A stretch of DNA of 64,000 bases from assembly GCF_000023865.1 (NCBI RefSeq), contig NC_013159.1:3808001-3872000 (forward strand), written 5' to 3'. The stretch comes from Saccharomonospora viridis DSM 43017. GTDB lineage: Bacteria > Actinomycetota > Actinomycetes > Mycobacteriales > Pseudonocardiaceae. Within the stretch, counting starts at the first letter, position 1; each line of letters begins with the position of its first letter. The notes below the pieces were generated by a model. The model saw only the letters and a list, made by a program, of their open reading frames with translations. It was not told the origin of the DNA and did not search any database. Below, in pieces: positions 1-64,000 of this stretch. A program made the translations under genes and the position numbers.

Positions 1-573
1 ACCAAGGGCATCGACCTACGCCTGCAGGCGTTCCACGAACTGTTGCAGGAAGGACGGGTCCAGCCCGAGGACGTCACGTTCATCCAACTCGCGACCCCCA
101 GCCGCGAACGCGTCGAGCACTACCAGGAGATGCGTAGCGAGATCGAGCAGATGGTGGGTCGCATCAACGGTGAGTTCGGCCGGGTCGGCCATCCCGCCGT
201 GCATTACCTGCATCAATCGGTGGACCGCTCGGAACTCGCCGCTTTCTTCTCCGCCGCCGATGTCATGGTGGTGACCCCCTTGCGGGACGGGATGAACCTC
301 GTGTGCAAGGAATACGTGGCGTGCCGACACGATCTCGGCGGTGCCCTCGTGCTGTCCGAGTTCGCGGGAGCCGCGGCCGAGCTGAGCAGCGCTTTCCTCG
401 TCAACCCCCATGACCTGGACGGGGTGAAGAACGCACTCGAACAGGCTATTACGCTCGACCCTGCGGAAGGCCGGCGTAGGATGCGCGCCCTGCGTCGTCA
501 AGTCCTGACGCACGATGTCGATAGGTGGGCGCGCTCGTTCCTCGAGGCCCTCGGGACCGAAGTGTCCGCCTGA
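1..573 (+). CDS. otsA: Trehalose-6-phosphate synthase, C-terminal part (cut by window edge)
   Basis: The reading frame is open from base 1, so only the last 190 residues are present. They match the C-terminal half of GT20 trehalose-6-phosphate synthases, which transfer glucose from a nucleotide sugar to glucose-6-phosphate in the cytoplasm. The start [11 protein letters not shown] resembles the family's D-x-KG(I/L) segment that leads the donor-binding domain. The stretch [19 protein letters not shown] is the conserved donor-site motif. The gene lies 41 bases before a trehalose-phosphatase fusion on the same strand, so the two probably form an otsA-otsB unit. The missing N-terminus leaves acceptor-site residues unchecked. 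Confidence 0.93.
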
Positions 574-614
574 CTTCCCCCTCCCAATACCCCTGCTCAA
601 CTCCGTAAGGAGGA

Positions 615-3149
615 GTGTTGACCGCCGAGGCCTTACCTGCTGAGCTGCGGCGTGCGATCGTGCAGATCGCCAGGACGCCGCGCCTGCTGGTCGCCTGTGA
701 CTACGACGGGACGCTGGCGCCCATCACCACGAACCCCGACGAGGCCAGACCCCGCCCCGAATCGGTAGGCGCTCTGCGGTCCCTAGCGTCGCTACATGAG
801 ACGACGTGTGCGGTGATCTCCGGCCGGGCGTTGCGTGACCTGGCGATCCTGTCCCGCCTCCCCGCGGAGATCCACCTCGTCGGCAGCCACGGCTCGGAGT
901 TCGACATCGGCTTCGTCCACGCCCTCGACCCCGAGGCCCGGGAACTGCACCGGAGGTTGGAAGCCGAGCTGGCACGCATCATCGACGGGGTCCCCGGGGC
1001 CTCGTTGGAGGTCAAGCCGGCGAGTGTCGCCGTGCACGTACGTCGCGCCGAACGGGACGCGGCCGCCCGCGTGGTGGCCGCCGTGCACGAAGGCCCGTCC
1101 ACTTGGGAAGGCGTGACCACCACGGACGGCAAGGAAGTCGTCGAACTCGCGGTGGTGCGCACCGACAAGGGCAGTGCGCTCGACACCCTGCGCCACCAAG
1201 TGGGAGCGACCGCCGCCATATTCGTCGGTGACGACGTCACCGACGAGAAGGCGTTCGCGCGGCTACAGGGACCCGACCTGTCCGTGAAGGTCGGCGAAGG
1301 GGAAACCCTGGCGCAATACCGGGTCGAGGACACCGAGGACGTCGCCACGGTACTCGCCTTCCTGTTGGAGGAGCGGCGCAATTGGCTGTACGGCGAGCAG
1401 TCCCCGCCGATCGAACGCCTGACGATGCTCGCCAACGAGCGGTCGGTCGCGCTCCTCACCCCGGACGCCAAGCTGACGTGGCTGTGCCACCCGGGCCCCG
1501 ATGCCCCGGCCGTGTTCGCCGACCTGCTCGGCGGGGAGAGCGCGGGGCATTTCTCCATCAGGCCGCACCGCAACGGGCTGCCGCTCGGTCAGCGTTATCT
1601 GCCCAACACGATGACGGTGGAGACGCGGTGGTCCCGGCTGCTCGTCACCGACTATCTGGAACCCGAAAGCCCACCGCATCGCACCGATCTGGTGCGTGTC
1701 ATCAGCGGTGAGGCCGCCGCGTCGGTCGTGTTCGCGCCGAGGCCCGAGTTCGGCGGTGTGCCCGTGCGACTGCTGCCCGAGGAGGACGGCCTGCGCGTAC
1801 TCGGTACGTCCGAACCGTTCGTGCTGCGCTCCCCCGGCGTGCAGTGGGAGATCACCAACGACGGCCTGCACGACACGGCCCGGGCACTGGTGCAGCCCGA
1901 ACCCGACAAGCCCGTGGTGTTGGAGTTGCGCTGTGGCACCACCGATCTGAGCCCGCACGAACTGCCCGAGGTCGACCGCAGGGCGAGGGCAGGCCGCTAC
2001 TGGAGCGACTGGGCGACCACCCTGAAGCTCCCGCAGGTCGAGCCCGAACTCGTCGCCAGGTCCGCGTTGACGCTTCGCGGCCTGACCGACGCCGACACCG
2101 GTGGTGTGTTGGCGGCGGCCACCACGTCCCTGCCCGAGGAGATCGGCGGTGTCCGTAACTGGGACTACCGCTACTGCTGGGTCCGCGACGGCGCCATGAC
2201 GGTGCGTGAGCTGGTGGCGCTGGGCTCGTTGGAGGAGGCCGAAGGCTTCCTGCGCTGGCTGCACGGCGTGCTGTCCACGCTCGCCGGCCCGGAGCGGTTG
2301 CACCCGCTGTACACACTCGCCGGCACGCAGATCGGCGCCGAGGCCGTGATCGACTCGCTGCCCGGATACAAGGGTTCGCGGCCCGTGCGGGTCGGTAACC
2401 TCGCCAACCACCAGGTGCAGCTCGACGTGTTCGGCCCCGTCGTCGAGCTCGTGGTGGCACTGGCCGAGGCCCGGGGCGAGCTGCGGGACGAGGACTGGCA
2501 GCTGGTGCGGGCCATGGCCGAGGCCGTCACCCGCCGGTGGTTCGAACCCGACCACGGCATCTGGGAGGAACGGCACGTGCCGCGTCACCGCGTGTACTCG
2601 CGGGTGATGTGCTGGGTGACCATCGACAGGGCGATCAAGCTGGCCGAGATCTACGACCGTCCCATCCCGAACGGATGGCCAAAGCTGCGCGATCAGATCG
2701 CCGCCGACGTGCTGGAGAACGGCTGGAACCCGGAGGTGCAGGCGTTCACCACCGCCTACGACGGCACCGACCTCGACGCCGCTTCGCTGTTCGTGGGCCT
2801 GTCGGGCCTGTTGGACCCACAGGACGAGCGCTTCCAGTCGACGGTGACGGCCATCGAGTCGGAGCTGCGCAGCGGTTCCACGGTGTACCGGTATCGGCGG
2901 GACGACGGCCTTCCGGGCAACGAGGGCGGTTTCCACCTGTGCGCCGCGTGGATGATCGAGGCGTACCTGCTCACCGGGAGGCGGACCGAGGCCCAGGAGC
3001 TGTTCGACCAGCTCGTGGACGCGGCCGGGCCGACCGGATTGTTGCCCGAGCAGTACGACCCGGTGGCCGAGCGTTCCCTGGGTAACCATCCCCAGGCGTA
3101 CTCCCACCTCGGTCTGATCCGCTGCGCCCGACTGCTGTCGGAGCTGTAA
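615..3149 (+). CDS. otsB: Trehalose-6-phosphate phosphatase fused to a GH15 glucoamylase/trehalase-type domain
   Basis: This 844-residue protein has two enzymatic parts. Residues about 20-260 are a HAD-type trehalose-phosphatase: DYDGTLAPI at 29 carries the nucleophile and GDDVTDE near 205 is the acidic motif. It should release trehalose from trehalose-6-phosphate made by the upstream OtsA. From about residue 265 to the end it resembles glycoside hydrolase family 15, with GVRNWDYRYCWVRDG near 511 and a late acidic segment NEGGFHLCAAWMIEA, both typical of GH15 trehalases and glucoamylases. The two activities would be biosynthetic and possibly degradative in one chain. AAGGAGG lies at 607-613, only one base from the GTG at 615 and four from the TTG at 618, so the start could be 618. 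GH15 substrate specificity cannot be read from the sequence. Confidence 0.9.
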   Translation: MLTAEALPAELRRAIVQIARTPRLLVACDYDGTLAPITTNPDEARPRPESVGALRSLASLHETTCAVISGRALRDLAILSRLPAEIHLVGSHGSEFDIGFVHALDPEARELHRRLEAELARIIDGVPGASLEVKPASVAVHVRRAERDAAARVVAAVHEGPSTWEGVTTTDGKEVVELAVVRTDKGSALDTLRHQVGATAAIFVGDDVTDEKAFARLQGPDLSVKVGEGETLAQYRVEDTEDVATVLAFLLEERRNWLYGEQSPPIERLTMLANERSVALLTPDAKLTWLCHPGPDAPAVFADLLGGESAGHFSIRPHRNGLPLGQRYLPNTMTVETRWSRLLVTDYLEPESPPHRTDLVRVISGEAAASVVFAPRPEFGGVPVRLLPEEDGLRVLGTSEPFVLRSPGVQWEITNDGLHDTARALVQPEPDKPVVLELRCGTTDLSPHELPEVDRRARAGRYWSDWATTLKLPQVEPELVARSALTLRGLTDADTGGVLAAATTSLPEEIGGVRNWDYRYCWVRDGAMTVRELVALGSLEEAEGFLRWLHGVLSTLAGPERLHPLYTLAGTQIGAEAVIDSLPGYKGSRPVRVGNLANHQVQLDVFGPVVELVVALAEARGELRDEDWQLVRAMAEAVTRRWFEPDHGIWEERHVPRHRVYSRVMCWVTIDRAIKLAEIYDRPIPNGWPKLRDQIAADVLENGWNPEVQAFTTAYDGTDLDAASLFVGLSGLLDPQDERFQSTVTAIESELRSGSTVYRYRRDDGLPGNEGGFHLCAAWMIEAYLLTGRRTEAQELFDQLVDAAGPTGLLPEQYDPVAERSLGNHPQAYSHLGLIRCARLLSEL

Positions 3150-3166
3150 CCGTCGTCGATCGTCGT

Positions 3167-3210
3167 CGAGGCCGGTGTCGATGGCCGAAAGTCCGCCGAC
3201 GCCGGCCTCG
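3167..3210. terminator. Bidirectional hairpin between convergent otsB fusion and radA
   Basis: CGAGGCCGG at 3167-3175 pairs with CCGGCCTCG at 3202-3210, and GTCG/CGAC extends the stem to about 14 pairs. It sits in the 75-base gap between two convergent genes, so it can serve both. There is no clear T run on either side. Confidence 0.55.
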
Positions 3211-3224
3211 TCATGTGTCGGGGC

Positions 3225-4589
3225 TCAGAACGGAACGTATTCGACCGCGCGCAACGCGCTCGCCAGGTCGGCCACTTCCAACGTCTTGATGTCCGCGGGC
3301 AGCGGTCCCGAATCCGGTGGCACGAGCGCATGGGTGAAGCCCAACCTCGCCGCCTCGGTCAGTCTCCTGCCCACTCCGGTGACCCTGCGCACCTCACCGG
3401 CCAATCCGACCTCGCCGATGGCGACGAGTCTCGGCGACAGTGCCCGATCCCGCATCCCCGACCACACCGCCAAGGCCACGGCGAGGTCCACGGCGGGTTC
3501 GGTCACCTTCATGCCTCCGACAGTGGCCGTGTAGACGTCCTTGCCACCCAGCGGGCTTCCGGTGCGTTTCTCCAGGACGGCCAACACCATGCTGACGCGT
3601 GCGGAGTCCAGTCCGCTCACCGCTCGCCTCGGCTGGGCGAGGCTGGAGTCGGTCACCAGCGCCTGGACTTCGCCGAGCAACGGTCGTTTGCCTTCGACGG
3701 TGACCGTGACGGCCGTACCTGGCACTGCTTCGGCATGCCGGTTGAGGAACAGCCCGGAGGGATCGGGCACACCGACGATGCCGTCGTCACGCAGTTCGAA
3801 GCAACCGATCTCGTCGGCGGCACCGAACCGGTTCTTCACGCCACGGACCATCCGCAGTGTGGAGTGCTTGTCGCCCTCGAAGTGCAGTACGACGTCCACG
3901 AGGTGCTCCAACACCCTGGGCCCTGCGACAGACCCTTCCTTGGTGACGTGCCCGACGAGCACTGTCGGAAGTCCGCGTTCCTTCGCCAGCGCGACGAGCC
4001 CCGCGGTCACCGCCTTCACCTGTGTGACGCCCCCGGGCGCGCCCTCGGCCTGGGGAGAGGACATGGTCTGGACCGAGTCGACGATCAACAATCCGGGTTT
4101 GACGTCGTCGACGTGGCCGAGTACCGCCGCCAGGTCGCTTTCGGCGGCGAGGAACATCCGGTCGTGGACGTTGCCGGTGCGTTCGGCGCGTAACCGGACT
4201 TGTCCCGCCGACTCCTCACCGGTCACGTAGAGCGCACTGGCACCGCTGTTCGCCGCCCATTGGTAGGCGACCTCCAACAGCAACGTCGACTTGCCGACCC
4301 CGGGTTCTCCCGCGAGCAGGACGACGACACCCGGAACGAGCCCGCCACCGAGCACTCGGTCGAGCTCCGAGACACCGGTGGCGCGGGCTCGGGAGGCCTC
4401 GAGGTCGACCTCGGCGATGGGCCGGGCCGGTGAGCTAGGGGCACCGGCCGCGACTCTGGCGATCGGCGCGCGAGCGTCGCCGCGTTCCTCGATCGTTCCC
4501 CACGCCTGGCATTCCGGACAACGACCGAGCCACTTGGCTACCTCGTAGCCGCATTCGGCACAGCGGTAACTTGAGCCCTTCTTGACCAC
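3225..4589 (-). CDS. radA: DNA repair protein RadA (branch-migration ATPase)
   Basis: This 454-residue protein is a full-length RadA/Sms, a RecA-like ATPase that promotes branch migration in homologous recombination. A four-cysteine zinc finger (C10, C13, C24, C27) opens the protein. The Walker A GEPGVGKST lies near residue 95, the RadA-specific KNRFG motif near 250, and a Lon-protease-like domain fills the C-terminus. The gene points away from lpqE and carD, as in mycobacteria, where radA is followed by disA. Here radA instead runs into the convergent trehalose gene, so disA is not at its usual place. The ATG at 4589 gives the expected N-terminus MVKKGSSYRC. Confidence 0.96.
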   Translation of the reverse strand: MVKKGSSYRCAECGYEVAKWLGRCPECQAWGTIEERGDARAPIARVAAGAPSSPARPIAEVDLEASRARATGVSELDRVLGGGLVPGVVVLLAGEPGVGKSTLLLEVAYQWAANSGASALYVTGEESAGQVRLRAERTGNVHDRMFLAAESDLAAVLGHVDDVKPGLLIVDSVQTMSSPQAEGAPGGVTQVKAVTAGLVALAKERGLPTVLVGHVTKEGSVAGPRVLEHLVDVVLHFEGDKHSTLRMVRGVKNRFGAADEIGCFELRDDGIVGVPDPSGLFLNRHAEAVPGTAVTVTVEGKRPLLGEVQALVTDSSLAQPRRAVSGLDSARVSMVLAVLEKRTGSPLGGKDVYTATVGGMKVTEPAVDLAVALAVWSGMRDRALSPRLVAIGEVGLAGEVRRVTGVGRRLTEAARLGFTHALVPPDSGPLPADIKTLEVADLASALRAVEYVPF

Positions 4590-4669
4590 GTCCCGACGCT
4601 AACGTCGCCCACCGACAATCGGCCCGACGGGCTCGGTGGCGTCGTGACGGATGGGAGACCCGAAGGGAC

Positions 4670-5248
4670 TCACTCCTCGCCGCCGGCTCCCTCAGCGGGG
4701 TCCGCCGGGTTGGTCCTCGGCTCCTCGGGCACCGCCACGGGCATCTCGAAGGTGACCGGGCCCGCCTCCCGGAAGGTCAGCGTGATCTCGACCAGCTGAC
4801 CGGGACGGAGCTGCTCGGTCAGCCCTTCGAGGATGAGCTGGCCGTTGTTCGGGTTGTTCGTGCCCTGCTTCTCGGGGCTGAGCACGAGCATGCGCTGAGC
4901 GGGCACGACGCGGGAGCCCTCGATGGTGACGTTCCTCGCGGCGTCGGTCCGCGCGGACACGAGTTCGTCGTCCTCGCCACCCTCGTTGATCAGCCAAATC
5001 ACGGCTTCGGCGTCGCTGTTCGGCGGGTAGACACCGGAACCGCCGGCGCCACCGGAGGTGTTGCCCGTGGGGCCCTCGGGGTAGGCGATCTCGGCGTTCT
5101 GGATCGCGATCGACCCGACCTGGGTCGAGGCACCGTTGATCGCTGCCACCTGGGTGTCCGTCTGCGTGATCTGGCCCGCCGCGCAGCCCGCGACGAGCAA
5201 CGCGGAGCCGACGGCCACTACGGCCGAGCCCACCATGCGACGTTTCAC
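4670..5248 (-). CDS. lpqE: LpqE-like lipoprotein
   Basis: This 192-residue predicted lipoprotein has a short signal peptide ending in the lipobox LLVAGC, with Cys22 as the lipidated residue. The mature part is a small beta-rich domain containing a segment like the PCu(A)C/DUF461 copper-chaperone fold (LTEQLRPGQLVEITLTF), followed by an acidic, proline-rich tail. I name it LpqE mainly by synteny: in Mycobacterium tuberculosis lpqE sits between carD and radA, exactly as here. No Met/His-rich copper site is evident, so copper binding is uncertain. The start is the GTG at 5248, with GGAGGGA about nine bases upstream. It lies 80 bases before radA and may be cotranscribed with it. Confidence 0.8.
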   Translation of the reverse strand: MKRRMVGSAVVAVGSALLVAGCAAGQITQTDTQVAAINGASTQVGSIAIQNAEIAYPEGPTGNTSGGAGGSGVYPPNSDAEAVIWLINEGGEDDELVSARTDAARNVTIEGSRVVPAQRMLVLSPEKQGTNNPNNGQLILEGLTEQLRPGQLVEITLTFREAGPVTFEMPVAVPEEPRTNPADPAEGAGGEE

Positions 5249-5566
5249 TCTGGAGTCCCTCCTACTCGGGGCTGCCCTGAAGTGAGACTATCCCGGTGGC
5301 GACCCGGGACGTCACCCGGTGCCCCGCCCGTGTGGCGCAGCTTTCACCCCACAGGCGAGATCAACTACGCTAACGGCGTCCACTATGGATTACCGAAATG
5401 GGTTGGAATGTCACCGCCGTCACCTGCGTGAGTACGTGAATTACGCATTTGTCAACCCCCTCTACACCCCCGATTAGCCCACTGACCTGCGAAGACGAGT
5501 TCGGGTCACTGGTTCGGGACCGAATCCGCGTGCTAACATGGACCCAGCGAAAGGGGCAGAGGACAC
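5249..5566. promoter_or_regulatory. Divergent promoter region of lpqE-radA and carD
   Basis: This 318-base gap separates two divergent genes and should hold both promoters. A possible -10 box TAACAT for carD lies at 5534-5539, about 28 bases before the carD start. I could not assign a convincing -35 box for it. I see no gene here. Confidence 0.4.
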
Positions 5567-6058
5567 ATGGTTTTCAAGGTCGGAGAGACCGTCGTCTACC
5601 CGCACCACGGTGCCGCACTCATCGAAGCGATCGAAACACGCGTGATCAAAGGCGAGGAGAAGCAGTACCTCGTCCTGAAGGTCGCGCAGGGTGATCTTAC
5701 GGTTCGCGTCCCCGCAGATAACGCTGAGATCGTCGGCGTGCGCGACGTAGTGGGTCAGGAGGGTCTGAACCGGGTCTTCGACGTGTTGCGAGCGCCACAC
5801 ACCGACGAGCCGACCAACTGGTCTCGCCGGTACAAGGCCAACCTGGAGAAGCTCGCCTCCGGCGATGTCAACAAGGTGGCCGAAGTGGTGCGCGACCTGT
5901 GGCGTCGGGAGAAAGACCGTGGCCTTTCCGCTGGTGAGAAGCGGATGCTGGCCAAGGCGCGGCAGATTTTGGTCAGCGAGCTCGCTCTCGCCGAGGGCAC
6001 CGACGAAAGCAAGGCCGAGGTCTTGCTCGACGAGGTGCTGGAAACCGCGGTGGTCTAG
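5567..6058 (+). CDS. carD: RNA polymerase-binding transcription regulator CarD
   Basis: This 163-residue protein is CarD, which binds the RNA polymerase beta subunit and stabilises open complexes at rRNA and many other promoters in actinobacteria. The N-terminus [17 protein letters not shown] is the hallmark Tudor-like RNAP-interaction domain. The helical DNA-binding domain follows from about residue 65, including [15 protein letters not shown]. Its length matches mycobacterial CarD (162 residues). The ispD-like frame begins directly after the stop codon in the same frame, so carD, ispD and ispF are probably cotranscribed. Confidence 0.97.
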
Positions 6059-6061
6059 TCG

Positions 6062-6724
6062 CTGTCGAACGTCATAGCGCTGGTCCCTCTCGGGATCGAG
6101 GACGTACCTGAGACCTCCGGTGCGCTCGCCCGCGTACGCGGCGCGACGCTGCTGGAACACACCGTGCGTAGGCTCATCGACTCAGGTCATGTAGACCGAG
6201 TGGTCGTGGCTGGTCCACATGCGACTCGATCTGCCTGCGCAACCGCGCTCCGCGGATTCGACGACGAGCGCGTCTCCCTCGTTCCCGGCGGTCAGGACCA
6301 CCAGGAATCAGTCCGCTGCGCGGTGCATTCCACCGCGGCCGCGTCGGGCGATGTCGTGCTGGTGCACGAACCGACCCGCCCGTTCACTCCACCGGAGACC
6401 ATCGGTGCTGTCGTGGCCGCCGTACGCGACGGCGCCACGGCGGCGGTGCCGGTGGAGCCGATGACCGACACGGTGAAGGTGGTGGATACCACCGGCGTCG
6501 TGCGGCGCACCAGTGACCGCGATCGGCTGCGGAGGACACAGTCGCCACGCGGGTTCACGGCCGAGTTCCTCCGGCGCGCGGACATCACGAAAGCACTGGC
6601 CTTCGTGGACTTGGCCGTGCGCACGGTCCCGGGGCATCCACATGGGATGCGCGTGAGCACGGCGTTCGAACGCACCGTCGCCGAATCCCTGTTCGCGGAG
6701 TGGGTGGGAGAAGGACAAGCATGA
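6062..6724 (+). CDS. ispD: Divergent IspD-like cytidylyltransferase family protein
   Basis: The position between carD and ispF, and segments such as VALxP-like [28 protein letters not shown] and RTQSPRGF, identify the IspD family, which makes CDP-methylerythritol in the MEP isoprenoid pathway. Several usual active-site features look lost. The glycine-rich AAGxGxR loop and its following PK are replaced by [22 protein letters not shown] is HEPTR, TPQGF is SPRGF, and neither the TDD segment nor the C-terminal K-x-T is recognisable. There is no ATG, GTG or TTG in frame between the carD stop and the GTG at 6164, and that later start would remove the first strand. CTG at 6062 is therefore my tentative start. 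The gene overlaps ispF by ATGA. It may be a weak, altered or non-catalytic IspD. Confidence 0.7.
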
Positions 6725-7194
6725 GGATCGGCCAGGGAGTCGACGTCCATCCGATCGAACCGGGACGGGAGTGCTGGCTTGCGGGCCTGCATTGGCCGGA
6801 CGCCGACGGCTGCTCCGGCCATTCGGACGGTGACGTGGCCTCGCACGCGCTGTGCGACGCGCTGCTGTCCGCAGCGGGGCTCGGCGACCTCGGCGCGGTG
6901 TTCGGTACCGGACAGAACCAATGGGCGGGTGCACACGGTGTGGAGCTGCTCGCCGAGGTCCGCACCAGGGTCACCGAGGCCGGGTACCGGGTGGGTAACG
7001 CCGTCGTCCAAGTGATCGGTAATCGCCCGAAGATCGGGCGCCGTCGCGAGGAAGCGCAACGGGTGCTCAGCGAAGCCGTCGGCGCACCCGTGTCCGTGTC
7101 GGCCACCACCACCGACGGTCTGGGTCTTACAGGACGCGGTGAGGGCATCGCGGCCATCGCCACCGCCCTGCTGGTGCCCCTCGCGGAGGGGTGA
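6721..7194 (+). CDS. ispF: 2-C-methyl-D-erythritol 2,4-cyclodiphosphate synthase
   Basis: This 157-residue protein is IspF, the trimeric zinc enzyme that cyclises CDP-methylerythritol 2-phosphate with loss of CMP in the MEP pathway. The metal-binding DVHP lies at residues 8-11, GHSDGD follows at about 40, and the C-terminal [15 protein letters not shown] matches the conserved cytidine/substrate segment. The ATG at 6721 overlaps the ispD stop as ATGA, indicating translational coupling, and gives the canonical start [11 protein letters not shown]. An upstream in-frame start at 6700 would add seven residues unlike the family. Confidence 0.96.
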
Positions 7195-7203
7195 TGCGCG
7201 AGC

Positions 7204-7890
7204 ATGGCGGTCGAAGCGGTCCTGTTCGACTTCTCGGGAACGCTGTTCCGCCTGGAGCACGACCCGAGCTGGCTGGTCGACATCACGGATCACCGTGGTG
7301 ATCCGCTCGACGTCGAGGCACAGGCCGAACTGATGCGGCGCATGACCGCGCCGGTCACGTTGGCGGTGGAACTCGACGAGGAACATCTGCACGCCTGGCG
7401 GAACCGGGATCTCGATCCGGCCCTGCACCGCAAGGCGTACCTGGAGGTGTTGCGGCGATCCGGCATCCCGCGTGTGGAACAGGCCAAGGCACTGTACGGG
7501 AAGCTGACCGACCCGTCGGCGTGGACGCCGTACCCGGATGCCGCCGAAGCGCTGCGGAGAGTGTCCGATTCCGGGCTCGCCGTGGGCGTGCTGAGCAACA
7601 TCGCCTTCGACATCCGCCCCGCGTTCGTCGAACACGGCCTCGACACCTACGTCGACGAGTTCGTCCTCTCCTACGAGATCGGCGCGATCAAACCCGAACC
7701 CGCCGCGTTCCGCACCGCGCTCGACCTGTTGGGGGCGGCTCCCCAACGCACCCTGATGGTCGGTGACAGCGACGAGGCCGACGGTGGCGCCCGCCGGCTG
7801 GGATGCGCGTTCGCGCAAGTCGACCCACTACCGACGACAGAACGCCCGGACGGGCTGCTGAGCGCCCTGCGCGAGCATTCCGTGCTCTGA
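7204..7890 (+). CDS. HAD-superfamily hydrolase
   Basis: This 228-residue protein has all HAD phosphatase motifs: the nucleophile segment FDFSGTLF near residue 8, VLSNIAFD as motif II, a lysine in IGAIKPEP as motif III, and [12 protein letters not shown] as motif IV. A helical cap occupies about residues 20-95. It is inserted between ispF and cysS, with nine bases from ispF and a 17-base gap to cysS, so it is probably part of the carD operon. The substrate is unknown. The second aspartate of the usual DxDGT is replaced by serine (FDFSGT), a substitution that occurs in some haloacid-dehalogenase-like members and could change the activity from phosphatase. Confidence 0.85.
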
Positions 7891-7907
7891 CCCGTACCAT
7901 TTGCGGC

Positions 7908-9287
7908 GTGGCCCTTCAACTGTTTGACACCGCAGCCAGGCAAGTGCGCGAGTTCCGTCCCGCGCGCAGTGGGACGGCGTCCATGTACATCTGTGGGGCC
8001 ACGGTGCAGGGCGTACCGCACATCGGGCACGTACGCGGTGCGCTCAACTACGACGTGCTACGCCGCTGGCTGGTCCATTCGGGACTCGACGTGCTCATGG
8101 TGCGCAACGTCACCGACATCGACGACAAGATCCTCACCAAGGCCGCCGAGGCCGGTCGGCCGTGGTGGGAGTGGGCGGCGACCCACGAGCGCGCGTTCGA
8201 GGACGCCTATGCCGCGCTGGGCTGCCTGCCACCGTCGGTGACCCCACGTGCCACCGGGCACATCACGCAGATGATCGAGTTGATCCAACGACTGATCGAC
8301 TCCGGTCACGCCTACGCCGCTGAGGGCAACGTCTATTTCTCCGTGTCGACGTTCGACAGCTACGGACAGCTGTCGGGACAGCGCTTGGACGAGGTGCAGC
8401 AGGGCGAGACCCAGTCCGAGGGGAAACGCGACCCCCGCGACTTCACGCTGTGGAAGGCGAGCAAGCCGGGGGAACCGTCGTGGCCCACGCCGTGGGGACG
8501 TGGCAGGCCCGGCTGGCACCTGGAATGCTCGGCCATGGCCACCACGTATCTCGGCTCGGAGTTCGACATCCACGGCGGCGGCGTGGATCTGGTGTTCCCA
8601 CACCACGAGAACGAACGCGCCCAGTCGATGGCCGCGGGTGACGGTTTCGCCCGGTACTGGCTTCACAACGCCTGGGTGACCCTGGCGGGCGAGAAGATGT
8701 CCAAATCGCTCGGCAACGTCGTGGCTATCCCCGAGATGTTGCGCCGCTATCGTGCCGTGGAGCTGCGGGCGTACCTCATCCAGCCGCACTACCGCTCCAC
8801 GATCGAGTACTCGGACGCCGCGTTGTCGGAGTCGGCCCAGGGCTATCGGCGGATAGAACAGTTCTTGAGGCGCGTGCAGAGCAGCACGGGCGAGGTTCAG
8901 GTGGGTCGCGTCCCGGCCGAGTTCGCCGCCGCGCTCGATGACGACCTCGGCACCCCGCAGGCGTTCGCCGTGCTGCACAACACCGTGCGGGACGGTAACG
9001 CCGCACTCGACTCGGCCAAGGAGACCGAGGCACGCCAGCTCGCCGAGACCGTGCGCGCGATGGTGGACGTGCTGGGGATCGACCCGTTGTCGGAGCAGTG
9101 GGCCGAACAGGGGGGTGCCGAGGCCGAGGTACTCGCGCGGCTGGTGGACGCCATGCTCGAGGAGCGGCAACAGGCCCGCGCGAACCGTGACTTCGCCACG
9201 GCCGACGCCATCCGCGACCGGCTGATCGAAGCCGGCATCGCCGTGGAAGACACCCCCAATGGTCCTCAGTGGACAGTGAGAGACTGA
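7908..9287 (+). CDS. cysS: Cysteinyl-tRNA synthetase
   Basis: This 459-residue class I aminoacyl-tRNA synthetase charges tRNA-Cys. It carries the HIGH signature as PHIGHVRG near residue 33, the zinc-site cysteine in YICGATV, the substrate-pocket GWHLECSAM, and the KMSKS loop as [10 protein letters not shown] near 265. The C-terminal DALR-type helical region reaches the end. It is CysS rather than MshC because the N-terminal core retains DIDDKIL, the full anticodon-binding extension is present, and the genomic position matches mycobacterial cysS1. I chose the GTG at 7908 because the homologous region begins [12 protein letters not shown]; an open frame continues upstream but overlaps the HAD gene. 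Confidence 0.96.
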
Positions 9288-9290
9288 CTT

Positions 9291-10259
9291 ATGGCTGGTA
9301 ATTCCCGGCGCCGCGGAGCGGTGCGCAAGCAGGGTACGAAGAAGGGTTCGGTCGTCGGTTCCGGCGGGCGACGTCGCAAGGGACTCCAGGGCAAGGGGCC
9401 GACACCGAAGGCGGAACACCGGCCGGGGCACCCCGCGCAGCGCAGGGCCGCCGCGGCCGCGGCTCGCGCCGAGCAGAAGCGGGCGACCGCGAAGAAGGCG
9501 GAGGAGGCTCCCGAGATCATCGCGGGCCGGAACCCCGTCGTGGAGGCTCTGCGGGCCGATGTCCCCGCCACGGCCCTGTACGTGGCGCTCAACATCGACG
9601 CCGACGACCGCGTGACCGAGGCCGTGCGCATGGCCGCCGACAAGGGCGTCTCGATCCTGGAGGTGCCGCGGACCGAACTCGATCGCAAGACGGACGGAGC
9701 CGTGCACCAGGGTCTCGGGCTGCAGGTGCCGCCGTTCTCCTACGCCACGCCCGACGAACTGTTGCAGACTGCGCGGGAGTCCGGCGAACCGCCGCTGCTC
9801 GTGGCGCTCGACGGGGTCACCGACCCACGCAATCTCGGGGCGATCATCCGTTCGGCGGCCGCCTTCGGCGCCCACGGTGTGCTGCTGCCGAGTCGGCGCA
9901 GCGCCGGGATGACCGCGGTGGCATGGCGCACGAGCGCGGGGGCGGCCGCGCGGCTGCCGGTGGGCATGGCCACCAACCTCACCCGCCAACTGAAGGAGTG
10001 GGCCGCGGAAGGACTGCTGATCGCGGGACTCGACGCGGACGGGTCCACGGACATCGACACCATGAACATCGACGTCGACCCGTTGGTCGTGGTGGTGGGT
10101 TCCGAGGGCCGGGGCCTGTCGCGCCTCGTGCGTGAGACGTGTGACTTCACCGTGTCGATCCCGATGGCGTCGGGAGTCGAATCACTCAACGCCTCAGTCG
10201 CGGGTGCCGTACTGCTCGCCGAGATCGCCCGTCGCCGCCGTGCCGCGGGACGGGTGTGA
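9291..10259 (+). CDS. rlmB: 23S rRNA 2'-O-methyltransferase RlmB (SpoU/TrmH family)
   Basis: This 322-residue SPOUT methyltransferase probably methylates the ribose of a conserved 23S rRNA guanosine. An N-terminal basic, Ala-rich tail of about 75 residues precedes the SpoU substrate-binding domain ([12 protein letters not shown]). The catalytic knot carries [20 protein letters not shown], the arginine-containing motif 1, then [14 protein letters not shown] and [17 protein letters not shown] as motifs 2 and 3. It starts three bases after the cysS stop, mirroring the mycobacterial cysS1-Rv3579c order. The long basic tail is common in actinobacterial members and may aid rRNA binding. Confidence 0.95.
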
Positions 10260-10794
10260 ATCCGACGAACGCCAGCTCGCGTGGGTTGCGCAAACAACGA
10301 GGGGCCGCGTGCCGTTGCTGACGGGCATGTGCACGGGAGCCGCTCGGGCATACCGTCGCCGGCGTGTTGCACGGTCGGCCCGTCACGACCACGGGAAGGC
10401 GCTCGACGAGCTCGACCCCACAAACGAGGTGGTACGGGGTCCCGAGCGGTTCGTTGACGACGGTGAGGTCACCGCGTCGGCGGAGGTGTCGGCGGGTATC
10501 GACATGGCACTGCACCGGTGGCACGCTTGACCGGCCCGGAAAGGGCGCATGAGGTGTGGCAGCACTCCGGTACGGCCGCGGCCTTCGGTGTGAGCTCCCC
10601 GCACGCTGCGGACACGACTGCGCAGCCTGCGGACACGGCTACGCAACCTGCGGACACGGCTACGCAACCTGCGGACACGGCTACGCAACCTGCGGACACG
10701 GCTACGCAGCCTGCCAGCCATCGGCATGTCCCCTCATCGGGGGACAGCCTTCCGTTAAAGTCACGGTGCGCACGTGTGATCGGGGGGCTTTTGG
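10260..10794. other. 535-base intergenic region with a tandem repeat
   Basis: No supported gene lies here. Open frames exist on both strands but have no recognisable homology, and the longest rightward one runs into the acyltransferase gene. The distinctive content is the 21-bp tandem repeat at 10605-10709. The region just before the next gene (10772-10794) holds the ribosome-binding site GGGGGG. Confidence 0.7.
10605..10709. repeat. Five tandem copies of a 21-bp unit
   Basis: The unit CCTGCGGACACGGCTACGCAA repeats head to tail at 10626, 10647, 10668 and 10689, preceded by a diverged copy at 10605. The last copy ends GCAG rather than GCAA. Because 21 is divisible by three, every frame stays open through the array, which creates spurious repetitive reading frames (PADTATQ on the plus strand). 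Confidence 0.95.
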
Positions 10795-12231
10795 ATGTCG
10801 TTCGTCTCGCCACTGTTCCTGTGGTACTTCATGCCCGCGATCCTCATCGCGGTGGTGGTACTGCCACGGGGCTGGCGCAACGGCATCGTCGCCATCGGCA
10901 GTCTGATCTTCTACGCCACCGGCGCGGGCGCGTTCACCTTGCTGTTGCTGATCTGCATGGTGGTCAACTACCTCGCCGGTCCTGCTCTGGAGCCGGACCC
11001 GTGGAACCTGCGTCCGCAGCGGCAAAGACGATGGCTGCTGATCGGCGTGGTCGCGTTCGACCTGTCGATCCTGCTGGTGTGGAAGTACGCGGGCTTCGCC
11101 ACCGAACAGATCGCCTGGTTCACCCAACTGTTCGGCGGTGACTTCCCCATCGTCGAACTGGCGCTGCCGATCGGGATCTCCTTCTTCACGTTCCACCACA
11201 TCTCGTACGTGGTGGACATCTACCGAGGAGAACGTCCCGCGCTGCGCAACCCGGTGTCGTTCGGCACCTACATCTCGATGTTCCCCCAACTGGCGGCGGG
11301 CCCCATCGTGCGCTACCACGAGATCGCCGACCAGCTGCCCCAGCGTCGCTCCCACCGGCTGGACGACATCGCGGCGGGCTTTCCCAGGTTCGCGTTGGGG
11401 CTGTGCAAGAAGGCGGTGATCGCCGACTCGCTCTCGCCGATGGTGGACGCCTGCTTCTCCACCCCGGCCGAGGACATGACGTTCGCGATCGCGTGGCTCG
11501 GCGCGATCGGGTACACGTTGCAGCTGTACTTCGACTTCTCCGGGTACTCCGACATGGCCATCGGACTGGCCCGGATGCTGGGTTTCCGGCTGCCGGAGAA
11601 CTTCGCGCGCCCGTACTCGTCGGTGACGGTGACGGAGTTCTGGCGACGTTGGCACATGTCGCTGTCGCGGTGGTTCCGCGACTACGTGTACATCCCGCTG
11701 GGCGGTAACCGGGGCGGTGCGGCGAAGACGTACCGCAACCTGTGGATCGTGTTCCTGTTGACGGGGTTCTGGCACGGCGCTGCGTGGACGTACGTGGTGT
11801 GGGGCGCCTATCACGGCATCCTGCTGGTCGTGGAACGCTCCACCGGTTGGAGCGCCTCCCCCAAGACCCCGGGCGCCGTCATCGGTCGTCGGGCGCTCAC
11901 CCTGGTACTCGTGATCTTCGGGTGGGTGTTCTTCCGCGCACCCGACCTCGGCTACGCGTTCACGATGTTGGGCAACATGCTGCTGCCCGATTTCACCGGT
12001 CTGACCGAGGCGGTGGAGGCCGCGGTCACGAACCAGCGACTGGTGTTGCTGCTGGGCGCGATGGCGGTGTTCTTCCTGCCCGCCCATCCGGTCACGGGGC
12101 CGCTTCTGGAGTCGTCGCGCACCACCCCGGCCATGGTCCTGCGCGTCACGGTGATGACGATCGGCGCGCTCTACGCCGCGATCCTGGTGGCGACGGGAAC
12201 GTTCAGCCCGTTCCTGTACTACCAGTTCTGA
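10795..12231 (+). CDS. MBOAT-family membrane O-acyltransferase (AlgI/DltB-like)
   Basis: This 478-residue multi-pass membrane protein belongs to the MBOAT family, which transfers acyl groups to polysaccharides or other extracytoplasmic acceptors. About ten hydrophobic segments are visible. Family landmarks are the LALPIGISFFTFHHISY segment, YFDFSGYSDMAIGLARMLG, EFWRRWHMSLSRWFRDYVY, and the catalytic histidine within LLTGFWHGAAWTY near residue 330. This pattern is that of AlgI and PatA-type acetylases. No AlgJ-like or SGNH partner is adjacent, so the acceptor is unknown. The ATG at 10795 follows a GGGGGG ribosome-binding site by about seven bases. Confidence 0.93.
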   Translation: MSFVSPLFLWYFMPAILIAVVVLPRGWRNGIVAIGSLIFYATGAGAFTLLLLICMVVNYLAGPALEPDPWNLRPQRQRRWLLIGVVAFDLSILLVWKYAGFATEQIAWFTQLFGGDFPIVELALPIGISFFTFHHISYVVDIYRGERPALRNPVSFGTYISMFPQLAAGPIVRYHEIADQLPQRRSHRLDDIAAGFPRFALGLCKKAVIADSLSPMVDACFSTPAEDMTFAIAWLGAIGYTLQLYFDFSGYSDMAIGLARMLGFRLPENFARPYSSVTVTEFWRRWHMSLSRWFRDYVYIPLGGNRGGAAKTYRNLWIVFLLTGFWHGAAWTYVVWGAYHGILLVVERSTGWSASPKTPGAVIGRRALTLVLVIFGWVFFRAPDLGYAFTMLGNMLLPDFTGLTEAVEAAVTNQRLVLLLGAMAVFFLPAHPVTGPLLESSRTTPAMVLRVTVMTIGALYAAILVATGTFSPFLYYQF

Positions 12232-12634
12232 AAACCGCGGTTCCGCGGTCCGCGCGGACGCACTTGCGGCCCGTCGTGGCACGGACGAGGGCGAGTCGGC
12301 CTTCGCCCGACGCGACGGAGCTCGCCCAGGGTCTCGAGTGGAGGTCCACAACCGACGGAGCCCGGCGACGATCCGTTCCACCGTGGCGGGGTCGGTGGCC
12401 CGATGCCGTGGCGGCGTGGCCGGACGGGCACACAAACGCGGGTCCTCGGCAGTAAGCGGTGGTCGGGGCGACGAAGGACCACGTCGCTCGCGGAGTCATC
12501 CCCTTCGCGGGAACCCCGATCCCGGCCTGGGGGACGTTGATCGTCGCGAAGAGACGTGCCTGCCAGTGTAACCAAGGACGACCCGAGCTGTAACCGGCCT
12601 GACCCCAGAAAGCGCGCCGGAGTCGACGCCGCCG
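12232..12634. other. Intergenic stretch without a supported gene
   Basis: About 400 bases between the acyltransferase and the metE remnant. A small perfect inverted repeat, ACCGCGG-TT-CCGCGGT, lies at 12234-12249 just after the acyltransferase stop. Short open frames on both strands have no recognisable similarity. The missing central part of metE is not found here. Confidence 0.6.
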
Positions 12635-13315
12635 TCAACTCAACGTGTTCCGCATCCGCGCGGCGGCGTTCACGAGGTTGCGTAACGAGGGTTCGTCGAG
12701 TTGCACCCAGTCCACGCCCACACCGTGCAGTCCACGCAACAGCTCGGCGCAGTCCGGGATCAGTCTGTCCACAATGTTCACATACCGGAATCCGCCGGGG
12801 GCATCATGGTCTGGTTCGGATATAAGCAGCAGCGTCACCGGGCCGACCAACACCGGACGGGTGCGCACCCCGACTCCACGGCCTCGTGAAACCACTCCAC
12901 CACGGCACGATCGGCCACCGAGAACCGGGTGTCCGGACCGATCTCGGGAACCAGGTAGTGGTTAGTTGGTGTTGAACCACTTCGTCAGCTCCAGCGGCGG
13001 CACGGACTCCGCGCCCCGCGTCATCGCAGGTGTCGAGCGGGCTCAGCCCGAGGTCGGCGTAGCGCCGTGGGACGGCGCCGAATGTCACGGCCGTGTCCAG
13101 GACGTGGTCATAGCAGGAGAGCGTTTCGGGAATCGAGTCCAGACCGGCGTCCCGCAGGGTGCGCCACGTGTCCGTGCGCAGGGCACGGGCCGTCTCCCTC
13201 AACTCCGCTTCATCGCACCGCGACGCCCAATAGCGTTCCAGGACGCGTTTGAGTTGCCCCGATTCGGTCCGATCCTGGGATAACCGAGTACGGTCGTTCC
13301 GATCGTGGTGGCCAA
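12635..13315 (-). pseudogene. metE: metE remnant (cobalamin-independent methionine synthase), frameshifted and internally deleted
   Basis: Read leftward from a TTG at 13315, the start MATTIGTTVLGYPRIGPNRG is a clear MetE N-terminus, preceded by GAGGGGAGAG as a ribosome-binding site. The frame then shifts near 13260 into LKRVLERYWASRCDEAEL...LDTAVTFGAVPRRYADL. It shifts again, and continues LELTKWFNTN; an extra A near 12963 breaks the NYHYL motif. It resumes in PVLVGPVTLLLIS and GVDWVQLDEP. The last residues, SLRNLVNAAARMRNTLS, resemble the extreme C-terminus of MetE rather than the sequence that normally follows WVQLDEP. This suggests that roughly 500 central residues, including the catalytic zinc site, were deleted. 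At least three frameshifts make the gene non-functional. Its riboswitch remains upstream. Confidence 0.88.
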
Positions 13316-13467
13316 GGCTCTCCCCTCGCGAGCTCGACGGCGTCACCGGACGGTTCCGAAAAAGCTCGCAGGCGAACAGCACGACGATGACCACGCCACG
13401 TCGTCCTCGCGCCGGAGTTTCCCTCGAACGTCCGGTAGGTCGCGCACACCGGCGGTGTGCGCACCGA

Positions 13468-13665
13468 TGGCAGGTCTTCGGACTCGCGGGCGGACCGGCT
13501 CACGCCGGGTTTCCCTACCGGCCGTCGCTTCCCAGGCCGAAAGGCCCAGTGCGGGTGTCGCCGGTCGAGACGACCGGCCACGGCGTTCGTTCCCACTCAC
13601 CGCTGCGGGGCAGTCCCGGATTCCCACCGGGTTCCCTCTTGCGACGCCCCGCCCGGAGACGGGCG
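13468..13665 (-). ncRNA. Cobalamin (adenosylcobalamin) riboswitch upstream of the metE remnant
   Basis: On the minus strand the conserved cobalamin riboswitch landmarks occur in order: GAGGGAACCCGGTGGGAATC, then GGGACTGCCCCGCAGCGG, the CGCACTGGGCCTTTCGGCC region, and GAGTCCGAAGACCTGCC at the 3' end. A stable GCGCACACC-GCC-GGTGTGCGC hairpin follows at 13442-13462 and may belong to the expression platform. In actinobacteria this class commonly represses metE when vitamin B12 is available. Here it lies about 150 bases before the metE remnant, in the right orientation. The limits are approximate. Confidence 0.9.
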
Positions 13666-13683
13666 AACCACCGGCGGCGACTC

Positions 13684-13711
13684 AGGATAGTGGCGCTGTC
13701 CGGCAGGACAA
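13684..13711 (-). promoter_or_regulatory. metE: Probable sigma-A-type promoter of the metE leader
   Basis: Reading leftward, TTGTCC (13706-13711) and TATCCT (13684-13689) are separated by 16 bases, close to a vegetative promoter. The riboswitch starts about 20-25 bases downstream. The promoter lies only 47 bases from the end of the UvrD-type helicase gene, so transcription through the defence operon may also enter the riboswitch. Confidence 0.6.
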
Positions 13712-13757
13712 GGACGTCCGCCCAGCCGGAGCAGCCGGATCAGATGTGCCGTGTCAC

Positions 13758-15971
13758 TCACGGCAGTGCACGGCCACCTCGGAGCTCGCCCTCATCAATC
13801 ACCGTACCGGCCAGCAGCTCGGAACGTTCCCCGGCCCACGAGATGTACAGGTACTCACGAGCGCGAGAACCCGCCACGTAGACCAATCCTCGCTCCCTGG
13901 CCCATGCGACCTCACGTTCCGGCTCCTTAAGCTCCCGAACGCCCCGTGGAGGGAGCTCACGCTGCGAGACACCCACAATCGCGACAGCACGGTATTCGAG
14001 ACCTTTAGCACGGTGCATCGTCATTACCCGGACGACCTCACCGAGAGCGTTCTCGTCCGTCCCTGCACCTACTTCAGCCGCGGGCACTCCTCCGGTGGAC
14101 AAGGTATCCGCCAGATCAGCAACCCTTCGGTTCGACCGCGTTACGACGGCCATCTGCGACCAAGTCACCCCGTCCCGACGCCAGGACTGGAGCTTGTCGA
14201 TCAGCGCCGAATGCTCCTGCCTCGAGCTGTCGAAACCGCGGGCCTCCGGGACAGGGCCTCGGAACGCCGAACGTGCCCCCGCCAGAGATTCGGTATCGCC
14301 TTCGAGGTCATCCACAGCGTGTCCGTAGGCCACCTTTAGCGACCAATCGAGGATCTCTCGGGAAGTCCGATAGTTCACGGTGAGCCGCCGAGACCGGCCT
14401 CTCGTTTCGATACCGTATCGCGACAGCACAATCGGCTTGCCGTAAATCCGCTGATGCGCATCACCCACGATGAACAGATCATCACTGTCGTGAGGCACCA
14501 ATGCCCGAATCAACCTCCAGTGGGCAGGGTGCAGATCTTGTGCTTCATCCACGACGACATAGCGGTATTTGGGGAGGGCACCGCGGCGAATACCACTGTC
14601 GAAGACAGGCGCCTCGTGCGGGTTCAGTTGCGCGGCAATGGTCGCCGCCCTCGCAGCAGCCCGTGTGAAAGTGATCAGGTTCTGCGCATTGAGGAGCTGG
14701 GTGAACCGTTCGAATACCGCCCACAGGTCCGCTCGCTGAAGCCGAGAGATGCGCCTTCCCCTACCACTACGGGACACGGTGAGGTATTCGGCTCTTTCCT
14801 CAATACCTTGCGCGAGAACTACTTCGTTCCACTCGCTCTGTAAGAAAGAGATGTCCCACTCTTCGGCAGCCGCCGCACGAGCTGTCTCCCATGCTTGCAG
14901 CACACCGGGATCATCGTCTTTCCGCAGCGTCAGCCGGGCTCCGTCCCCGATCCGAAGGACCCGCTGCGCCAGCGAGTCGATGTTGACGACATCCACCCGT
15001 CGTCGCATCAATTCCGGCCCCGCCAGTTCAGTGAGCTGGGACTCGATGTTCTGCGCCAGGTTCCGAGTGAAGGTCGTGAACAACACCTTCGCGTCGCTCG
15101 CCTCCTCGTCAAGGCGCTGGGCAAGATGGCGAGCCCGATGGATGGCGGTCACGGTCTTGCCCGTGCCCGCTCCCCCGGTCACGCGATACGGCCCCTTCCA
15201 GCCGTTGTGGTAGGCGAGCCTGCGCTGCAACGGGTGCAACCAAATGCGCCAAGCCTTGAGATCCGACTCGAGCGCCGCTCGCAGTTCCTCGATACTGCCG
15301 TCCGTGAAGACGAGCCTGGACTGCGGACGGTCGAGCGCACCCAGCAGGTCACCGGTGTCGATGTTCGATTCGACCTCGGCGATGAGGTCGGCCCACACTT
15401 CGTCCACCCCACGACCGGCGGCAAGGTCCAAGACCGCATTGCCCTGCACGCCCGGCAACTCCTCAGCCACCGTAAGAAGCTGGTCCTCGTCAGTGATGGT
15501 CACCAAACGCTCGGCGATGTCGGTGTCGATACCGAATCGCCGAAGGTCACGAGCTCGGATGCCGCTGAGGACGGGAGTGCGCCGCGGCTGGGTGCTCGAC
15601 ACCGCGCTCGCCTGAGTGATCGCCTTGTTCAGCGCCGCGGCATCCACCACGTCGAGCGCGCCGGTCACTTCGTTCACCCCGAAGCGCAGCTTGGCCGCGT
15701 AAGTGTAGGCATCATCGTGGGGTTTCACCGCCACGAGCACGTATCCACTGGCCCGAGGAAGTTCGATGAGAACCGCGCGCCAAAAGTCGTTCACCCGTGC
15801 CGTCTTGATTCGCGGATCGCGGACGCCTTCGGGAGTCTTGAGGTCGAGACCAGTGAGGTCGGGGCGTTCCTGAAGCTTGACGACGAAGTCGAGGACCTTG
15901 TTCTTTATCGATCCGTCCAAACTGGAGTAGCTCTTGCTGAACAGACCCGACACCACCACACGTGTACTCAT
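13758..15971 (-). CDS. UvrD/Rep-type helicase with RelE/ParE-like N-terminal domain
   Basis: This 737-residue protein starts with about 95 residues like the RelE/ParE fold (LFSKSYSSLDGSIKNKV, KTARVNDFWRAVLIEL, DDAYTYAAK). Superfamily I helicase motifs follow: Walker A GGAGTGKTVTAIHRARHLA near 265, VVVDEAQDLHPAHW near 473, GDAHQRIYG, LTVNYRTSREI, and VYVAGSRAREYLY as motif VI. It probably unwinds or translocates on DNA; the toxin-like head may bind nucleic acid rather than act as a toxin, since no antitoxin gene is present. The ATG at 15971 shares its A with the stop of the upstream giant helicase gene (TGATG), so the two are translationally coupled. It is the last gene of the island's leftward operon. 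Confidence 0.88.
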   Translation of the reverse strand: MSTRVVVSGLFSKSYSSLDGSIKNKVLDFVVKLQERPDLTGLDLKTPEGVRDPRIKTARVNDFWRAVLIELPRASGYVLVAVKPHDDAYTYAAKLRFGVNEVTGALDVVDAAALNKAITQASAVSSTQPRRTPVLSGIRARDLRRFGIDTDIAERLVTITDEDQLLTVAEELPGVQGNAVLDLAAGRGVDEVWADLIAEVESNIDTGDLLGALDRPQSRLVFTDGSIEELRAALESDLKAWRIWLHPLQRRLAYHNGWKGPYRVTGGAGTGKTVTAIHRARHLAQRLDEEASDAKVLFTTFTRNLAQNIESQLTELAGPELMRRRVDVVNIDSLAQRVLRIGDGARLTLRKDDDPGVLQAWETARAAAAEEWDISFLQSEWNEVVLAQGIEERAEYLTVSRSGRGRRISRLQRADLWAVFERFTQLLNAQNLITFTRAAARAATIAAQLNPHEAPVFDSGIRRGALPKYRYVVVDEAQDLHPAHWRLIRALVPHDSDDLFIVGDAHQRIYGKPIVLSRYGIETRGRSRRLTVNYRTSREILDWSLKVAYGHAVDDLEGDTESLAGARSAFRGPVPEARGFDSSRQEHSALIDKLQSWRRDGVTWSQMAVVTRSNRRVADLADTLSTGGVPAAEVGAGTDENALGEVVRVMTMHRAKGLEYRAVAIVGVSQRELPPRGVRELKEPEREVAWARERGLVYVAGSRAREYLYISWAGERSELLAGTVIDEGELRGGRALP

Positions 15972-18900
15972 CAGACCTGCTTTCCGAACGCTGCCGCGAT
16001 CTTGTTCACAAGTTCCTCCTCGTCGTCGCCTTCCTCGAACAACCAGGCCTGCCACCCGTTACGGCGTAGCCATTGGTCCCTGTTGTCACAGACGTCGATG
16101 ACTGCTGCGAACTTCCGATCGGGCCAGCAGTACTCCACCGGCCACAAATCTCCCTTGGGATCACCGACCTCACCGCCGGGCTCGGGCTCCGGTATGTCGA
16201 GTTCCGCCAACCGCTTTCCGATTCGAGCGAGGCGTTCATGAGTGAATTCGATGACGATTTCCCACCGGGCAGGAACGACATCCACTGTCGCTTCTCTCTC
16301 CACAGTGGACGGCCGGGCCAGGGGCAGGAACCTGCCCGCAAAGACGTCAAGTGAACTCCGGGTCCAACACTCGGCCATCCGCATCGGCATGGCAGATCCA
16401 TACGTGGGAAGTGGGAGGAACTGGAGCACGTTCGACCAGCTGAGCCAGTCTCGCCACTGCTGTTCGTGGGATCGGCCGCCCACTTCACTGGGCCGGTCGT
16501 CCAACACGGTCACGGCCCCGATGGTGTCGGTCCCCGCTCCGTGCGAGCTACCGACAATACCGATCGGAAGGCCCGACATCCCGACACAAGACGCCACTAC
16601 GACCGCACCACCACGCCCGTCGGGACGCTCGCCCCGAGCCCAAGCCAGCAGTGTGGAAGGCAGTTCCTCCGGAACCACTTGCGTCGGCGGATGCCCACGG
16701 TGGTCGTTCGAACTCATGAGGGCGATACAGGTCTGCACCGCCGTCTGGCCCCACACCGCCTCGCCGGGATCGCGAAGATACTCGAGCAACGCTCGCATCG
16801 GGTTCCCCCAGAGCAGCGAGGCACGCCTGTCACCGACAGCGGCCCGTGCGGCATTGGCGGCCTTGCTGTCGACCAAAGTAGGCAACATGCTGTCGTAGCC
16901 GTCGAGCATCCGTGCGAAGTCTTCGACATCCTGGAAAGTCAAAGACCACACCCGATATCCCGCGTCTCGCAGCGCCGTACGCTTGACGGCGTCGTCCGCG
17001 GTGCGGTCGTTTTCCACCGAGGCGTGATAAGCCCGGCCGTCGAGATAGACCGCAACAGGTGCGTCCTGAGCATCCTGCCGCGTGAAGAGAAAGTCGGGTT
17101 CTGTGATGACCTTGCCGGCGGTCACGCGCACCAGAGGACGCACGGTCCACCGGCGTGGCTCCTGGTTCGGGCTGAGCAGATGGATGTCGAGTTCTTCACC
17201 CCGCTGCCCGGTCGAACTCGTCCAGGACTGTCCTTCTCCCCGGCTCACCGCGCTCTTGAGCACCTCCCGGAACCGGAGTTCCAGCTCAGAGAGCTGGAGG
17301 GAGGAGATGTCGATGTCGGCAACGGTAGGAATGCCTTCCACCGACCAGTTGTCGAGGAGTTCGGCCAGTAGCTCCATCGCCACCCGGCGGTTGGCGTGCT
17401 CCACTTCTCCCGGTTCGGCGACTCTGAGCAAGCAGCGGTGGCAGGCGGCACGCTCTTCGAACTGGCACTGGCAGGAGCTGAGCACCTCGTAGGCCTGTTG
17501 CAGGATGCGACGCATTCGGTTGGGGTCGCCGAAGCGATCGAGGTAGCCGGTGCCGCCGGGCACCGTGTCATGCAACACCAAGAACTGTCTGACCCGGCGA
17601 TGCTCGTCGGGCATACGCGCCGTGACGATGTCGAGGTGCTGAGGTGCTCCGCCGAAATCCTGGTGCAGCCCCAAAAGGAGGGCGGTCTTCAGGGAGACGA
17701 GACGCAGGTTGACCTGGAAGGTGGACACCGGCAGCAGCAACCGCACGGCCTGAGTGGTGATCTCGTGGGAAAGCAGTAGGTCAACCCAGCGTGGCGCGGT
17801 TCCCCGCCGTGTCGAGCACCACCCGCGATGCCGCACCTTGTCCTCAGCGCTCTGGCGGACAACTCCGCAGTACACACAACTCGGGAAGCGTGGGGCCGAG
17901 GTATGAGTTCCCGCCACGGAGATATCGGGGCCGGGCCGGTCGGCACGCCCGAGGTTGACCGTGCGGATGGTCGCCTGCCGAATGTATTCGGCACCGAAGG
18001 CTTGCCCCCTGAGCCGCCAGGCACCTTGGATCTGGTCGTAATCCACATCCACGCCGGTGACCGTGATGAATCGGGTGCGGGTCCGGTCCTCGGTCTCGTC
18101 TTCGATCAGGGCCTCGTCACGACGGTGAACCGCGGAGGCCTTTCGTAATTCGAGCACCTTGTGAACAGCGCCCGCATCGGCAACACCGGTGCTGCGGCAC
18201 CGCGGGCACGCGGGGGGAGCCGGATCGACGGTCTCGGTTCCCCATCCGCAGTCCGGGCACAACCGCATGTGCCGCCAATGAGGCTGTCCGGAGGGCCCGA
18301 GCTCCAAAGCATCGATCTCCACTCGGTATCCCTGGGCATAGAAGACCGCGCCGGGGGCAAATTCCGTGAGAGCAGTACGGCTGCCGCGCCCGTAGCTGTG
18401 TTCGCTGGTGTGGAATTTCTTCTCGCCCTCGTCGTCGGTGGTCCACCACAGCGACACGTCGAGTTCGGTGTGCTCGTCGAGCAAGTTGTAGCTCGGCAGG
18501 AGGGACAACTCACCGAGCCCGGTCAACGCGTTGCGGTTCCACGTATCGCGCAACATGTGGGTGAGTGCCCTGTACTCACCGATCCAGCGTCGACGGTCCT
18601 CGACCTGGGTGTCGTCGAGATGCTTCTGGGTCTCGAGACTATCGATCGCCGTGGCGAGCTCACCCTGCCGGTATTCCAGTTCCTTTCTCTGGTCCGCCCA
18701 TTGGAACACCACACGGGCGAGCTTGTCGCGCAGCCCTTTGGCGGCGAAGGACCGCACCGCTCGGCGGACCTCCTCGTCGATGGCGTCGCCGTAGAGGGAG
18801 AGGAACTGCTCGGCCAGCACGTGGGCGTTCTTGGTCACCGTGTCGACGAACTGCCGCAGCCAACTTCCCTCGGCCAGCCCGTTGTCGAGCAAGGCACCGA

Positions 18901-21900
18901 GCAGGCGCGGCATCTCACGGTCGAGCCGAATGTCACCGGAAGCGACCCGGTCGAAGCAATACGCCAGGTATTGCCGACACAACAGCTCGGTGGCCGACAG
19001 GTAGGCCGCCGGTGGAATGACCTCGCCGTCGATGAGGTGCTTCGGCTCCGACAGGTAGTACAGCTCTCGTGGACTGCTCGGTACCGTCGCGAGCACCAGT
19101 GCGTTGCCGGTGGACCTGCCCGCCCGGCCGACCCGTTGGAGGTAGTTAGCCGGAGTCGGTGGTAGGGAGGCCAGCCCGACAGTCGACAGGTCACCGATGT
19201 CGATACCCAGTTCCAACGTCGGCGTGCACGTCAGCACGTTCGGGTCTATCGGTGAGGAACCGTTGGAGAAGCGGCGTTCGACTTCGAGCCGCGTATCGTC
19301 GTCCAGAAGCGCCGTGTGTTCGTGACTCACGAGGTGTCGCAGGCGCCCGGAGCGGTAAAGCCTGCGATAGAAGTTGTCTTCCCGTACTCGATGCGGCTCC
19401 AGGTGTCCGGTGCAGCGCATTCTGGGGCACGGCGCTGACAGCCACCGGTCGAACCGCTTCGGCGCAACGGGCTGGATGTGGTGGCATTTCGGGCACCTCA
19501 GGTGGGCATGCTCCAGCTCGCTGTTGTTCAACGGGATCAGCTCGATCCGGGCCGGATCGAGTCCGAACACTGCGGCATCCGTTTGGGACGTGCGGCGCAG
19601 CAGCGGTGGAGTCTCGCCCTCGGCCAGCAATCGGACCACGGGCTCGAGAAGAGCGCGAGCCTCGGCCCGGCCGACTTCCAAACACCGTTCCGTCCAGTCC
19701 ACCAGCCACGACTCGCCGCGGGGACGAAGACTGTCGAAGTCGCCACTGGTCGACGTGCTGTAGAAGACGGGTGCGGGCCGCCCGCGGGGGAACTTCTGCA
19801 TCCCCGCGGGACTTCCACCCCAGATCGGCCATCGATTGCCGTCCCGCTGCACATACGCGTCGAGCCACTGGTGCGCGATCCCGCCCCGCTTTCGCAGCCG
19901 GTCGAGCAATCCCAGCAGCCAGACCTCGTACGCTTCCCGGTCGGGCAGGCTCATACCGCGTTCGGGCAGGTTCTCGTGGGCGTCGCGGGCCAAGGTTGCG
20001 TACCGACCCAGGTCCATGTCGTAGTCGACGGCGAGGGCACCGGTGAGTTCCAGTGTCCGACCGAGTCGGGACCGTAGACCGATTTCGAGGTGCGCTTGGA
20101 AGGTCAGTCGAGTTCCGAGCAACCGCCGTCTGCGACCGCCCCTGTCCCGGTCGAGCCACTCGCCCTCGAAGCCGAGCCTGCGCGTGAAGTCCGGAGGGGC
20201 GATGGCGTAGAGGTCCTCGGTGGGGCTTGCGGCCAGGGCCGTGGTCACGTCCTGCAGGCTGCGTGGTCGGTCTCCGACCGCACGCAACAACGCCGAACGT
20301 AGGTTGAATTGGAAGGCCCTGCCTTCGATGAACGCCGCCCGGTGGGCGGCATCCTGCACCGAGTCGGTGAAGACCAGGGTCTTCTTCTCCCCATGGCTGA
20401 TGAGGTTGGAGCCGAAAAGCTGGGTGAGGGCCACGCTGACCAAAGTCGCCACCGACGAGCCGAGGAATCGGACGGCGTCGTCGGCACCGCAAGACGGACA
20501 CCGTTGCTCGGTGGCAGCCTCCTCATCGGGGGTCACGAGCACGGACAGTCCCGGCTCGCCGTCACGGGAGTATGCGAGTGTCCGGGGATCGATGCGTCGG
20601 GCATCGGGTTCATCGTCACGGGCGAGCAAGAGCGTGCGCAGCTTCCGGCGATCGGTCACACTCGTTCGCCAGACTTTCTCCGGGGAGCCTTCCAGCTCTT
20701 CGCCGAGTTCGGTGGCCACCGTCTGCCATCCCGATCGACCACACACGCGACAGTAGGCGGCAGGCAGGTAGCGCACGTCGTGGTCTGTGGGGCCGTCATG
20801 CCACCAACCGAACTGCGGTTCGGATTTGACGGCGCGCAGCATTCGCGTGAGTTCGCGGATCCAAAGCTGCACTTCGACGTTCACGAGCGGCCGGGTCCGC
20901 CCTCGACCACCGCCGATCCTGGCGGCGGACAGCAGCGCAAGGAAGCGCAGGAGTGCGTTCTCGACCCCTTTCGGGTCCCGTTCCCTGGCAACCCCCCACT
21001 GCAACACACCGGAGTTGGTGACCGCATCCACGGCCTGGGGCAGCGTCAGGGGCTCGTCCGCGAGTGCCTGCACCACGGCCCGGGTGAGGAAGCTGCGGCT
21101 GAGGCGCCTCCCGAGCGCGAGCCGGTCGGGGATGGCTCCTCCGAGAAAGGCATGTGCAAGCTCCTGCCAAGAATCGGAGCGAGTCGCGTCGGGAGGATCA
21201 AACTGATTGATCGACGTTACGTCGGGGATGGTCAGGCTGAAGTCGACATCCGGCACCACATCGGCCGCTTCCAGCCGGTTTTCGGTGATGACGGCGTCTG
21301 ACGGGAACGACGTACCGAAGATGGTCTCGGCGAAGTTGCGCAACTCTTCCGACCGGGTGGCACCGCCGAGAGTGGCCGAGGTGGCCACGGGGGTGATCCG
21401 GCCAAGCGGGCGACCGGGTTCGGCGACTTTCAGTGTTGCGCCGAGGCGACGCAACAGCATGGCGACGTCGGTGCCCTGAGCGCCGTCGTAGGTGTGGAAC
21501 TCGTCGAGGACTAGGTATTGCAGGCTCGCAGCCGACTGCTCCCACAGCGGCGCATCCGCCGGGCGCAGCAGCAACAGGTCGAGCATCTTGTAGTTGGTCA
21601 GCAGAATGTCCGGAGGGTCCTCCCGCAGCACCCTTCGGCTGTCCACGAGATGCTCACGCGACGGCTGGGTGTGTTTGCCCTCGCCGCCGATGTACACGCC
21701 TGCCGTGACGCTCTTGAGCCGAGGATCGTCGTGCAGCAGCTCCGCGATGCGGCGGGCTTGGTCGGTGACGAGCGCGTTCATCGGGTACAGCAAGAGAGCC
21801 TTGATGCCCTTCTCACCACGAGCCCGTGCGCGTACGGCGTGGTCGAGTACCGGGTAGAGGAACGACTCGGTCTTACCCGAGCCCGTGCCCGTGGTGACGA

Positions 21901-22192
21901 TGGTCGGCTTGGCGGCACCGTCGCGGGTGGACAGTCGCTCGAACGCTTTCGCCTGGTGTTGGTAGGGAGTGAATCCTTCCGGCAGCCAGTCCAGCGGGGA
22001 GCGCCACTTGCGGCCCACCGGGTGGAACGGGGTCCGCACTCGCAGATAGGGGCCTCGGAAAATTCCGGTGTCCGGGGCCATGAGGAACGCTTCCAACGCC
22101 GTACGAGCGTCGTCGTCTGCCAGGGCGAAGGTGGTGGACAGGTACTCGGTGACTGCCTGCTTGGTCTCCTCCGCCAGCAACGACGGGTACAT
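15971..22192 (-). CDS. Giant DEAD/DEAH helicase with DUF1998 and nuclease-like C-terminal domains (DruE / DrmA-DrmB-like)
   Basis: This roughly 2,073-residue protein has superfamily II helicase motifs: TGTGSGKTES near residue 102, DEFHTYDG near 229, SATLGG near 274, and TPTLELGIDIGDL plus QRVGRAGR near 990-1030. Many CxxC pairs between the motifs suggest zinc ribbons. A DUF1998 region surrounds HDTVPGGTGYLDRFG near 1545, followed by a CxC...CxxC cluster. Beyond it, EPDFLF...VAVYLDGRAYH...RDAGYRVWSLT near 1695-1765 resembles Vsr/PD-(D/E)XK endonucleases, and the last 60 residues carry a second, weaker version. The size and architecture fit DruE of Druantia, or a fusion of DISARM DrmA and DrmB. 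I prefer the ATG at 22192, with GGGGGAG nine bases upstream; a GTG at 22219 is the alternative. Confidence 0.9.
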   Translation of the reverse strand: MYPSLLAEETKQAVTEYLSTTFALADDDARTALEAFLMAPDTGIFRGPYLRVRTPFHPVGRKWRSPLDWLPEGFTPYQHQAKAFERLSTRDGAAKPTIVTTGTGSGKTESFLYPVLDHAVRARARGEKGIKALLLYPMNALVTDQARRIAELLHDDPRLKSVTAGVYIGGEGKHTQPSREHLVDSRRVLREDPPDILLTNYKMLDLLLLRPADAPLWEQSAASLQYLVLDEFHTYDGAQGTDVAMLLRRLGATLKVAEPGRPLGRITPVATSATLGGATRSEELRNFAETIFGTSFPSDAVITENRLEAADVVPDVDFSLTIPDVTSINQFDPPDATRSDSWQELAHAFLGGAIPDRLALGRRLSRSFLTRAVVQALADEPLTLPQAVDAVTNSGVLQWGVARERDPKGVENALLRFLALLSAARIGGGRGRTRPLVNVEVQLWIRELTRMLRAVKSEPQFGWWHDGPTDHDVRYLPAAYCRVCGRSGWQTVATELGEELEGSPEKVWRTSVTDRRKLRTLLLARDDEPDARRIDPRTLAYSRDGEPGLSVLVTPDEEAATEQRCPSCGADDAVRFLGSSVATLVSVALTQLFGSNLISHGEKKTLVFTDSVQDAAHRAAFIEGRAFQFNLRSALLRAVGDRPRSLQDVTTALAASPTEDLYAIAPPDFTRRLGFEGEWLDRDRGGRRRRLLGTRLTFQAHLEIGLRSRLGRTLELTGALAVDYDMDLGRYATLARDAHENLPERGMSLPDREAYEVWLLGLLDRLRKRGGIAHQWLDAYVQRDGNRWPIWGGSPAGMQKFPRGRPAPVFYSTSTSGDFDSLRPRGESWLVDWTERCLEVGRAEARALLEPVVRLLAEGETPPLLRRTSQTDAAVFGLDPARIELIPLNNSELEHAHLRCPKCHHIQPVAPKRFDRWLSAPCPRMRCTGHLEPHRVREDNFYRRLYRSGRLRHLVSHEHTALLDDDTRLEVERRFSNGSSPIDPNVLTCTPTLELGIDIGDLSTVGLASLPPTPANYLQRVGRAGRSTGNALVLATVPSSPRELYYLSEPKHLIDGEVIPPAAYLSATELLCRQYLAYCFDRVASGDIRLDREMPRLLGALLDNGLAEGSWLRQFVDTVTKNAHVLAEQFLSLYGDAIDEEVRRAVRSFAAKGLRDKLARVVFQWADQRKELEYRQGELATAIDSLETQKHLDDTQVEDRRRWIGEYRALTHMLRDTWNRNALTGLGELSLLPSYNLLDEHTELDVSLWWTTDDEGEKKFHTSEHSYGRGSRTALTEFAPGAVFYAQGYRVEIDALELGPSGQPHWRHMRLCPDCGWGTETVDPAPPACPRCRSTGVADAGAVHKVLELRKASAVHRRDEALIEDETEDRTRTRFITVTGVDVDYDQIQGAWRLRGQAFGAEYIRQATIRTVNLGRADRPGPDISVAGTHTSAPRFPSCVYCGVVRQSAEDKVRHRGWCSTRRGTAPRWVDLLLSHEITTQAVRLLLPVSTFQVNLRLVSLKTALLLGLHQDFGGAPQHLDIVTARMPDEHRRVRQFLVLHDTVPGGTGYLDRFGDPNRMRRILQQAYEVLSSCQCQFEERAACHRCLLRVAEPGEVEHANRRVAMELLAELLDNWSVEGIPTVADIDISSLQLSELELRFREVLKSAVSRGEGQSWTSSTGQRGEELDIHLLSPNQEPRRWTVRPLVRVTAGKVITEPDFLFTRQDAQDAPVAVYLDGRAYHASVENDRTADDAVKRTALRDAGYRVWSLTFQDVEDFARMLDGYDSMLPTLVDSKAANAARAAVGDRRASLLWGNPMRALLEYLRDPGEAVWGQTAVQTCIALMSSNDHRGHPPTQVVPEELPSTLLAWARGERPDGRGGAVVVASCVGMSGLPIGIVGSSHGAGTDTIGAVTVLDDRPSEVGGRSHEQQWRDWLSWSNVLQFLPLPTYGSAMPMRMAECWTRSSLDVFAGRFLPLARPSTVEREATVDVVPARWEIVIEFTHERLARIGKRLAELDIPEPEPGGEVGDPKGDLWPVEYCWPDRKFAAVIDVCDNRDQWLRRNGWQAWLFEEGDDEEELVNKIAAAFGKQV

Positions 22193-22618
22193 CAACGGCT
22201 TCTCCCCCAGTAGGACCACATGATGACTCTGAGTAGTATTTCGTATCCAATCCGGGTTCGTTAACAGCCGTTACCATTTCGCTGCCACAACTCGGGTAAA
22301 TCAGCGAACCCGAGCGTTCTCCTCACCCTTGCCGGAGCAACGGGAAATCCAGGGGCTACCGAGCGCGGCGTGCCGGCCGGCTCTGTTCGCTCCCCGCCCT
22401 GCGGCAACCGCTTTCGGCCCGGCGTCATCACCCACGAGTGCCGCCTGGGATAGCTGATGGTGACCGAGCCGGGAGCCTCGGATACTGTCGGCACACAGCC
22501 GGAGCGACCGAGGCTCCACAGCGCACGCGGTCAGGAGACTCCGTCAGCGGCTTCTACGACCTCGCACCGGCCGCACCGGTCCGTCCAGAGGACTCGGACG
22601 GGCGGACGCGCACGTAGG
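22193..22618. other. 426-base gap inside the defence operon
   Basis: The other leftward junctions of the island are tight or overlapping, yet about 400 bases separate the methyltransferase stop from the giant helicase. Leftward frames of 77 and 72 codons exist (22261-22494 and 22301-22519), but neither resembles a known protein. The last 80 bases before the helicase are A/T-richer than the surroundings, as expected of a separate promoter, but I found no convincing -35/-10 pair. Confidence 0.5.
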
Positions 22619-25600
22619 TCACTCGGCGCCTTCCTTACTGGCAAGACGGCGGGTGAACTCGGCGTAGGCGGCGCGCATTTCCTCTTCGCGGTCCACCGGC
22701 GTGAACGGGGGTTGGTAGCGGTCAAGGAGGTCGCCGCAGTCCTCCTCGTTGAGGTAGGCCTGGAGCAGCTTGAAGTCCTCGGGCCGCTGTTTGACGCCGT
22801 GTGCGTGGTGGTCCTTGGCGATCTTGCGGCCGCGGCTGTCGAAGTACATGTTGTACTCGTACTTGCGCAGCACGGCGAACTGCCCGCGATACATGAGGCA
22901 GAGCTGGTCGGCGGTGAGCCCGAGCATGATGGCCACCAGCGCGTCGATCTCCACCAACGCCGCCCGGCGCTCGAACTCCGACCGCAGCGAGGTCTCCATC
23001 GTCCACTCGCGCTTGGTGACGCCGAGCGTCGGCCAGTCGGCGAACGGCTCGGTCCACGAGTCCTCGGCGAAGGCCGGTTCGTACAACTCCTCCCACAGCG
23101 GCGCGTAGTCGCGGGTGAGGCAGTTCAGGCGCAGCGTGCGGAGTAGGAGGTAGGGAGCGGCGGGGTGGTCGAGCGGCGCGGGGAAGCGGTCGACCATCTC
23201 CTTGTTGACCTTGCTGGCCCCGCTGACCTTGACGAGATAGTCGAACGGGATCGAGGACCAGAGGCCACTAATCAGGGCTGTGTCATGGTTGGATCCTCCC
23301 GCCAACGTATGGACTGCGTCGACGTGGGCAGGACCAGGCGGCACAAGTGCTGACGACAAGGCTCTCTCCAGTCCCGACTGCGTCATCCGACGCCAGGCGA
23401 GGCGGTAGTAGTCCGTGTACGGGCGGCCGTTCCACTGGGTGAGGCCTGCTTCGTAGCGGTCGCGGTCGCAGGCGCGCTGGTAGTTGGTGCGCGGGATCAC
23501 CCGCTCCGGCAACTCCTCAAGATCCCAGTCGGAGTAGTCGAGGTTGCTCTTACAGTTCTCGTTCGGTTCCTTGGCAAATGGTGTCGCAACAGAGAACTGC
23601 GGCCCCTGCAGGATTACTTCACTCCACGAAACCGGATGAGCTGTATCCCATATCCCAATTCCATCTTTTTTTAGTTTGTCCTCATCCCAACCTCGAGCCC
23701 ACTCGTAATCCAGATCGACCATCCGAACTCTCTGATCGGAAATAGCAGCCAGAGCTTCGAGCTGCTCACTCGTGCCCGGTCGCAACAGACGAGCTTGCGC
23801 AGCGGGCGTCCCTGGCGCGTCGAAGAGCGCGGCCCACTGAGCAAGAGTCCGTTCGGTGATCTCTACTACCCGAGAGGCATGAGGCCGTAAGTCCCAGCCA
23901 CCAGCCGGATACTGGATACCCGGTGCATCACCCGAGCCATCATGCTCCAAGGAACCTTCAAGCGTTGAGGGTGTCAAAAGATTCGATATTTGCAGGAATC
24001 GAATAGCGCTGGCAGCACCATAAATATGAACACCGTAAATCGTGTGGTGGTCAACATCGGCGAAGAGTTGACCTTCGTTGATGAACTGCCAGTGGCGCCT
24101 GAGTCGTTTGTACGTTTCAGCGCGCAGCTTGCCCGCCTTGGGATCTGTGAAGTGGCTCTCCGGGTGCAACAGACCGACGATCCCTGTTGTTCGCATCGAA
24201 CGCCAGGAGCGCTCCATGAAGCTCGTGTAAAGGTTGGTTTGAATGCCTGACAGAACCGGATGCTCGACTGATGAACCCAGGTGCTCGTTCAACCCCGACC
24301 ACGATGCGAGTTCTCCGAGGTACTGCCGCTTTGCCACCGGATCGGCCAGCACCTCCGCACGACGCACCCGGAATGTTGCGTCAGGAATCTTGTTCTGCAA
24401 GACGAAGAACGGCTCAAACTCAGCGAGCGTCTCGTTGTCGAACCACTTCGGCCGAACCCACGGCGGGTTCCCCACTTGCAGGTCGAAGCCGCCTCGGCTG
24501 AACACCTGCGCGAAGTCCAGCTCCCAGTGGAAGAACGCTTCTTGCTGCGTGATCTCCCGCACCACGCCGAGCCACGGGTGTTCGGCATGCAACAAGGTGA
24601 CTTCCCGCATGCCGTGGTAGGTCCTCTCCAGCTCGTCGAGGTCGGCCAGTTCGTGGAAGCTGTCCACGCTTTCCACCAGCTCCATATACCCCTCGGGCAT
24701 CGCCTTGCCCGCCACTCCGAGCAGGCCCTCCAACGTGGCGATCCACTCGGTGAGGTCGGGCGGCTCGATGTCGGTGGTCACCGGCCAGAAGAACAGCGCA
24801 CACCACGCGTTCATCGCCAACCGCAGCCGCTGATACGGCCCCTCGGGGTCCTGGAGTTTGTTCTCCACTTCCTCCCGCGGCACGCCCGTGGCTTCCTGCG
24901 GCAGCTCCGCGCCCCACACGTCGATGCTGCGGGCCACCTCGCGTTCGCTGATCTCCATACGTCGCCGGGTCAGCTCCCACAGCCGCTCCACCCGTCGCGC
25001 GAGCCGCCGCAGCCGCTCGACCTCCTGCTTGCTCGGCTTGCGGGTGACGGCCTTGTGCCACTCCTTGAGCCGCGCGACCTTCTCCGGCGCGAGTTCCTTG
25101 GCCTGCTTGGCGTCCTTCACCGCGCCCCACCCGGCCGCGGGCAGCAGGAAGTGGTGGATTTCGCCGTCCCCGATCGGCCCTTCGGACAGTGGGCGGTCGG
25201 TCGGCACGGTCTTGAGCCAGCTCTGCTTCGCCCACCCCAGCGCCGTGAAGTCGTAGGTCGCGCGCCGGGCCCCGATCAGCGAGTTTCCCCGCTTCAGGTG
25301 CAGACCGAACCACGGCGCCTTCAACCCGCGGTGCATCACGTTCAACCACAGCGATACCTCCGCCAGTTCGCGGGCGGTGTCGTTCAGGTCCACGCCGTAG
25401 CAGCGGTGCAAGGCCAGGTAGGCCTTCACCTTCTGCAGCTCGTCACGGTATGACTCCGGGTCGATCGTGGTGTCCAGCTCGCGTTGCCGCCGCTTGAGGT
25501 ACTCGTCGGCGAGCTGGTTGATCGTCTCGTTGAGGAACGCGCCGCTGCCCATCGCGGGCTCGCAGATGCGGTACTCCAGGATCTCGGCCGCGGGCGTGTC

Positions 25601-27259
25601 ATCACTGATCAGCTCGGCCAGCGAATGCTTCACCACCGTGCGAGTCAGCACCTCGGGCGTGTAGTACGAGGCGCTGCGCTGCCGGTCACGCCCAGACAGG
25701 CGGTAGACGAACGTGCCCGCCGGGTGCACGACGAAGCTCTTCTCGCCGGTCAATGGGTCTTCCCGACGCACCACGTGCTTCTCGTCGTAGTCACCCAGCT
25801 TCTCGCGCGGCACCAGCCACGTGCCTTTGGTGGGATCACCGTCCTTGGCAAGCTCCACCAACTCCCGATCGGCGATGAACCCGCTGTAGGCCATCAGTCC
25901 CTCGTACACCGCACCGAGCTGGTTGATGCCCAACTGCGCATACGACACGTAGCCGGCCTGGCCGCTCTTGCGTTTCGATGGCTTCGCCAACAGCAGCAAC
26001 GCCAGCACCCGTTGCAAGACCGCGTTGCTCAGGTCCACGTTGTCGATGTGGTAAGCGTGCTGGGCATCGAACAGGTCGGCCCGCAGCGGTTCGAACACCA
26101 GGCCGTCGCTGTTGGACTCACCCGCGTGGTGGCCGGTGTTGACCAGCTTGAACAGCAGGCGTAACGAGTCGTGCAGGTGGCGGCCGTCGCGAGAAGGACC
26201 GGTGAGCGGGCGCAGAATCAGCTCTCGCAACCGATCGAGGCTGTAGCCGGCGTCGTAGTCGGGGTCCCCTACCGGGAGAATACCCAGCTCCGGCCGGGCC
26301 TCGGCATAGAGCAGGAACAGAATGCGGTAGAGGAACCGCAGCGACTGCGTGGTGAGCTCGCGCGGCAACTCGGGGATGCCCTCCACCGGCTCGCCCTTGG
26401 CTCGCCGTTTCCGGATCACCTCGTTGGCGATCAGCTCCACTGATTGCCGCAGCCCCTCCCGCAGGTCCTCGCTCACGCCGACGGCGTGCTTCACGGAGTC
26501 GTCGGTGAACTCACCGAGCAAGCTGTGCCCGTCCTCGGACGGCACGAGCACATCCGCCGACGCCAGTCCGGCAATCCATGCGAGTTCACCGGTGGCTTTG
26601 TCGTCACCACGCGACAACGCGGTGTCGAGGTCGAACGCCAGGTACCGACCCTCGGCCCAACGCTCCACATCCGACAGCAGCAGCCACCCACCCGCGATCA
26701 CCAGTACAAAGCGGGGAGCATGCTCGGTGAGGAAAAGCTGCTGAACAGCTTTGCTTACCGACTCGACCGCCTCTGTTTTCGCGGCCTCAGTGCTGCCGCT
26801 ACGTACTCGGATGGGATCGAGCAGAGCTCCCTGCCGGTCGGTATCTCCTTGGACAGCGCCGAACAAGTCGTCGACGTCGTCCACCGGCACCGCTTGAAGG
26901 ACGTGCAGGGCCTCCCCCGACAACGACTGGGCACGCGCCAGCAACGGCACCCACACCGGGTTCTCCGAACGCCGAGTCTCCAACTCGGTGGGGGCCGCTT
27001 CGAAACCCAGTGCCTTGAGCACGAGGATGTGTAGTTCGGTGACGGCTTCGGAGTATCCGTCCTGGTGCGGCCGCGGAAGTAAAGCCTTGGCGGCCAAGAA
27101 CTTCCCCGCCACCGTCGACAATGCCTTCAGCGGGCTGTGTTTGCCCTTGGTCGCACGTTCCCGCCAGTCCTTCGACAGCTGCCGGAGCTTGCCCGGAAAC
27201 GCCTCGGAGAGCCAGTGCGGAGACAGGAAATCGCCAACATTGCGGATCGAGTCGTACAT
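22619..27259 (-). CDS. Eco57I-class adenine-specific DNA methyltransferase (DrmMI/PglX-like)
   Basis: This 1,546-residue protein should methylate adenine in DNA. RQRSASYYTPEVLTR near 545 introduces the catalytic domain; EPAMGSGAFLNE near 567 is the AdoMet-binding motif I, HRCYGVDLND follows, and VGNPPWVRPKWF near 932 is the catalytic NPPW motif of N6-adenine enzymes. About 540 N-terminal residues precede the core, and a long target-recognition region follows it. This is the layout of DISARM class 1 DrmMI and, more distantly, of BREX PglX. No nuclease motif was recognised, so cleavage would have to come from a partner. The gene starts 28 bases after the SNF2 gene stop. Codons and G+C differ in the segment at 23560-24260. 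Confidence 0.9.
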   Translation of the reverse strand: MYDSIRNVGDFLSPHWLSEAFPGKLRQLSKDWRERATKGKHSPLKALSTVAGKFLAAKALLPRPHQDGYSEAVTELHILVLKALGFEAAPTELETRRSENPVWVPLLARAQSLSGEALHVLQAVPVDDVDDLFGAVQGDTDRQGALLDPIRVRSGSTEAAKTEAVESVSKAVQQLFLTEHAPRFVLVIAGGWLLLSDVERWAEGRYLAFDLDTALSRGDDKATGELAWIAGLASADVLVPSEDGHSLLGEFTDDSVKHAVGVSEDLREGLRQSVELIANEVIRKRRAKGEPVEGIPELPRELTTQSLRFLYRILFLLYAEARPELGILPVGDPDYDAGYSLDRLRELILRPLTGPSRDGRHLHDSLRLLFKLVNTGHHAGESNSDGLVFEPLRADLFDAQHAYHIDNVDLSNAVLQRVLALLLLAKPSKRKSGQAGYVSYAQLGINQLGAVYEGLMAYSGFIADRELVELAKDGDPTKGTWLVPREKLGDYDEKHVVRREDPLTGEKSFVVHPAGTFVYRLSGRDRQRSASYYTPEVLTRTVVKHSLAELISDDTPAAEILEYRICEPAMGSGAFLNETINQLADEYLKRRQRELDTTIDPESYRDELQKVKAYLALHRCYGVDLNDTARELAEVSLWLNVMHRGLKAPWFGLHLKRGNSLIGARRATYDFTALGWAKQSWLKTVPTDRPLSEGPIGDGEIHHFLLPAAGWGAVKDAKQAKELAPEKVARLKEWHKAVTRKPSKQEVERLRRLARRVERLWELTRRRMEISEREVARSIDVWGAELPQEATGVPREEVENKLQDPEGPYQRLRLAMNAWCALFFWPVTTDIEPPDLTEWIATLEGLLGVAGKAMPEGYMELVESVDSFHELADLDELERTYHGMREVTLLHAEHPWLGVVREITQQEAFFHWELDFAQVFSRGGFDLQVGNPPWVRPKWFDNETLAEFEPFFVLQNKIPDATFRVRRAEVLADPVAKRQYLGELASWSGLNEHLGSSVEHPVLSGIQTNLYTSFMERSWRSMRTTGIVGLLHPESHFTDPKAGKLRAETYKRLRRHWQFINEGQLFADVDHHTIYGVHIYGAASAIRFLQISNLLTPSTLEGSLEHDGSGDAPGIQYPAGGWDLRPHASRVVEITERTLAQWAALFDAPGTPAAQARLLRPGTSEQLEALAAISDQRVRMVDLDYEWARGWDEDKLKKDGIGIWDTAHPVSWSEVILQGPQFSVATPFAKEPNENCKSNLDYSDWDLEELPERVIPRTNYQRACDRDRYEAGLTQWNGRPYTDYYRLAWRRMTQSGLERALSSALVPPGPAHVDAVHTLAGGSNHDTALISGLWSSIPFDYLVKVSGASKVNKEMVDRFPAPLDHPAAPYLLLRTLRLNCLTRDYAPLWEELYEPAFAEDSWTEPFADWPTLGVTKREWTMETSLRSEFERRAALVEIDALVAIMLGLTADQLCLMYRGQFAVLRKYEYNMYFDSRGRKIAKDHHAHGVKQRPEDFKLLQAYLNEEDCGDLLDRYQPPFTPVDREEEMRAAYAEFTRRLASKEGAE

Positions 27260-27286
27260 GCCCTTGATGCCTTTCGTGGGTTCGCG

Positions 27287-30169
27287 TCACACCGTCCTGC
27301 GATCGGGGACGATCAGCCCCACCACGCGCACGAACGGCTCTCCCGCGGCAGCCAATGAATCGATGAGCTCGGAAATCTCGTCACGAGTACTGGCGACAGC
27401 GTCCTTGCTTCTGGCGGAACCGCCCGCCTGTTCCACCACGAACAGCGCCCGTTGTTCCCACCGCGACAACCGCTTGCGATGTTCGTCGAGGCGTTCCAGC
27501 AGATCTCCCTCGACCTCATCGCGATGGCGACGCAAGTCCTCCGTCGCAGCCTCCACCGCGGCGGGGACGAAAGACTGCAGTCGCTCAATCCAGCCGGCCA
27601 CCCCACCGGGGTTGCGAGCGTGTTCCTTCAAACCGGCCCGTTCCAGAGCTTCCCGCAGATCCCCGACCTTGGGTTCATCCGGCAACCCAGTGATCGCGCC
27701 CCAACGAGTCAGCACCGGTTGCCCGAGGGAATTCGCCCACGTCGCCTGGGTCAAAAACACCGGCTCCGGCACCGGGGCGGCCATCACCGGGGCCTGGTTA
27801 CGCCCGAACCTGGCGAGTGCTCTGCTCGTCGCCCACTCCAACACGGGGTGGCTCGGCGCCAAATAGCTGACGTCCGGCCACAGAGTCTTTCCTTCCACAC
27901 GGGCCTTGGCCAACCTCTGCTCGGAGAACCGGCGCTGGGCCGACACCCGGATCCGGCTCGACACCTCCCTGTCACGCAGGTAGCTGTCCGGCAGGTCCTT
28001 CAGCCGTTCGGCCAGGTCCGCAGGCGTGTTGAACGCCAGCAGGTCCGTGTCCTCGTCGCGATGGATGTCCAGCGCCCCCGGGTTATCCGTGATCTCGTGC
28101 AGCGCCTCGGTGAGGAAGTTGTCGTCGTCGTCGAACAGGGTGCTGCGAGGCGCTGTCGGCACCGGCGGATCATCGGCGTGCTCACCACCCGTGGCGATCA
28201 GGGCGGCGAACGGGTTCACCTCCTCCGGATCGTTGATCTCGGTAGCGAGGTCCTTGCCCTGCCGGAGAAGCTCCATGATCCGGTCCTCTTCAAGGTCCGC
28301 ATCACGGACGTCGAGCAGCGCCCCGGCATCCCCCAGCGCCTGATTGGCGGCGTGTTCCTTCTCCAGCAGTTTGGTCACCACCCGCAGATCACTGACCGTG
28401 TCCGTGTCGGACGAGGTCAAGGCGAGCGCCGTGATACGCGGCTCGTGTTCCTGCAGGTAGCGGTCGATACGACCGTTGCGCTGCTGGATCCGAATGAAGC
28501 TCCACGGCAGGTCGTAGTGCACCAACTGGTGGCACTGACGGTGCAGGTTCAGACCCTCGGAAGCCATGTCGCTGGCCAACAGAATCCGCAGCGGGCTGGC
28601 CTCCAGCGCGAAGTCCTCCACCACCTGCTGCACGTCTCTGTCGTTGAGCTGTGCGTGGAGTAGTTGGACGGCCTTGTCGGGCAGCCGGAGTTTGCGGCGC
28701 AGCTCATCACGCAACCACTCCAGAGTCTGGATACGCTCGGAGAACACCACGACTCTCGTGTCGCTCCCCTTGCCCACCCCGATGTCGGCGAGGTGCTTCA
28801 GCAGGGCATCGAATTTCGCAGCGCCCCGTCGCTCCGCTACCTCGGCGAGCCCGTCGAGCCGGCGCAGCGCCTCCACTTCGGCTGAGCCATCGTCCTGGGT
28901 GCTCAGGGTCTTCAACCTGCGGCGGATGCTCTCCCGCAGCGCCCGAGGCGAAGAGAGGAAGGCCTTGAACAGAGTCCAGGGAAACAGTGTCTTGCCCCGG
29001 CCCGACACCGGAGCCTGCCCGGAAGCCGGGCGGAGCCAGGCGTAGGTGAGTTCCTCCAGCACGGCTTGTTCCTCGGGCGTCGGCTCCACCGGGATGATCT
29101 CCGGATCACGCCGAGGCGCCCAACGGTGCCCGACCTCGAGTTTCACGTCGGGGGAATTGCGGTGCCTGCGTACATAGAGGTGCTCGATGTCCGAGGCCTG
29201 GTAGTCCTTCGGATCGGCGATCGCCGCAGGGTCCAGCAGGCCAATCAGCTCGGCGAACGACTCCCGCTTGCCGTTGTGCGGAGTAGCGCTGGCCAGGATG
29301 AGGGCATCGGTCTGGCGAGCCAGCAGCCGGGCCAACTCGTTGTTCTGGGTGCCCTTGTTGATGAGGTTGTGGCATTCGTCGATCACCACGACGTCCCAGC
29401 GATGGCCCGACAGATGGTGTCGATACCGAGCCGGGTTCTTCAACGTGTCGATCGAGACGATCACGCGTTTGTAGTAGCTGAAAGGATTGCGGGTGGCAGG
29501 CAGCGTCTGACGTACCTTTTGGATGCCGTCGGAGTCGAGCCGCACCAGCGGAATCGAGTATCGCGTCCACATCTCGCGCTGAAACTGTTCCAGCACCGCA
29601 CGAGGTGTTACGACGAGAATGCGATCCCCTCGTCCCCGCTTGATGAGTTCGGTGAGCAGTATGCCGATCTCCAGCGTCTTGCCCAGGCCCACAGCATCGC
29701 CGATCAAGATACGCGGGCGCAGGTTCGACAATGCCTGATACGCAGGACGAAGCTGGTACTCCATCGAGTCGGCTAAGCCGTGGTGACCCGCCACGATACG
29801 GGTGTCGGTGATCGGGGTCGGGCTCTGCCGCAACAGCGACTCCAGCCATAGCCGCGAACTTCGAAAGCCCGGACTCTCGTCCGCAATCAACTTGGTATGC
29901 CGAGGATCCAGCACTTCGATGGCATCCAGCGAGCTGTAGAAGACCGCGTCCTGGTCACGCACCAGCTCTGATGCCCCCGTGGCCTCCACACGCAACTCCC
30001 CGCGTGCAGTGCGGCGAACCGAGCGCACCAACCATTCCTCATCACGGACGATGATTTGGGAACCGGCAGCTATATCGACCTCGTTCTTCTCCGAATCCCG
30101 GAAGAGTTCCGCTACGTGCGCGGAGCCAGACGCGGAGACCGTGCGTGAAACGTCGTGCTGTGAGCTCAC
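27287..30169 (-). CDS. SNF2-family helicase/ATPase (DrmD-like)
   Basis: This 960-residue protein is a Swi2/Snf2-type double-stranded DNA translocase. Motif I is ILIGDAVGLGKTLEIG near residue 155-170, motif II VVVIDECHNL near 255, motif III LILASATPHNG, motif V LLASDMASEGLNLHRQCH near 535, and motif VI IQQRNGRIDRYLQ near 560. About 110 N-terminal and 300 C-terminal residues flank the motor. Placed directly before a large adenine methyltransferase, it matches the drmD-drmMI pair of class 1 DISARM. The start is the GTG at 30169, giving MSSQHDVSRT. It is first in the leftward operon; the promoter must lie within the 69-base gap shared with the EVE gene. Confidence 0.9.
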   Translation of the reverse strand: MSSQHDVSRTVSASGSAHVAELFRDSEKNEVDIAAGSQIIVRDEEWLVRSVRRTARGELRVEATGASELVRDQDAVFYSSLDAIEVLDPRHTKLIADESPGFRSSRLWLESLLRQSPTPITDTRIVAGHHGLADSMEYQLRPAYQALSNLRPRILIGDAVGLGKTLEIGILLTELIKRGRGDRILVVTPRAVLEQFQREMWTRYSIPLVRLDSDGIQKVRQTLPATRNPFSYYKRVIVSIDTLKNPARYRHHLSGHRWDVVVIDECHNLINKGTQNNELARLLARQTDALILASATPHNGKRESFAELIGLLDPAAIADPKDYQASDIEHLYVRRHRNSPDVKLEVGHRWAPRRDPEIIPVEPTPEEQAVLEELTYAWLRPASGQAPVSGRGKTLFPWTLFKAFLSSPRALRESIRRRLKTLSTQDDGSAEVEALRRLDGLAEVAERRGAAKFDALLKHLADIGVGKGSDTRVVVFSERIQTLEWLRDELRRKLRLPDKAVQLLHAQLNDRDVQQVVEDFALEASPLRILLASDMASEGLNLHRQCHQLVHYDLPWSFIRIQQRNGRIDRYLQEHEPRITALALTSSDTDTVSDLRVVTKLLEKEHAANQALGDAGALLDVRDADLEEDRIMELLRQGKDLATEINDPEEVNPFAALIATGGEHADDPPVPTAPRSTLFDDDDNFLTEALHEITDNPGALDIHRDEDTDLLAFNTPADLAERLKDLPDSYLRDREVSSRIRVSAQRRFSEQRLAKARVEGKTLWPDVSYLAPSHPVLEWATSRALARFGRNQAPVMAAPVPEPVFLTQATWANSLGQPVLTRWGAITGLPDEPKVGDLREALERAGLKEHARNPGGVAGWIERLQSFVPAAVEAATEDLRRHRDEVEGDLLERLDEHRKRLSRWEQRALFVVEQAGGSARSKDAVASTRDEISELIDSLAAAGEPFVRVVGLIVPDRRTV

Positions 30170-30238
30170 GCTGATGTGTCGTCCCGTGCCCCGGAAGTGC
30201 TACAAATCCCATGTCCGGCCGCGTCTTATGGTTCACCG
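30170..30238. promoter_or_regulatory. Short divergent promoter region of the island
   Basis: Only 69 bases separate the SNF2 gene (leftward) from the EVE-domain gene (rightward), so both transcription units must start here or inside each other's 5' ends. This arrangement allows a common control. I could not assign individual boxes. Confidence 0.4.
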
Positions 30239-30787
30239 GTGACCGATTACCTACTCGTCATCGGCGACCGCGAGGCCCTCGGATGGGTGCTCACCGAACA
30301 ACGGATGGCGTTTCCCAACCTGCAACGGTCGGAGGTGCGTGCGCTTTCGCCGGGAGACACGCTTTTCCTCTACACGACCAGAGGATGTTTCAAGAACCCC
30401 ACGCGGGACCGGGGACGCATCATCGCCACCGGGACGGCGACATCTGCGGTGACACCTCTGGAAGAACCCGTGCGGATCGGGGGACGAACCTTTCCCGTCG
30501 GGTGTGATGTTGCGTTTTCCGCAGCGGCCCCCTGGGGACACGGGGTCGAGCTGCGAACTCTCGTCGAGAGACTCGACGCCTTCGCTGGAGCGGGCTCGGC
30601 GTGGAGTGTTCAGCTACGACGTCCGCTCGTCACGCTCAGCCGTAGCGACGCCACGCTGCTGCGGCGTCGACTCGACGCTGTTCCGCCACAACCCCTCGAG
30701 GATGTCCTGGAACCATATGCACGGTGGTGGAACTTTGGTATAGGGGAACCGCATGAAGCAGCGCACGATCGGCAACGGCCGCTATGA
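30239..30787 (+). CDS. EVE-domain-like protein (putative modified-base reader)
   Basis: This 182-residue protein fits the EVE/PUA-like superfamily, whose members bind modified bases such as 5-methylcytosine derivatives in DNA or modified RNA. The N-terminus YLLVIGDREALGWVL, the middle LSPGDTLFLYTTRGCFKNP and IIATGTATSAVTPLEEPV, and FPVGCDVAF follow the EVE strand-turn pattern, with a C-terminal helical extension. The GTG at 30239 begins MTDYLLVIGDRE; an in-frame upstream start at 30176 would add 21 residues unlike the family. Its last 35 bases overlap the kinase gene, so the two are coupled. Beside a DNA methyltransferase operon, it is plausibly a sensor of DNA modification state (inference). 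Confidence 0.7.
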   Translation: MTDYLLVIGDREALGWVLTEQRMAFPNLQRSEVRALSPGDTLFLYTTRGCFKNPTRDRGRIIATGTATSAVTPLEEPVRIGGRTFPVGCDVAFSAAAPWGHGVELRTLVERLDAFAGAGSAWSVQLRRPLVTLSRSDATLLRRRLDAVPPQPLEDVLEPYARWWNFGIGEPHEAAHDRQRPL

Positions 30788-32348
30788 ACTCCGACCGCTC
30801 GCCCAGGGTGGAATGGGCGAGGTCTGGGTCGGCCGTGACACAAGACTCGACCGCGAAGTCGCGGTGAAGTTCGTGCGGTTTGCCGACAATGTGTCTAAAG
30901 ACGAGATCGTGCGCCGGTTCGTGCGGGAATCCCGCATCACCGCACGCCTCCGCCATCCCGGTGTTCCGGTGATCTTCGACGTCGGCACCGAGAACGGTAA
31001 ACCCTATCTGGTGATGGAACGCGTACACGGGATCAGCATCAGAGATCTCCTGGCCAAGCAGGACCGGCTATCCATCGGTTGGGCCGCCACCATCGCAGCA
31101 CAGACCTGTGCGGTACTCGCCGCGGCACACCGCGAGTCGCTTGTCCACCGTGACCTGAAACCGGGCAATCTCATGCTCGAACCCGAGGGGACCGTCAAGG
31201 TGCTCGACTTCGGGCTCGCTGTCGCGCTTGACCTTGCCGAGGTTTCGCAGATCACCCGGACCGGACAAAGCGTCGGCACCCCCGCTTATATGGCGCCCGA
31301 ACAGGTCCTCGCGGCCATGAGCGAACCCCGCACGGATCTCTACGCCCTCGGATGCACTTTCTACGAGATGCTCACCGGACGACCGGTGTTCACAGGTCAA
31401 ACGTCTTACGCCGTCATGAACAAGCAGGTGGACGAGCGTCCAGAACCCGTGCGATCGCTGCGTCCAGACGTTCCTTCTGAACTGGATTCCTTGGTCGAGG
31501 AGCTGTTGGAGAAGAAGCCGGAGGAGCGACCTGGATCAGCTCAGGAGGTGTACGAGCGGTTATTGCCGTTCGCCGTCGAAACAGACCCGATCCCGGACGT
31601 ATCCAGCCCGTTGGGCACACGGAATCCGTTGCGGATGTATGCCGCTGTGGTCAGTCAGTCCTTCGTCGAATCCGTCGGTGCTACCAGCCTCCCTACCGAG
31701 TCTCGGGTGAACAGCCTTCCCACGTCACAAGAGGAAAAGACTGCTCTTGCGACACCCGATTCGGCGCTATCTCGAATGCGTGAACCGACCACTCGCGACG
31801 ACATCGAGGAAGCCCGCGCGGATGCCGGCGAACTCGCCACACAAGCTCGCTACCAGGAGGCAGCCGAAGTACTCGCAGCTGTGGCGAAGGGTGCGGCCGA
31901 AACCTTCGGTGCAACCGACGATGACGTGTTGACGGTGCGACTTGAACTCGCGAACGTACTGTTCGAAGGCGGCGACTATCGTGCCGCCGCTCCCGTGTAC
32001 GAGAAACTGATCGAGGACTTCATCAGACGAAACGGCCACGACAATGAACTGGCGTTTCGATGCCGTGCCCAGTACGCGGAATGCCAAGCCAGGTTGGGAA
32101 AGACCAGTGAAGCGGTGAGCGTGGCCGCCAAGCTGCTCGACGACTTCAGCCGTATGTACGAAAAAGCGGACCCCCGTACCCTTAACCTGCGCCAGCAGAT
32201 CGGCCTATGGCAGCTGGCAGCCGGGCAACGGGACGAAGCCGGCTCGACACTCCAACAGCTGTTGGAAGACCTGCTTCTTCACTACGGTGAACAGCATCCC
32301 ACCGTGTCCTACATACGAAATCTCCTCGCCGGCCTTGAGAAGAGCTGA
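30753..32348 (+). CDS. Serine/threonine protein kinase with TPR-like C-terminus
   Basis: This 531-residue soluble kinase has a glycine loop LAQGGMGEVWVG at 16-27, ATP lysine K39 in VAVKF, catalytic VHRDLKPGN at 131-139, DFGLAV at 152-157 and APE as MAPEQ. The kinase domain ends near residue 270. Residues about 345-531 consist of alpha-helical pairs such as ATQARYQEAAEVLAAVAK and GGDYRAAAPVYEKLI, typical of tetratricopeptide repeats that bind proteins. There is no transmembrane segment or PASTA domain, unlike PknB. The ATG at 30753 overlaps the EVE gene by 35 bases. Kinases accompany several phage-defence systems (for example PglW), so it may regulate the divergent operon, but an unrelated role cannot be excluded. 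Confidence 0.88.
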   Translation: MKQRTIGNGRYELRPLAQGGMGEVWVGRDTRLDREVAVKFVRFADNVSKDEIVRRFVRESRITARLRHPGVPVIFDVGTENGKPYLVMERVHGISIRDLLAKQDRLSIGWAATIAAQTCAVLAAAHRESLVHRDLKPGNLMLEPEGTVKVLDFGLAVALDLAEVSQITRTGQSVGTPAYMAPEQVLAAMSEPRTDLYALGCTFYEMLTGRPVFTGQTSYAVMNKQVDERPEPVRSLRPDVPSELDSLVEELLEKKPEERPGSAQEVYERLLPFAVETDPIPDVSSPLGTRNPLRMYAAVVSQSFVESVGATSLPTESRVNSLPTSQEEKTALATPDSALSRMREPTTRDDIEEARADAGELATQARYQEAAEVLAAVAKGAAETFGATDDDVLTVRLELANVLFEGGDYRAAAPVYEKLIEDFIRRNGHDNELAFRCRAQYAECQARLGKTSEAVSVAAKLLDDFSRMYEKADPRTLNLRQQIGLWQLAAGQRDEAGSTLQQLLEDLLLHYGEQHPTVSYIRNLLAGLEKS

Positions 32349-32382
32349 CACCCGGCATAAGAGAGCGTTGAGAGCAGCCGGA

Positions 32383-33105
32383 TCAGGCCCCCGCTTCCTC
32401 CACGGCCCCCGGCTCGTCCGACACGAACGCCAGTTGGTCAGGGTGGAAACCGTCGCGTCGAGGCGGTGGCAGCCACGCCTCGGGCCTAACGCTTTTCTGC
32501 CTGCCGAGTTCGCCGAGGTCCAGCGGCGCCGAGAGGTCGATCCCGTAGGCGGAGTCGTCGGTGATCGGCTCGAACGACAGGTTCTGCGGTTCCATCCCGG
32601 CACCCACCGCCACGAGGTACACGTCGTCCAGCGCCGTCGAGAACGCGGCCCAGCCTCCGGCGAAGCGCCATACGCGCGCCCGTACCTCCGCGCCCTCGAT
32701 GCTCCACCACACGATGGGCCAGTCGGCGTAGCGGCGAGCCTGTTGCTCGGCGTGTTCCACGAGCGCGGGGATGAGCCCATCAGGCCTGGGCACCGAACTG
32801 TCCGGCAGGGTCACGTTGACGACTCCGAACGCGCCGCTGAACGCCACCTCCGCCAACGGGTCCTTGCCGTTCGGACACATCACCGACTCGTACCGCTGTT
32901 TCGGCAGGGTGCCCACCCGCACACCGCCGTCGGTGTCCGGCTTCCGGTGCCCGAGCCACAATGCCCACGGTGGTCGCCCCGGCAGACCTTCGAAGAAATC
33001 CACCCACCGAAAACCGTGGAACTTCTCATCGAGGCCGTACGCCTGGAAATCGACGACCTGAGACGTCTCTGCTGCGGCGTTGGAGTCCACGCGTCGATAG
33101 TGCAC
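32383..33105 (-). CDS. Conserved protein of unknown function
   Basis: I do not recognise this 240-residue protein. It looks soluble, rich in tryptophan and acidic residues (WVDFFEGLPGRPPWALWLG, WPIVWWSIEGAEVRARVW), with no signal peptide, membrane segment or metal motif. Codon use is typical of the genome. I chose the GTG at 33105; the open frame continues 17 codons further upstream to 33156. It is convergent with the kinase gene, 34 bases away, and shares its strand with a downstream-facing SDR gene, so it lies at or just outside the island's edge. Confidence 0.6.
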   Translation of the reverse strand: MHYRRVDSNAAAETSQVVDFQAYGLDEKFHGFRWVDFFEGLPGRPPWALWLGHRKPDTDGGVRVGTLPKQRYESVMCPNGKDPLAEVAFSGAFGVVNVTLPDSSVPRPDGLIPALVEHAEQQARRYADWPIVWWSIEGAEVRARVWRFAGGWAAFSTALDDVYLVAVGAGMEPQNLSFEPITDDSAYGIDLSAPLDLGELGRQKSVRPEAWLPPPRRDGFHPDQLAFVSDEPGAVEEAGA

Positions 33106-33176
33106 CGTTTCCGACGCTTCGGCAGTCCGATGCCACCGTCGGCGGTGACGGCACACCTCGGCGTCACCCGTACCGA

Positions 33177-33953
33177 CTACAACGACCAGCGGCGGAAACC
33201 GGCCTCGGCGTCCACGACGTTCCCGGTGATGGTCGAGGCGTCCTCACCGAGCAGTAACGACACCACCGCCGCCGCCTCCGCCGGTGTGTTCCACCGTCCG
33301 CGTGGCAGCTGGGCGGCGACGGCGCGGGTCAGCTCCTCGTCCGCCCAGCCCGTGTCCGTCGGCCCGGGGTTGAGGCAGTTGACGGTGATCCCGTCGTCGA
33401 CGAGGGCGTCCGACAACGTCAACGTGAGCTGATGCAACGCGCCTTTGGTGGCGGCGTAAGGGATTTCCGACGCCATCGGGGCGAGGTGCTGCCCCGAGGT
33501 GAACAGTACGACCCGTCCACCGGCGGGGAACGGACCGTTCTTTCGGTACTGCTCCGCGAAAGCACGGACGAGCAGCAATGTGGCACGCACATTGACCGCC
33601 CATGTCTCGTCGAGCTCCTCCGCGGTCACCTCGTCGAGTGTGGCGACGGAGGAACGGGCGTGGTTGACGATCAGAGCGTCGAGTGACCCGAACCGTTCCA
33701 CCGCCGCCTGAACCACTCGTTCGGGTGTCTCAGGATGGGCGAAGTCGGCTTCCATGTGTGCAAGCGAATCGCCACCGCCGAGTTCGGCGAGCACACCGTC
33801 GATGCCGCGCGGATCCGCCCCCCACGGCTCCGTCGCGTCGTAGGGCGACCACGACTGCGCGAACACCCTATGCCCATCGGCGAGCAGCCGCCGCGCGATC
33901 GCGAAACCGATCCCCTCGACCCTGCTGACCCCTGTCACGAGCACGGTACGCAT
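33177..33953 (-). CDS. Short-chain dehydrogenase/reductase
   Basis: This 258-residue protein has a classical SDR Rossmann fold. The cofactor loop is TGVSRVEGIGFAIA at residues 7-20, slightly modified from TGxxxGIG. NHARSS corresponds to NNAG, SGQHL holds the catalytic serine, and YAATKGALHQL the YxxxK pair. CLNPGPTDTGW follows. Substrate and cofactor preference are not evident. The ATG at 33953 gives MRTVLVTG; a longer frame extends to 33989 but would add 12 residues before the Rossmann strand. The gene stands alone between the unknown protein and the DivIVA-like gene. Confidence 0.9.
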   Translation of the reverse strand: MRTVLVTGVSRVEGIGFAIARRLLADGHRVFAQSWSPYDATEPWGADPRGIDGVLAELGGGDSLAHMEADFAHPETPERVVQAAVERFGSLDALIVNHARSSVATLDEVTAEELDETWAVNVRATLLLVRAFAEQYRKNGPFPAGGRVVLFTSGQHLAPMASEIPYAATKGALHQLTLTLSDALVDDGITVNCLNPGPTDTGWADEELTRAVAAQLPRGRWNTPAEAAAVVSLLLGEDASTITGNVVDAEAGFRRWSL

Positions 33954-34007
33954 GAACGACACCATCACCGACGGGGGTCGGCGGGGCAACCGATTATCGA
34001 CGTCGGC

Positions 34008-34814
34008 TCAGGCCGGTTGCTTCTCCCCGTCGGCCGGATCGGCGGACGCCCGTGCCGCGCTCCGTCGGTCCTGTTCGTCGAGCTGCGCCGGAGTCGGATC
34101 GGCGCCCAGACGTTCGACGGCCTGCTGCAGCACCGACTGACTCGCGGTGAGCCGTTCGAACACCGCGGCCCGGAACTCGTAGGCCTCCTTACGCACCGTC
34201 CGGGCTTCGGCGAACCTGCTCTCGGCCTCGGCCAACATCGCGTCGGCCTTCTCCTTGGTGATCCGCCGCAGCTCCTCGACCTCCTTCTCCACCTTCTTGC
34301 GTTTGGCGGCGAGTTCCTCCTCCACGGCCTTGCGCTGTTCCTCGCGTCGTTGCCGGGCCTCCTCATCGAGACGGTCCCGCTCCCGCGCGGCCTCCGCCGT
34401 GAGTTTCTCCGCTTCCGCCTGCGCCTTCGTCCTGGTCTTCTCGGCGTAGGCGTCGGCGGCGGCGCGCATGTCGGCCGCGTCCTTCTCGGCCTTCGCCCGG
34501 AGTTCGGTGATCTCCTCCTCGGCGAGCCGCATCATGGTCTTGACCCGTTCGGTCATGGCGGCGGGACCTGCCGGGTCCTCCACCATGCGAGCCAGCGCGT
34601 TCTTGGTGTCGGCGAGTTCCTTCTGCGCGTAGCTCAGCGCCTTCGTCAACTCGGCGACCGATGCCGTGGCCTCGTCGCGATGTCGTGCCGCACTGGCCAA
34701 CTCGCTGGTGAGCTTTTTGAGGTGTTCCTCCACCTGTACCTGGTCGTAACCACGAAAGACGGTGGTGAACTGCGGAGTTGTCGCTTGTGTGGGGGATGCC
34801 TGCGCTTCAGCCAT
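34008..34814 (-). CDS. DivIVA-domain-like coiled-coil protein
   Basis: This 268-residue protein starts with TTVFRGYDQVQVEEHLKKL, which matches the GYDxxqVDxfL segment of DivIVA/Wag31 domains that direct polar growth and membrane recruitment in actinobacteria. Residues about 40-230 form an unbroken, highly charged coiled coil (Ala/Glu/Lys/Arg heptads). It is longer in coiled coil than Wag31 and lacks the Wag31 N-terminal membrane-binding arginine-rich start, so it is a paralogue, perhaps scaffold-like. I chose the ATG at 34814 (MAEAQAS). Its 5' end points toward the divergent DUF445 gene at 34943. Confidence 0.8.
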   Translation of the reverse strand: MAEAQASPTQATTPQFTTVFRGYDQVQVEEHLKKLTSELASAARHRDEATASVAELTKALSYAQKELADTKNALARMVEDPAGPAAMTERVKTMMRLAEEEITELRAKAEKDAADMRAAADAYAEKTRTKAQAEAEKLTAEAARERDRLDEEARQRREEQRKAVEEELAAKRKKVEKEVEELRRITKEKADAMLAEAESRFAEARTVRKEAYEFRAAVFERLTASQSVLQQAVERLGADPTPAQLDEQDRRSAARASADPADGEKQPA

Positions 34815-34942
34815 TCGGCCACCATAATGAGTCCGGGTCGCCGATCCCACACTCTCGCGTGTCCTTTCCGGCGAACTGTCGGACGGCAGCGCTGAAAGGT
34901 TTCGGGAGAAATCCGTTCGCCGACATCGGCCAGGAGGTCGTA

Positions 34943-36172
34943 GTGGAGACAGTTCTCGCCGACCTCGCCGCGAACTGGCCCCTCTACGCCGCGATTCCCG
35001 TGGTGGCCGCTCTCATCGGCTACGTCACCAAACGGGTCGCCATCGAGATGATGTTCCGGCCGATGGAATTCGTCGGCATCAAAGGAACGTTTCTCGGCTG
35101 GCAGGGCGTCGTGCCCCGGCACGGCGGCAGGATGGCCGCGACGGCGACGGACCTGCTCACCCGCAACGTGCTGGACGTCTCCGACGTATTCGCCAGGATC
35201 AACCCTGATCGGCTGCTCCGCGAGATCGAACAACCCCTGCTGAAGGCCGTCGACGACATCACCAGGGAGGTGTTGTCCGAACATCATCCGAGGCTGTGGC
35301 AGCGGCTCCCACCGATGGCGCAGGACCTGGTGGTCAAGCACATCCAGGCGGCCTCACCCCGGCTGTTCCGTCAGGTGATGGACGAACTGCGGAACAACAT
35401 CGGCGACATCCTCGACATCAAACACCTGAGCGTGCAGCGCCTCACCCGGAACAAGGCACTGCTCGTGAAGTTGATCAGGGAGACATCGCGCCCCGAAATG
35501 GCGTTCATCGCCCGTTCGGGTATTTATTTCGGGTTCATCCTCGGCATTGTCCAATCGATCGTGTGGGCACTGACGAAGAACCCACTCGTCATGCCGATCT
35601 TCGGTGCCGCCATCGGTTTCTTCACCGACTGGCTGGCCATCAAATTGATCTTCGTTCCACGGGACCCGATACGGTTACCGGGCGGATTCGTCCTACAGGG
35701 TCTGTTCCAACGTCGCCGCGCCGAGGTCGCCCGACAATACGGCGACATGATCGCCGGGGAATTGTTGACGGTGCGGAATCTCATGGAAGGCATCTTCGAC
35801 GGGCCCAAGTCCGACCGGCTGGTGGCGATCGTGCGGAAGCTCGTCGCCGAGGCCATCGACGAGCAGGTGCAAAGCGCGGGCCCGCTGATGCACGCCACCA
35901 TCGGGCAACAGCGCCTCGATGAGATGAAGGACGCTGCGGCCACCAAAGTCCTCGAACGCCTACCCGACATCCTCCGCCACGCGGACGGCTACCTCACCAG
36001 GGCGATGGACGTGACCAACATCGTGGAGCAGCGCATGATGCGCATGACGTCGCTGGAGTACGAAGGCCTACTGCGCCCCGCGTTCCGACAGGACGAGTGG
36101 AAACTCATCGCCGTCGGCGGCGCCATCGGTTTCGTGGTGGGCGAACTCCAGGTCCTGTTGATGTTGCACTGA
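34943..36172 (+). CDS. DUF445 family membrane protein
   Basis: This 409-residue protein matches the DUF445/YheB family. It has N- and C-terminal hydrophobic segments (WPLYAAIPVVAALIGYVTK and IAVGGAIGFVVGELQVLLM) and a central membrane pair (FGFILGIVQSIVWAL, IFGAAIGFFTDWLAIKLIF), with amphipathic helices between. The G-x-x-T-x-(W/R)-x-A-I motif repeats in GYVTKRVAIEMMFRP and FFTDWLAIKLIFVP, the family signature. The function is unknown. GGAGG at 34933-34937 precedes the GTG at 34943 by five bases, which settles the start; a longer open frame reaches upstream over the DivIVA-like gene. It is convergent with the zinc permease gene, 19 bases away. Confidence 0.87.
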   Translation: METVLADLAANWPLYAAIPVVAALIGYVTKRVAIEMMFRPMEFVGIKGTFLGWQGVVPRHGGRMAATATDLLTRNVLDVSDVFARINPDRLLREIEQPLLKAVDDITREVLSEHHPRLWQRLPPMAQDLVVKHIQAASPRLFRQVMDELRNNIGDILDIKHLSVQRLTRNKALLVKLIRETSRPEMAFIARSGIYFGFILGIVQSIVWALTKNPLVMPIFGAAIGFFTDWLAIKLIFVPRDPIRLPGGFVLQGLFQRRRAEVARQYGDMIAGELLTVRNLMEGIFDGPKSDRLVAIVRKLVAEAIDEQVQSAGPLMHATIGQQRLDEMKDAAATKVLERLPDILRHADGYLTRAMDVTNIVEQRMMRMTSLEYEGLLRPAFRQDEWKLIAVGGAIGFVVGELQVLLMLH

Positions 36173-36191
36173 CCGCACTGCACGGTGTCGA

Positions 36192-37088
36192 TCACGCCGC
36201 GCCGACCGGCTCGCGTCGTGCTCCACCGTCGTCGGCGTCGTTCGTGCTCACCCTGGCCGCCCTGTTGCGCCACCACTCCACCACCCGACACACGAGGTAG
36301 ATCGTGAACGAGACGGCGGTGACGAAGAAGCTCACAGGCGCGCCCGGGGCGAGTGACAGCACGATGCCGCCGAGCGCGGCCAACTCGGCGAAGATCACGG
36401 ACAGGATCGTGGCGCGCAGCGGACTCGCCGTCACCCGGGCGGCGGCAGCGGCGGGCGTCACCATCAACGCCACCACCAACAACGCGCCGACGATCTGCAC
36501 CCCGAGCGCGGTGGCGACCCCGATGAGTACCGCGAACAGCGGTGCCAACAGTCGCCCCGGGACCCCACGCGCCGCCGCGACCACAGGATCCACACTGGAG
36601 AACAACAACGGCCGGTAGATGATCGCGAGCACCGCGAGCACGACACCGGCCGCGATCACCAACGTGGTCAGGTCGGTGGGTTCGATGGCCACGATCTGCC
36701 CCACCAGGATGCCGAATTTGTTGGACGCCCGGCCCGGGTAGTACCACAGCAGCAACACACCGAGTCCCAGTCCGAACGCGAGGATCACACCGATCACCGA
36801 GTCGCGATCGGACTCACGCCCTCCGAGCAGACCGAGCAACAGCGCGGCGATCACCGCGCCCGCCAGCGCGCCGTAGCTCACCCCGATGCCCAACAGCAGC
36901 GCGGCGGCGGCTCCGGTGAACGCCAACTCCGCCGTACCGTGCACGGCGAACGACATCCGGCGCATGACGATGAGTGGCCCCAACGTGCCCGCCACCAGCC
37001 CGAGTACGGCCGCGGCGAGCAAGGCCGTCTGCACGAAGTCGAATCCGAGCAGTTCCAGCGTCAGGTCGAAGTCGAACAACCGGTTCAT
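36192..37088 (-). CDS. znuB: Zinc/manganese ABC transporter permease
   Basis: This 298-residue membrane protein has eight or nine hydrophobic helices and the ABC-3 family pattern of ZnuB/MntB permeases (MRRMSFAVHGTAELAFTGAA near residue 45, then GRESDRDSVIGVILAFGLGLG). It forms the channel for divalent metal imported with ZnuC and ZnuA, encoded upstream. The ATG at 37088 gives MNRLFDFDLT. It follows znuC by 41 bases. The polar C-terminal tail after the last helix is rich in Arg and Asp. The Zur-box-like site before znuA argues for zinc rather than manganese. Confidence 0.92.
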   Translation of the reverse strand: MNRLFDFDLTLELLGFDFVQTALLAAAVLGLVAGTLGPLIVMRRMSFAVHGTAELAFTGAAAALLLGIGVSYGALAGAVIAALLLGLLGGRESDRDSVIGVILAFGLGLGVLLLWYYPGRASNKFGILVGQIVAIEPTDLTTLVIAAGVVLAVLAIIYRPLLFSSVDPVVAAARGVPGRLLAPLFAVLIGVATALGVQIVGALLVVALMVTPAAAAARVTASPLRATILSVIFAELAALGGIVLSLAPGAPVSFFVTAVSFTIYLVCRVVEWWRNRAARVSTNDADDGGARREPVGAA

Positions 37089-37129
37089 ACGAGAGCCTTC
37101 GAGTCGGTGAGTGGGCGCGGCGAGCGGCT

Positions 37130-37963
37130 TCAAAAATGGTGTACTTCGTCCTCGCAGAGCGCGCTGTGCGCGCCCGCGACGTGGATCTGGCCGCCGATCC
37201 TGACGACCTCGACCCGAGAACAGTACAATTCAGACAGTGTCCGGGACGTCATCACTTCGTCGGGTGTGCCGATGCGGAACCGACCGTCGACGAGGTAGAG
37301 CACCCGGTCGACGTAAGGCAGGATCGGGTTGATCTCGTGGGTGACGAACAACACCGCCGTGTCGGCCGCACGTCTGCGCTCGTCGATGAGCTCGGCGACC
37401 ACACGCTGGTGGGCGAGGTCGAGCGAGGCCAACGGTTCGTCACACAGCAGCACCTCGGGTTCACCGACGAGTGCCTGCGCCACCCGAAGCCGCTGTTGTT
37501 CACCACCGGAGAGCTTGTACACCGGCGAGTCCGCGTACCGCTGGGCACCCACGGCTTCGATGGCCGCGTCGATCCGGGCACGTCGCCGCCGCAGGCCACG
37601 CAGTCCGAACCCCCATCGGTGTCCGTCGAGGCCGAGTCCGACGAGGTCCCGGCCCCGCAGCGTCAGACCGTCGTCCACAGCCCGCTGCTGCGGCACGTAA
37701 CCGATGCGCTCGCTGCCCCGTCCGGGTGGACGTCCCGCCACGGTGACCGTGCCCGCACTCAGCGGTTGCAATCCCAGCAGAACCCGCAGCAGGCTGGTCT
37801 TCCCCGAACCGTTCGGGCCGAGCACGGCCAGGAACTCGCCGGGAGCGACAGTGAGATCGAGACCCGACCACAGCGTCCGTTCCCCGAAACGCAGCGCCGC
37901 GTCCTCGATCTCGATGGCGGCACCGTCCGCTGTCGTCACGTCCACTCGGTCAATCCCACTCAC
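37130..37963 (-). CDS. znuC: Zinc/manganese ABC transporter ATP-binding protein
   Basis: This 277-residue ATPase has Walker A LGPNGSGKTS near residue 48, the signature LSGGEQQRLRVAQAL near 152, Walker B EVLLCDEPLASLDL and the switch histidine in LFVTHEINP. It powers the metal importer. The GTG at 37963 overlaps the znuA stop (GTGA), so the two are translationally coupled. The last residues CEDEVHHF could bind metal, which is unusual and might act in feedback (speculative). Confidence 0.94.
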   Translation of the reverse strand: MSGIDRVDVTTADGAAIEIEDAALRFGERTLWSGLDLTVAPGEFLAVLGPNGSGKTSLLRVLLGLQPLSAGTVTVAGRPPGRGSERIGYVPQQRAVDDGLTLRGRDLVGLGLDGHRWGFGLRGLRRRRARIDAAIEAVGAQRYADSPVYKLSGGEQQRLRVAQALVGEPEVLLCDEPLASLDLAHQRVVAELIDERRRAADTAVLFVTHEINPILPYVDRVLYLVDGRFRIGTPDEVMTSRTLSELYCSRVEVVRIGGQIHVAGAHSALCEDEVHHF

Positions 37964-38928
37964 TTGTCCAGGGCCTTCGCGAGCGCGTCGATCTGACCGC
38001 CCATCCAGGCGATGTAGTCGGTCTGTCGCTCCGGCAGGGTCTCGGTGACGTCGACGACCGGTGTCCCGGCCTGCTCGGCCGCTCCGACGACGTTCTCCGT
38101 CGCGGGGGTGGTCGTCTGCACGTTGCGCACCACCACGTCGACCTCGTCCTCCACGAGTTCCAGCATCTGCTGTTGGGCGGCGGGAGGCACGTCGGTCTCG
38201 TTCTCGACCGCCGCGGCGAACTCGTGCGGGGTGGCGTCCTCCAGGCCGGCGGCGGCGAGCAGGTGATGGGCGATCGGCTCGGTCGCGACGACCTTCGCCC
38301 CCGCGTGCTCCTCGGCGACCCGTTCGACGTCGTGCCTGAGTCCGTCGATGCGCTCGGCGAAGTCGGCGGCGTTCCTGTCGAAGACGTCACTCTGTCGCGG
38401 CAGCAGTTCGCCGAGCTCGGCCGCCACCCTTTCGGCGACGGCGTTGGTCACCTCCAGGTCGTACCACACGTGTTCGTTCCCGTGCTCGTGCCCATGCGAG
38501 TGATGCCCGTGCTCGTGCGAGTGATCACCGTGATCTTCATGACCGTCGTGGGCGCCGGCCTGTTCGACGGCGACGACCGCGGGAACGTCGGCCCCCTCGG
38601 CGAGTTGGGCGAAGAAGTCGTCGTACCCACCGCCGTTGTAGACGAGCAGCTCGGCCGACCTCACCTCCGCGGCGTCGGCCGCGGCGGCCTGATAGGAGTG
38701 CGGATCGGCGGCGGCGTCGCTGATGATGGGGATCACCTCGACGTGGTCACCCCCGACGGCGGCGACCACGCTGGCCCACACGTTGGTGGAGGTCACCACC
38801 CGCACCTTGCCGTCCTCAGCACCACCACCTTCACCACCACAAGCGGATGCACCCATGGCCAGCACGGCTGACAACGAAAGACCAGCGAGCAGACGGCGAC
38901 GGCGGACGGCTTGCATCGAAGACCCCAT
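37960..38928 (-). CDS. znuA: Zinc ABC transporter substrate-binding lipoprotein
   Basis: This 322-residue protein binds zinc outside the cell and delivers it to ZnuBC. A signal peptide ends near the cysteine of MGASACGG, consistent with lipoprotein processing. Residues about 124-151 form a His/Asp/Glu-rich loop (HDGHEDHGDHSHEHGHHSH), typical of ZnuA rather than of manganese-specific homologues. Conserved metal ligands fall in DPHSYQ, ADP-like HVWYD, and EPIAHHLLAAAG. A second ATG at 38916 would shorten it by four residues. The gene leads a znuA-znuC-znuB operon and has a Zur-box-like site directly before it. Confidence 0.94.
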   Translation of the reverse strand: MGSSMQAVRRRRLLAGLSLSAVLAMGASACGGEGGGAEDGKVRVVTSTNVWASVVAAVGGDHVEVIPIISDAAADPHSYQAAAADAAEVRSAELLVYNGGGYDDFFAQLAEGADVPAVVAVEQAGAHDGHEDHGDHSHEHGHHSHGHEHGNEHVWYDLEVTNAVAERVAAELGELLPRQSDVFDRNAADFAERIDGLRHDVERVAEEHAGAKVVATEPIAHHLLAAAGLEDATPHEFAAAVENETDVPPAAQQQMLELVEDEVDVVVRNVQTTTPATENVVGAAEQAGTPVVDVTETLPERQTDYIAWMGGQIDALAKALDK

Positions 38929-38937
38929 CCCGGTTAT

Positions 38938-38953
38938 TGGAAATGATTTTCGA
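38938..38953 (-). promoter_or_regulatory. Zur box-like operator before znuA
   Basis: The plus-strand sequence TGGAAATGATTTTCGA is a near-palindrome close to the actinobacterial Zur consensus TGAAAATGATTTTCA. It lies ten bases before the znuA start, suited to block transcription when zinc-loaded Zur binds. It is the site's similarity to the consensus, not an experiment, that supports this call. Confidence 0.75.
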
Positions 38954-39063
38954 TATCACTGTACAGGACGGACCCGTGGTTCGCCCACCGGTCGAGTGAA
39001 TTAAGCTGCTACTGAAAGCAACCATGTGATGCACGCTGTCCACCGCTTCTGCTGTGGCTTCTG

Positions 39064-39076
39064 AACCGTTACGGTT
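39064..39076. promoter_or_regulatory. Inverted repeat before the LacI regulator gene (possible autoregulatory site)
   Basis: AACCGT-T-ACGGTT is a perfect inverted repeat ending six bases before the ATG of the LacI-family gene. LacI-family proteins often bind such repeats near their own promoters. The odd spacing (single central base) is not the commonest LacI operator geometry, so this is tentative. Confidence 0.4.
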
Positions 39077-39081
39077 TGTTC

Positions 39082-40182
39082 ATGAACCGGCCGATGCGAA
39101 CTAGGCGGCAAGCAACACTCGCTTCCCTCGCCGCCGAACTGGGCGTGTCCAGGACCACAGTGTCCAATGCGTACAACCGGCCGGACCAATTGTCGCCGGA
39201 GTTGCGCCGACGGGTCCTGGAGACAGCCCGCCGACTCGGATATCCCGGCCCCGACCCGGTGGCCAGGTCGCTGCGTACCCGCAAGGCGGGCGCCGTGGGA
39301 CTCCTCCTCACCGAGAACCTGTCCTACGCCTTCCGCGATCCCGCCGCCGTGGGCGTACTCGAGGGGCTCGCACTCGCCTGTGAGAAAGCGGGCGTCGGTC
39401 TGCACCTCGTCCCCGCCAGCCCCGGCCGGGAGGAGGTCGCCGCCGTACACCGCGCGGGAGTCGACGGGTTCGTCGTGTACTCGGTGCCCGACGACGACCC
39501 CCACCTCGAAGCCGTCCTCTCCCGACCGGTACCCACCGTCATCATCGACCAGCCCCAGCTCGACAACGTCGACCGCGTGGCCCCTGACGACGAGGACGCC
39601 ATCGTGCGGGTCGCCAACCACGTCGTCGGCCTCGGCCATCGACAGATCGGCGTGCTGTGCATGCGACTGGCACGCGACCGCAACGACGGTTTCGTCCCCC
39701 TGGAGCGGCAGCAGCAGGCCCGCTACCACGTGCAGCGTGCCCGCCTGGCCGCGCTGGCGAAGACGTTCGAAGCCGCGGGAGTCGACTGGAACACCGTGCC
39801 CGTGGTCGAACGCTTCAACCACACCGTCGACGACGGCGCCACCGCGGCGAGGCAGTTGCTCGACGCCCATCCACGCGTCACCGCGATCATCTGCACCTCC
39901 GACATCCTCGCCCTCGGAGCGCTCGCCGAAGCCGGCAGGCGGGGCCTGCGGGTCCCCGCCGACCTGACTATCACCGGTTTCGACGGCATCGCCGAAGCCT
40001 CACGGGCTGGCCTCACCACCGTGCACCAGCCCGTACTGGAGAAGGGCAAGGCCGCAGGGAAACTCCTGCTGGAGGCCAACGAACGGGTCGAGCCAAAAGT
40101 GATCACCCTGCCCACCGAACTGCGGATCGGAACCACGTCAGCGCCGCCGCGCACAGCCGAGGAACAGTGGTTCGGCCCTTGA
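39082..40182 (+). CDS. LacI-family transcriptional regulator
   Basis: This 366-residue protein has a LacI helix-turn-helix at residues 12-35 (TLASLAAELGVSRTTVSNAYN) and a hinge region rich in proline. It is followed by a periplasmic-binding-protein-like sensor domain (GAVGLLLTENL, TAIICTSDILALGAL, LTITGFDGIAEASRAGLTT). It should repress or activate genes in response to a sugar or another small ligand. No sugar transport or catabolism gene is adjacent, so the target is unknown. The ATG at 39082 is preferred over the TTG at 39076. The region upstream is 153 bases from the divergent znuA. Confidence 0.93.
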   Translation: MNRPMRTRRQATLASLAAELGVSRTTVSNAYNRPDQLSPELRRRVLETARRLGYPGPDPVARSLRTRKAGAVGLLLTENLSYAFRDPAAVGVLEGLALACEKAGVGLHLVPASPGREEVAAVHRAGVDGFVVYSVPDDDPHLEAVLSRPVPTVIIDQPQLDNVDRVAPDDEDAIVRVANHVVGLGHRQIGVLCMRLARDRNDGFVPLERQQQARYHVQRARLAALAKTFEAAGVDWNTVPVVERFNHTVDDGATAARQLLDAHPRVTAIICTSDILALGALAEAGRRGLRVPADLTITGFDGIAEASRAGLTTVHQPVLEKGKAAGKLLLEANERVEPKVITLPTELRIGTTSAPPRTAEEQWFGP

Positions 40183-40220
40183 AAGACACCTAACGCACCG
40201 ATCGGGCAGGAGTAAGCCCC

Positions 40221-40712
40221 ATGACCGCGATCGACCTCCTACTCGAACGCAACAGACGCCTCGGCAACATCGTGCCGGGCGACCGCTCCTCACCGAGGCC
40301 GTCACTTCGTATAGCCATCCTGACCTGCATGGACGCACGCATCCGCGTGTTCGAGATCTTCGGACTGCTGCAGGGCGAGTCGCACGTGTTGCGTAATGCC
40401 GGTGGCATCGTCACCGACGACGCGATCCGTTCACTCGCCCTGAGCCAGCGCAAACTCGGCACGCGGGAGATCCTGATCATGCAGCACACCGACTGCGGGT
40501 TGAACGCGGTCACCGAGGACAGCTTCAAGGACGAGCTGGAGGAGGCCAGCGGTATGCGCCCACCGTGGGCCGTCGAGGCGTTCCGCGACGTCGACGCCAA
40601 CGTGCGGCAATCGATCCAACGGGTCAAGCGCAATCCGTACCTGCTGCACACCGACCTCGTACGCGGCTTCGTCTACGAGGTGCACACCGGCGTGCTTCGC
40701 GAAGTAGTCTGA
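40221..40712 (+). CDS. Beta-class carbonic anhydrase
   Basis: This 163-residue enzyme interconverts CO2 and bicarbonate. The zinc ligands are C36 in ILTCMDAR with D38 and R40, plus H88 and C91 in MQHTDCGL. The short form of about 163 residues matches the actinobacterial Rv1284-like group. It lies 34 bases before mutY on the same strand but with no functional link that I can see. The ATG at 40221 gives MTAIDLLLERN. Confidence 0.93.
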   Translation: MTAIDLLLERNRRLGNIVPGDRSSPRPSLRIAILTCMDARIRVFEIFGLLQGESHVLRNAGGIVTDDAIRSLALSQRKLGTREILIMQHTDCGLNAVTEDSFKDELEEASGMRPPWAVEAFRDVDANVRQSIQRVKRNPYLLHTDLVRGFVYEVHTGVLREVV

Positions 40713-40746
40713 TCCCCTTACCCACGATCGGGTTAGTCTTCCGGGG

Positions 40747-41628
40747 ATGTCCATAGACCCCCAGACACTGCTCGACTGGTTCGACGCCAACGCGCGGGAC
40801 CTGCCGTGGCGCCACGCCGACTGCACCCCATGGGGCGTGCTCGTCAGCGAGATCATGCTGCAACAGACCCCCGTGGCCAGGGTGCTGCCGGTGTGGCGGC
40901 AGTGGATGGAACGCTGGCCGAAACCGGCCGATCTCGCGGCGGCCTCCCAGGGCGAGGTGCTACGGGCGTGGGGCAAACTCGGCTACCCACGACGGGCGCT
41001 GCGGCTGCACACCGCCGCCAACACCATCGTCGCCGAACACGGGGGTGAGGTGCCCGCCGACGTCGACACACTGTTGAGCCTGCCCGGCATCGGCGCGTAC
41101 ACCGCGCGAGCGGTGGCCGCCTTCGCCTACGGCAGGCGTGCACCCGTGGTGGACACCAACGTTCGTAGGGTGGTTGCCAGAGCCGTCCACGGGGCCGCCG
41201 AAGCCGGTCCGCCCTCGACCAAGCGGGACCTCGACGACGTGGAGGCGTTGCTGCCGGACGGCCCCGACGAAGCCCGTGCCGCACGGTTCTCAGCGGCGTT
41301 GATGGAACTCGGCGCACTGGTGTGCATAGCCCGCAAACCACGGTGCGACGACTGTCCGCTGTTCGCCGACTGCGCCTGGCAGAAGGCGGGCCGACCTGCG
41401 TATACGGGCCCCACCAGGCCCACGCAACGCTACAGCGGCACCGACCGACACGTGCGTGGTCTGCTACTCGACGTGCTCCGTGGCACCACCGGTCCGGTGG
41501 AGAAGGCACAGCTCGATCTCGCTTGGCCGAAGGCGGGACAACGCGACGCGTGCCTGGCCTCGTTGCTCAGTGACGGATTGGTGGAGCAAACGGCTGATGG
41601 ACGGTTCGCCCTACCCGGCGAGCATTGA
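40747..41628 (+). CDS. mutY: A/G-specific adenine DNA glycosylase
   Basis: This 293-residue protein removes adenine mispaired with 8-oxoguanine. It carries the helix-hairpin-helix and catalytic region LLSLPGIGAYTARAVA...VVDTNVRRV, the catalytic glutamate segment VSEIMLQQTPV, and the iron-sulfur cluster motif C-x6-C-x2-C-x5-C (CIARKPRCDDCPLFADC). It lacks the C-terminal NUDIX-like domain of E. coli MutY, which recognises 8-oxoG; the remaining 60 residues are helical. Such shorter MutY forms are normal in actinobacteria. The start is the ATG at 40747. Confidence 0.95.
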   Translation: MSIDPQTLLDWFDANARDLPWRHADCTPWGVLVSEIMLQQTPVARVLPVWRQWMERWPKPADLAAASQGEVLRAWGKLGYPRRALRLHTAANTIVAEHGGEVPADVDTLLSLPGIGAYTARAVAAFAYGRRAPVVDTNVRRVVARAVHGAAEAGPPSTKRDLDDVEALLPDGPDEARAARFSAALMELGALVCIARKPRCDDCPLFADCAWQKAGRPAYTGPTRPTQRYSGTDRHVRGLLLDVLRGTTGPVEKAQLDLAWPKAGQRDACLASLLSDGLVEQTADGRFALPGEH

Positions 41629-41688
41629 CAAACAACTCGGAGTAGTTGGGAAGATCCTCACCACGCTGTTAGCGAGGGAGAGATCACC

Positions 41689-42624
41689 ATGCCCGGGAAA
41701 CGCTCCATCGACCGTCGCACACTGCTACTCCGCTCAGGTCTCGCCGTCACAGCCATGGGCACCGCCCTGGCAGCGGTACCCGCACAGGCCTCCGCCACCG
41801 ACAGCCGTCGAGTGGAGGCTCCACACATCTACGACACGGGCAACTGGCAGGCCCGGCCGCCACGCGAGCCCATCACCCTGCTCAACCACCCGCCCACCTA
41901 CATCGTCGTGCACCACACGGTGGAGCCGGGTAACACCGACGACTACTCACTCGACCGTGCGTTCGCGATCTCCCGCAGCATCCAGAACTTCCACATGGAC
42001 TCGAACGGGTGGATCGACACCGGACAACAGTTCACGATCAGCCGTGGCGGCTACATCACCGAAGGCCGACACCGGAGTCTCGAAGCCCTCACGGGCGGCA
42101 CCCAGCATGTCCTGGGCGCCAACGTCGCCAACCACAACAGCGAGGTCATCGGCATCGAGAACGAGGGCCTCTACATGGAGGTCGACGTCCCGCAGACCCT
42201 GTGGGACTCGCTCGTCTCGCTCGTGGCGTACATAGCGTCGCAGTACAACATCAGCCCCGAGATGATTCGCGGGCATCGGGACTTCAACTCCACCGCATGT
42301 CCCGGCGACGTGTTGTACGCGCGCCTGCCGGAACTGCGGCAGGCCGTGGCCGACCGGCTCGGCGTGTCCTTCCGCGAACCCGGTTCGACGCCCCTGCTGC
42401 GGCCCGGCGACAGGAGTGAAGACGTGCTGCTGGCGCAGCGTCGGCTGCGGGCGCACGGCTACGACGTGCCCGCCCACGGCGTGTTCGACCAAGCCACCCG
42501 GGAAGCGGTGGCGGCGTTCGCCGCGAGCAACGGATTGGCGCAGCCCACCTGCCAGGCCTGCGCCCACACCGAGGAACGCGGCTATCTCGGCCGCGACGTG
42601 TGGGAATTGCTGACCCCACGGTAA
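41689..42624 (+). CDS. Tat-exported N-acetylmuramoyl-L-alanine amidase with peptidoglycan-binding domain
   Basis: This 311-residue protein has a twin-arginine signal (DRRTLLLRSGLAV) and a cleavage site after about residue 38. Residues about 50-220 form an Amidase_2 domain with zinc ligands in YIVVHHTVE and GHRDFNSTACPGD; HRD and CPG are the family signatures. A peptidoglycan-binding domain follows (LLRPGDRSEDVLLAQRRLRAHG...FDQATREAVAAF). It probably cleaves the peptide from muramic acid and acts in cell-wall turnover. GAGGGAGAG lies at 41672-41683, before the ATG at 41689. A strong hairpin follows the stop. Confidence 0.93.
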   Translation: MPGKRSIDRRTLLLRSGLAVTAMGTALAAVPAQASATDSRRVEAPHIYDTGNWQARPPREPITLLNHPPTYIVVHHTVEPGNTDDYSLDRAFAISRSIQNFHMDSNGWIDTGQQFTISRGGYITEGRHRSLEALTGGTQHVLGANVANHNSEVIGIENEGLYMEVDVPQTLWDSLVSLVAYIASQYNISPEMIRGHRDFNSTACPGDVLYARLPELRQAVADRLGVSFREPGSTPLLRPGDRSEDVLLAQRRLRAHGYDVPAHGVFDQATREAVAAFAASNGLAQPTCQACAHTEERGYLGRDVWELLTPR

Positions 42625-42629
42625 GCACC

Positions 42630-42667
42630 CCGGGGACCGCGTTTAGCCCGCTGAACGTGGTCCCCGG
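42630..42667 (+). terminator. Strong hairpin terminator after the amidase gene
   Basis: CCGGGGACC (42630-42638) pairs with GGTCCCCGG (42659-42667), and the inner CGTTTAGC pairs with GCTGAACG with one G-T wobble. This gives a stem of about 17 pairs six bases after the stop. No U run follows, so it may act as a transcript-stabilising or rho-assisted terminator. Confidence 0.6.
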
Positions 42668-42680
42668 CCCCTGCCGACGA

Positions 42681-42698
42681 CGTTTAGCGGGCTAAACG
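42681..42698. repeat. Perfect palindrome CGTTTAGC-GG-GCTAAACG
   Basis: An 8-base inverted repeat with a two-base centre. Its arm CGTTTAGC recurs within the neighbouring hairpin at 42640-42647, so the two elements share a core. It may be a dispersed palindromic repeat. Confidence 0.6.
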
Positions 42699-43067
42699 CG
42701 GCAAGGGACCCACAGACCGGTCCTCGCCCCACCAAGTTCGACGTGCGCCGGGCCCTCCGGCGCTTTCTCTCACCTCCTCCTTCGATCTTCACGACTTTCG
42801 ACCTTCGATGCGCCCGAGGACGGGCCGTAGGCGGAAAGCCGCCACCTCGCCCGTGGTGATATCGGGCGGAGTGTGCCGATACCGCACTCCCGATGCAGAC
42901 GAGCGACAAGCCGGACGCGGACTCCCACCCGGTCCGCACCCGTCTCGGTCAGCCACGACCGCGGCCAGCGTGGACAACACCGTCGCTTCGGCAACCTGTC
43001 CGAACTTTCCCCAGGTCACCCGCGGTGCGTGACAGCGAAATTCGATGTTGCTATCATCACATCATAG

Positions 43068-43084
43068 AGTTAATGGCATTAACT
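43068..43084. promoter_or_regulatory. Probable TetR-type operator before the membrane-protein gene
   Basis: AGTTAAT-GGC-ATTAACT is a perfect 7-base inverted repeat about 70 bases before the start at 43153. The same core GTTAATGGC(A/T)TTAAC recurs at 44852-44868 before the TetR gene, so a common regulator is likely. Confidence 0.7.
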
Positions 43085-43152
43085 CAGTAACTGCCGTTTT
43101 CTGTTTGCGGCGGGAATTCGGGCAACACGCCTCAATCACTGGGGGAGGAAAA

Positions 43153-44040
43153 GTGGATCCTTTGACACTCGCAGGGCGGGCTGTCTCCTTCCTGGTCGGC
43201 TACCTGACCCAGGTGGCCTCCGGAGTGGTGCAGCGAACGCAGCACTCCGCCGCCGAAACGCTCTACGACCTCATCGCCGCCCGGCTACGCGGAACGCCCG
43301 CCGGACAGCAGATCCTCGGCAACCTGGAGACCAACCCCGAAGACGATCAGGCCGCTCACGACGCGAAACAGATACTGGCCACGGAAGCTCAGCACGACCA
43401 GACTTTCGCCACGGAACTCAGCCGAGCCATGCACAACGTATGGCACACACTGGGCGGCGTCTCCGAGTCCACCGTCGAACAGGTCAACATCACCACGTCC
43501 GGCGCAACCATGAGAAAATCCGTCATCGCTGCCGGCAACGTCGACCAATCACGACGTCAGACGAAGATCTCGTTCGGCGGTTTGGGCATCATCGCCGCGA
43601 TTGTGTTGCTGGGTGGAACCGGATCGGTCATCGCCGTGAGTCTCGGAAGCGATGATGTCGGACCGATCGGGGCCGATCCCGGCGAAGCGGGAGCCAGAGA
43701 GACGGCTGAAACCTTCGTCGACGCGGTCGGGTCAAACGACACGGAGCTACTCTGCGACCTCCTCATGCCCGAAACGGTTGACATGCTCGAGATCAGTGCG
43801 AGACGTCCGTGCTCGGAAGTCTTCACTTACCTCATGGAGGAAGTCCCGTACGAGGCGAGGCAGAAGACCCAACAGGCGGAGGTCCTCTCGCTGGACATGC
43901 AGCCACAGCACCGCGCCCTCGCCGTCGTCGGCATCCCGGGCTCCGAGGAGGACCCCTACGAACTTCACCTGCGATACAAGGACGATCGGTGGCGTGTGGA
44001 CGCGGACCGATACAAGACGCTCCAGTTCGGCACTTGGTGA
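43153..44040 (+). CDS. Single-span membrane protein of unknown function
   Basis: I do not recognise the family. The 295-residue protein has a cytoplasmic helical N-terminal region (about 1-130), a single transmembrane segment at about 142-162 (GLGIIAAIVLLGGTGSVIAVSL), and an extracellular domain with the pattern of small NTF2/SnoaL-like folds (AGARETAETFVDAVGSNDTELLCDLLMPETVDML...DDRWRVDADRY). Two cysteines, one in LLCDLL and one in RPCSEV, could form a disulfide. The GTG at 43153 has GGGGGAGGAAAA directly upstream, which settles the start; the open frame continues to 43045 without a ribosome-binding site. A TetR-type operator lies upstream. Confidence 0.75.
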   Translation: MDPLTLAGRAVSFLVGYLTQVASGVVQRTQHSAAETLYDLIAARLRGTPAGQQILGNLETNPEDDQAAHDAKQILATEAQHDQTFATELSRAMHNVWHTLGGVSESTVEQVNITTSGATMRKSVIAAGNVDQSRRQTKISFGGLGIIAAIVLLGGTGSVIAVSLGSDDVGPIGADPGEAGARETAETFVDAVGSNDTELLCDLLMPETVDMLEISARRPCSEVFTYLMEEVPYEARQKTQQAEVLSLDMQPQHRALAVVGIPGSEEDPYELHLRYKDDRWRVDADRYKTLQFGTW

Positions 44041-44047
44041 CCCCGGG

Positions 44048-44776
44048 TCACGAATCACCCGTCTCCGCCTTGCCGGGCGGTTCGTACTCGATGCCGAGCA
44101 GTTCGCAGACCCCTCGGCACATGCGCTCGTGCATGGGGGTCATGTCGGTGAACGTGGCGCTCATGAGGCCGAAGACGTCGAAGGACATCGAGGCGTACAT
44201 CCGCGACCAGCACTCGATGAACACGAGGATCGCACCGAGCGGCATCCGCTCCAGACCGACGAGGGCGCGGTAGCTGTCCAGCTGTTTCTGGAGTGCGGGC
44301 TCCAGTTCACTCTCCGCGGGCACGTCGAAGGGACGTTGCCGCCACAACCGGAGGTAGGGCTCACCGAAGGTCCCACCGATCTTGACCGTCCAGGCCTTGG
44401 CGATCTCTCGGTACACGTCGTCGACCGTGGGCGACGGGACGCCGAAGACGAACCCGTACTCCGCCCGGTTCTTCGCGGCCCAACCGGTGAAAGCCCGGAT
44501 CATGGCGATGAGCTGTCGGTCCGGGCGTTCGGGGTGCTCCGCCGCGGCGGCTCTGAGTTCACCGACGAGCTCGCCGATCACGTCCTCGGCCAGCGTGTAG
44601 ATGAGGTCGTCGCGACTTTTGTAGTAGCGGTAGATGGCAGGCGGGGTGATCCCGACCTCCCGGGCGATAGCCGCCAACGTCACCGCGTCGATGCCACCCG
44701 ACACCAACAGGCGTCTGGCAGTGCGTCGCAGGTCGCGATCCAATGCCGCACGCAGTCGTTCTCGTCGATTAGTCAC
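44048..44776 (-). CDS. TetR-family transcriptional regulator
   Basis: This 242-residue protein has an N-terminal helix-turn-helix (VTLAAIAREVGITPPAIYRYYKSRDDLI at residues about 25-52 in total) and a ligand-binding C-terminal domain of mixed helices. GGAGG lies four bases before the GTG at 44776; longer frames reach 44869. The adjacent gene is convergent, eight bases away. A 17-base inverted repeat at 44852-44868 lies upstream, probably its own operator, and an almost identical one lies before the membrane-protein gene at 43153. This suggests that the regulator controls both. Confidence 0.9.
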   Translation of the reverse strand: MTNRRERLRAALDRDLRRTARRLLVSGGIDAVTLAAIAREVGITPPAIYRYYKSRDDLIYTLAEDVIGELVGELRAAAAEHPERPDRQLIAMIRAFTGWAAKNRAEYGFVFGVPSPTVDDVYREIAKAWTVKIGGTFGEPYLRLWRQRPFDVPAESELEPALQKQLDSYRALVGLERMPLGAILVFIECWSRMYASMSFDVFGLMSATFTDMTPMHERMCRGVCELLGIEYEPPGKAETGDS

Positions 44777-44851
44777 CGCACCTCCGTTGTCTCGCAGCAT
44801 ACGCGAACCCCGGTGACATCGACCCGGTGGTTTGCTATGATTCATCCCAAA

Positions 44852-44868
44852 AGTTAATGGCTTTAACA
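44852..44868. promoter_or_regulatory. Probable TetR operator before the TetR gene
   Basis: AGTTAATGGCTTTAACA carries GTTAA and TTAAC half-sites with a five-base spacer, the same arrangement as the site at 43068-43084. It lies 76 bases before the TetR start, within the likely promoter. Confidence 0.65.
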
Positions 44869-45010
44869 ACGAAAAAGATCATTATCAGCATATCGGCGAC
44901 GAGCGCTCAGCAGAGGCCGGAACCGCATTCCGACCACGAGACGAGCGCTTCGCCACCGGGACGTAAGACGCGGTTGACCCCGGGGCGGAAGGAACAGCCC
45001 CGTTGAAGCG

Positions 45011-45077
45011 ACCGGAGGAACTGGGGGATCCTCCGGTCGGACGTGGCCGGACCTCTGAGGGGGGTGGTCCGGCCACG
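45011..45077 (-). terminator. Two adjacent hairpins after the alpha/beta hydrolase gene
   Basis: ACCGGAGGA/TCCTCCGGT (45011-45037) and CGTGGCCGGACC/GGTCCGGCCACG (45042-45077) are perfect stems of 9 and 12 pairs. They lie 40 bases downstream of the hydrolase stop. There is no T run after them. Confidence 0.5.
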
Positions 45078-45116
45078 TTGCACAGACGTCTTCCACCCAC
45101 TGCGCACGGGCTCCGC

Positions 45117-45902
45117 TTACGCCGATTCGCCCGGTAGGACCTCGGACAGCAGGGCTTCGACAGCACCCCGGAAGATCTCCGGCCGGTCCTCGTGCACCAC
45201 ATGCCCCGCGCCCGGCACCACGAGATGTCGTCCATTCGGAGCGCGTTCGGCCATCTCGGCCTGTTGCCCCGGCGGCATGGTCGTGTGTTCACCCTCGATC
45301 ACGAGCATCGGACACCGCACCTGCTCGACATAGGACCAATACTCGCGTTGCCCCCATTCCGCGGCGATCGCGTACAGGTCCTCCAGGTCGGCGATGAGGT
45401 GATAGCCGTCGTCGCGTTCCTCCACGCATTCGACGAAGTAGTCACCGAGCCCGCCGAAAAACTCCCGTACCTGCGCCAACGAGCGGAACGGGACCGGCCA
45501 CGACTCGAAGTACCCACGCCAGGCGTCCACCGTCTTACCGCGCTGGTCGGGGGCCATGTCCTCCACCACGACGGCCCTCACCAGCTCCGGCCACCTCGCC
45601 GCCGTCACCCACGCGTGCAATCCACCCATGGAATGCCCGATGATCACGGCGGGTCCCTCGTCGAGATCGCTGATCAGCTCGGCGACGTCGTCGGCGAACT
45701 CCTCCGTCCGCCACGAGCCCCGACGGCGGGCCCGTCCGTGACCACGCGCGTCGAGGCCGACGACATGCCCGTAGGAGGTGAGCCATCGCGACACCCGCCA
45801 CCACGTGGTCGCTCGGCCCATGAGCCCATGCAGCAGCACGATGGGCCGCCCCCGCCCACCGAAGTCGACGACGCTGGAAGTCAGCGAAGACCGAATGGGC
45901 AT
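45117..45902 (-). CDS. Alpha/beta hydrolase
   Basis: This 261-residue protein has the alpha/beta-hydrolase fold: oxyanion HGLMG near residue 25, nucleophile elbow GHSMGG near 90, an acidic residue in VIEGEHTTMP, and the catalytic histidine in AGHVVHEDRP near 235. Substrate unknown; it could be an esterase, epoxide hydrolase or acyltransferase-like enzyme. The ATG at 45902 (MPIRSSLTSS) is preferred; a much longer open frame upstream is the antisense shadow of the peptidase gene. It is divergent from the peptidase gene with only 12 bases between the starts. Confidence 0.9.
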   Translation of the reverse strand: MPIRSSLTSSVVDFGGRGRPIVLLHGLMGRATTWWRVSRWLTSYGHVVGLDARGHGRARRRGSWRTEEFADDVAELISDLDEGPAVIIGHSMGGLHAWVTAARWPELVRAVVVEDMAPDQRGKTVDAWRGYFESWPVPFRSLAQVREFFGGLGDYFVECVEERDDGYHLIADLEDLYAIAAEWGQREYWSYVEQVRCPMLVIEGEHTTMPPGQQAEMAERAPNGRHLVVPGAGHVVHEDRPEIFRGAVEALLSEVLPGESA

Positions 45903-45914
45903 TAGGCTCCCCCC

Positions 45915-47357
45915 ATGATCAGCCGCCGCAATCGTGTCGCAGCGTTGTGCGGAATCGTGTCCATCGTAGCCGCCTGTACCGCGCCGCAAGATCAAACACA
46001 ACGGGATCAATCCGGCGAGACGATCACGGGGAGACACGGGGCCGCCGGCATCGGCGACGACTACTACCCGGAGGCGGGTAACGGCGGTTACGACGTCGAG
46101 AACTACGCGGTCACCGTGAGGTACGACGCGGAGAGCGGGCATCTCACGGGGGACACGACCGTCACCGCGCGGGCCGAACACGATCTTTCCCGGTTCAACC
46201 TCGACCTGCGTGGATTCACGGTGTCGTCGGTGGAGGTCAACGGTGAGGCCGCCGAGTTCAAACGTACGGGTGACGCGGAACTGGTGATCACCCCGGCCGA
46301 GCCGGTGCGCGAGGGCGACGTGCTGGAGACCCGGGTGCGCTACGAGGGCAAGCCGCTCCCCGGGGAGAGGGGCCAACTCGGCGGCAACGGTTGGTACCGC
46401 ACGGCCTCGGGTGGTGCCTTCGTGCTGGGCGAGCCGGAGTCGGCGTCGTACTGGTTCCCCGTCAACGAACACCCGAGGGACAAGGCGACCTTCACCCTCA
46501 CCGCCTCGGTACCCGAAGGGTGGACGGCCGTGTCCATCGGCACGAGCGACGAACCGGTCACCCAGGACGGGTGGACGACCACGACGTGGACCGAGACCAA
46601 TCCGATCCCCAGTTACCTCACCCTGTTCGCGGTGGACAAGTTCACCGTGGAAACGGGTCAGCTCCCCGACGGCACACCCGTGCGCAACGTCTTCGCCCCC
46701 GGCGCCGAGGAGGCCCGGCAGGACGCGGAGTACACCGAAGAGGTGATCGCTTTCCTGGAGAGCCGCTTCGGTGACTATCCCGCGAACACCGCGGGCGGCA
46801 TCTATCTCGACACCCCCACGGGTTTCGCGCTCGAAACACAGGGCACCCCGACCTACCCGCCCGACACGACCGTCGACCTGCTCGTACACGAACTCGCCCA
46901 CCAGTGGTACGGCAATTCGGTGTCGATCCAGTCCTGGGCCGACATCTGCCTCAGCGAGTGCTTCGCCAGCTACGCCGCCTGGTTGTGGAGTGAGGAGAAG
47001 GACGGGACGGACCTGAACGCCAACTACCGCAACCAGATCGAGCTGTGGCGCGATGACGCGGCCTACTGGTCCCGGCCCCTGTACGACATGGGGGCGGGCA
47101 ACGAGTTCGACGCCGTCTACAGCAAAGGGCCACTCGCCGTGCACGCGTTGCGGCTGCGCATAGGCGACGAGGCGTTCGACCGGCTGCTCCGCGAATGGCC
47201 CGCCGAGTACGCGAACGGCAACGCGAGCTGGGAACAGTTCGAGGAGTTCACCGAACGCATCGCGGGCGAGGAGCTGGACGCGTTCTTCGAGGACTGGTTC
47301 CGCGGCACCGAGCTGCCCGCGAAGGAGCACCTGCACCCCGACCTGTACAGCCGCTGA
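45915..47357 (+). CDS. M1-family metallopeptidase lipoprotein
   Basis: This 480-residue protein is an aminopeptidase N-type zinc peptidase. A lipoprotein signal ends at the cysteine in SIVAACTAPQ. The zinc motif HELAHQW lies near residue 325 with the downstream ligand glutamate in LSECFASYAAW. The substrate-binding pattern of M1 N-terminal beta-sandwich domains precedes it. GxMEN is changed: TPTGFALETQG stands where most M1 enzymes have G-A-M-E-N, so amino-terminus recognition may differ. It lacks the long C-terminal helical domain of PepN. Secreted, short M1 peptidases of this kind occur in actinobacteria. Confidence 0.9.
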   Translation: MISRRNRVAALCGIVSIVAACTAPQDQTQRDQSGETITGRHGAAGIGDDYYPEAGNGGYDVENYAVTVRYDAESGHLTGDTTVTARAEHDLSRFNLDLRGFTVSSVEVNGEAAEFKRTGDAELVITPAEPVREGDVLETRVRYEGKPLPGERGQLGGNGWYRTASGGAFVLGEPESASYWFPVNEHPRDKATFTLTASVPEGWTAVSIGTSDEPVTQDGWTTTTWTETNPIPSYLTLFAVDKFTVETGQLPDGTPVRNVFAPGAEEARQDAEYTEEVIAFLESRFGDYPANTAGGIYLDTPTGFALETQGTPTYPPDTTVDLLVHELAHQWYGNSVSIQSWADICLSECFASYAAWLWSEEKDGTDLNANYRNQIELWRDDAAYWSRPLYDMGAGNEFDAVYSKGPLAVHALRLRIGDEAFDRLLREWPAEYANGNASWEQFEEFTERIAGEELDAFFEDWFRGTELPAKEHLHPDLYSR

Positions 47358-47395
47358 GCGGCGCGCACCCGCCCGTCCCGGCTACCGTAGCCGGT

Positions 47396-47704
47396 ATGGC
47401 TGTTGTGAAGATCAACGCGATCTCCGTACCCGAGGGTGCGGGCCCCGAGTTGGAGAAGCGGTTCGCCGCCCGGCTGCACGCCGTCGACGAGCAGCCCGGT
47501 TTCCTGGGCTTCGAACTCCTGCGGCCCGTGGCCGGTGACGACCGCTACTTTGTCTACACGAAATGGGAGTCCGAGGAGCACTACCAGGCGTGGGCCCAGG
47601 GCCCGGCCAAGGAAGCGCACGCCGGGCACCGGGGCAAGCCCGTGGCCAGTGGTGCGACCCTGTTGGAATTCGAAGTCGTGCAGAGCTCCGAACCGAAGTC
47701 GTAG
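47396..47704 (+). CDS. mhuD: Heme-degrading monooxygenase MhuD
   Basis: This 102-residue ferredoxin-like (ABM-domain) protein matches M. tuberculosis MhuD (Rv3592), which opens heme to release iron. Residues known for MhuD are in place: Asn7, Trp66 and the heme ligand His75 (KINA, AWAQGP, EAHAGHRG). The length is close to Rv3592 (105 residues). The ATG at 47396 gives MAVVKINAISVPEG; the longer open frame upstream overlaps the peptidase gene. It is followed directly by a sirtuin gene whose start comes just after the stop codon (47705), so the two are cotranscribed. I see no iron box. Confidence 0.93.
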   Translation: MAVVKINAISVPEGAGPELEKRFAARLHAVDEQPGFLGFELLRPVAGDDRYFVYTKWESEEHYQAWAQGPAKEAHAGHRGKPVASGATLLEFEVVQSSEPKS

Positions 47705-48526
47705 ATGCGTGACGATTACCTCCGAGCGGCCGAGCTGATCTCTTCGGCCGATGCGCTTCTGGTGTGTGCGGGCGCGGGGATGGGCGTCGATTCGGGACTT
47801 CCCGACTTCCGCGGGGACGAGGGGTTCTGGCGCGCCTATCCCCCGTACGCCAGGCTGGGATTGCGGTTCGTCGAACTCGCCGATCCCGAGCATTTCGCCG
47901 AGGACCCCGAACTGGCGTGGGGGTTCTACGGCCACCGACTGAACCTCTACCGCGAGACGGAACCGCACAAGGGCTTCGCGATCCTGCGGCAGTGGGGCGC
48001 GGCCAAGCCCGGCGGGGTCCACGTGTTCACCTCCAATGTCGACGGCCAGTTCCAGCGCGCCGGGTTCGAGGACGTGGCGGAGGTGCACGGCTCCATCCAC
48101 CACCTCCAGTGCCTGGCCCACTGTGGCATGGGGATCTGGCCCGCCGACGACGTCACGGTGGAGGTGGACCACGAGACCATGCGGGCCCGGCCGCCGCTGC
48201 CGTCGTGTCCGCACTGCGGAAGTCTCGCCCGCCCCAACATCCTCATGTTCGGTGATTGGGACTGGCTCGGCGACCGTTCGCAGGCCCAGCTCGACGCGTT
48301 CACCGAGTGGCGGCGGGCCAATCCGTCGCTGGTCGTCGTGGAGATCGGGGCCGGGTTGGCCGTACCCACGGTGCGCAGACAGGCGGAGTTGGCGAGCGCG
48401 GCCAACGGTGCGCTGATACGCATCAACCCGCGGGAGCCGGAGATCCGACACGGGCGTGGGGTGTCCCTGCCCGTCGGGGCGTTGGAGGCACTCACCACGC
48501 TCGACTCGCTGTTGGCCGGCGACTGA
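47705..48526 (+). CDS. Sirtuin (Sir2-family NAD-dependent deacylase)
   Basis: This 273-residue protein has a Sir2 Rossmann core: CAGAGMGVDSGLPDFRGDEG near residue 21, TSNVDGQFQRAG near 109, the catalytic histidine in EVHGSIHHL, two Cys pairs for zinc (CLAHC and CPHC), RPNILMFGDW, and VVVEIGAGLAVPTV. It should remove acyl groups from lysines, or act as a related NAD-dependent enzyme. The usual GAGxSxxSGIPDFR is changed to GAGMGVDSGLPDFR, with the serine shifted. Its ATG is immediately after the mhuD stop. Confidence 0.9.
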   Translation: MRDDYLRAAELISSADALLVCAGAGMGVDSGLPDFRGDEGFWRAYPPYARLGLRFVELADPEHFAEDPELAWGFYGHRLNLYRETEPHKGFAILRQWGAAKPGGVHVFTSNVDGQFQRAGFEDVAEVHGSIHHLQCLAHCGMGIWPADDVTVEVDHETMRARPPLPSCPHCGSLARPNILMFGDWDWLGDRSQAQLDAFTEWRRANPSLVVVEIGAGLAVPTVRRQAELASAANGALIRINPREPEIRHGRGVSLPVGALEALTTLDSLLAGD

Positions 48527-48683
48527 AGCTCCACCGGACGGCCCCCTCACCGTCGAACGGCGCCGAATGCCGCGCATGCGGTCGGGCCGGTATCGATGGC
48601 ACCGGCAACGCCGGCAGCGCATTACCAGCGCGCTGCCAGTCGCATGTGCGTGGACTGCCGGCGCACCGGTCCACCGTGGTGGC

Positions 48684-49670
48684 ATGAACGACACCATCGC
48701 GATCCGGACCGAAGGTCTGGTGAAAAGATACGGGGACACGACAGCGTTGGACGGTGTCGACCTACACGTTCCCGCGGGGACCGTGTTGGGGTTGCTCGGC
48801 CCCAACGGCGCGGGCAAGACCACGGTGGTACGCATCCTGGCCACGTTGCTGCGCGCCGACGCGGGCCGGGCCTGGGTGTGCGGGCACGATGTGTCCCGCG
48901 ATCCGGTGGGCGTGCGTCGACTGATCGGCCTGACGGGCCAGTACGCCTCGGTGGACGAGGACCTGAGTGGGGTCGAGAACCTCGTGCTGCTCGGAAGGCT
49001 CCTCGGCTTGTCGAAGCGGGCGGCCAAGGCCCGCGCCGCCGAATTGCTGGATCGGTTCGCGTTGACCGAGGTCGCCGGCCGGGCGGCACGGACGTACTCG
49101 GGTGGGATGCGTAGGCGCCTGGACCTCGCGGCGAGTCTGGTCGGCAATCCGGAGGTGCTGTTCCTCGACGAACCCACCACCGGACTCGATCCCCATGCGC
49201 GCAACGAGGTGTGGGACGTGGTGCGCGATCTGGTCGCCGACGGCGTCACCGTGTTGCTCACCACCCAGTACCTGGAGGAGGCCGATCACCTGGCCGACCG
49301 CATCACGGTGATCAACCGGGGGACGGTGGTGGCCGACGGACGTCCCGAGGAACTGAAACGCCGGGTCGGTGGGCAGACGCTGCATGTGCGGCCGACTTTG
49401 CGTACCGACCTCGACGTGGTCGAACGCCTCCTCGTCGAGCTGACCGCGTCGACCCCCACCCGCGATGAGGAGGCGGGGGCGCTGACGGTGCCGGTGGCCG
49501 AGGCCGCGGTGTTGTCCGCGCTGGTGCGACGCCTCGACGACGTCGGAATCACCTCCGACGAACTGGGTCTTCGGCTCGCGACCCTCGACGAGGTCTTCTT
49601 GGCCCTGACCGCCCACCCCACCGACGTGAACGACACGGACAACGCGGACGCCGGAAGGAGCCTGGTGTGA
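48684..49670 (+). CDS. ABC transporter ATP-binding protein (DrrA-type)
   Basis: This 328-residue ATPase has Walker A LLGPNGAGKTT near residue 40, the signature YSGGMRRRLDLAASL near 140, Walker B VLFLDEPTTGLDP and H-loop-like TTQYLEEADHLADR. The C-terminal third, with DELGLRLATLDEVFLALT, is the DrrA-type regulatory extension. It pairs with the DrrB-like permease that follows, with an overlapping GTGA stop/start. The likely role is drug or lipid export, inferred from the family. The ATG at 48684 is preferred; the open frame extends upstream without homology. Confidence 0.93.
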   Translation: MNDTIAIRTEGLVKRYGDTTALDGVDLHVPAGTVLGLLGPNGAGKTTVVRILATLLRADAGRAWVCGHDVSRDPVGVRRLIGLTGQYASVDEDLSGVENLVLLGRLLGLSKRAAKARAAELLDRFALTEVAGRAARTYSGGMRRRLDLAASLVGNPEVLFLDEPTTGLDPHARNEVWDVVRDLVADGVTVLLTTQYLEEADHLADRITVINRGTVVADGRPEELKRRVGGQTLHVRPTLRTDLDVVERLLVELTASTPTRDEEAGALTVPVAEAAVLSALVRRLDDVGITSDELGLRLATLDEVFLALTAHPTDVNDTDNADAGRSLV

Positions 49671-50440
49671 GTACCGTCGTCGACCCCGCAAAGGCGATAC
49701 GGCACGGCCTGATCCTCGGCGGCCGCGGGATCAGGAAGATCTTCAAAAACCCGGAACAGCTGCTCGACGTCACGATCGCGCCGCTGTCCGTGCTGGTGGT
49801 GTTCGTGTACCTGTTCGGCGGCGCCATCGCCGGCGACACCGACACCTATCTCCACACCCTCGTGCCGGGGATCATGGTGATGACCACGTTCCAGGCGTGC
49901 ATGGGCACGGGCATGACGTTGAACAATGACGTCACCAAGGGGGTGTTCGACCGGTTCCGGAGCCTGCCGATCGCGCGGTCGGCGCCGCTGGTCGGCGCGG
50001 TGTTGGCCGACTTCGTCCGGTATCTCGTGTGCCTCGGCGTGCTCGTGGCGGTGGCGACGCTCATGGGATACCGAGTGCAGACCGATCCGGCGCTGTTGGT
50101 GGTGGCGGTCGCGCTCATGGTGGCGTTCGGCATGTGCTTCTGCTGGATCTCCGTGTTCGTCGGGATGCTCGTGCGCCAACCCGTAGCGCTTCAGGGCTTG
50201 ATGGCCACGTTGATCCTCCCCGTCGCCTTCGGCAGCGACATCTTCGTGCCCGCGGAGACGATGCCGGGATGGCTGCGCGCGTGGGCCGAGATCAATCCCC
50301 TGAGCCTCATGGCGAACACGCTGCGGGGGCTGTTGAACGGCGGCCCGGTCGGCGGACCACTGCTCGGCGCGCTGGGGTGGATGGTCGGCGTGGTGGCGGT
50401 GTTCTTCCCACTGGCGATGCTCGCCTATCGCAGGCGCTGA
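49667..50440 (+). CDS. ABC-2-type transporter permease (DrrB-like)
   Basis: This 257-residue membrane protein has six hydrophobic segments and the ABC-2 pattern of DrrB exporters (FVYLFGGAIAGDTDTYLHTLVPGIMVMT, ILPVAFGSDIFVPAETMPGWLRAWAEINP in parts). The GTG at 49667 overlaps the ATPase stop by four bases. Its 3' end overlaps the 3' end of the convergent regulator gene by 16 bases. Confidence 0.92.
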   Translation: MSTVVDPAKAIRHGLILGGRGIRKIFKNPEQLLDVTIAPLSVLVVFVYLFGGAIAGDTDTYLHTLVPGIMVMTTFQACMGTGMTLNNDVTKGVFDRFRSLPIARSAPLVGAVLADFVRYLVCLGVLVAVATLMGYRVQTDPALLVVAVALMVAFGMCFCWISVFVGMLVRQPVALQGLMATLILPVAFGSDIFVPAETMPGWLRAWAEINPLSLMANTLRGLLNGGPVGGPLLGALGWMVGVVAVFFPLAMLAYRRR

Positions 50441-53400
50441 GCCGACGTCTGCTCCACCAACCTCCGCACGGCATCCGGTTTGGACAGTCGCGCCGTCTCG
50501 GAGTACGCGGCGGTGTAGGCCTGCTCGCCCAGTTCCTCGGTGAGCAGGCCCACCAACTCCCGCAAGGCCGGATTGCCCCGGTCGAACGCGCCACGGATGG
50601 CCTCGCTCAAGCCGAGCGCCGCGGCGGCACGGAGTGCGTCCCCTTCGAGGTGGTACAGCCTCGCCAACAGTTCCGCCGGTGTCGCCAGATCAGGCCTGTC
50701 CGGCCGGGAGGTCATGGTCCGCATAGCGGCTACGAGCGCTTCCCGCGCTTTTGCGGCCTTGCCCTCGGCCAACAGCAACGATGCCCGGTTGATCTCGATC
50801 AAGCCGTCGAACAGCTCCCCGAGGAACCCCAGCGAGTCCAACTGTCCGGCCACGCGATCGATACAACGGTGGGCCTGTTCGACCTGGCCGCGTCGCTCGG
50901 CGAGATAAGCGGCGTTGAGCTGCACGAACACGTCGAGGAGTTGACCTGCCTCACCGGCACACTGGCGCCGCGCCTCATCCAGTCGACGTTCGGCGGCGGC
51001 GAAATTCCCCGCCCTGATCTCCTGGTTCGCGGCGAGCAGCCGAAGCTGCACGACATAGGTTCGCGACCCCAGTTCCTCCGCCAACGCCACACCGGCATCA
51101 AGCCGCTCGATCGCGGCCGCGTACTCGCCCAGCAACGCATGGCTCTGCGCTTGCATGCTCAACGTGATGGCCTTGCCCCAGCGGTCGCCGGTGTCCTCGA
51201 ACCCGCGTAAGGCGAGCTCGCGCACCCGCTGCGCTTCGGCGAGTTCACCCTTGTCCTCGAGGATCAGGGCCTCGACCCACCGGACACCGGCCCGCGCCCA
51301 CGGATCGGGATGCGACAGAGCGCGCCGCAACTCACGTTCGAGGAGTTCCTCATCGCCCGCCAGCAGCGCCAGGGCCGGCAACGTGACCGCCAACGGCGGA
51401 TACTCCTCCATCGCCCCGGTACGGAAGCAATCGTCGATCAGCGTGCGGAGTTCCTCCGGTCCCGGCGGATTCCGGCCGGTCGCCGTACTCACCTGGTACA
51501 CCTTGAGCGCGGAACGGGCACGCGATGGGATGGCCTCGCCCAGCGCCAACACCTCGGAGAAGAAATCCTCACGCTGGTTCAGCACCCCGAGTAACGCCCA
51601 ACACCACGTCAGCGACAGCAGCAGGCGGTAGGCGCTGTCCGCGTCCCGGATGTCGAGGGACAGCCGCAACGCGGCGATCAGGTTGTCGTACTCGGTGCGG
51701 AACACCGCGAACGCCTCGAGCTGTCCTTCCGTGCGCAGCAACGGATCGTGGTGTTGGGCGACCGACAGGAAGTGGGCGATGAACCGACTTCGGACGTCCT
51801 CGGCCTCACCGGATTCGACGAGGCGTTCGGAAGCGTAAGCACGGATCGTCTCCAACATCCGGTATCTCGGTTCGCCACACCTCTCGCCAACATGGTCCAC
51901 TATGGACTTCTCGGCGAGGGCTCCGAGGAGGAACGCGACGTCCCGTTCAGGCACCGTCTCATCGGCACACACCGCCGTCGCCGCGCTCACCCCGACTCCG
52001 CCGGAGAACACGGCGAGCCGGCGCGCGAGCACCCGCTCCCGCTCGTCCAGCAGATCCCAGCTCCACTCCACCACCGCGCGCAACGTGCGCTGCCGTGGCA
52101 ACGCCACCCGACTCCCCGACGTCAACAGGCGGAATCGGTCGTCGAGCAACGCGGCGATCTGCGACACCCCCATCGAGCGCAGTTTCGCCGCCGCGAGTTC
52201 CAACGCCAACGGCATACCGTCGAGTCGACGACAGATCTCGACGACCGGGCCCACCGTGTCCTCGTCGAGGGTGAAACCCGGACACACCGCGCGACCCCGG
52301 TCCACGAACAGTCGGACGGCGCTCGATCGTCCCACCTCGGCCAGATCCATATCGCGCGCGACTTCGCCCGTGGCACCGGTTACAGCGTCGGGTACGAGCT
52401 CGTCCGCGGGCAAGTCGAGAGGGCCCACCGGGCAGAGCGCCTCCCCCGTCACCGCGAGCGGTTCTCTGCTCGTGGCGAGGATCCGCAGCGAGGGGACCCG
52501 GGTGAGCAGCGCGTGGGCGAGCTCAGCCACCGCGTCGATCACATGCTCGCAGTTGTCCAGCACGAGCAGTGACTCCCCCGCGGCGAACGTGTCCACGAGC
52601 CGGTCGAACCCACCGTTCCCGAACCCGGGCATGTTCGTGGCCACACCCGATTCGACCGCCCGAAGCACCGCGGCTCGCACGTCGGTGGAGGCGACGACAT
52701 CGGCGAGCGGCACGAACCACACCCGCCCCTGGGAGTGCGCCGGGTGCCGTTCGGCCACCTCCACGGCGAGTCGGGTCTTCCCCGCCCCACCCGCGCCGGT
52801 GAGGGTGACCAGGCGGTGTTCGGCCAACATGGCCGCGAGTTCGGTGAGTTCGGTGTGCCGTCCGACGAAACTGGTCAATCGCGCGGGAAGTTGCACCGTC
52901 CCGGCCCGCGCCGGTGGCGGTTCGGGGCGTTCGTCCCGCAGCAGGGCGAGATGGGCCTCGCGCAATTCGGCGGACGGGTCGACACCGAGCTCGTCGGCCA
53001 ACGTCGCCCGCACCCGCTCGTACAGGTCGAACGCCTCCGACCGCCTGCCCAGTGCCGCCAACGCACGCAGTCGCAGCGCGGCGAGCCGTTCCCGCAACGG
53101 GTACCGCTCGCCCACTTCCTCCAGCTCCGCCACGACTTCCGCGTGCTGGCCGAGCTGTAGCTGCGCCGCGGCCCGATCCTCCAGGACGACGAGTCGCCTT
53201 TCACTCAGCCGGGTGACGATCTCCGCCGCGAACGGAGCGGAGGTCACATCCGCCAGCGGCGGTCCGGAGAACTCGGCGAGTGCCCGGGTGAGGAGCGCCG
53301 CCGCGTCGGCGTAACGCCGTGCGGTCAATTCCCGACCGCCCTGTGCGGCGAGCCGTTCGAACCGGTGGACGTCCACGTCGTCCGGTTCGATGCGCAGCAC

Positions 53401-53661
53401 GTAACCGCCACCGGACAATTCCAACGCCGCGGCCGGGCCCAATGCCTTGCGAAGCCGGGACACGAGCGATTGCAGGGCCCCACCCGCATCGGCGGGAGGA
53501 TACCGGCCCCACAGGTCGTCGACGAGCGTCTCAGCCGCCACCGGCCGGCCTGCGTCCAGGGCGAGCCTGGCGAGCAGAGCACGAACCCGGGGCCCCGACA
53601 CGGTCACCGGATCACCACCAGAGGAGGTGGCCCGCAGCGGGCCGAACAGCTCTATCCGCAC
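50425..53661 (-). CDS. BTAD/NB-ARC transcriptional regulator (AfsR/SARP-like)
   Basis: This 1,078-residue protein has an OmpR-type winged helix (MRIELFGPLRATSSGG...VRALLARLAL), a bacterial transcriptional activation domain (residues about 95-245), an NB-ARC-like ATPase with TLTGAGGAGKTRLAVEVAE near 285 and LLVLDNCEHVIDAVAEL, and about 500 residues of helical, TPR-like repeats. This is the classic AfsR/GdmRI architecture that regulates secondary metabolism or exporter genes. It is convergent with the exporter permease gene and its 3' end overlaps it. The GTG at 53661 starts the protein. Confidence 0.92.
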   Translation of the reverse strand: MRIELFGPLRATSSGGDPVTVSGPRVRALLARLALDAGRPVAAETLVDDLWGRYPPADAGGALQSLVSRLRKALGPAAALELSGGGYVLRIEPDDVDVHRFERLAAQGGRELTARRYADAAALLTRALAEFSGPPLADVTSAPFAAEIVTRLSERRLVVLEDRAAAQLQLGQHAEVVAELEEVGERYPLRERLAALRLRALAALGRRSEAFDLYERVRATLADELGVDPSAELREAHLALLRDERPEPPPARAGTVQLPARLTSFVGRHTELTELAAMLAEHRLVTLTGAGGAGKTRLAVEVAERHPAHSQGRVWFVPLADVVASTDVRAAVLRAVESGVATNMPGFGNGGFDRLVDTFAAGESLLVLDNCEHVIDAVAELAHALLTRVPSLRILATSREPLAVTGEALCPVGPLDLPADELVPDAVTGATGEVARDMDLAEVGRSSAVRLFVDRGRAVCPGFTLDEDTVGPVVEICRRLDGMPLALELAAAKLRSMGVSQIAALLDDRFRLLTSGSRVALPRQRTLRAVVEWSWDLLDERERVLARRLAVFSGGVGVSAATAVCADETVPERDVAFLLGALAEKSIVDHVGERCGEPRYRMLETIRAYASERLVESGEAEDVRSRFIAHFLSVAQHHDPLLRTEGQLEAFAVFRTEYDNLIAALRLSLDIRDADSAYRLLLSLTWCWALLGVLNQREDFFSEVLALGEAIPSRARSALKVYQVSTATGRNPPGPEELRTLIDDCFRTGAMEEYPPLAVTLPALALLAGDEELLERELRRALSHPDPWARAGVRWVEALILEDKGELAEAQRVRELALRGFEDTGDRWGKAITLSMQAQSHALLGEYAAAIERLDAGVALAEELGSRTYVVQLRLLAANQEIRAGNFAAAERRLDEARRQCAGEAGQLLDVFVQLNAAYLAERRGQVEQAHRCIDRVAGQLDSLGFLGELFDGLIEINRASLLLAEGKAAKAREALVAAMRTMTSRPDRPDLATPAELLARLYHLEGDALRAAAALGLSEAIRGAFDRGNPALRELVGLLTEELGEQAYTAAYSETARLSKPDAVRRLVEQTSAQRLR

Positions 53662-53683
53662 GAGGCAAGCTTGCCAAAGACAC

Positions 53684-53718
53684 GACGACGCCCCCGCACG
53701 TCGTGCGGGGGCGTCGTC
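53684..53718 (-). terminator. Perfect hairpin terminator after clpC
   Basis: GACGACGCCCCCGCAC (53684-53699) pairs exactly with GTGCGGGGGCGTCGTC (53703-53718), a 16-pair stem with a three-base loop. It lies 18 bases downstream of the clpC stop. The stem is stable enough to work without a T run. Confidence 0.75.
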
Positions 53719-53736
53719 ACTCGTCGCTTTCTCGGA

Positions 53737-56292
<2,556 letters not shown>

Positions 56293-56298
56293 TCCCAC

Positions 56299-56897
56299 TC
56301 CCTCGACTGCTGCGCCGGCGGCCCGATCTCGTCCGGCTCGTTCACCGGTGAGCTCGGCACCGTACGACCACTGTAGTAGCCGAGCACGTGTGTCGGCCTA
56401 CCACTAGTGCGGATCGGTACCACATCGAGAAGTCCCTCGGAACCCTCAGGCATCCGAGAGGGACCCGCTCACAGTCGACTTGTTGCTGGTTGCTGACGTA
56501 AGGGACAACGAGCGGACCCGTATCCGAATTCCGGTGGTATCCCATGTCCGCTCAGCGCGAACAGGGTTTTCCCGGTCCACCCGGCCGGTGCGACCTTCCG
56601 CATCCGGCCCCCATGGCTGCAACCGATCCGGCGGCGTTCTTGTTCCCCGACTCCACTCGGTCGGAGCAACGAGATGCGGCCGTGCCGGTGTGTCGGCCGC
56701 GCCGGGACGGCGAGCGCCGGGCCCACCGTCCCGGTCGAGGCCGTGCGTGATTCTCGACACATCGGCCTTTCGGAGGGACGGTGGGTCGGCCACAACGGTC
56801 GCAGCCCTTTCACAGTCCTTTCACAGTGCCCTCAGCGGCTCTCACCGCTTTCACCGTGTCTTCACGGTCTTTCACGGTCGGCCTTCACGGCCGGCCT
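56299..56897. other. 599-base intergenic region: clpC promoter side plus short TTCAC repeats
   Basis: The left half, next to clpC, should hold the clpC promoter; no clear boxes or ClgR site were found. A rightward open frame from 56544 has no known similarity. The right half, 56809-56901, contains seven TTCAC words (GTGAA on the coding strand of the espG-like gene) right after its stop. Confidence 0.55.
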
Positions 56898-57650
56898 TCA
56901 CAGTCCCTTCCAGGTGGCCCGCAGCGTGTCCACCAGCGCACCCGGCGTGCCGGGCAGTCGGTGCACCCGGTCCTCGGCGTCGAGGAACACCAGTATCCGG
57001 CCGAGTCCGGACACGTCGATCGCCGTCAGCGGTTTGCTCCGGCGACGGGCGCCGTCGTAGGTGACCGCGCCGTACAACTGGTGCGCGGCGTCACGCGGTG
57101 CGCTCAGTTGGGTCCGCAGTTCGTCGGCGGCACCGGGTTCGGCGAGCGGATCGGTGTGCCCCATGTCGTGGTCGTCCGGGTTCTCGACGTCGACTCGCGG
57201 CACCGTCAGGGGACGGACGGGGGCGGGCGGGGTCTGCGGCAGGGTGGTGACGAATTCCTCCACGAGGTGGCGTGGGTCGATCGGCCGCAGCGTCACGGTG
57301 TCCTCGTGCACCGAGAGGGCCACCGCCTCGCCCTCGCGTTCCGCGACCAGGCACGCCCTGTCGTGTGCCGGGTCGGCGAAGGAGCTCCAGCAGTACAGCT
57401 CCCGTCCGGGTTCGGCCAGGGTGAGCAGGGTGTCGCGGAACCGCGGGGCGAGGACTTCGTCGGTGGCCAGCCCCAGTTCGGCGAGCAGGCGCAGGCAGCG
57501 TCGGGTGAGTTCGGCCCTGTTGTCCTGGGGCACGTAGAGACCCAACGACCCGAGCACGGGGTGCGGGTCGCCGAGTCGTTCGACGGTCCAGGTGTGCAGC
57601 AGGACCACCCGCGGGATGTCCACCGGGCGTTCGAGTACGGGCACGTCCAC
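56898..57650 (-). CDS. EspG-family type VII secretion chaperone-like protein
   Basis: This 250-residue protein resembles actinobacterial EspG-type proteins (ESX chaperones that bind PE/PPE substrates). Features are a beta-rich fold, IPRVVLLHTWTVERLGDPHPVLGS near the start, and AVALSVHEDTVTLRPIDP, then a C-terminal QLYGAVTYDGARRRS ... SGLGRILVFLDAEDRVHRLPGT, the conserved core of the family. The GTG at 57650 directly follows the stop of the PPE-like gene, so chaperone and substrate are cotranscribed. No ESX ATPase or EccC gene lies in the window. Confidence 0.75.
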   Translation of the reverse strand: MDVPVLERPVDIPRVVLLHTWTVERLGDPHPVLGSLGLYVPQDNRAELTRRCLRLLAELGLATDEVLAPRFRDTLLTLAEPGRELYCWSSFADPAHDRACLVAEREGEAVALSVHEDTVTLRPIDPRHLVEEFVTTLPQTPPAPVRPLTVPRVDVENPDDHDMGHTDPLAEPGAADELRTQLSAPRDAAHQLYGAVTYDGARRRSKPLTAIDVSGLGRILVFLDAEDRVHRLPGTPGALVDTLRATWKGL

Positions 57651-59006
57651 CTACCCGCCGATGGTCGGTGGGGCGATCAGGTGCCCGGTCTCGGGGTCGC
57701 GCAGCTTCTCGCCCTGTTCGTCGACGAGGGAGAACACCTCGTCGGTGGCCTGCACGTAGTTGCGCTTGTGTTCCTGATCCTCGCTGCCTTGTCCGCGACC
57801 GGCTCCGCCGCCCATGGCGCCCATCGGCATCGCTCCGGGACGTCCGGCCGCGCCCGCACCGGGTTGTCCCACAGGCTGTGGGCCGGCCTGGGCGCCCGGT
57901 CCGAACGGCGCGACACCGGTGCCCCTGCCCGGCCCCGCCACGGCGCCACCGGGACCTCCGGCACCTCCGGCACCTCCGACGCCCCCGGCACCACCGGTGG
58001 GTCCGAAACCGCCGGGCCTGAAGCCACCCGCACCGGCACCACCGCCGGGGCCGAAGCCACCGCCCGTCGGCCCGAAACCACCCGCCGGCCCGAAGCCGCC
58101 GACTGGGCCGAAGCCGCCGGGCGTGCCCGGACCGCCGGGTGTTCCTGCTTGTCCGGGGGCGAAGGAGGGAGGCTGGTAGCCGCCGGGGCGGTAGGAGGGT
58201 GGTGTGTCGGTCGGCGGTTGGAAGCCTGAAAGCGACGTGCTCGACCCGCCGGACGGCGACGGGGTGGGCGTCAAGGTGCCGCCCCCGGAGCCCGAGGCGG
58301 CGGGCACGGAAGGCGGTGGGGAGAAGCCGCCGCCCCCGGAGCCCACGCCGCCGGAGAAACCGGGACCGGTCGTCCCCTGTGCACCACCGGATTCGTGGAA
58401 CGTGATGGTGCCCGTGCCCTTGCCCTTACCCGCCGAGTCGTCTTCGGCGATGGCGAGGTCGGTGTCGAACTCGTCGTCGAGCTGCCCGTAGTCGATGCGT
58501 ATCTGCTGGGACATCGACCGGGTGCTCTGTTCGTAGCTTTCGTAGATGCGCCGGTTCTGCTCTTCGAGGTGCTTGAACTCGTTGATGGCGTCCTCGGTGT
58601 CGGTGTCCCAAGGAGTGATCTTGTCGTAGAAGTTGCGGGTCGGCGGCGCGTCGGGCATGGGTATCAACGCGGATTTGAGTTGGTCGAAGGTGGAGGCGCC
58701 GTCAGCCAATGTCCGCGCGTTGCCCTCATAGGTGTTCGAAGCCTCGTACGTCGCCTCGATGGCGGGCTTGATCCTGGCTTGCGCGGCCTCGGCACCACCA
58801 CCGGTCCACGCGCTCTCCAACACGGTCAACGCCCGACGACCACGATCACTGATCTCGATGTGGCTTTCGGCCAACTGCTGCGCGACCTGGACACCGCTCT
58901 CCCATCCGGTCGAGTTACCGGCCTTGACCTGGCGCACAAGCTCGGGCAACGGCATGGCTATCCCAAAAAATTCGTACGTCTTAGTGAGAACGTCAGAACT
59001 CCCCAT
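57651..59006 (-). CDS. PPE/WXG100-like protein with long Gly/Pro-rich tail
   Basis: This 451-residue protein starts with about 190 helical residues (LAESHIEISDRGRRALTVLESAWTGGGAEAAQ, with a WTGGG turn) like PPE or WXG100 secreted proteins, forming helical hairpins. Then follow about 200 residues of low-complexity Gly-, Pro- and Phe-rich repeats (GGFGPTGGFGP and similar). No signal peptide is visible, as expected of type VII substrates. The ATG at 59006 shares a base with the upstream stop (TGATG); a GTG at 59009 is an alternative. Next come the EspG-like gene and, upstream, DUF3558 lipoproteins, the usual actinobacterial neighbourhood. Confidence 0.8.
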   Translation of the reverse strand: MGSSDVLTKTYEFFGIAMPLPELVRQVKAGNSTGWESGVQVAQQLAESHIEISDRGRRALTVLESAWTGGGAEAAQARIKPAIEATYEASNTYEGNARTLADGASTFDQLKSALIPMPDAPPTRNFYDKITPWDTDTEDAINEFKHLEEQNRRIYESYEQSTRSMSQQIRIDYGQLDDEFDTDLAIAEDDSAGKGKGTGTITFHESGGAQGTTGPGFSGGVGSGGGGFSPPPSVPAASGSGGGTLTPTPSPSGGSSTSLSGFQPPTDTPPSYRPGGYQPPSFAPGQAGTPGGPGTPGGFGPVGGFGPAGGFGPTGGGFGPGGGAGAGGFRPGGFGPTGGAGGVGGAGGAGGPGGAVAGPGRGTGVAPFGPGAQAGPQPVGQPGAGAAGRPGAMPMGAMGGGAGRGQGSEDQEHKRNYVQATDEVFSLVDEQGEKLRDPETGHLIAPPTIGG

Positions 59007-59659
59007 CACCGGCCCGCACGCTCCTTCAGGTTCTCCACCAACAACTCGGCCATCTCTTGCGCCAAGTCACATGGGTCAAGCTCGCCGATCTTGGCCCGAC
59101 TCGGGTTCGCAGCCACCGCGACCGTGTACTCATCGGCCAACCCGGCAACAACCTGGCAGTTCATGCCATCAGCAGTTATTTGGAAAGCGACCGCAGGAAA
59201 CCCATGGATCGGGGGAAGTTCTTCCCATTCCTCGGATTCCGGTTGAGTGTTCTGGTAGTACGAACTCAACCCCTCACCACCAACAGTGCCGAAGAAAGCT
59301 TTGAAACCCGCACCCGAGTCAGTGTCTTGCCAAGCACACGCGGGCCCGGTTGCAACGTCACCGCGCTCACCCTCCGGTGCGTCATCGCCGAGGGCGTACT
59401 CGACCTGCTCCCGTGTGAACGCATCACACGGGTCCTCAGGAATCGCAGACTCCGGCAACGGATCACTCACCGCCGGAGCGCCACTATGCGGCAACTGCCC
59501 CCCACTCGGTGACTGACTCTCACTGGACGACGAACTCACCGACTGAGAAACACCGGGATCCTGCGAAGCGGGAGATGCTGTGCCATCCGACGTAGCCGAA
59601 CACCCAGCGACCAACAACACGACCGCGCCAACTAGTACTGCCCTTGTCATTCGCATCAT
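59006..59659 (-). CDS. DUF3558 lipoprotein (copy 1)
   Basis: This 217-residue predicted lipoprotein has the lipobox LLVAGC and a serine-rich linker (SVSSSSSESQSPSGG). The DUF3558 core is EDPCDAFTREQVEYALGD followed by ACAW and AGLADEYTV, ending in ELDPCDLAQEMAELLVENL. The two Cys pairs (DPC...CAW and CQV...DPC) are the family signature. The function is unknown. The ATG at 59659 overlaps the stop of the upstream helical-protein gene (ATGA); a second ATG lies at 59656. It is one of three intact copies within 3.3 kb. Confidence 0.88.
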   Translation of the reverse strand: MMRMTRAVLVGAVVLLVAGCSATSDGTASPASQDPGVSQSVSSSSSESQSPSGGQLPHSGAPAVSDPLPESAIPEDPCDAFTREQVEYALGDDAPEGERGDVATGPACAWQDTDSGAGFKAFFGTVGGEGLSSYYQNTQPESEEWEELPPIHGFPAVAFQITADGMNCQVVAGLADEYTVAVAANPSRAKIGELDPCDLAQEMAELLVENLKERAGR

Positions 59660-60156
59660 TCGAGGAATCCCCTGTCTCCACTGTCTTCGAGCCCGCCTGC
59701 CTCACCAACCTGCTGGCTAGCCGATTCATCGGCCTCCGTGACATAGCCAAGCGCTTTCTCAAGCCGATTTATCAGCTCGTCGAAGTACGCGATCTCCTTT
59801 TCCACGTGCATAAGTCCGTAACCAAAAACCCCCCGACCTGAAGCGCCACCGGCGAATGCTTCGTTCAACCGCACACTCGCCGGATCCTCCGCAGGAGGAC
59901 GGAGCCGAATCAGTTCCGCAGCGTCCCATCTCAGCTCCACCAGGTCGGCGTGGATGGTCTTGAACTCCTCCAGGGCCCGTTCGGCTTCCTCGCGGGTCAG
60001 GCTGAAGCCCTGCGATCCCGAAGGCGCACCACCACCGCTGCCGCCCAAGGCACCGCCACCACCCCCAGCGGCGGCACCACCCCCAGCAGCACCTCCTGAG
60101 GCCACGCCATCGACCCAGAACGTCACACCCGACAGCCAACTACCAGACGCGGTCAT
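59656..60156 (-). CDS. Small helical protein paired with DUF3558 lipoprotein (copy 1)
   Basis: I do not recognise the family. The 166-residue protein begins with a glycine-rich segment (GGAAGGGAAAGGGGGALGG) and continues as two long amphipathic helices (REEAERALEEFKTIHADL and HVEKEIAYFDELINRLEKALG). Such helical hairpins resemble the WXG100/PPE secreted proteins, but no WXG motif is clear. GGGGAGG lies five bases before the ATG at 60156, which I prefer over the GTG at 60162. It overlaps the lipoprotein gene (ATGA). A close paralogue lies at 62277-62771. Confidence 0.75.
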   Translation of the reverse strand: MTASGSWLSGVTFWVDGVASGGAAGGGAAAGGGGGALGGSGGGAPSGSQGFSLTREEAERALEEFKTIHADLVELRWDAAELIRLRPPAEDPASVRLNEAFAGGASGRGVFGYGLMHVEKEIAYFDELINRLEKALGYVTEADESASQQVGEAGGLEDSGDRGFLE

Positions 60157-60529
60157 GCCCACCTCCCCGAAGCATCACCGCCGAAGAGTAACGCCCAACT
60201 CACTCACCGACATCAACTTCCCCCAAAACACCCACTCGGGCGCAGAACACCACAGCCCCACCCACAAGCGTCGACACCCCAGGCACCACGGCCCACCTCA
60301 GACAACGGTCAAAACGCCCCCACCCCGAAGCCGAGGCCGTACCCCTATTCCCGACAGTCGGTGGATCCGAACAGACCCACCAGTCGCACAAACCCGTTAC
60401 GTCAACACACAAACGATTACTCAGCGAAGCCAGAAAGGTACGCTGAATGCCCCATCACGCCGCAATGACTCACCCCCGATTGCCCCACCGAACAAAATGA
60501 CCGAACCACCCCACAACGGTCGCTCCACC
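60157..60529. repeat. Long direct repeat, left copy (upstream region of helical-protein gene 1)
   Basis: This stretch of about 370 bases is nearly identical to 62772-63145, with only scattered substitutions and one indel. It is the 5' region of the small helical gene. Its right edge is sharp at 60529: the match ends within CGCTCCACC, and sequence from the decayed lipoprotein gene takes over. No gene is supported inside. Confidence 0.92.
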
Positions 60530-60889
60530 AACCAGCACCTGATTCTGCGTCTCGCCAAATACACGTGGGCCCCGTGGGAAGCTCCTCACGCTTCCCTTCC
60601 GGCGCGTTATCCCCGAGGACGTACTCGGCCTACTCCCGCGTGAACGCATCACACGGATCCTCAGGAAGAACCGACTCCGGCCACGGATCACTCACAACCG
60701 GAGCACCACTATGCGGCAACTGCCCCCCCGCTTGGGGGCTGACTCTCACTCGGCGACGAACTCACCGACTGAGAGGCAGCAGAAGCTCAGGGGAAACGGG
60801 AGATGCCACGCCCTCCGACGTACCCGAACACCCGGCGACCGGCAAGACAACACGGCGACCGCACCAACCAGTGCGACATCCACGACCCG
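60530..60889 (-). pseudogene. Decayed DUF3558 lipoprotein gene
   Basis: Reading leftward from an ATG at 60889, MTRVVDVALVGAVAVL begins like the neighbouring lipoproteins, but a frameshift follows; the lipobox segment LPVAGCSGTSEG lies in another frame. Further down, FTRE-stop-AEYVLGDNAPEGKREELPTGPTCIW is the DUF3558 core with the glutamine of FTREQVEY turned into TAG. After AESGAG the similarity stops, because the gene joins the long direct repeat at 60529. The gene has thus a frameshift, a nonsense codon and a truncated 3' end. It is most similar to the copy at 60933. Confidence 0.85.
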
Positions 60890-60932
60890 AGTCATCCGAA
60901 GAAGACCCTGCCTCCACCAAAGCCAGCCCCCA

Positions 60933-61586
60933 TCACCGGCCCGCACGCTCCTTCAGATTCCCCACCAACAGCTCGGCCATGTCCTGAGCCATCTCACACG
61001 GATCAAGCTCGCCGTACTTGGCTCGACTCGGATTCGCATGTACGTCTACCGTGAGCTCGTCAGACAAACCGACCGCAACCGTGCAGGTCACCTGGTCCTT
61101 GTACTTCTGGAATGCGACAGCTGGAAAACCACCGATCGGCGGCAACTCATGCCACACCTCTACCTGTGGCTTGGTGTTTCGGTAGTACGCACTCAGGCCC
61201 TCCGGGGGGTTCAGGCCGTAGAAAGCACCGAAGCCGGCACCCGACTCCGAATCTTGCCATGTACACGTGGGCCCCGTAGCGATCTCCTCACGCTTCCCTT
61301 CCGGCGCGTTGTCTCCAAGGGCGTACTCGACCTGCTCCCGTGTGAACGCATCACACGGGTCCTCAGGAATCGCAGACTCCGGCAACGGATCACTCACCGC
61401 CGGAGCACCACTATGCGGCAACCGACCCCCACCCGGTGACTGACTCTCACTGGACGACGAACTCACCGACTGCGAAACACCGGGATCCTGCGAAGCGGGA
61501 GATGCTGTGCCATCCGACGTAGCCGAACACCCAGCGACCAACAACACAACCGCACCAACCAGCACGGCGCCTCTACCCCGACTCAT
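60933..61586 (-). CDS. DUF3558 lipoprotein (copy 2)
   Basis: This 217-residue lipoprotein shares the first 100 residues almost exactly with copy 3 (lipobox LLVAGC, EDPCDAFTREQVEYALGDNAPEG) and diverges in the central domain (TWQDSESGAGFGAFYGLNPPEGL). The C-terminus ELDPCEMAQDMAELLVGNLKERAGR is shared in parts with the other copies. It starts 40 bases after the copy 3 stop and begins MSRGRGAVLVG, slightly different from the others. It has no adjacent helical-protein gene. Confidence 0.87.
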   Translation of the reverse strand: MSRGRGAVLVGAVVLLVAGCSATSDGTASPASQDPGVSQSVSSSSSESQSPGGGRLPHSGAPAVSDPLPESAIPEDPCDAFTREQVEYALGDNAPEGKREEIATGPTCTWQDSESGAGFGAFYGLNPPEGLSAYYRNTKPQVEVWHELPPIGGFPAVAFQKYKDQVTCTVAVGLSDELTVDVHANPSRAKYGELDPCEMAQDMAELLVGNLKERAGR

Positions 61587-61626
61587 CTGAAGAAGACCCT
61601 GCCCCCACTAAAACCAGAGCCTCCCA

Positions 61627-62280
61627 TCACCGGCCCGCACGCTCCTTCAGATTCCCCACCAACAGCTCGGCCATGTCCTGAGCCATCTCACACGGATCAA
61701 GCTCGCCATACTTGGCTCGACTCGGTGCTCCAGCAGCAGTAACCGCGAAGTCATCGGCCACACCGATCACGACAGAACAGGACTTCTCCCCCTCGTACGA
61801 TTGATATGCGATGGCCGGAAAGCCACCAATCGGAGACAACTCACGCCACACCTGCGCCCTCGGCTGGGCGTTCTGATAAAAGCTACTCAAACCTTCACGA
61901 GTTTTCGTGCTGTAAGAAGCCCAAACCATAGCGCCCGATACAGAGTCCCGCCATTTACACCCGGGTCCGGTCACGAAATCATCGCGCTCACCTTCCGGCG
62001 CGTTATCCCCGAGGGCGTACTCGACCTGCTCCCGTGTGAACGCATCACACGGGTCCTCAGGAATCGCAGACTCCGGCAACGGATCACTCACCGCCGGAGC
62101 ACCACTATGCGGCAACCGACCCCCACCCGGTGACTGACTCTCACTGGACGACGAACTCACCGACTGCGAAACACCGGGATCCTGCGAAGCGGGAGATGCT
62201 GTGCCATCCGACGTAGCCGAACACCCAGCGACCAACAACACAACCGCACCAACCAGGACTGCACCTGCCATCCGCCTCAT
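61627..62280 (-). CDS. DUF3558 lipoprotein (copy 3)
   Basis: This 217-residue lipoprotein has the same signal, serine linker and DPC motif as copies 1 and 2, but its middle is distinct (CKWRDSVSGAMVWASYSTKTREGL). The pattern of identical ends and variable centre points to recombination or diversifying change. The ATG at 62280 overlaps the stop of the paired small helical gene (ATGA), as at copy 1. Confidence 0.88.
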   Translation of the reverse strand: MRRMAGAVLVGAVVLLVAGCSATSDGTASPASQDPGVSQSVSSSSSESQSPGGGRLPHSGAPAVSDPLPESAIPEDPCDAFTREQVEYALGDNAPEGERDDFVTGPGCKWRDSVSGAMVWASYSTKTREGLSSFYQNAQPRAQVWRELSPIGGFPAIAYQSYEGEKSCSVVIGVADDFAVTAAGAPSRAKYGELDPCEMAQDMAELLVGNLKERAGR

Positions 62281-62771
62281 TCGTAGTGCCCCTTGCTTTC
62301 GCCGGTTTCGATGCCACCAACCTGACCGACCTGATGACCAGCCGACTCGTCGGCCTCCGCGACATAGCCGAGCGCCTTCTCCAGACGCTCGACGAGCTCA
62401 CTGAAATACGCGATTTCTTTCTTCACATGACCGGCCCCGTAACCGAAAACCCCTGGGCCGGAACTACCACCGGCAAACGCCTCGTTCAACCGCACACTCG
62501 CCGGATCCCCTGCAGGAGGCCGCAGCTCAAGTAAACGCCGGGCGTCATACTCCAGCTCCACCAGGTCGTCGTGGATAGCGCGGAACTCCTCCAGGGCCCG
62601 TTCGGCTTCCTCGCGGGTCAGGCTGAAGCCCTGCGATCCCGAAGGCGCACCACCCCCGCTGCCACCCAAAGCGCCACCACCCCCAGCGGCGGCACCACCC
62701 CCAGCAGCGCCTGAAGCCACGCCGTCGACCCAGAACATCACATCCGACAGCCAATTACCGGACGCGGTCAT
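62277..62771 (-). CDS. Small helical protein paired with DUF3558 lipoprotein (copy 2)
   Basis: This 164-residue paralogue of the protein at 59656-60156 is identical over much of the glycine-rich N-terminus and first helix (GGAPSGSQGFSLTREEAERALEEF). It has more changes in the second helical part (HVKKEIAYFSELVERLEKALGYV). Start at the ATG 62771, with GGGGAGG five bases upstream. It heads the leftward duplicated block. Confidence 0.75.
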   Translation of the reverse strand: MTASGNWLSDVMFWVDGVASGAAGGGAAAGGGGALGGSGGGAPSGSQGFSLTREEAERALEEFRAIHDDLVELEYDARRLLELRPPAGDPASVRLNEAFAGGSSGPGVFGYGAGHVKKEIAYFSELVERLEKALGYVAEADESAGHQVGQVGGIETGESKGHYE

Positions 62772-63145
62772 GCCCACCTCCCCGAAGCATCACCGCCGAA
62801 GAGTAACGCCCAACTCACTCACCGACATCAACTTCCCCCAAAACACCCACCCGGCCACAGAACGTCACAGCCACCACCCACAAGCGCAGACACCCCAGGC
62901 ACCACGGCCCACCTCAGGCAACGGTCAAAACGCCCCCACCCCGAAGCCGAGGCCGTACCCCTATTCCCGACAGTCGGTGGATCCGAACAGACCCACCAGT
63001 CGCACAAACCCGTTACGTCAACACACAAACGATTACTCAGCGAAGCCAGAAAGGTACGCTGAATGCCCCATCACGCCGCAATGACTCACCCCCGATTGCC
63101 CCACCGAACAAAATGACCGAACCACCCCACAACGGTCGCTCCACC
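62772..63145. repeat. Long direct repeat, right copy
   Basis: Partner of 60157-60529, with an offset of about 2,616 bases. The conserved stretch contains CGTTACGTCAACACACAAAC and neighbouring bases without change in both copies. It should contain the promoter of the duplicated operon. No gene is supported within. From 63146 to 63323 I see nothing distinctive. Confidence 0.92.
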
Positions 63146-63323
63146 CCACCCCGAAACGGAATCGAAACAGATACCCGCGCCCACCTGCCCGAGGACATCA
63201 TCGAACCCGGCCGAACCCAACGCCCCCGGCCGTCACGGCGGAATCATTCCGCCTCGATTTCACATCGGCCGGCACTCGGCCCGACCATCCGAACCACAGC
63301 GAAAAGCCCACCACCTCGACACG

Positions 63324-63359
63324 AAAAATGGCCTCCCGGGCAACTCGCCCGAGAGGCCA
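63324..63359 (-). terminator. lsr2: Rho-independent terminator of lsr2
   Basis: On the minus strand TGGCCTCTCGGGC and GCCCGGGAGGCCA form a long stem with one mismatch and a GAGTT loop, followed by ATTTTT. It lies 14 bases after the lsr2 stop and is the only terminator in the window with a true T run. Confidence 0.88.
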
Positions 63360-63373
63360 CAACACGACTTCAT

Positions 63374-63721
63374 TCAGTTCCGCCGGTGGTAAGCCTCAAC
63401 GATCTCGGACGGGATACGCCCGCGGTCCGAGACCTCGTAACCGTTCTTCCGCGCCCACGCACGAATGGCCTGGTTCTGCTCGCGGTCCACAGTGGCCGAG
63501 CGAGCAGGCGATTTCGCGCCGCCCCTGCTGGACGGCCGCTTCCGGCCACCAGCCCTACGGGCGTGCTCAACGTACTGGGCAAGGGCGTCACGCAATTCCT
63601 CCGCATTTTCTGCGGAGAGATCGATCTCGTAGTTGACGCCGTCGAGACCGAACTCGACCGTCTCATCCGCTTCCGACCCGTCGATGTCGTCCACGAGAGA
63701 GACAAAGACCTTCTGCGCCAT
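63374..63721 (-). CDS. lsr2: Nucleoid-associated protein Lsr2
   Basis: This 115-residue protein is Lsr2, the actinobacterial H-NS analogue that binds and bridges A/T-rich DNA and silences acquired genes. The N-terminal oligomerisation domain ([15 protein letters not shown]...[16 protein letters not shown]) and the C-terminal DNA-binding domain with the AT-hook-like RGR in [15 protein letters not shown] are both intact. AGGAGGAATAGG precedes the ATG at 63721. It lies upstream of the duplicated lipoprotein cluster but reads toward it, with its own terminator. Confidence 0.97.
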
Positions 63722-63795
63722 CCTATTCCTCCTGCTGAAGCCGTGCTGAGATCACGTGGTGCCCACGCCCGAGCCAAAAGCTTTGCCTGAGCATA

Positions 63796-63824
63796 TTGTT
63801 ACTCTCGCGCACAGAATAACGCAA
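63796..63824 (-). promoter_or_regulatory. lsr2: Probable lsr2 promoter
   Basis: On the minus strand TTGCGT (63819-63824) and TAACAA (63796-63801) are 17 bases apart, about 75 bases before the lsr2 start. This fits a vegetative promoter. The remaining bases to the window end (63825-64000) hold no gene that I can support. Confidence 0.55.
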
Positions 63825-64000
63825 ATCAACTTCGCCGATTGTCTCGGCCACCCAACCACGCCTTAAGCGAGAGGAACACAATCTCGCGTCCGATGAAGCG
63901 GCAGGAAACAACCCGCTCAGGACCGCGAGTGCCGCCTCGACCCCGTGTTCCTCTCAAAAACAAGACGCAGCCCCAGCAGAGTGAGATGTGGCACGTGTTT

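Follow-up and report, generated by a model that had tools for sequence, protein, structure and literature searches.

The closest described relative of the locus analysed here is the type II ARMADA system, whose four genes follow an identical order and which was tested in E. coli and reported in September 2025 (Bell et al., PMC12458937). According to the main text of that paper, E. coli ARMADA works without cell death, and E. coli ATCC 8739 is among the strains used. The sequence record of ATCC 8739 holds the same arm arrangement, adjoining a tRNA-Phe gene. Serine/threonine kinases have precedents in methylation-based defence, namely PglW in BREX type 2/Pgl and MAD6 in MADS; Stk2 and PD-T4-6 are further defence kinases, the latter a single-gene system. 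In this work, we analysed a 64-kb stretch of DNA from Saccharomonospora viridis DSM 43017 (the window), in which a four-gene operon is flanked by a divergent pair of genes for an EVE-like protein and a protein kinase (Table 1).

Table 1. Positions, strands and characteristics of the genes and regions discussed
Feature	Coordinates	Strand	Remarks
metE remnant, left edge of island	12676..13695	(-)	partial Pfam Meth_synt_1
ArmD-like UvrD/GajB-type helicase	13758..16055	(-)	765 aa counted from first GTG
ArmD N-terminal domain, counterpart of predicted RelE-like RNase domain in E. coli ArmD	15555..15959	(-)	aligns with E. coli ArmD N-terminus
ArmC-like YprA/DruE-type helicase with MZB (DUF1998)	15971..22219	(-)	2082 aa; ~2073 aa from first Met
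Vsr/MTES_1575-like nuclease region within ArmC	16781..17470	(-)	23-row alignment, invariant E, PD, DG, H
ArmB-like adenine methyltransferase	22619..27259	(-)	1546 aa; GNPPW motif
ArmA-like SNF2/RapA/BrxHII-type ATPase	27287..30169	(-)	960 aa counted from first GTG
EVE-domain-like small protein	30176..30787	(+)	203 aa; true start may be GTG at 30239
Ser/Thr protein kinase with C-terminal TPRs	30753..32348	(+)	531 aa; ORF overlaps EVE ORF

Identity of the four-gene operon

The six open reading frames that the first-pass annotation had placed here were recovered at the same positions and on the same strands, and the genes are real. It had described a motor/methyltransferase pair like that of class 1 DISARM next to a DruE-like single-chain DUF1998 helicase, and the profile matches bear this out. 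ArmA matched DrmD in PADLOC (297.9 bits) and DISARM_DrmD in NCBIfam (312.8 bits, under the 610 cut-off of that model), ArmB matched PDLC03611 REase_MTase_IIG over its full length (1059.6 bits) and also DrmMI, and ArmC matched DruE3 (315 bits) together with the Pfam families DEAD, Helicase_C and MZB (MZB 44.0 bits). The UvrD-type helicase said to stand in the place of DrmC is indeed there, as a UvrD/GajB-type protein (Pfam UvrD-helicase and UvrD_C; PADLOC GajB, 104.5 bits), and Pfam found no PLD domain of the DrmC type in any of the six window proteins. None of the six reached the cut-off of any NCBIfam model. Annotation tools split ARMADA II across several names; for example, the top PADLOC 2.0.0 score of ArmB is for a type IIG enzyme.

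Aligned with the proteins of E. coli ATCC 8739, ArmA is 35.8% identical (K164 and D264 corresponding to K136/D236), ArmB 37.0% (G571 and N931 of the NPPW motif to G605/N971), ArmC 31.3% (K116 and D239 to K110/D234), and ArmD 33.0% (K300 and D503 to K266/D454). Thus all eight residues mutated in E. coli ArmA-D according to the main text of PMC12458937, which are necessary or contributing there, are conserved in the window proteins. The operon also has the type II order of BrxHII-like helicase, PglX-like methylase, YprA-like helicase and GajB-like helicase. Recurrence outside the strain had been named by the first-pass annotation as a test, and the four-gene neighbourhood was found again far outside S. 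viridis DSM 43017, so it is not a chance arrangement. In gene order, domains and catalytic residues, the window operon matches ARMADA type II as already described in 2025 (PMC12458937, main text).

In the alignment of the ArmC nuclease region, 10 of the 23 rows match Pfam MTES_1575 (best E-value 6.3e-5) and 2 match Vsr; the window row alone matches MTES_1575 at E=0.011, below the cut-off, and a PDB sequence search with this region gave no significant match, Vsr included. At the family level, ArmC has the C-terminal Vsr-type nuclease that belongs to ARMADA type II. The N-terminal domain of ArmD gave weak Pfam matches to ParE_toxin and ParE_like, in 2 of 24 members each (best E-value about 0.1), the window row had no ParE-type Pfam match, and no significant PDB or Pfam match identified the domain as RelE.

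The EVE-like protein

The label EVE-like is supported at the level of the family: the family profile A4 matches UPF0310/EVE structures (PDB 1wmm, E=4.2e-8; 2p5d, 0.0012), although the 203-aa sequence by itself has no Pfam or PDB match. When eight members were scanned singly with Pfam, four matched EVE, one above the cut-off and three below it, and four (the window protein, L114, L049 and L141) did not. By its family profile, the protein is accordingly recognisable as a relative of the EVE domain (EVE/UPF0310, Pfam PF01878). A candidate identity as tail_join was rejected, since the NCBIfam score of 19.3 bits is below the 25-bit cut-off. EVE relatives sit within 2 of the 80 named ARMADA loci, both ARMADA II and of two other clades, and are also seen next to McrBC and a DISARM-like locus. 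Strong EVE matches came from only 5 of the 396 actinobacterial genomes, one of them the source of the window.

The window kinase and its family

The translated kinase contains the HRDLKPxN and DFG motifs, its active-site motifs are intact, and it matches Pfam Pkinase (163.1 bits) and TPR_12 (48.3 bits). Its best PADLOC kinase match is PD-T4-6 (309.8 bits), and PD-T4-6 models make up 22 of the 25 families among the matches listed. These matches rest mainly on the kinase domain and are not taken as an identification as PD-T4-6; the genetic context differs, and a Streptomyces kinase of a different sort matches the same models. Outside the close copies, all seven further family members fetched lie 3-135 bp behind hsdR, a count that covers the fetched loci and leaves out matches such as G006:C49 (full length) and shorter ones in G033, G023 (second copy), G026, G029, G018 and G020. 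To our knowledge, this pairing of hsdR with a kinase-TPR gene has no published name.

A kinase at least 71% identical over the aligned part is present in six Saccharomonospora genomes, and in two of them (the window and G009) ARMADA is adjacent. G006 has the pair in the window's divergent orientation relative to armA, at a distance of about 9 kb, and all that G011 shows of ARMADA is a remnant of ArmB about 4 kb away from its kinase. ARMADA was not found in G004 or in G007, the latter an 83% complete assembly that has the pair on a contig beginning 0.9 kb before EVE. The corresponding site in G004 is without ARMADA; its EVE gene is missing the first 44 residues and has a broken frame, yet the kinase reading frame is intact. 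In G009 and G004, a stretch homologous to the metE remnant lies on the opposite side of the kinase gene. The EVE-kinase pair, or the kinase alone, is therefore separable from ARMADA, being present in relatives in which no intact ARMADA was found.

Kinases beside actinobacterial ARMADA II

The first-pass annotation had also singled out the divergent EVE and kinase genes, with good reason, since kinases recur beside ARMADA II. Among 76 named actinobacterial loci with ArmA, a kinase adjoins armA co-directionally in 15 and divergently in 7, and 54 have none nearby. Five loci (L049, L057, L063, L092 and L100) are blind for an upstream kinase, having less than 1.5 kb before armA or no ArmA seen, and a weak match in L121 (50 bits) was left uncounted. 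In one ARMADA II clade, the co-directional kinase precedes armA in 22 of 22 rows, or 25 of 25 when three loci found later are included (L228, identical to L101, was not counted as new). Kinase distances in this clade track those of ArmA (r 0.92) and ArmB (r 0.91), values reached in 0 of 5000 permutations; the trees were built from ArmB and omit L035, which is the same locus as L054. The kinases of the clade also have a C-terminal peptide in common. Kinase-first Streptomyces loci are found, for instance, on plasmids of S. cellulosae and S. jietaisiensis. The co-directional kinase thus co-diversifies with ArmA and ArmB and is a constant fifth gene of one lineage. It differs in sort from the TPR-tailed kinase of the window. 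L045, a next relative, lacks a kinase within the 7 kb preceding armA. The Nocardia ARMADA loci have a divergent kinase in 7 of 9 rows, the other two being cut contigs.

What is new here is a protein kinase adjoining ARMADA II in several actinobacterial lineages: the main text of PMC12458937 does not contain the word kinase, although its supplements may list one. A literature search returned no paper linking a kinase to ARMADA or hsdR operons, which is not proof of absence. CapK, as presented in PMC13373217, is a GHKL kinase and thus of another kind.

Discussion

We have good confidence that the window operon encodes an anti-phage system of ARMADA type II and that the EVE-kinase pair most likely serves as an accessory module tuning ARMADA or a similar restriction system. 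Gene content and order, conserved catalytic residues, family identity and recurrence are the observations behind this reading, and from them we infer the activity, a methylated target, and an action of the EVE protein and kinase on ARMADA. If the locus works like the one tested in E. coli, distinguishing or handling DNA would fall to the motor and the methyltransferase, and ArmC, as helicase-nuclease, would act with ArmD to halt phage DNA replication directly, without killing the cell. It is plausible that the putative methyltransferase marks self DNA and the nuclease attacks unmarked DNA. The kinase and EVE protein are probably accessory regulators: recognition of a modified base may be the task of the EVE protein, and the TPR kinase may use phosphorylation to switch either the complex or its expression.

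The pair could instead be an independent small module, a defence or regulatory unit of its own that merely shares a neighbourhood with ARMADA II, and we regard this as possible if somewhat doubtful. The presence of the pair in the incomplete G007 assembly, where ARMADA was not found, the intact kinase kept at the ARMADA-less site of G004, and the layout of G006, in which roughly 9 kb of other DNA separates the pair from armA, are all in its favour. However, the orientation in G006 is still divergent, an ArmB remnant lies near the kinase in G011, the further family members fetched all adjoin hsdR, divergent kinases stand beside ARMADA in Nocardia too, and ARMADA II loci from two other clades contain relatives of the EVE protein. 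Another thought is that the kinase is a second-line effector of the Stk2 or PD-T4-6 kind, arresting growth through phosphorylation of host targets once ARMADA has failed. Its best PADLOC match and intact active site would suit such a role, but that match is mainly one of kinase domains, shared by the Streptomyces kinase of another sort, and E. coli ARMADA acts without cell death (PMC12458937, main text), with no kinase gene between ArmA and the upstream helicase in the ATCC 8739 record; this makes an effector unlikely. The proposal of the first-pass annotation, an undescribed system or subtype hybrid between DISARM and Druantia, has become very improbable. The PADLOC mixture of DrmD, DrmMI, DruE, GajB and type IIG names and the sub-threshold NCBIfam scores gave it some appeal, but for the four-gene core it is refuted by the match with ARMADA type II in order, domains and catalytic residues (PMC12458937, main text).

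Besides the accessory-module reading of the window, we tentatively suggest that Ser/Thr kinases of Actinomycetota may be working parts of methylation-based restriction. The TPR-kinase family would serve type I enzymes and, by transfer, ARMADA II (in the window, perhaps in Nocardia), and in the window an EVE reader as partner would make a modified base the trigger of the switch. Independently of this, a kinase may have become a fixed fifth subunit in one ARMADA II clade, docked by its conserved C-terminal peptide. Because the kinase of that clade is inherited with ARMADA as strictly as the motor and methyltransferase, phosphorylation becomes a directly testable control step, and the tail peptide is a handle for finding its partner. 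The finding bears on how BREX, DISARM and ARMADA spare the host that carries them and on when these systems become active.

Comparison with known systems

In addition to the four co-directional genes, their order and their domain make-up, the window shares with type II ARMADA of E. coli (NCTC 12900 and ATCC 8739; PMC12458937, main text) the extra N-terminal domain of ArmD and the Vsr-like region in ArmC, although identity is only 31-37%. Unlike the E. coli loci, it has a 400-bp gap between armB and armC and the divergent EVE and kinase genes, no tRNA gene was found within the 64 kb, and no Druantia or Zorya gene was seen among the ten neighbours scanned with Pfam.

Class 1 DISARM has in common with the window the SNF2 motor (DrmD-like) and the NPPW methyltransferase (DrmMI-like), but the window lacks the split DrmA/DrmB and has a single-chain, DruE-like helicase; with no PLD protein either, it is not class 1 DISARM. 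Druantia shares the very large YprA-type helicase with DUF1998 (DruE), whereas the window adds motor and methyltransferase genes, and no DruA-D/DruH-type partner was found among the six proteins (PADLOC, Pfam, NCBIfam) or ten flanking ones (Pfam), so that it is not Druantia. The window kinase matches mad6 of MADS (227 bits, PADLOC) and PglW of BREX type 2/Pgl (67.4 bits, NCBIfam) through the kinase domain, but its architecture differs by the TPR tail, and among the six proteins no other BREX or MADS component was seen beyond shared folds. The type I restriction loci L212-L218 carry a kinase-TPR gene of the window family behind hsdR; in these loci the kinase accompanies HsdR, joined where visible by HsdM/HsdS or AIPR genes, and not ARMADA.

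Results

The four leftward and two rightward genes proposed by the first-pass annotation were confirmed in place by open reading frames and profile matches, in a single-contig genome of 4.31 Mb.

Open reading frames of the ARMADA core and the divergent gene pair in the window
Gene	Position	Strand
armA	27287-30169	-
armB	22619-27259	-
armC	15971-22219	-
armD	13758-16055	-
EVE-like small protein	30176-30787	+
kinase with TPRs	30753-32348	+

We found that the leftward genes, which had been proposed as a possible undescribed system or subtype, match ARMADA type II (Bell et al. 2025, PMC12458937). The four genes translated from the E. coli ATCC 8739 record NZ_CP022959.1 served as reference proteins and were aligned with those of the window and of one Streptomyces locus; the window proteins showed identities of 35.8% (ArmA), 37.0% (ArmB), 31.3% (ArmC), and 33.0% (ArmD) to the references. 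In the ATCC 8739 proteins, the numbers of the eight residues mutated in the NCTC 12900 system map onto the expected motifs. The window keeps every one of these residues (ArmA K164 and D264; ArmB G571 and N931; ArmC K116 and D239; ArmD K300 and D503). PADLOC 2.0.0 divides the set among DrmD, REase_MTase_IIG, DruE, and GajB matches, and the name ARMADA is absent among the matches listed for the window proteins. The alignments, the conserved residues, and the domain matches together place the core in this known type of system. At the family level, a Vsr/MTES_1575-like nuclease signature is recognizable in the ArmC tail; it is weak with the window protein alone, and no nuclease match to this tail was seen among PDB sequences. 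The N-terminus of the window ArmD can be aligned with the corresponding E. coli domain; PDB and Pfam searches independent of that alignment gave no significant match in favor of RelE kinship.

Kinases turned out to be recurrent neighbors of ARMADA II. The locus sample comprised the best 80 of 550 confirmed stretches from one genome scan, with ArmA visible in 76, and among these 76 a co-directional kinase stood just before armA in 15, a divergent kinase lay within ~6 kb of armA in seven (all Nocardia), and neither type was found in 54, a few of which had little upstream DNA. An ArmB tree of 93 rows was built from the 80 named loci, plasmids of two Streptomyces, one Tsukamurella, one E. coli, and one Microvirga, seven further genomes, and the window, the duplicate L035 having been dropped. 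A single branch (SH-aLRT 100) separated all 22 rows with a co-directional kinase from the rest of the tree, where a kinase of this type was never seen. For an out-of-sample check we used a phylum sample, in which eight of 396 genomes had ARMADA; G000 and G050 were already included, and six further loci were fetched. Three (L224, L225, and L226) joined the kinase clade, which then stood at 25 of 25 rows with support 100, and possessed the kinase with its tail. L223 and L227 fell outside and had no kinase in the DNA fetched, nor had L228, a copy of L101.

Within this clade, kinase distances correlated with those of ArmA (r 0.92) and ArmB (0.91) about as closely as ArmA and ArmB did with each other (0.94; 0 of 5000 permutations each); the same 16/6 split reappears in the kinase tree. 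A short basic/aromatic peptide forms the C-terminus of all 22 kinases. It has two forms, [LIV]RxxY (16 kinases) and R[RQ]xx[YF]xG (six), which match the two subclades. All 17 kinases aligned have unchanged HRD and DFG motifs. When a model of the co-directional kinases was run on 61 genomes, the six best matches were exactly the six ARMADA-adjacent kinases, and only these, among the matches listed, extended into the tail (model position 384 of 386). For five of the six, the training set contained the kinase itself or a row from its locus; only that of G034 was new to the model. The kinase of this clade is very probably a real subunit of its ARMADA.

The Nocardia kinases are divergent in seven of nine rows, the other two contigs being too short to tell, and other genes lie between kinase and armA in five of the seven. 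In several of these loci, the interval contains an N6-methyltransferase gene together with a gene of unknown kind (e.g., L060:1955-5297; Pfam on L060 only), which perhaps represent a second system.

The window kinase has intact kinase domain motifs and TPRs. Its matches were sought in 61 genomes and 11 loci were fetched, of which four (L208-L211) are Saccharomonospora copies with 71-76% identity. In the other seven (L212-L218, two from Saccharomonospora), the kinase sits immediately downstream of a co-directional hsdR-type gene, with gaps of 3-135 bp, which indicates that kinases of this family accompany type I-like restriction genes. HsdR was assigned by Pfam in L212, L217, and L218, and in the other four by BLAST to the L212 protein (52-53% identity, full length); HsdM and HsdS were Pfam-confirmed in L212 only. 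An example of the pairing is L212:3016-10834, and an AIPR gene precedes hsdR in L215.

Reading of modified bases is the role generally given to EVE domains. The small protein alone gave a sole match, one sub-threshold NCBIfam line, and a profile of eight family members, including that of the window, matched the UPF0310/EVE structures 1wmm (4.2e-8) and 2p5d (0.0012). The family is rare, with five strong matches and one weak match in 396 actinobacterial genomes. The strong ones are the window's own beside this ARMADA; G155 (L139/L146), whose locus with SNF2, methyltransferase-like, helicase, MZB, and PLD genes appears DISARM-like from its gene content; G233 (L141), with mcrC directly adjacent; G185, on a 5-kb contig without context; and G439, with ARMADA II ~90 kb off on the same contig. 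An EVE relative also stood inside two of the 80 named ArmB loci, after armB in L049 and after armD in L114.

The order EVE then kinase also occurs in the Saccharomonospora genomes G009, G006, and G007. In G009 the pair occupies the window's site, and ARMADA is there too. In G006 the pair lies ~9 kb before armA, divergent as in the window, and the ARMADA locus is strongly opened up, as armB ends near 201,800 and armC starts at 227,176, ~25 kb apart (G006:C75, L210, L222, L032). In G011 the pieces are rearranged; here too the orientation is divergent, with ~4 kb between the kinase and an ArmB remnant. The contig that carries the G007 pair begins 0.9 kb ahead of EVE, and a search of that assembly found no ARMADA. 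G004 (L208) has the chromosomal site of the window, flanked by an MBOAT gene at its left and by SDR and DUF445 genes at its right; no ARMADA is present there, the first 44 residues of EVE are missing and its reading frame is broken, and the kinase frame is intact. Overall, ARMADA or a remnant lies near the kinase in four of six Saccharomonospora genomes, so the pair is linked to ARMADA, yet separable. To the left of armD is a metE remnant (window:12676-13695), and the homologous stretch is right of the kinase in G009 and G004; these opposite sides indicate that the island edge was rearranged. At the right end (window:60001-64000), GC skew shifts strongly (-0.25 to -0.28), AT skew shifts too, and GC is lower.

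Discussion

The plasmid-borne NCTC 12900 cluster gave E. coli protection from 13 of 80 phages, all four genes being required and the cells staying intact, and ArmD D454N and ArmB G605A, two of the eight mutated residues, lost activity only partly (PMC12458937). By homology to this work, the motor, methyltransferase, helicase-nuclease, and second helicase of the window would restrict phage DNA directly. EVE domains have been predicted to be readers of modified bases (PMC12458937), and the EVE reader and TPR kinase of the window are best interpreted as a switch module that was taken over from the family of restriction-associated kinases. We consider it about equally probable that this pair does or does not act on the window's ARMADA.

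Extra genes, of kinds that differ between loci, are frequent at the armB-armC junction, and the window has only a gap of 400 bp there. One GmrSD-type (DUF262) cluster occupies the junction in L027, L045, L059, L082, and L102, the close relative G009 being among these five (Pfam on L059 only).

Unlike the window, 11 loci look like true DISARM/ARMADA composites, with drmA- and/or drmB-like genes ahead of armA in the same orientation (L022, L033, L046, L047, L059, L061, L080, L099, L104, L107, and L111; BLAST clusters), within ~600 bp of the armA frame in eight. PADLOC, run on L046 only, gave DrmA 792 bits and DrmB 227 bits. Neither a separate drmD nor drmMI is annotated within 13 kb upstream in L022, where annotation is incomplete. 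In the composites, a single motor and a single methyltransferase may be common to both parts.

The word 'kinase' does not occur in the main text of PMC12458937. Judged by its sequence, the four-gene core of the window is the already known ARMADA II, and what is new is the association with kinases, above all in the kinase-first clade.
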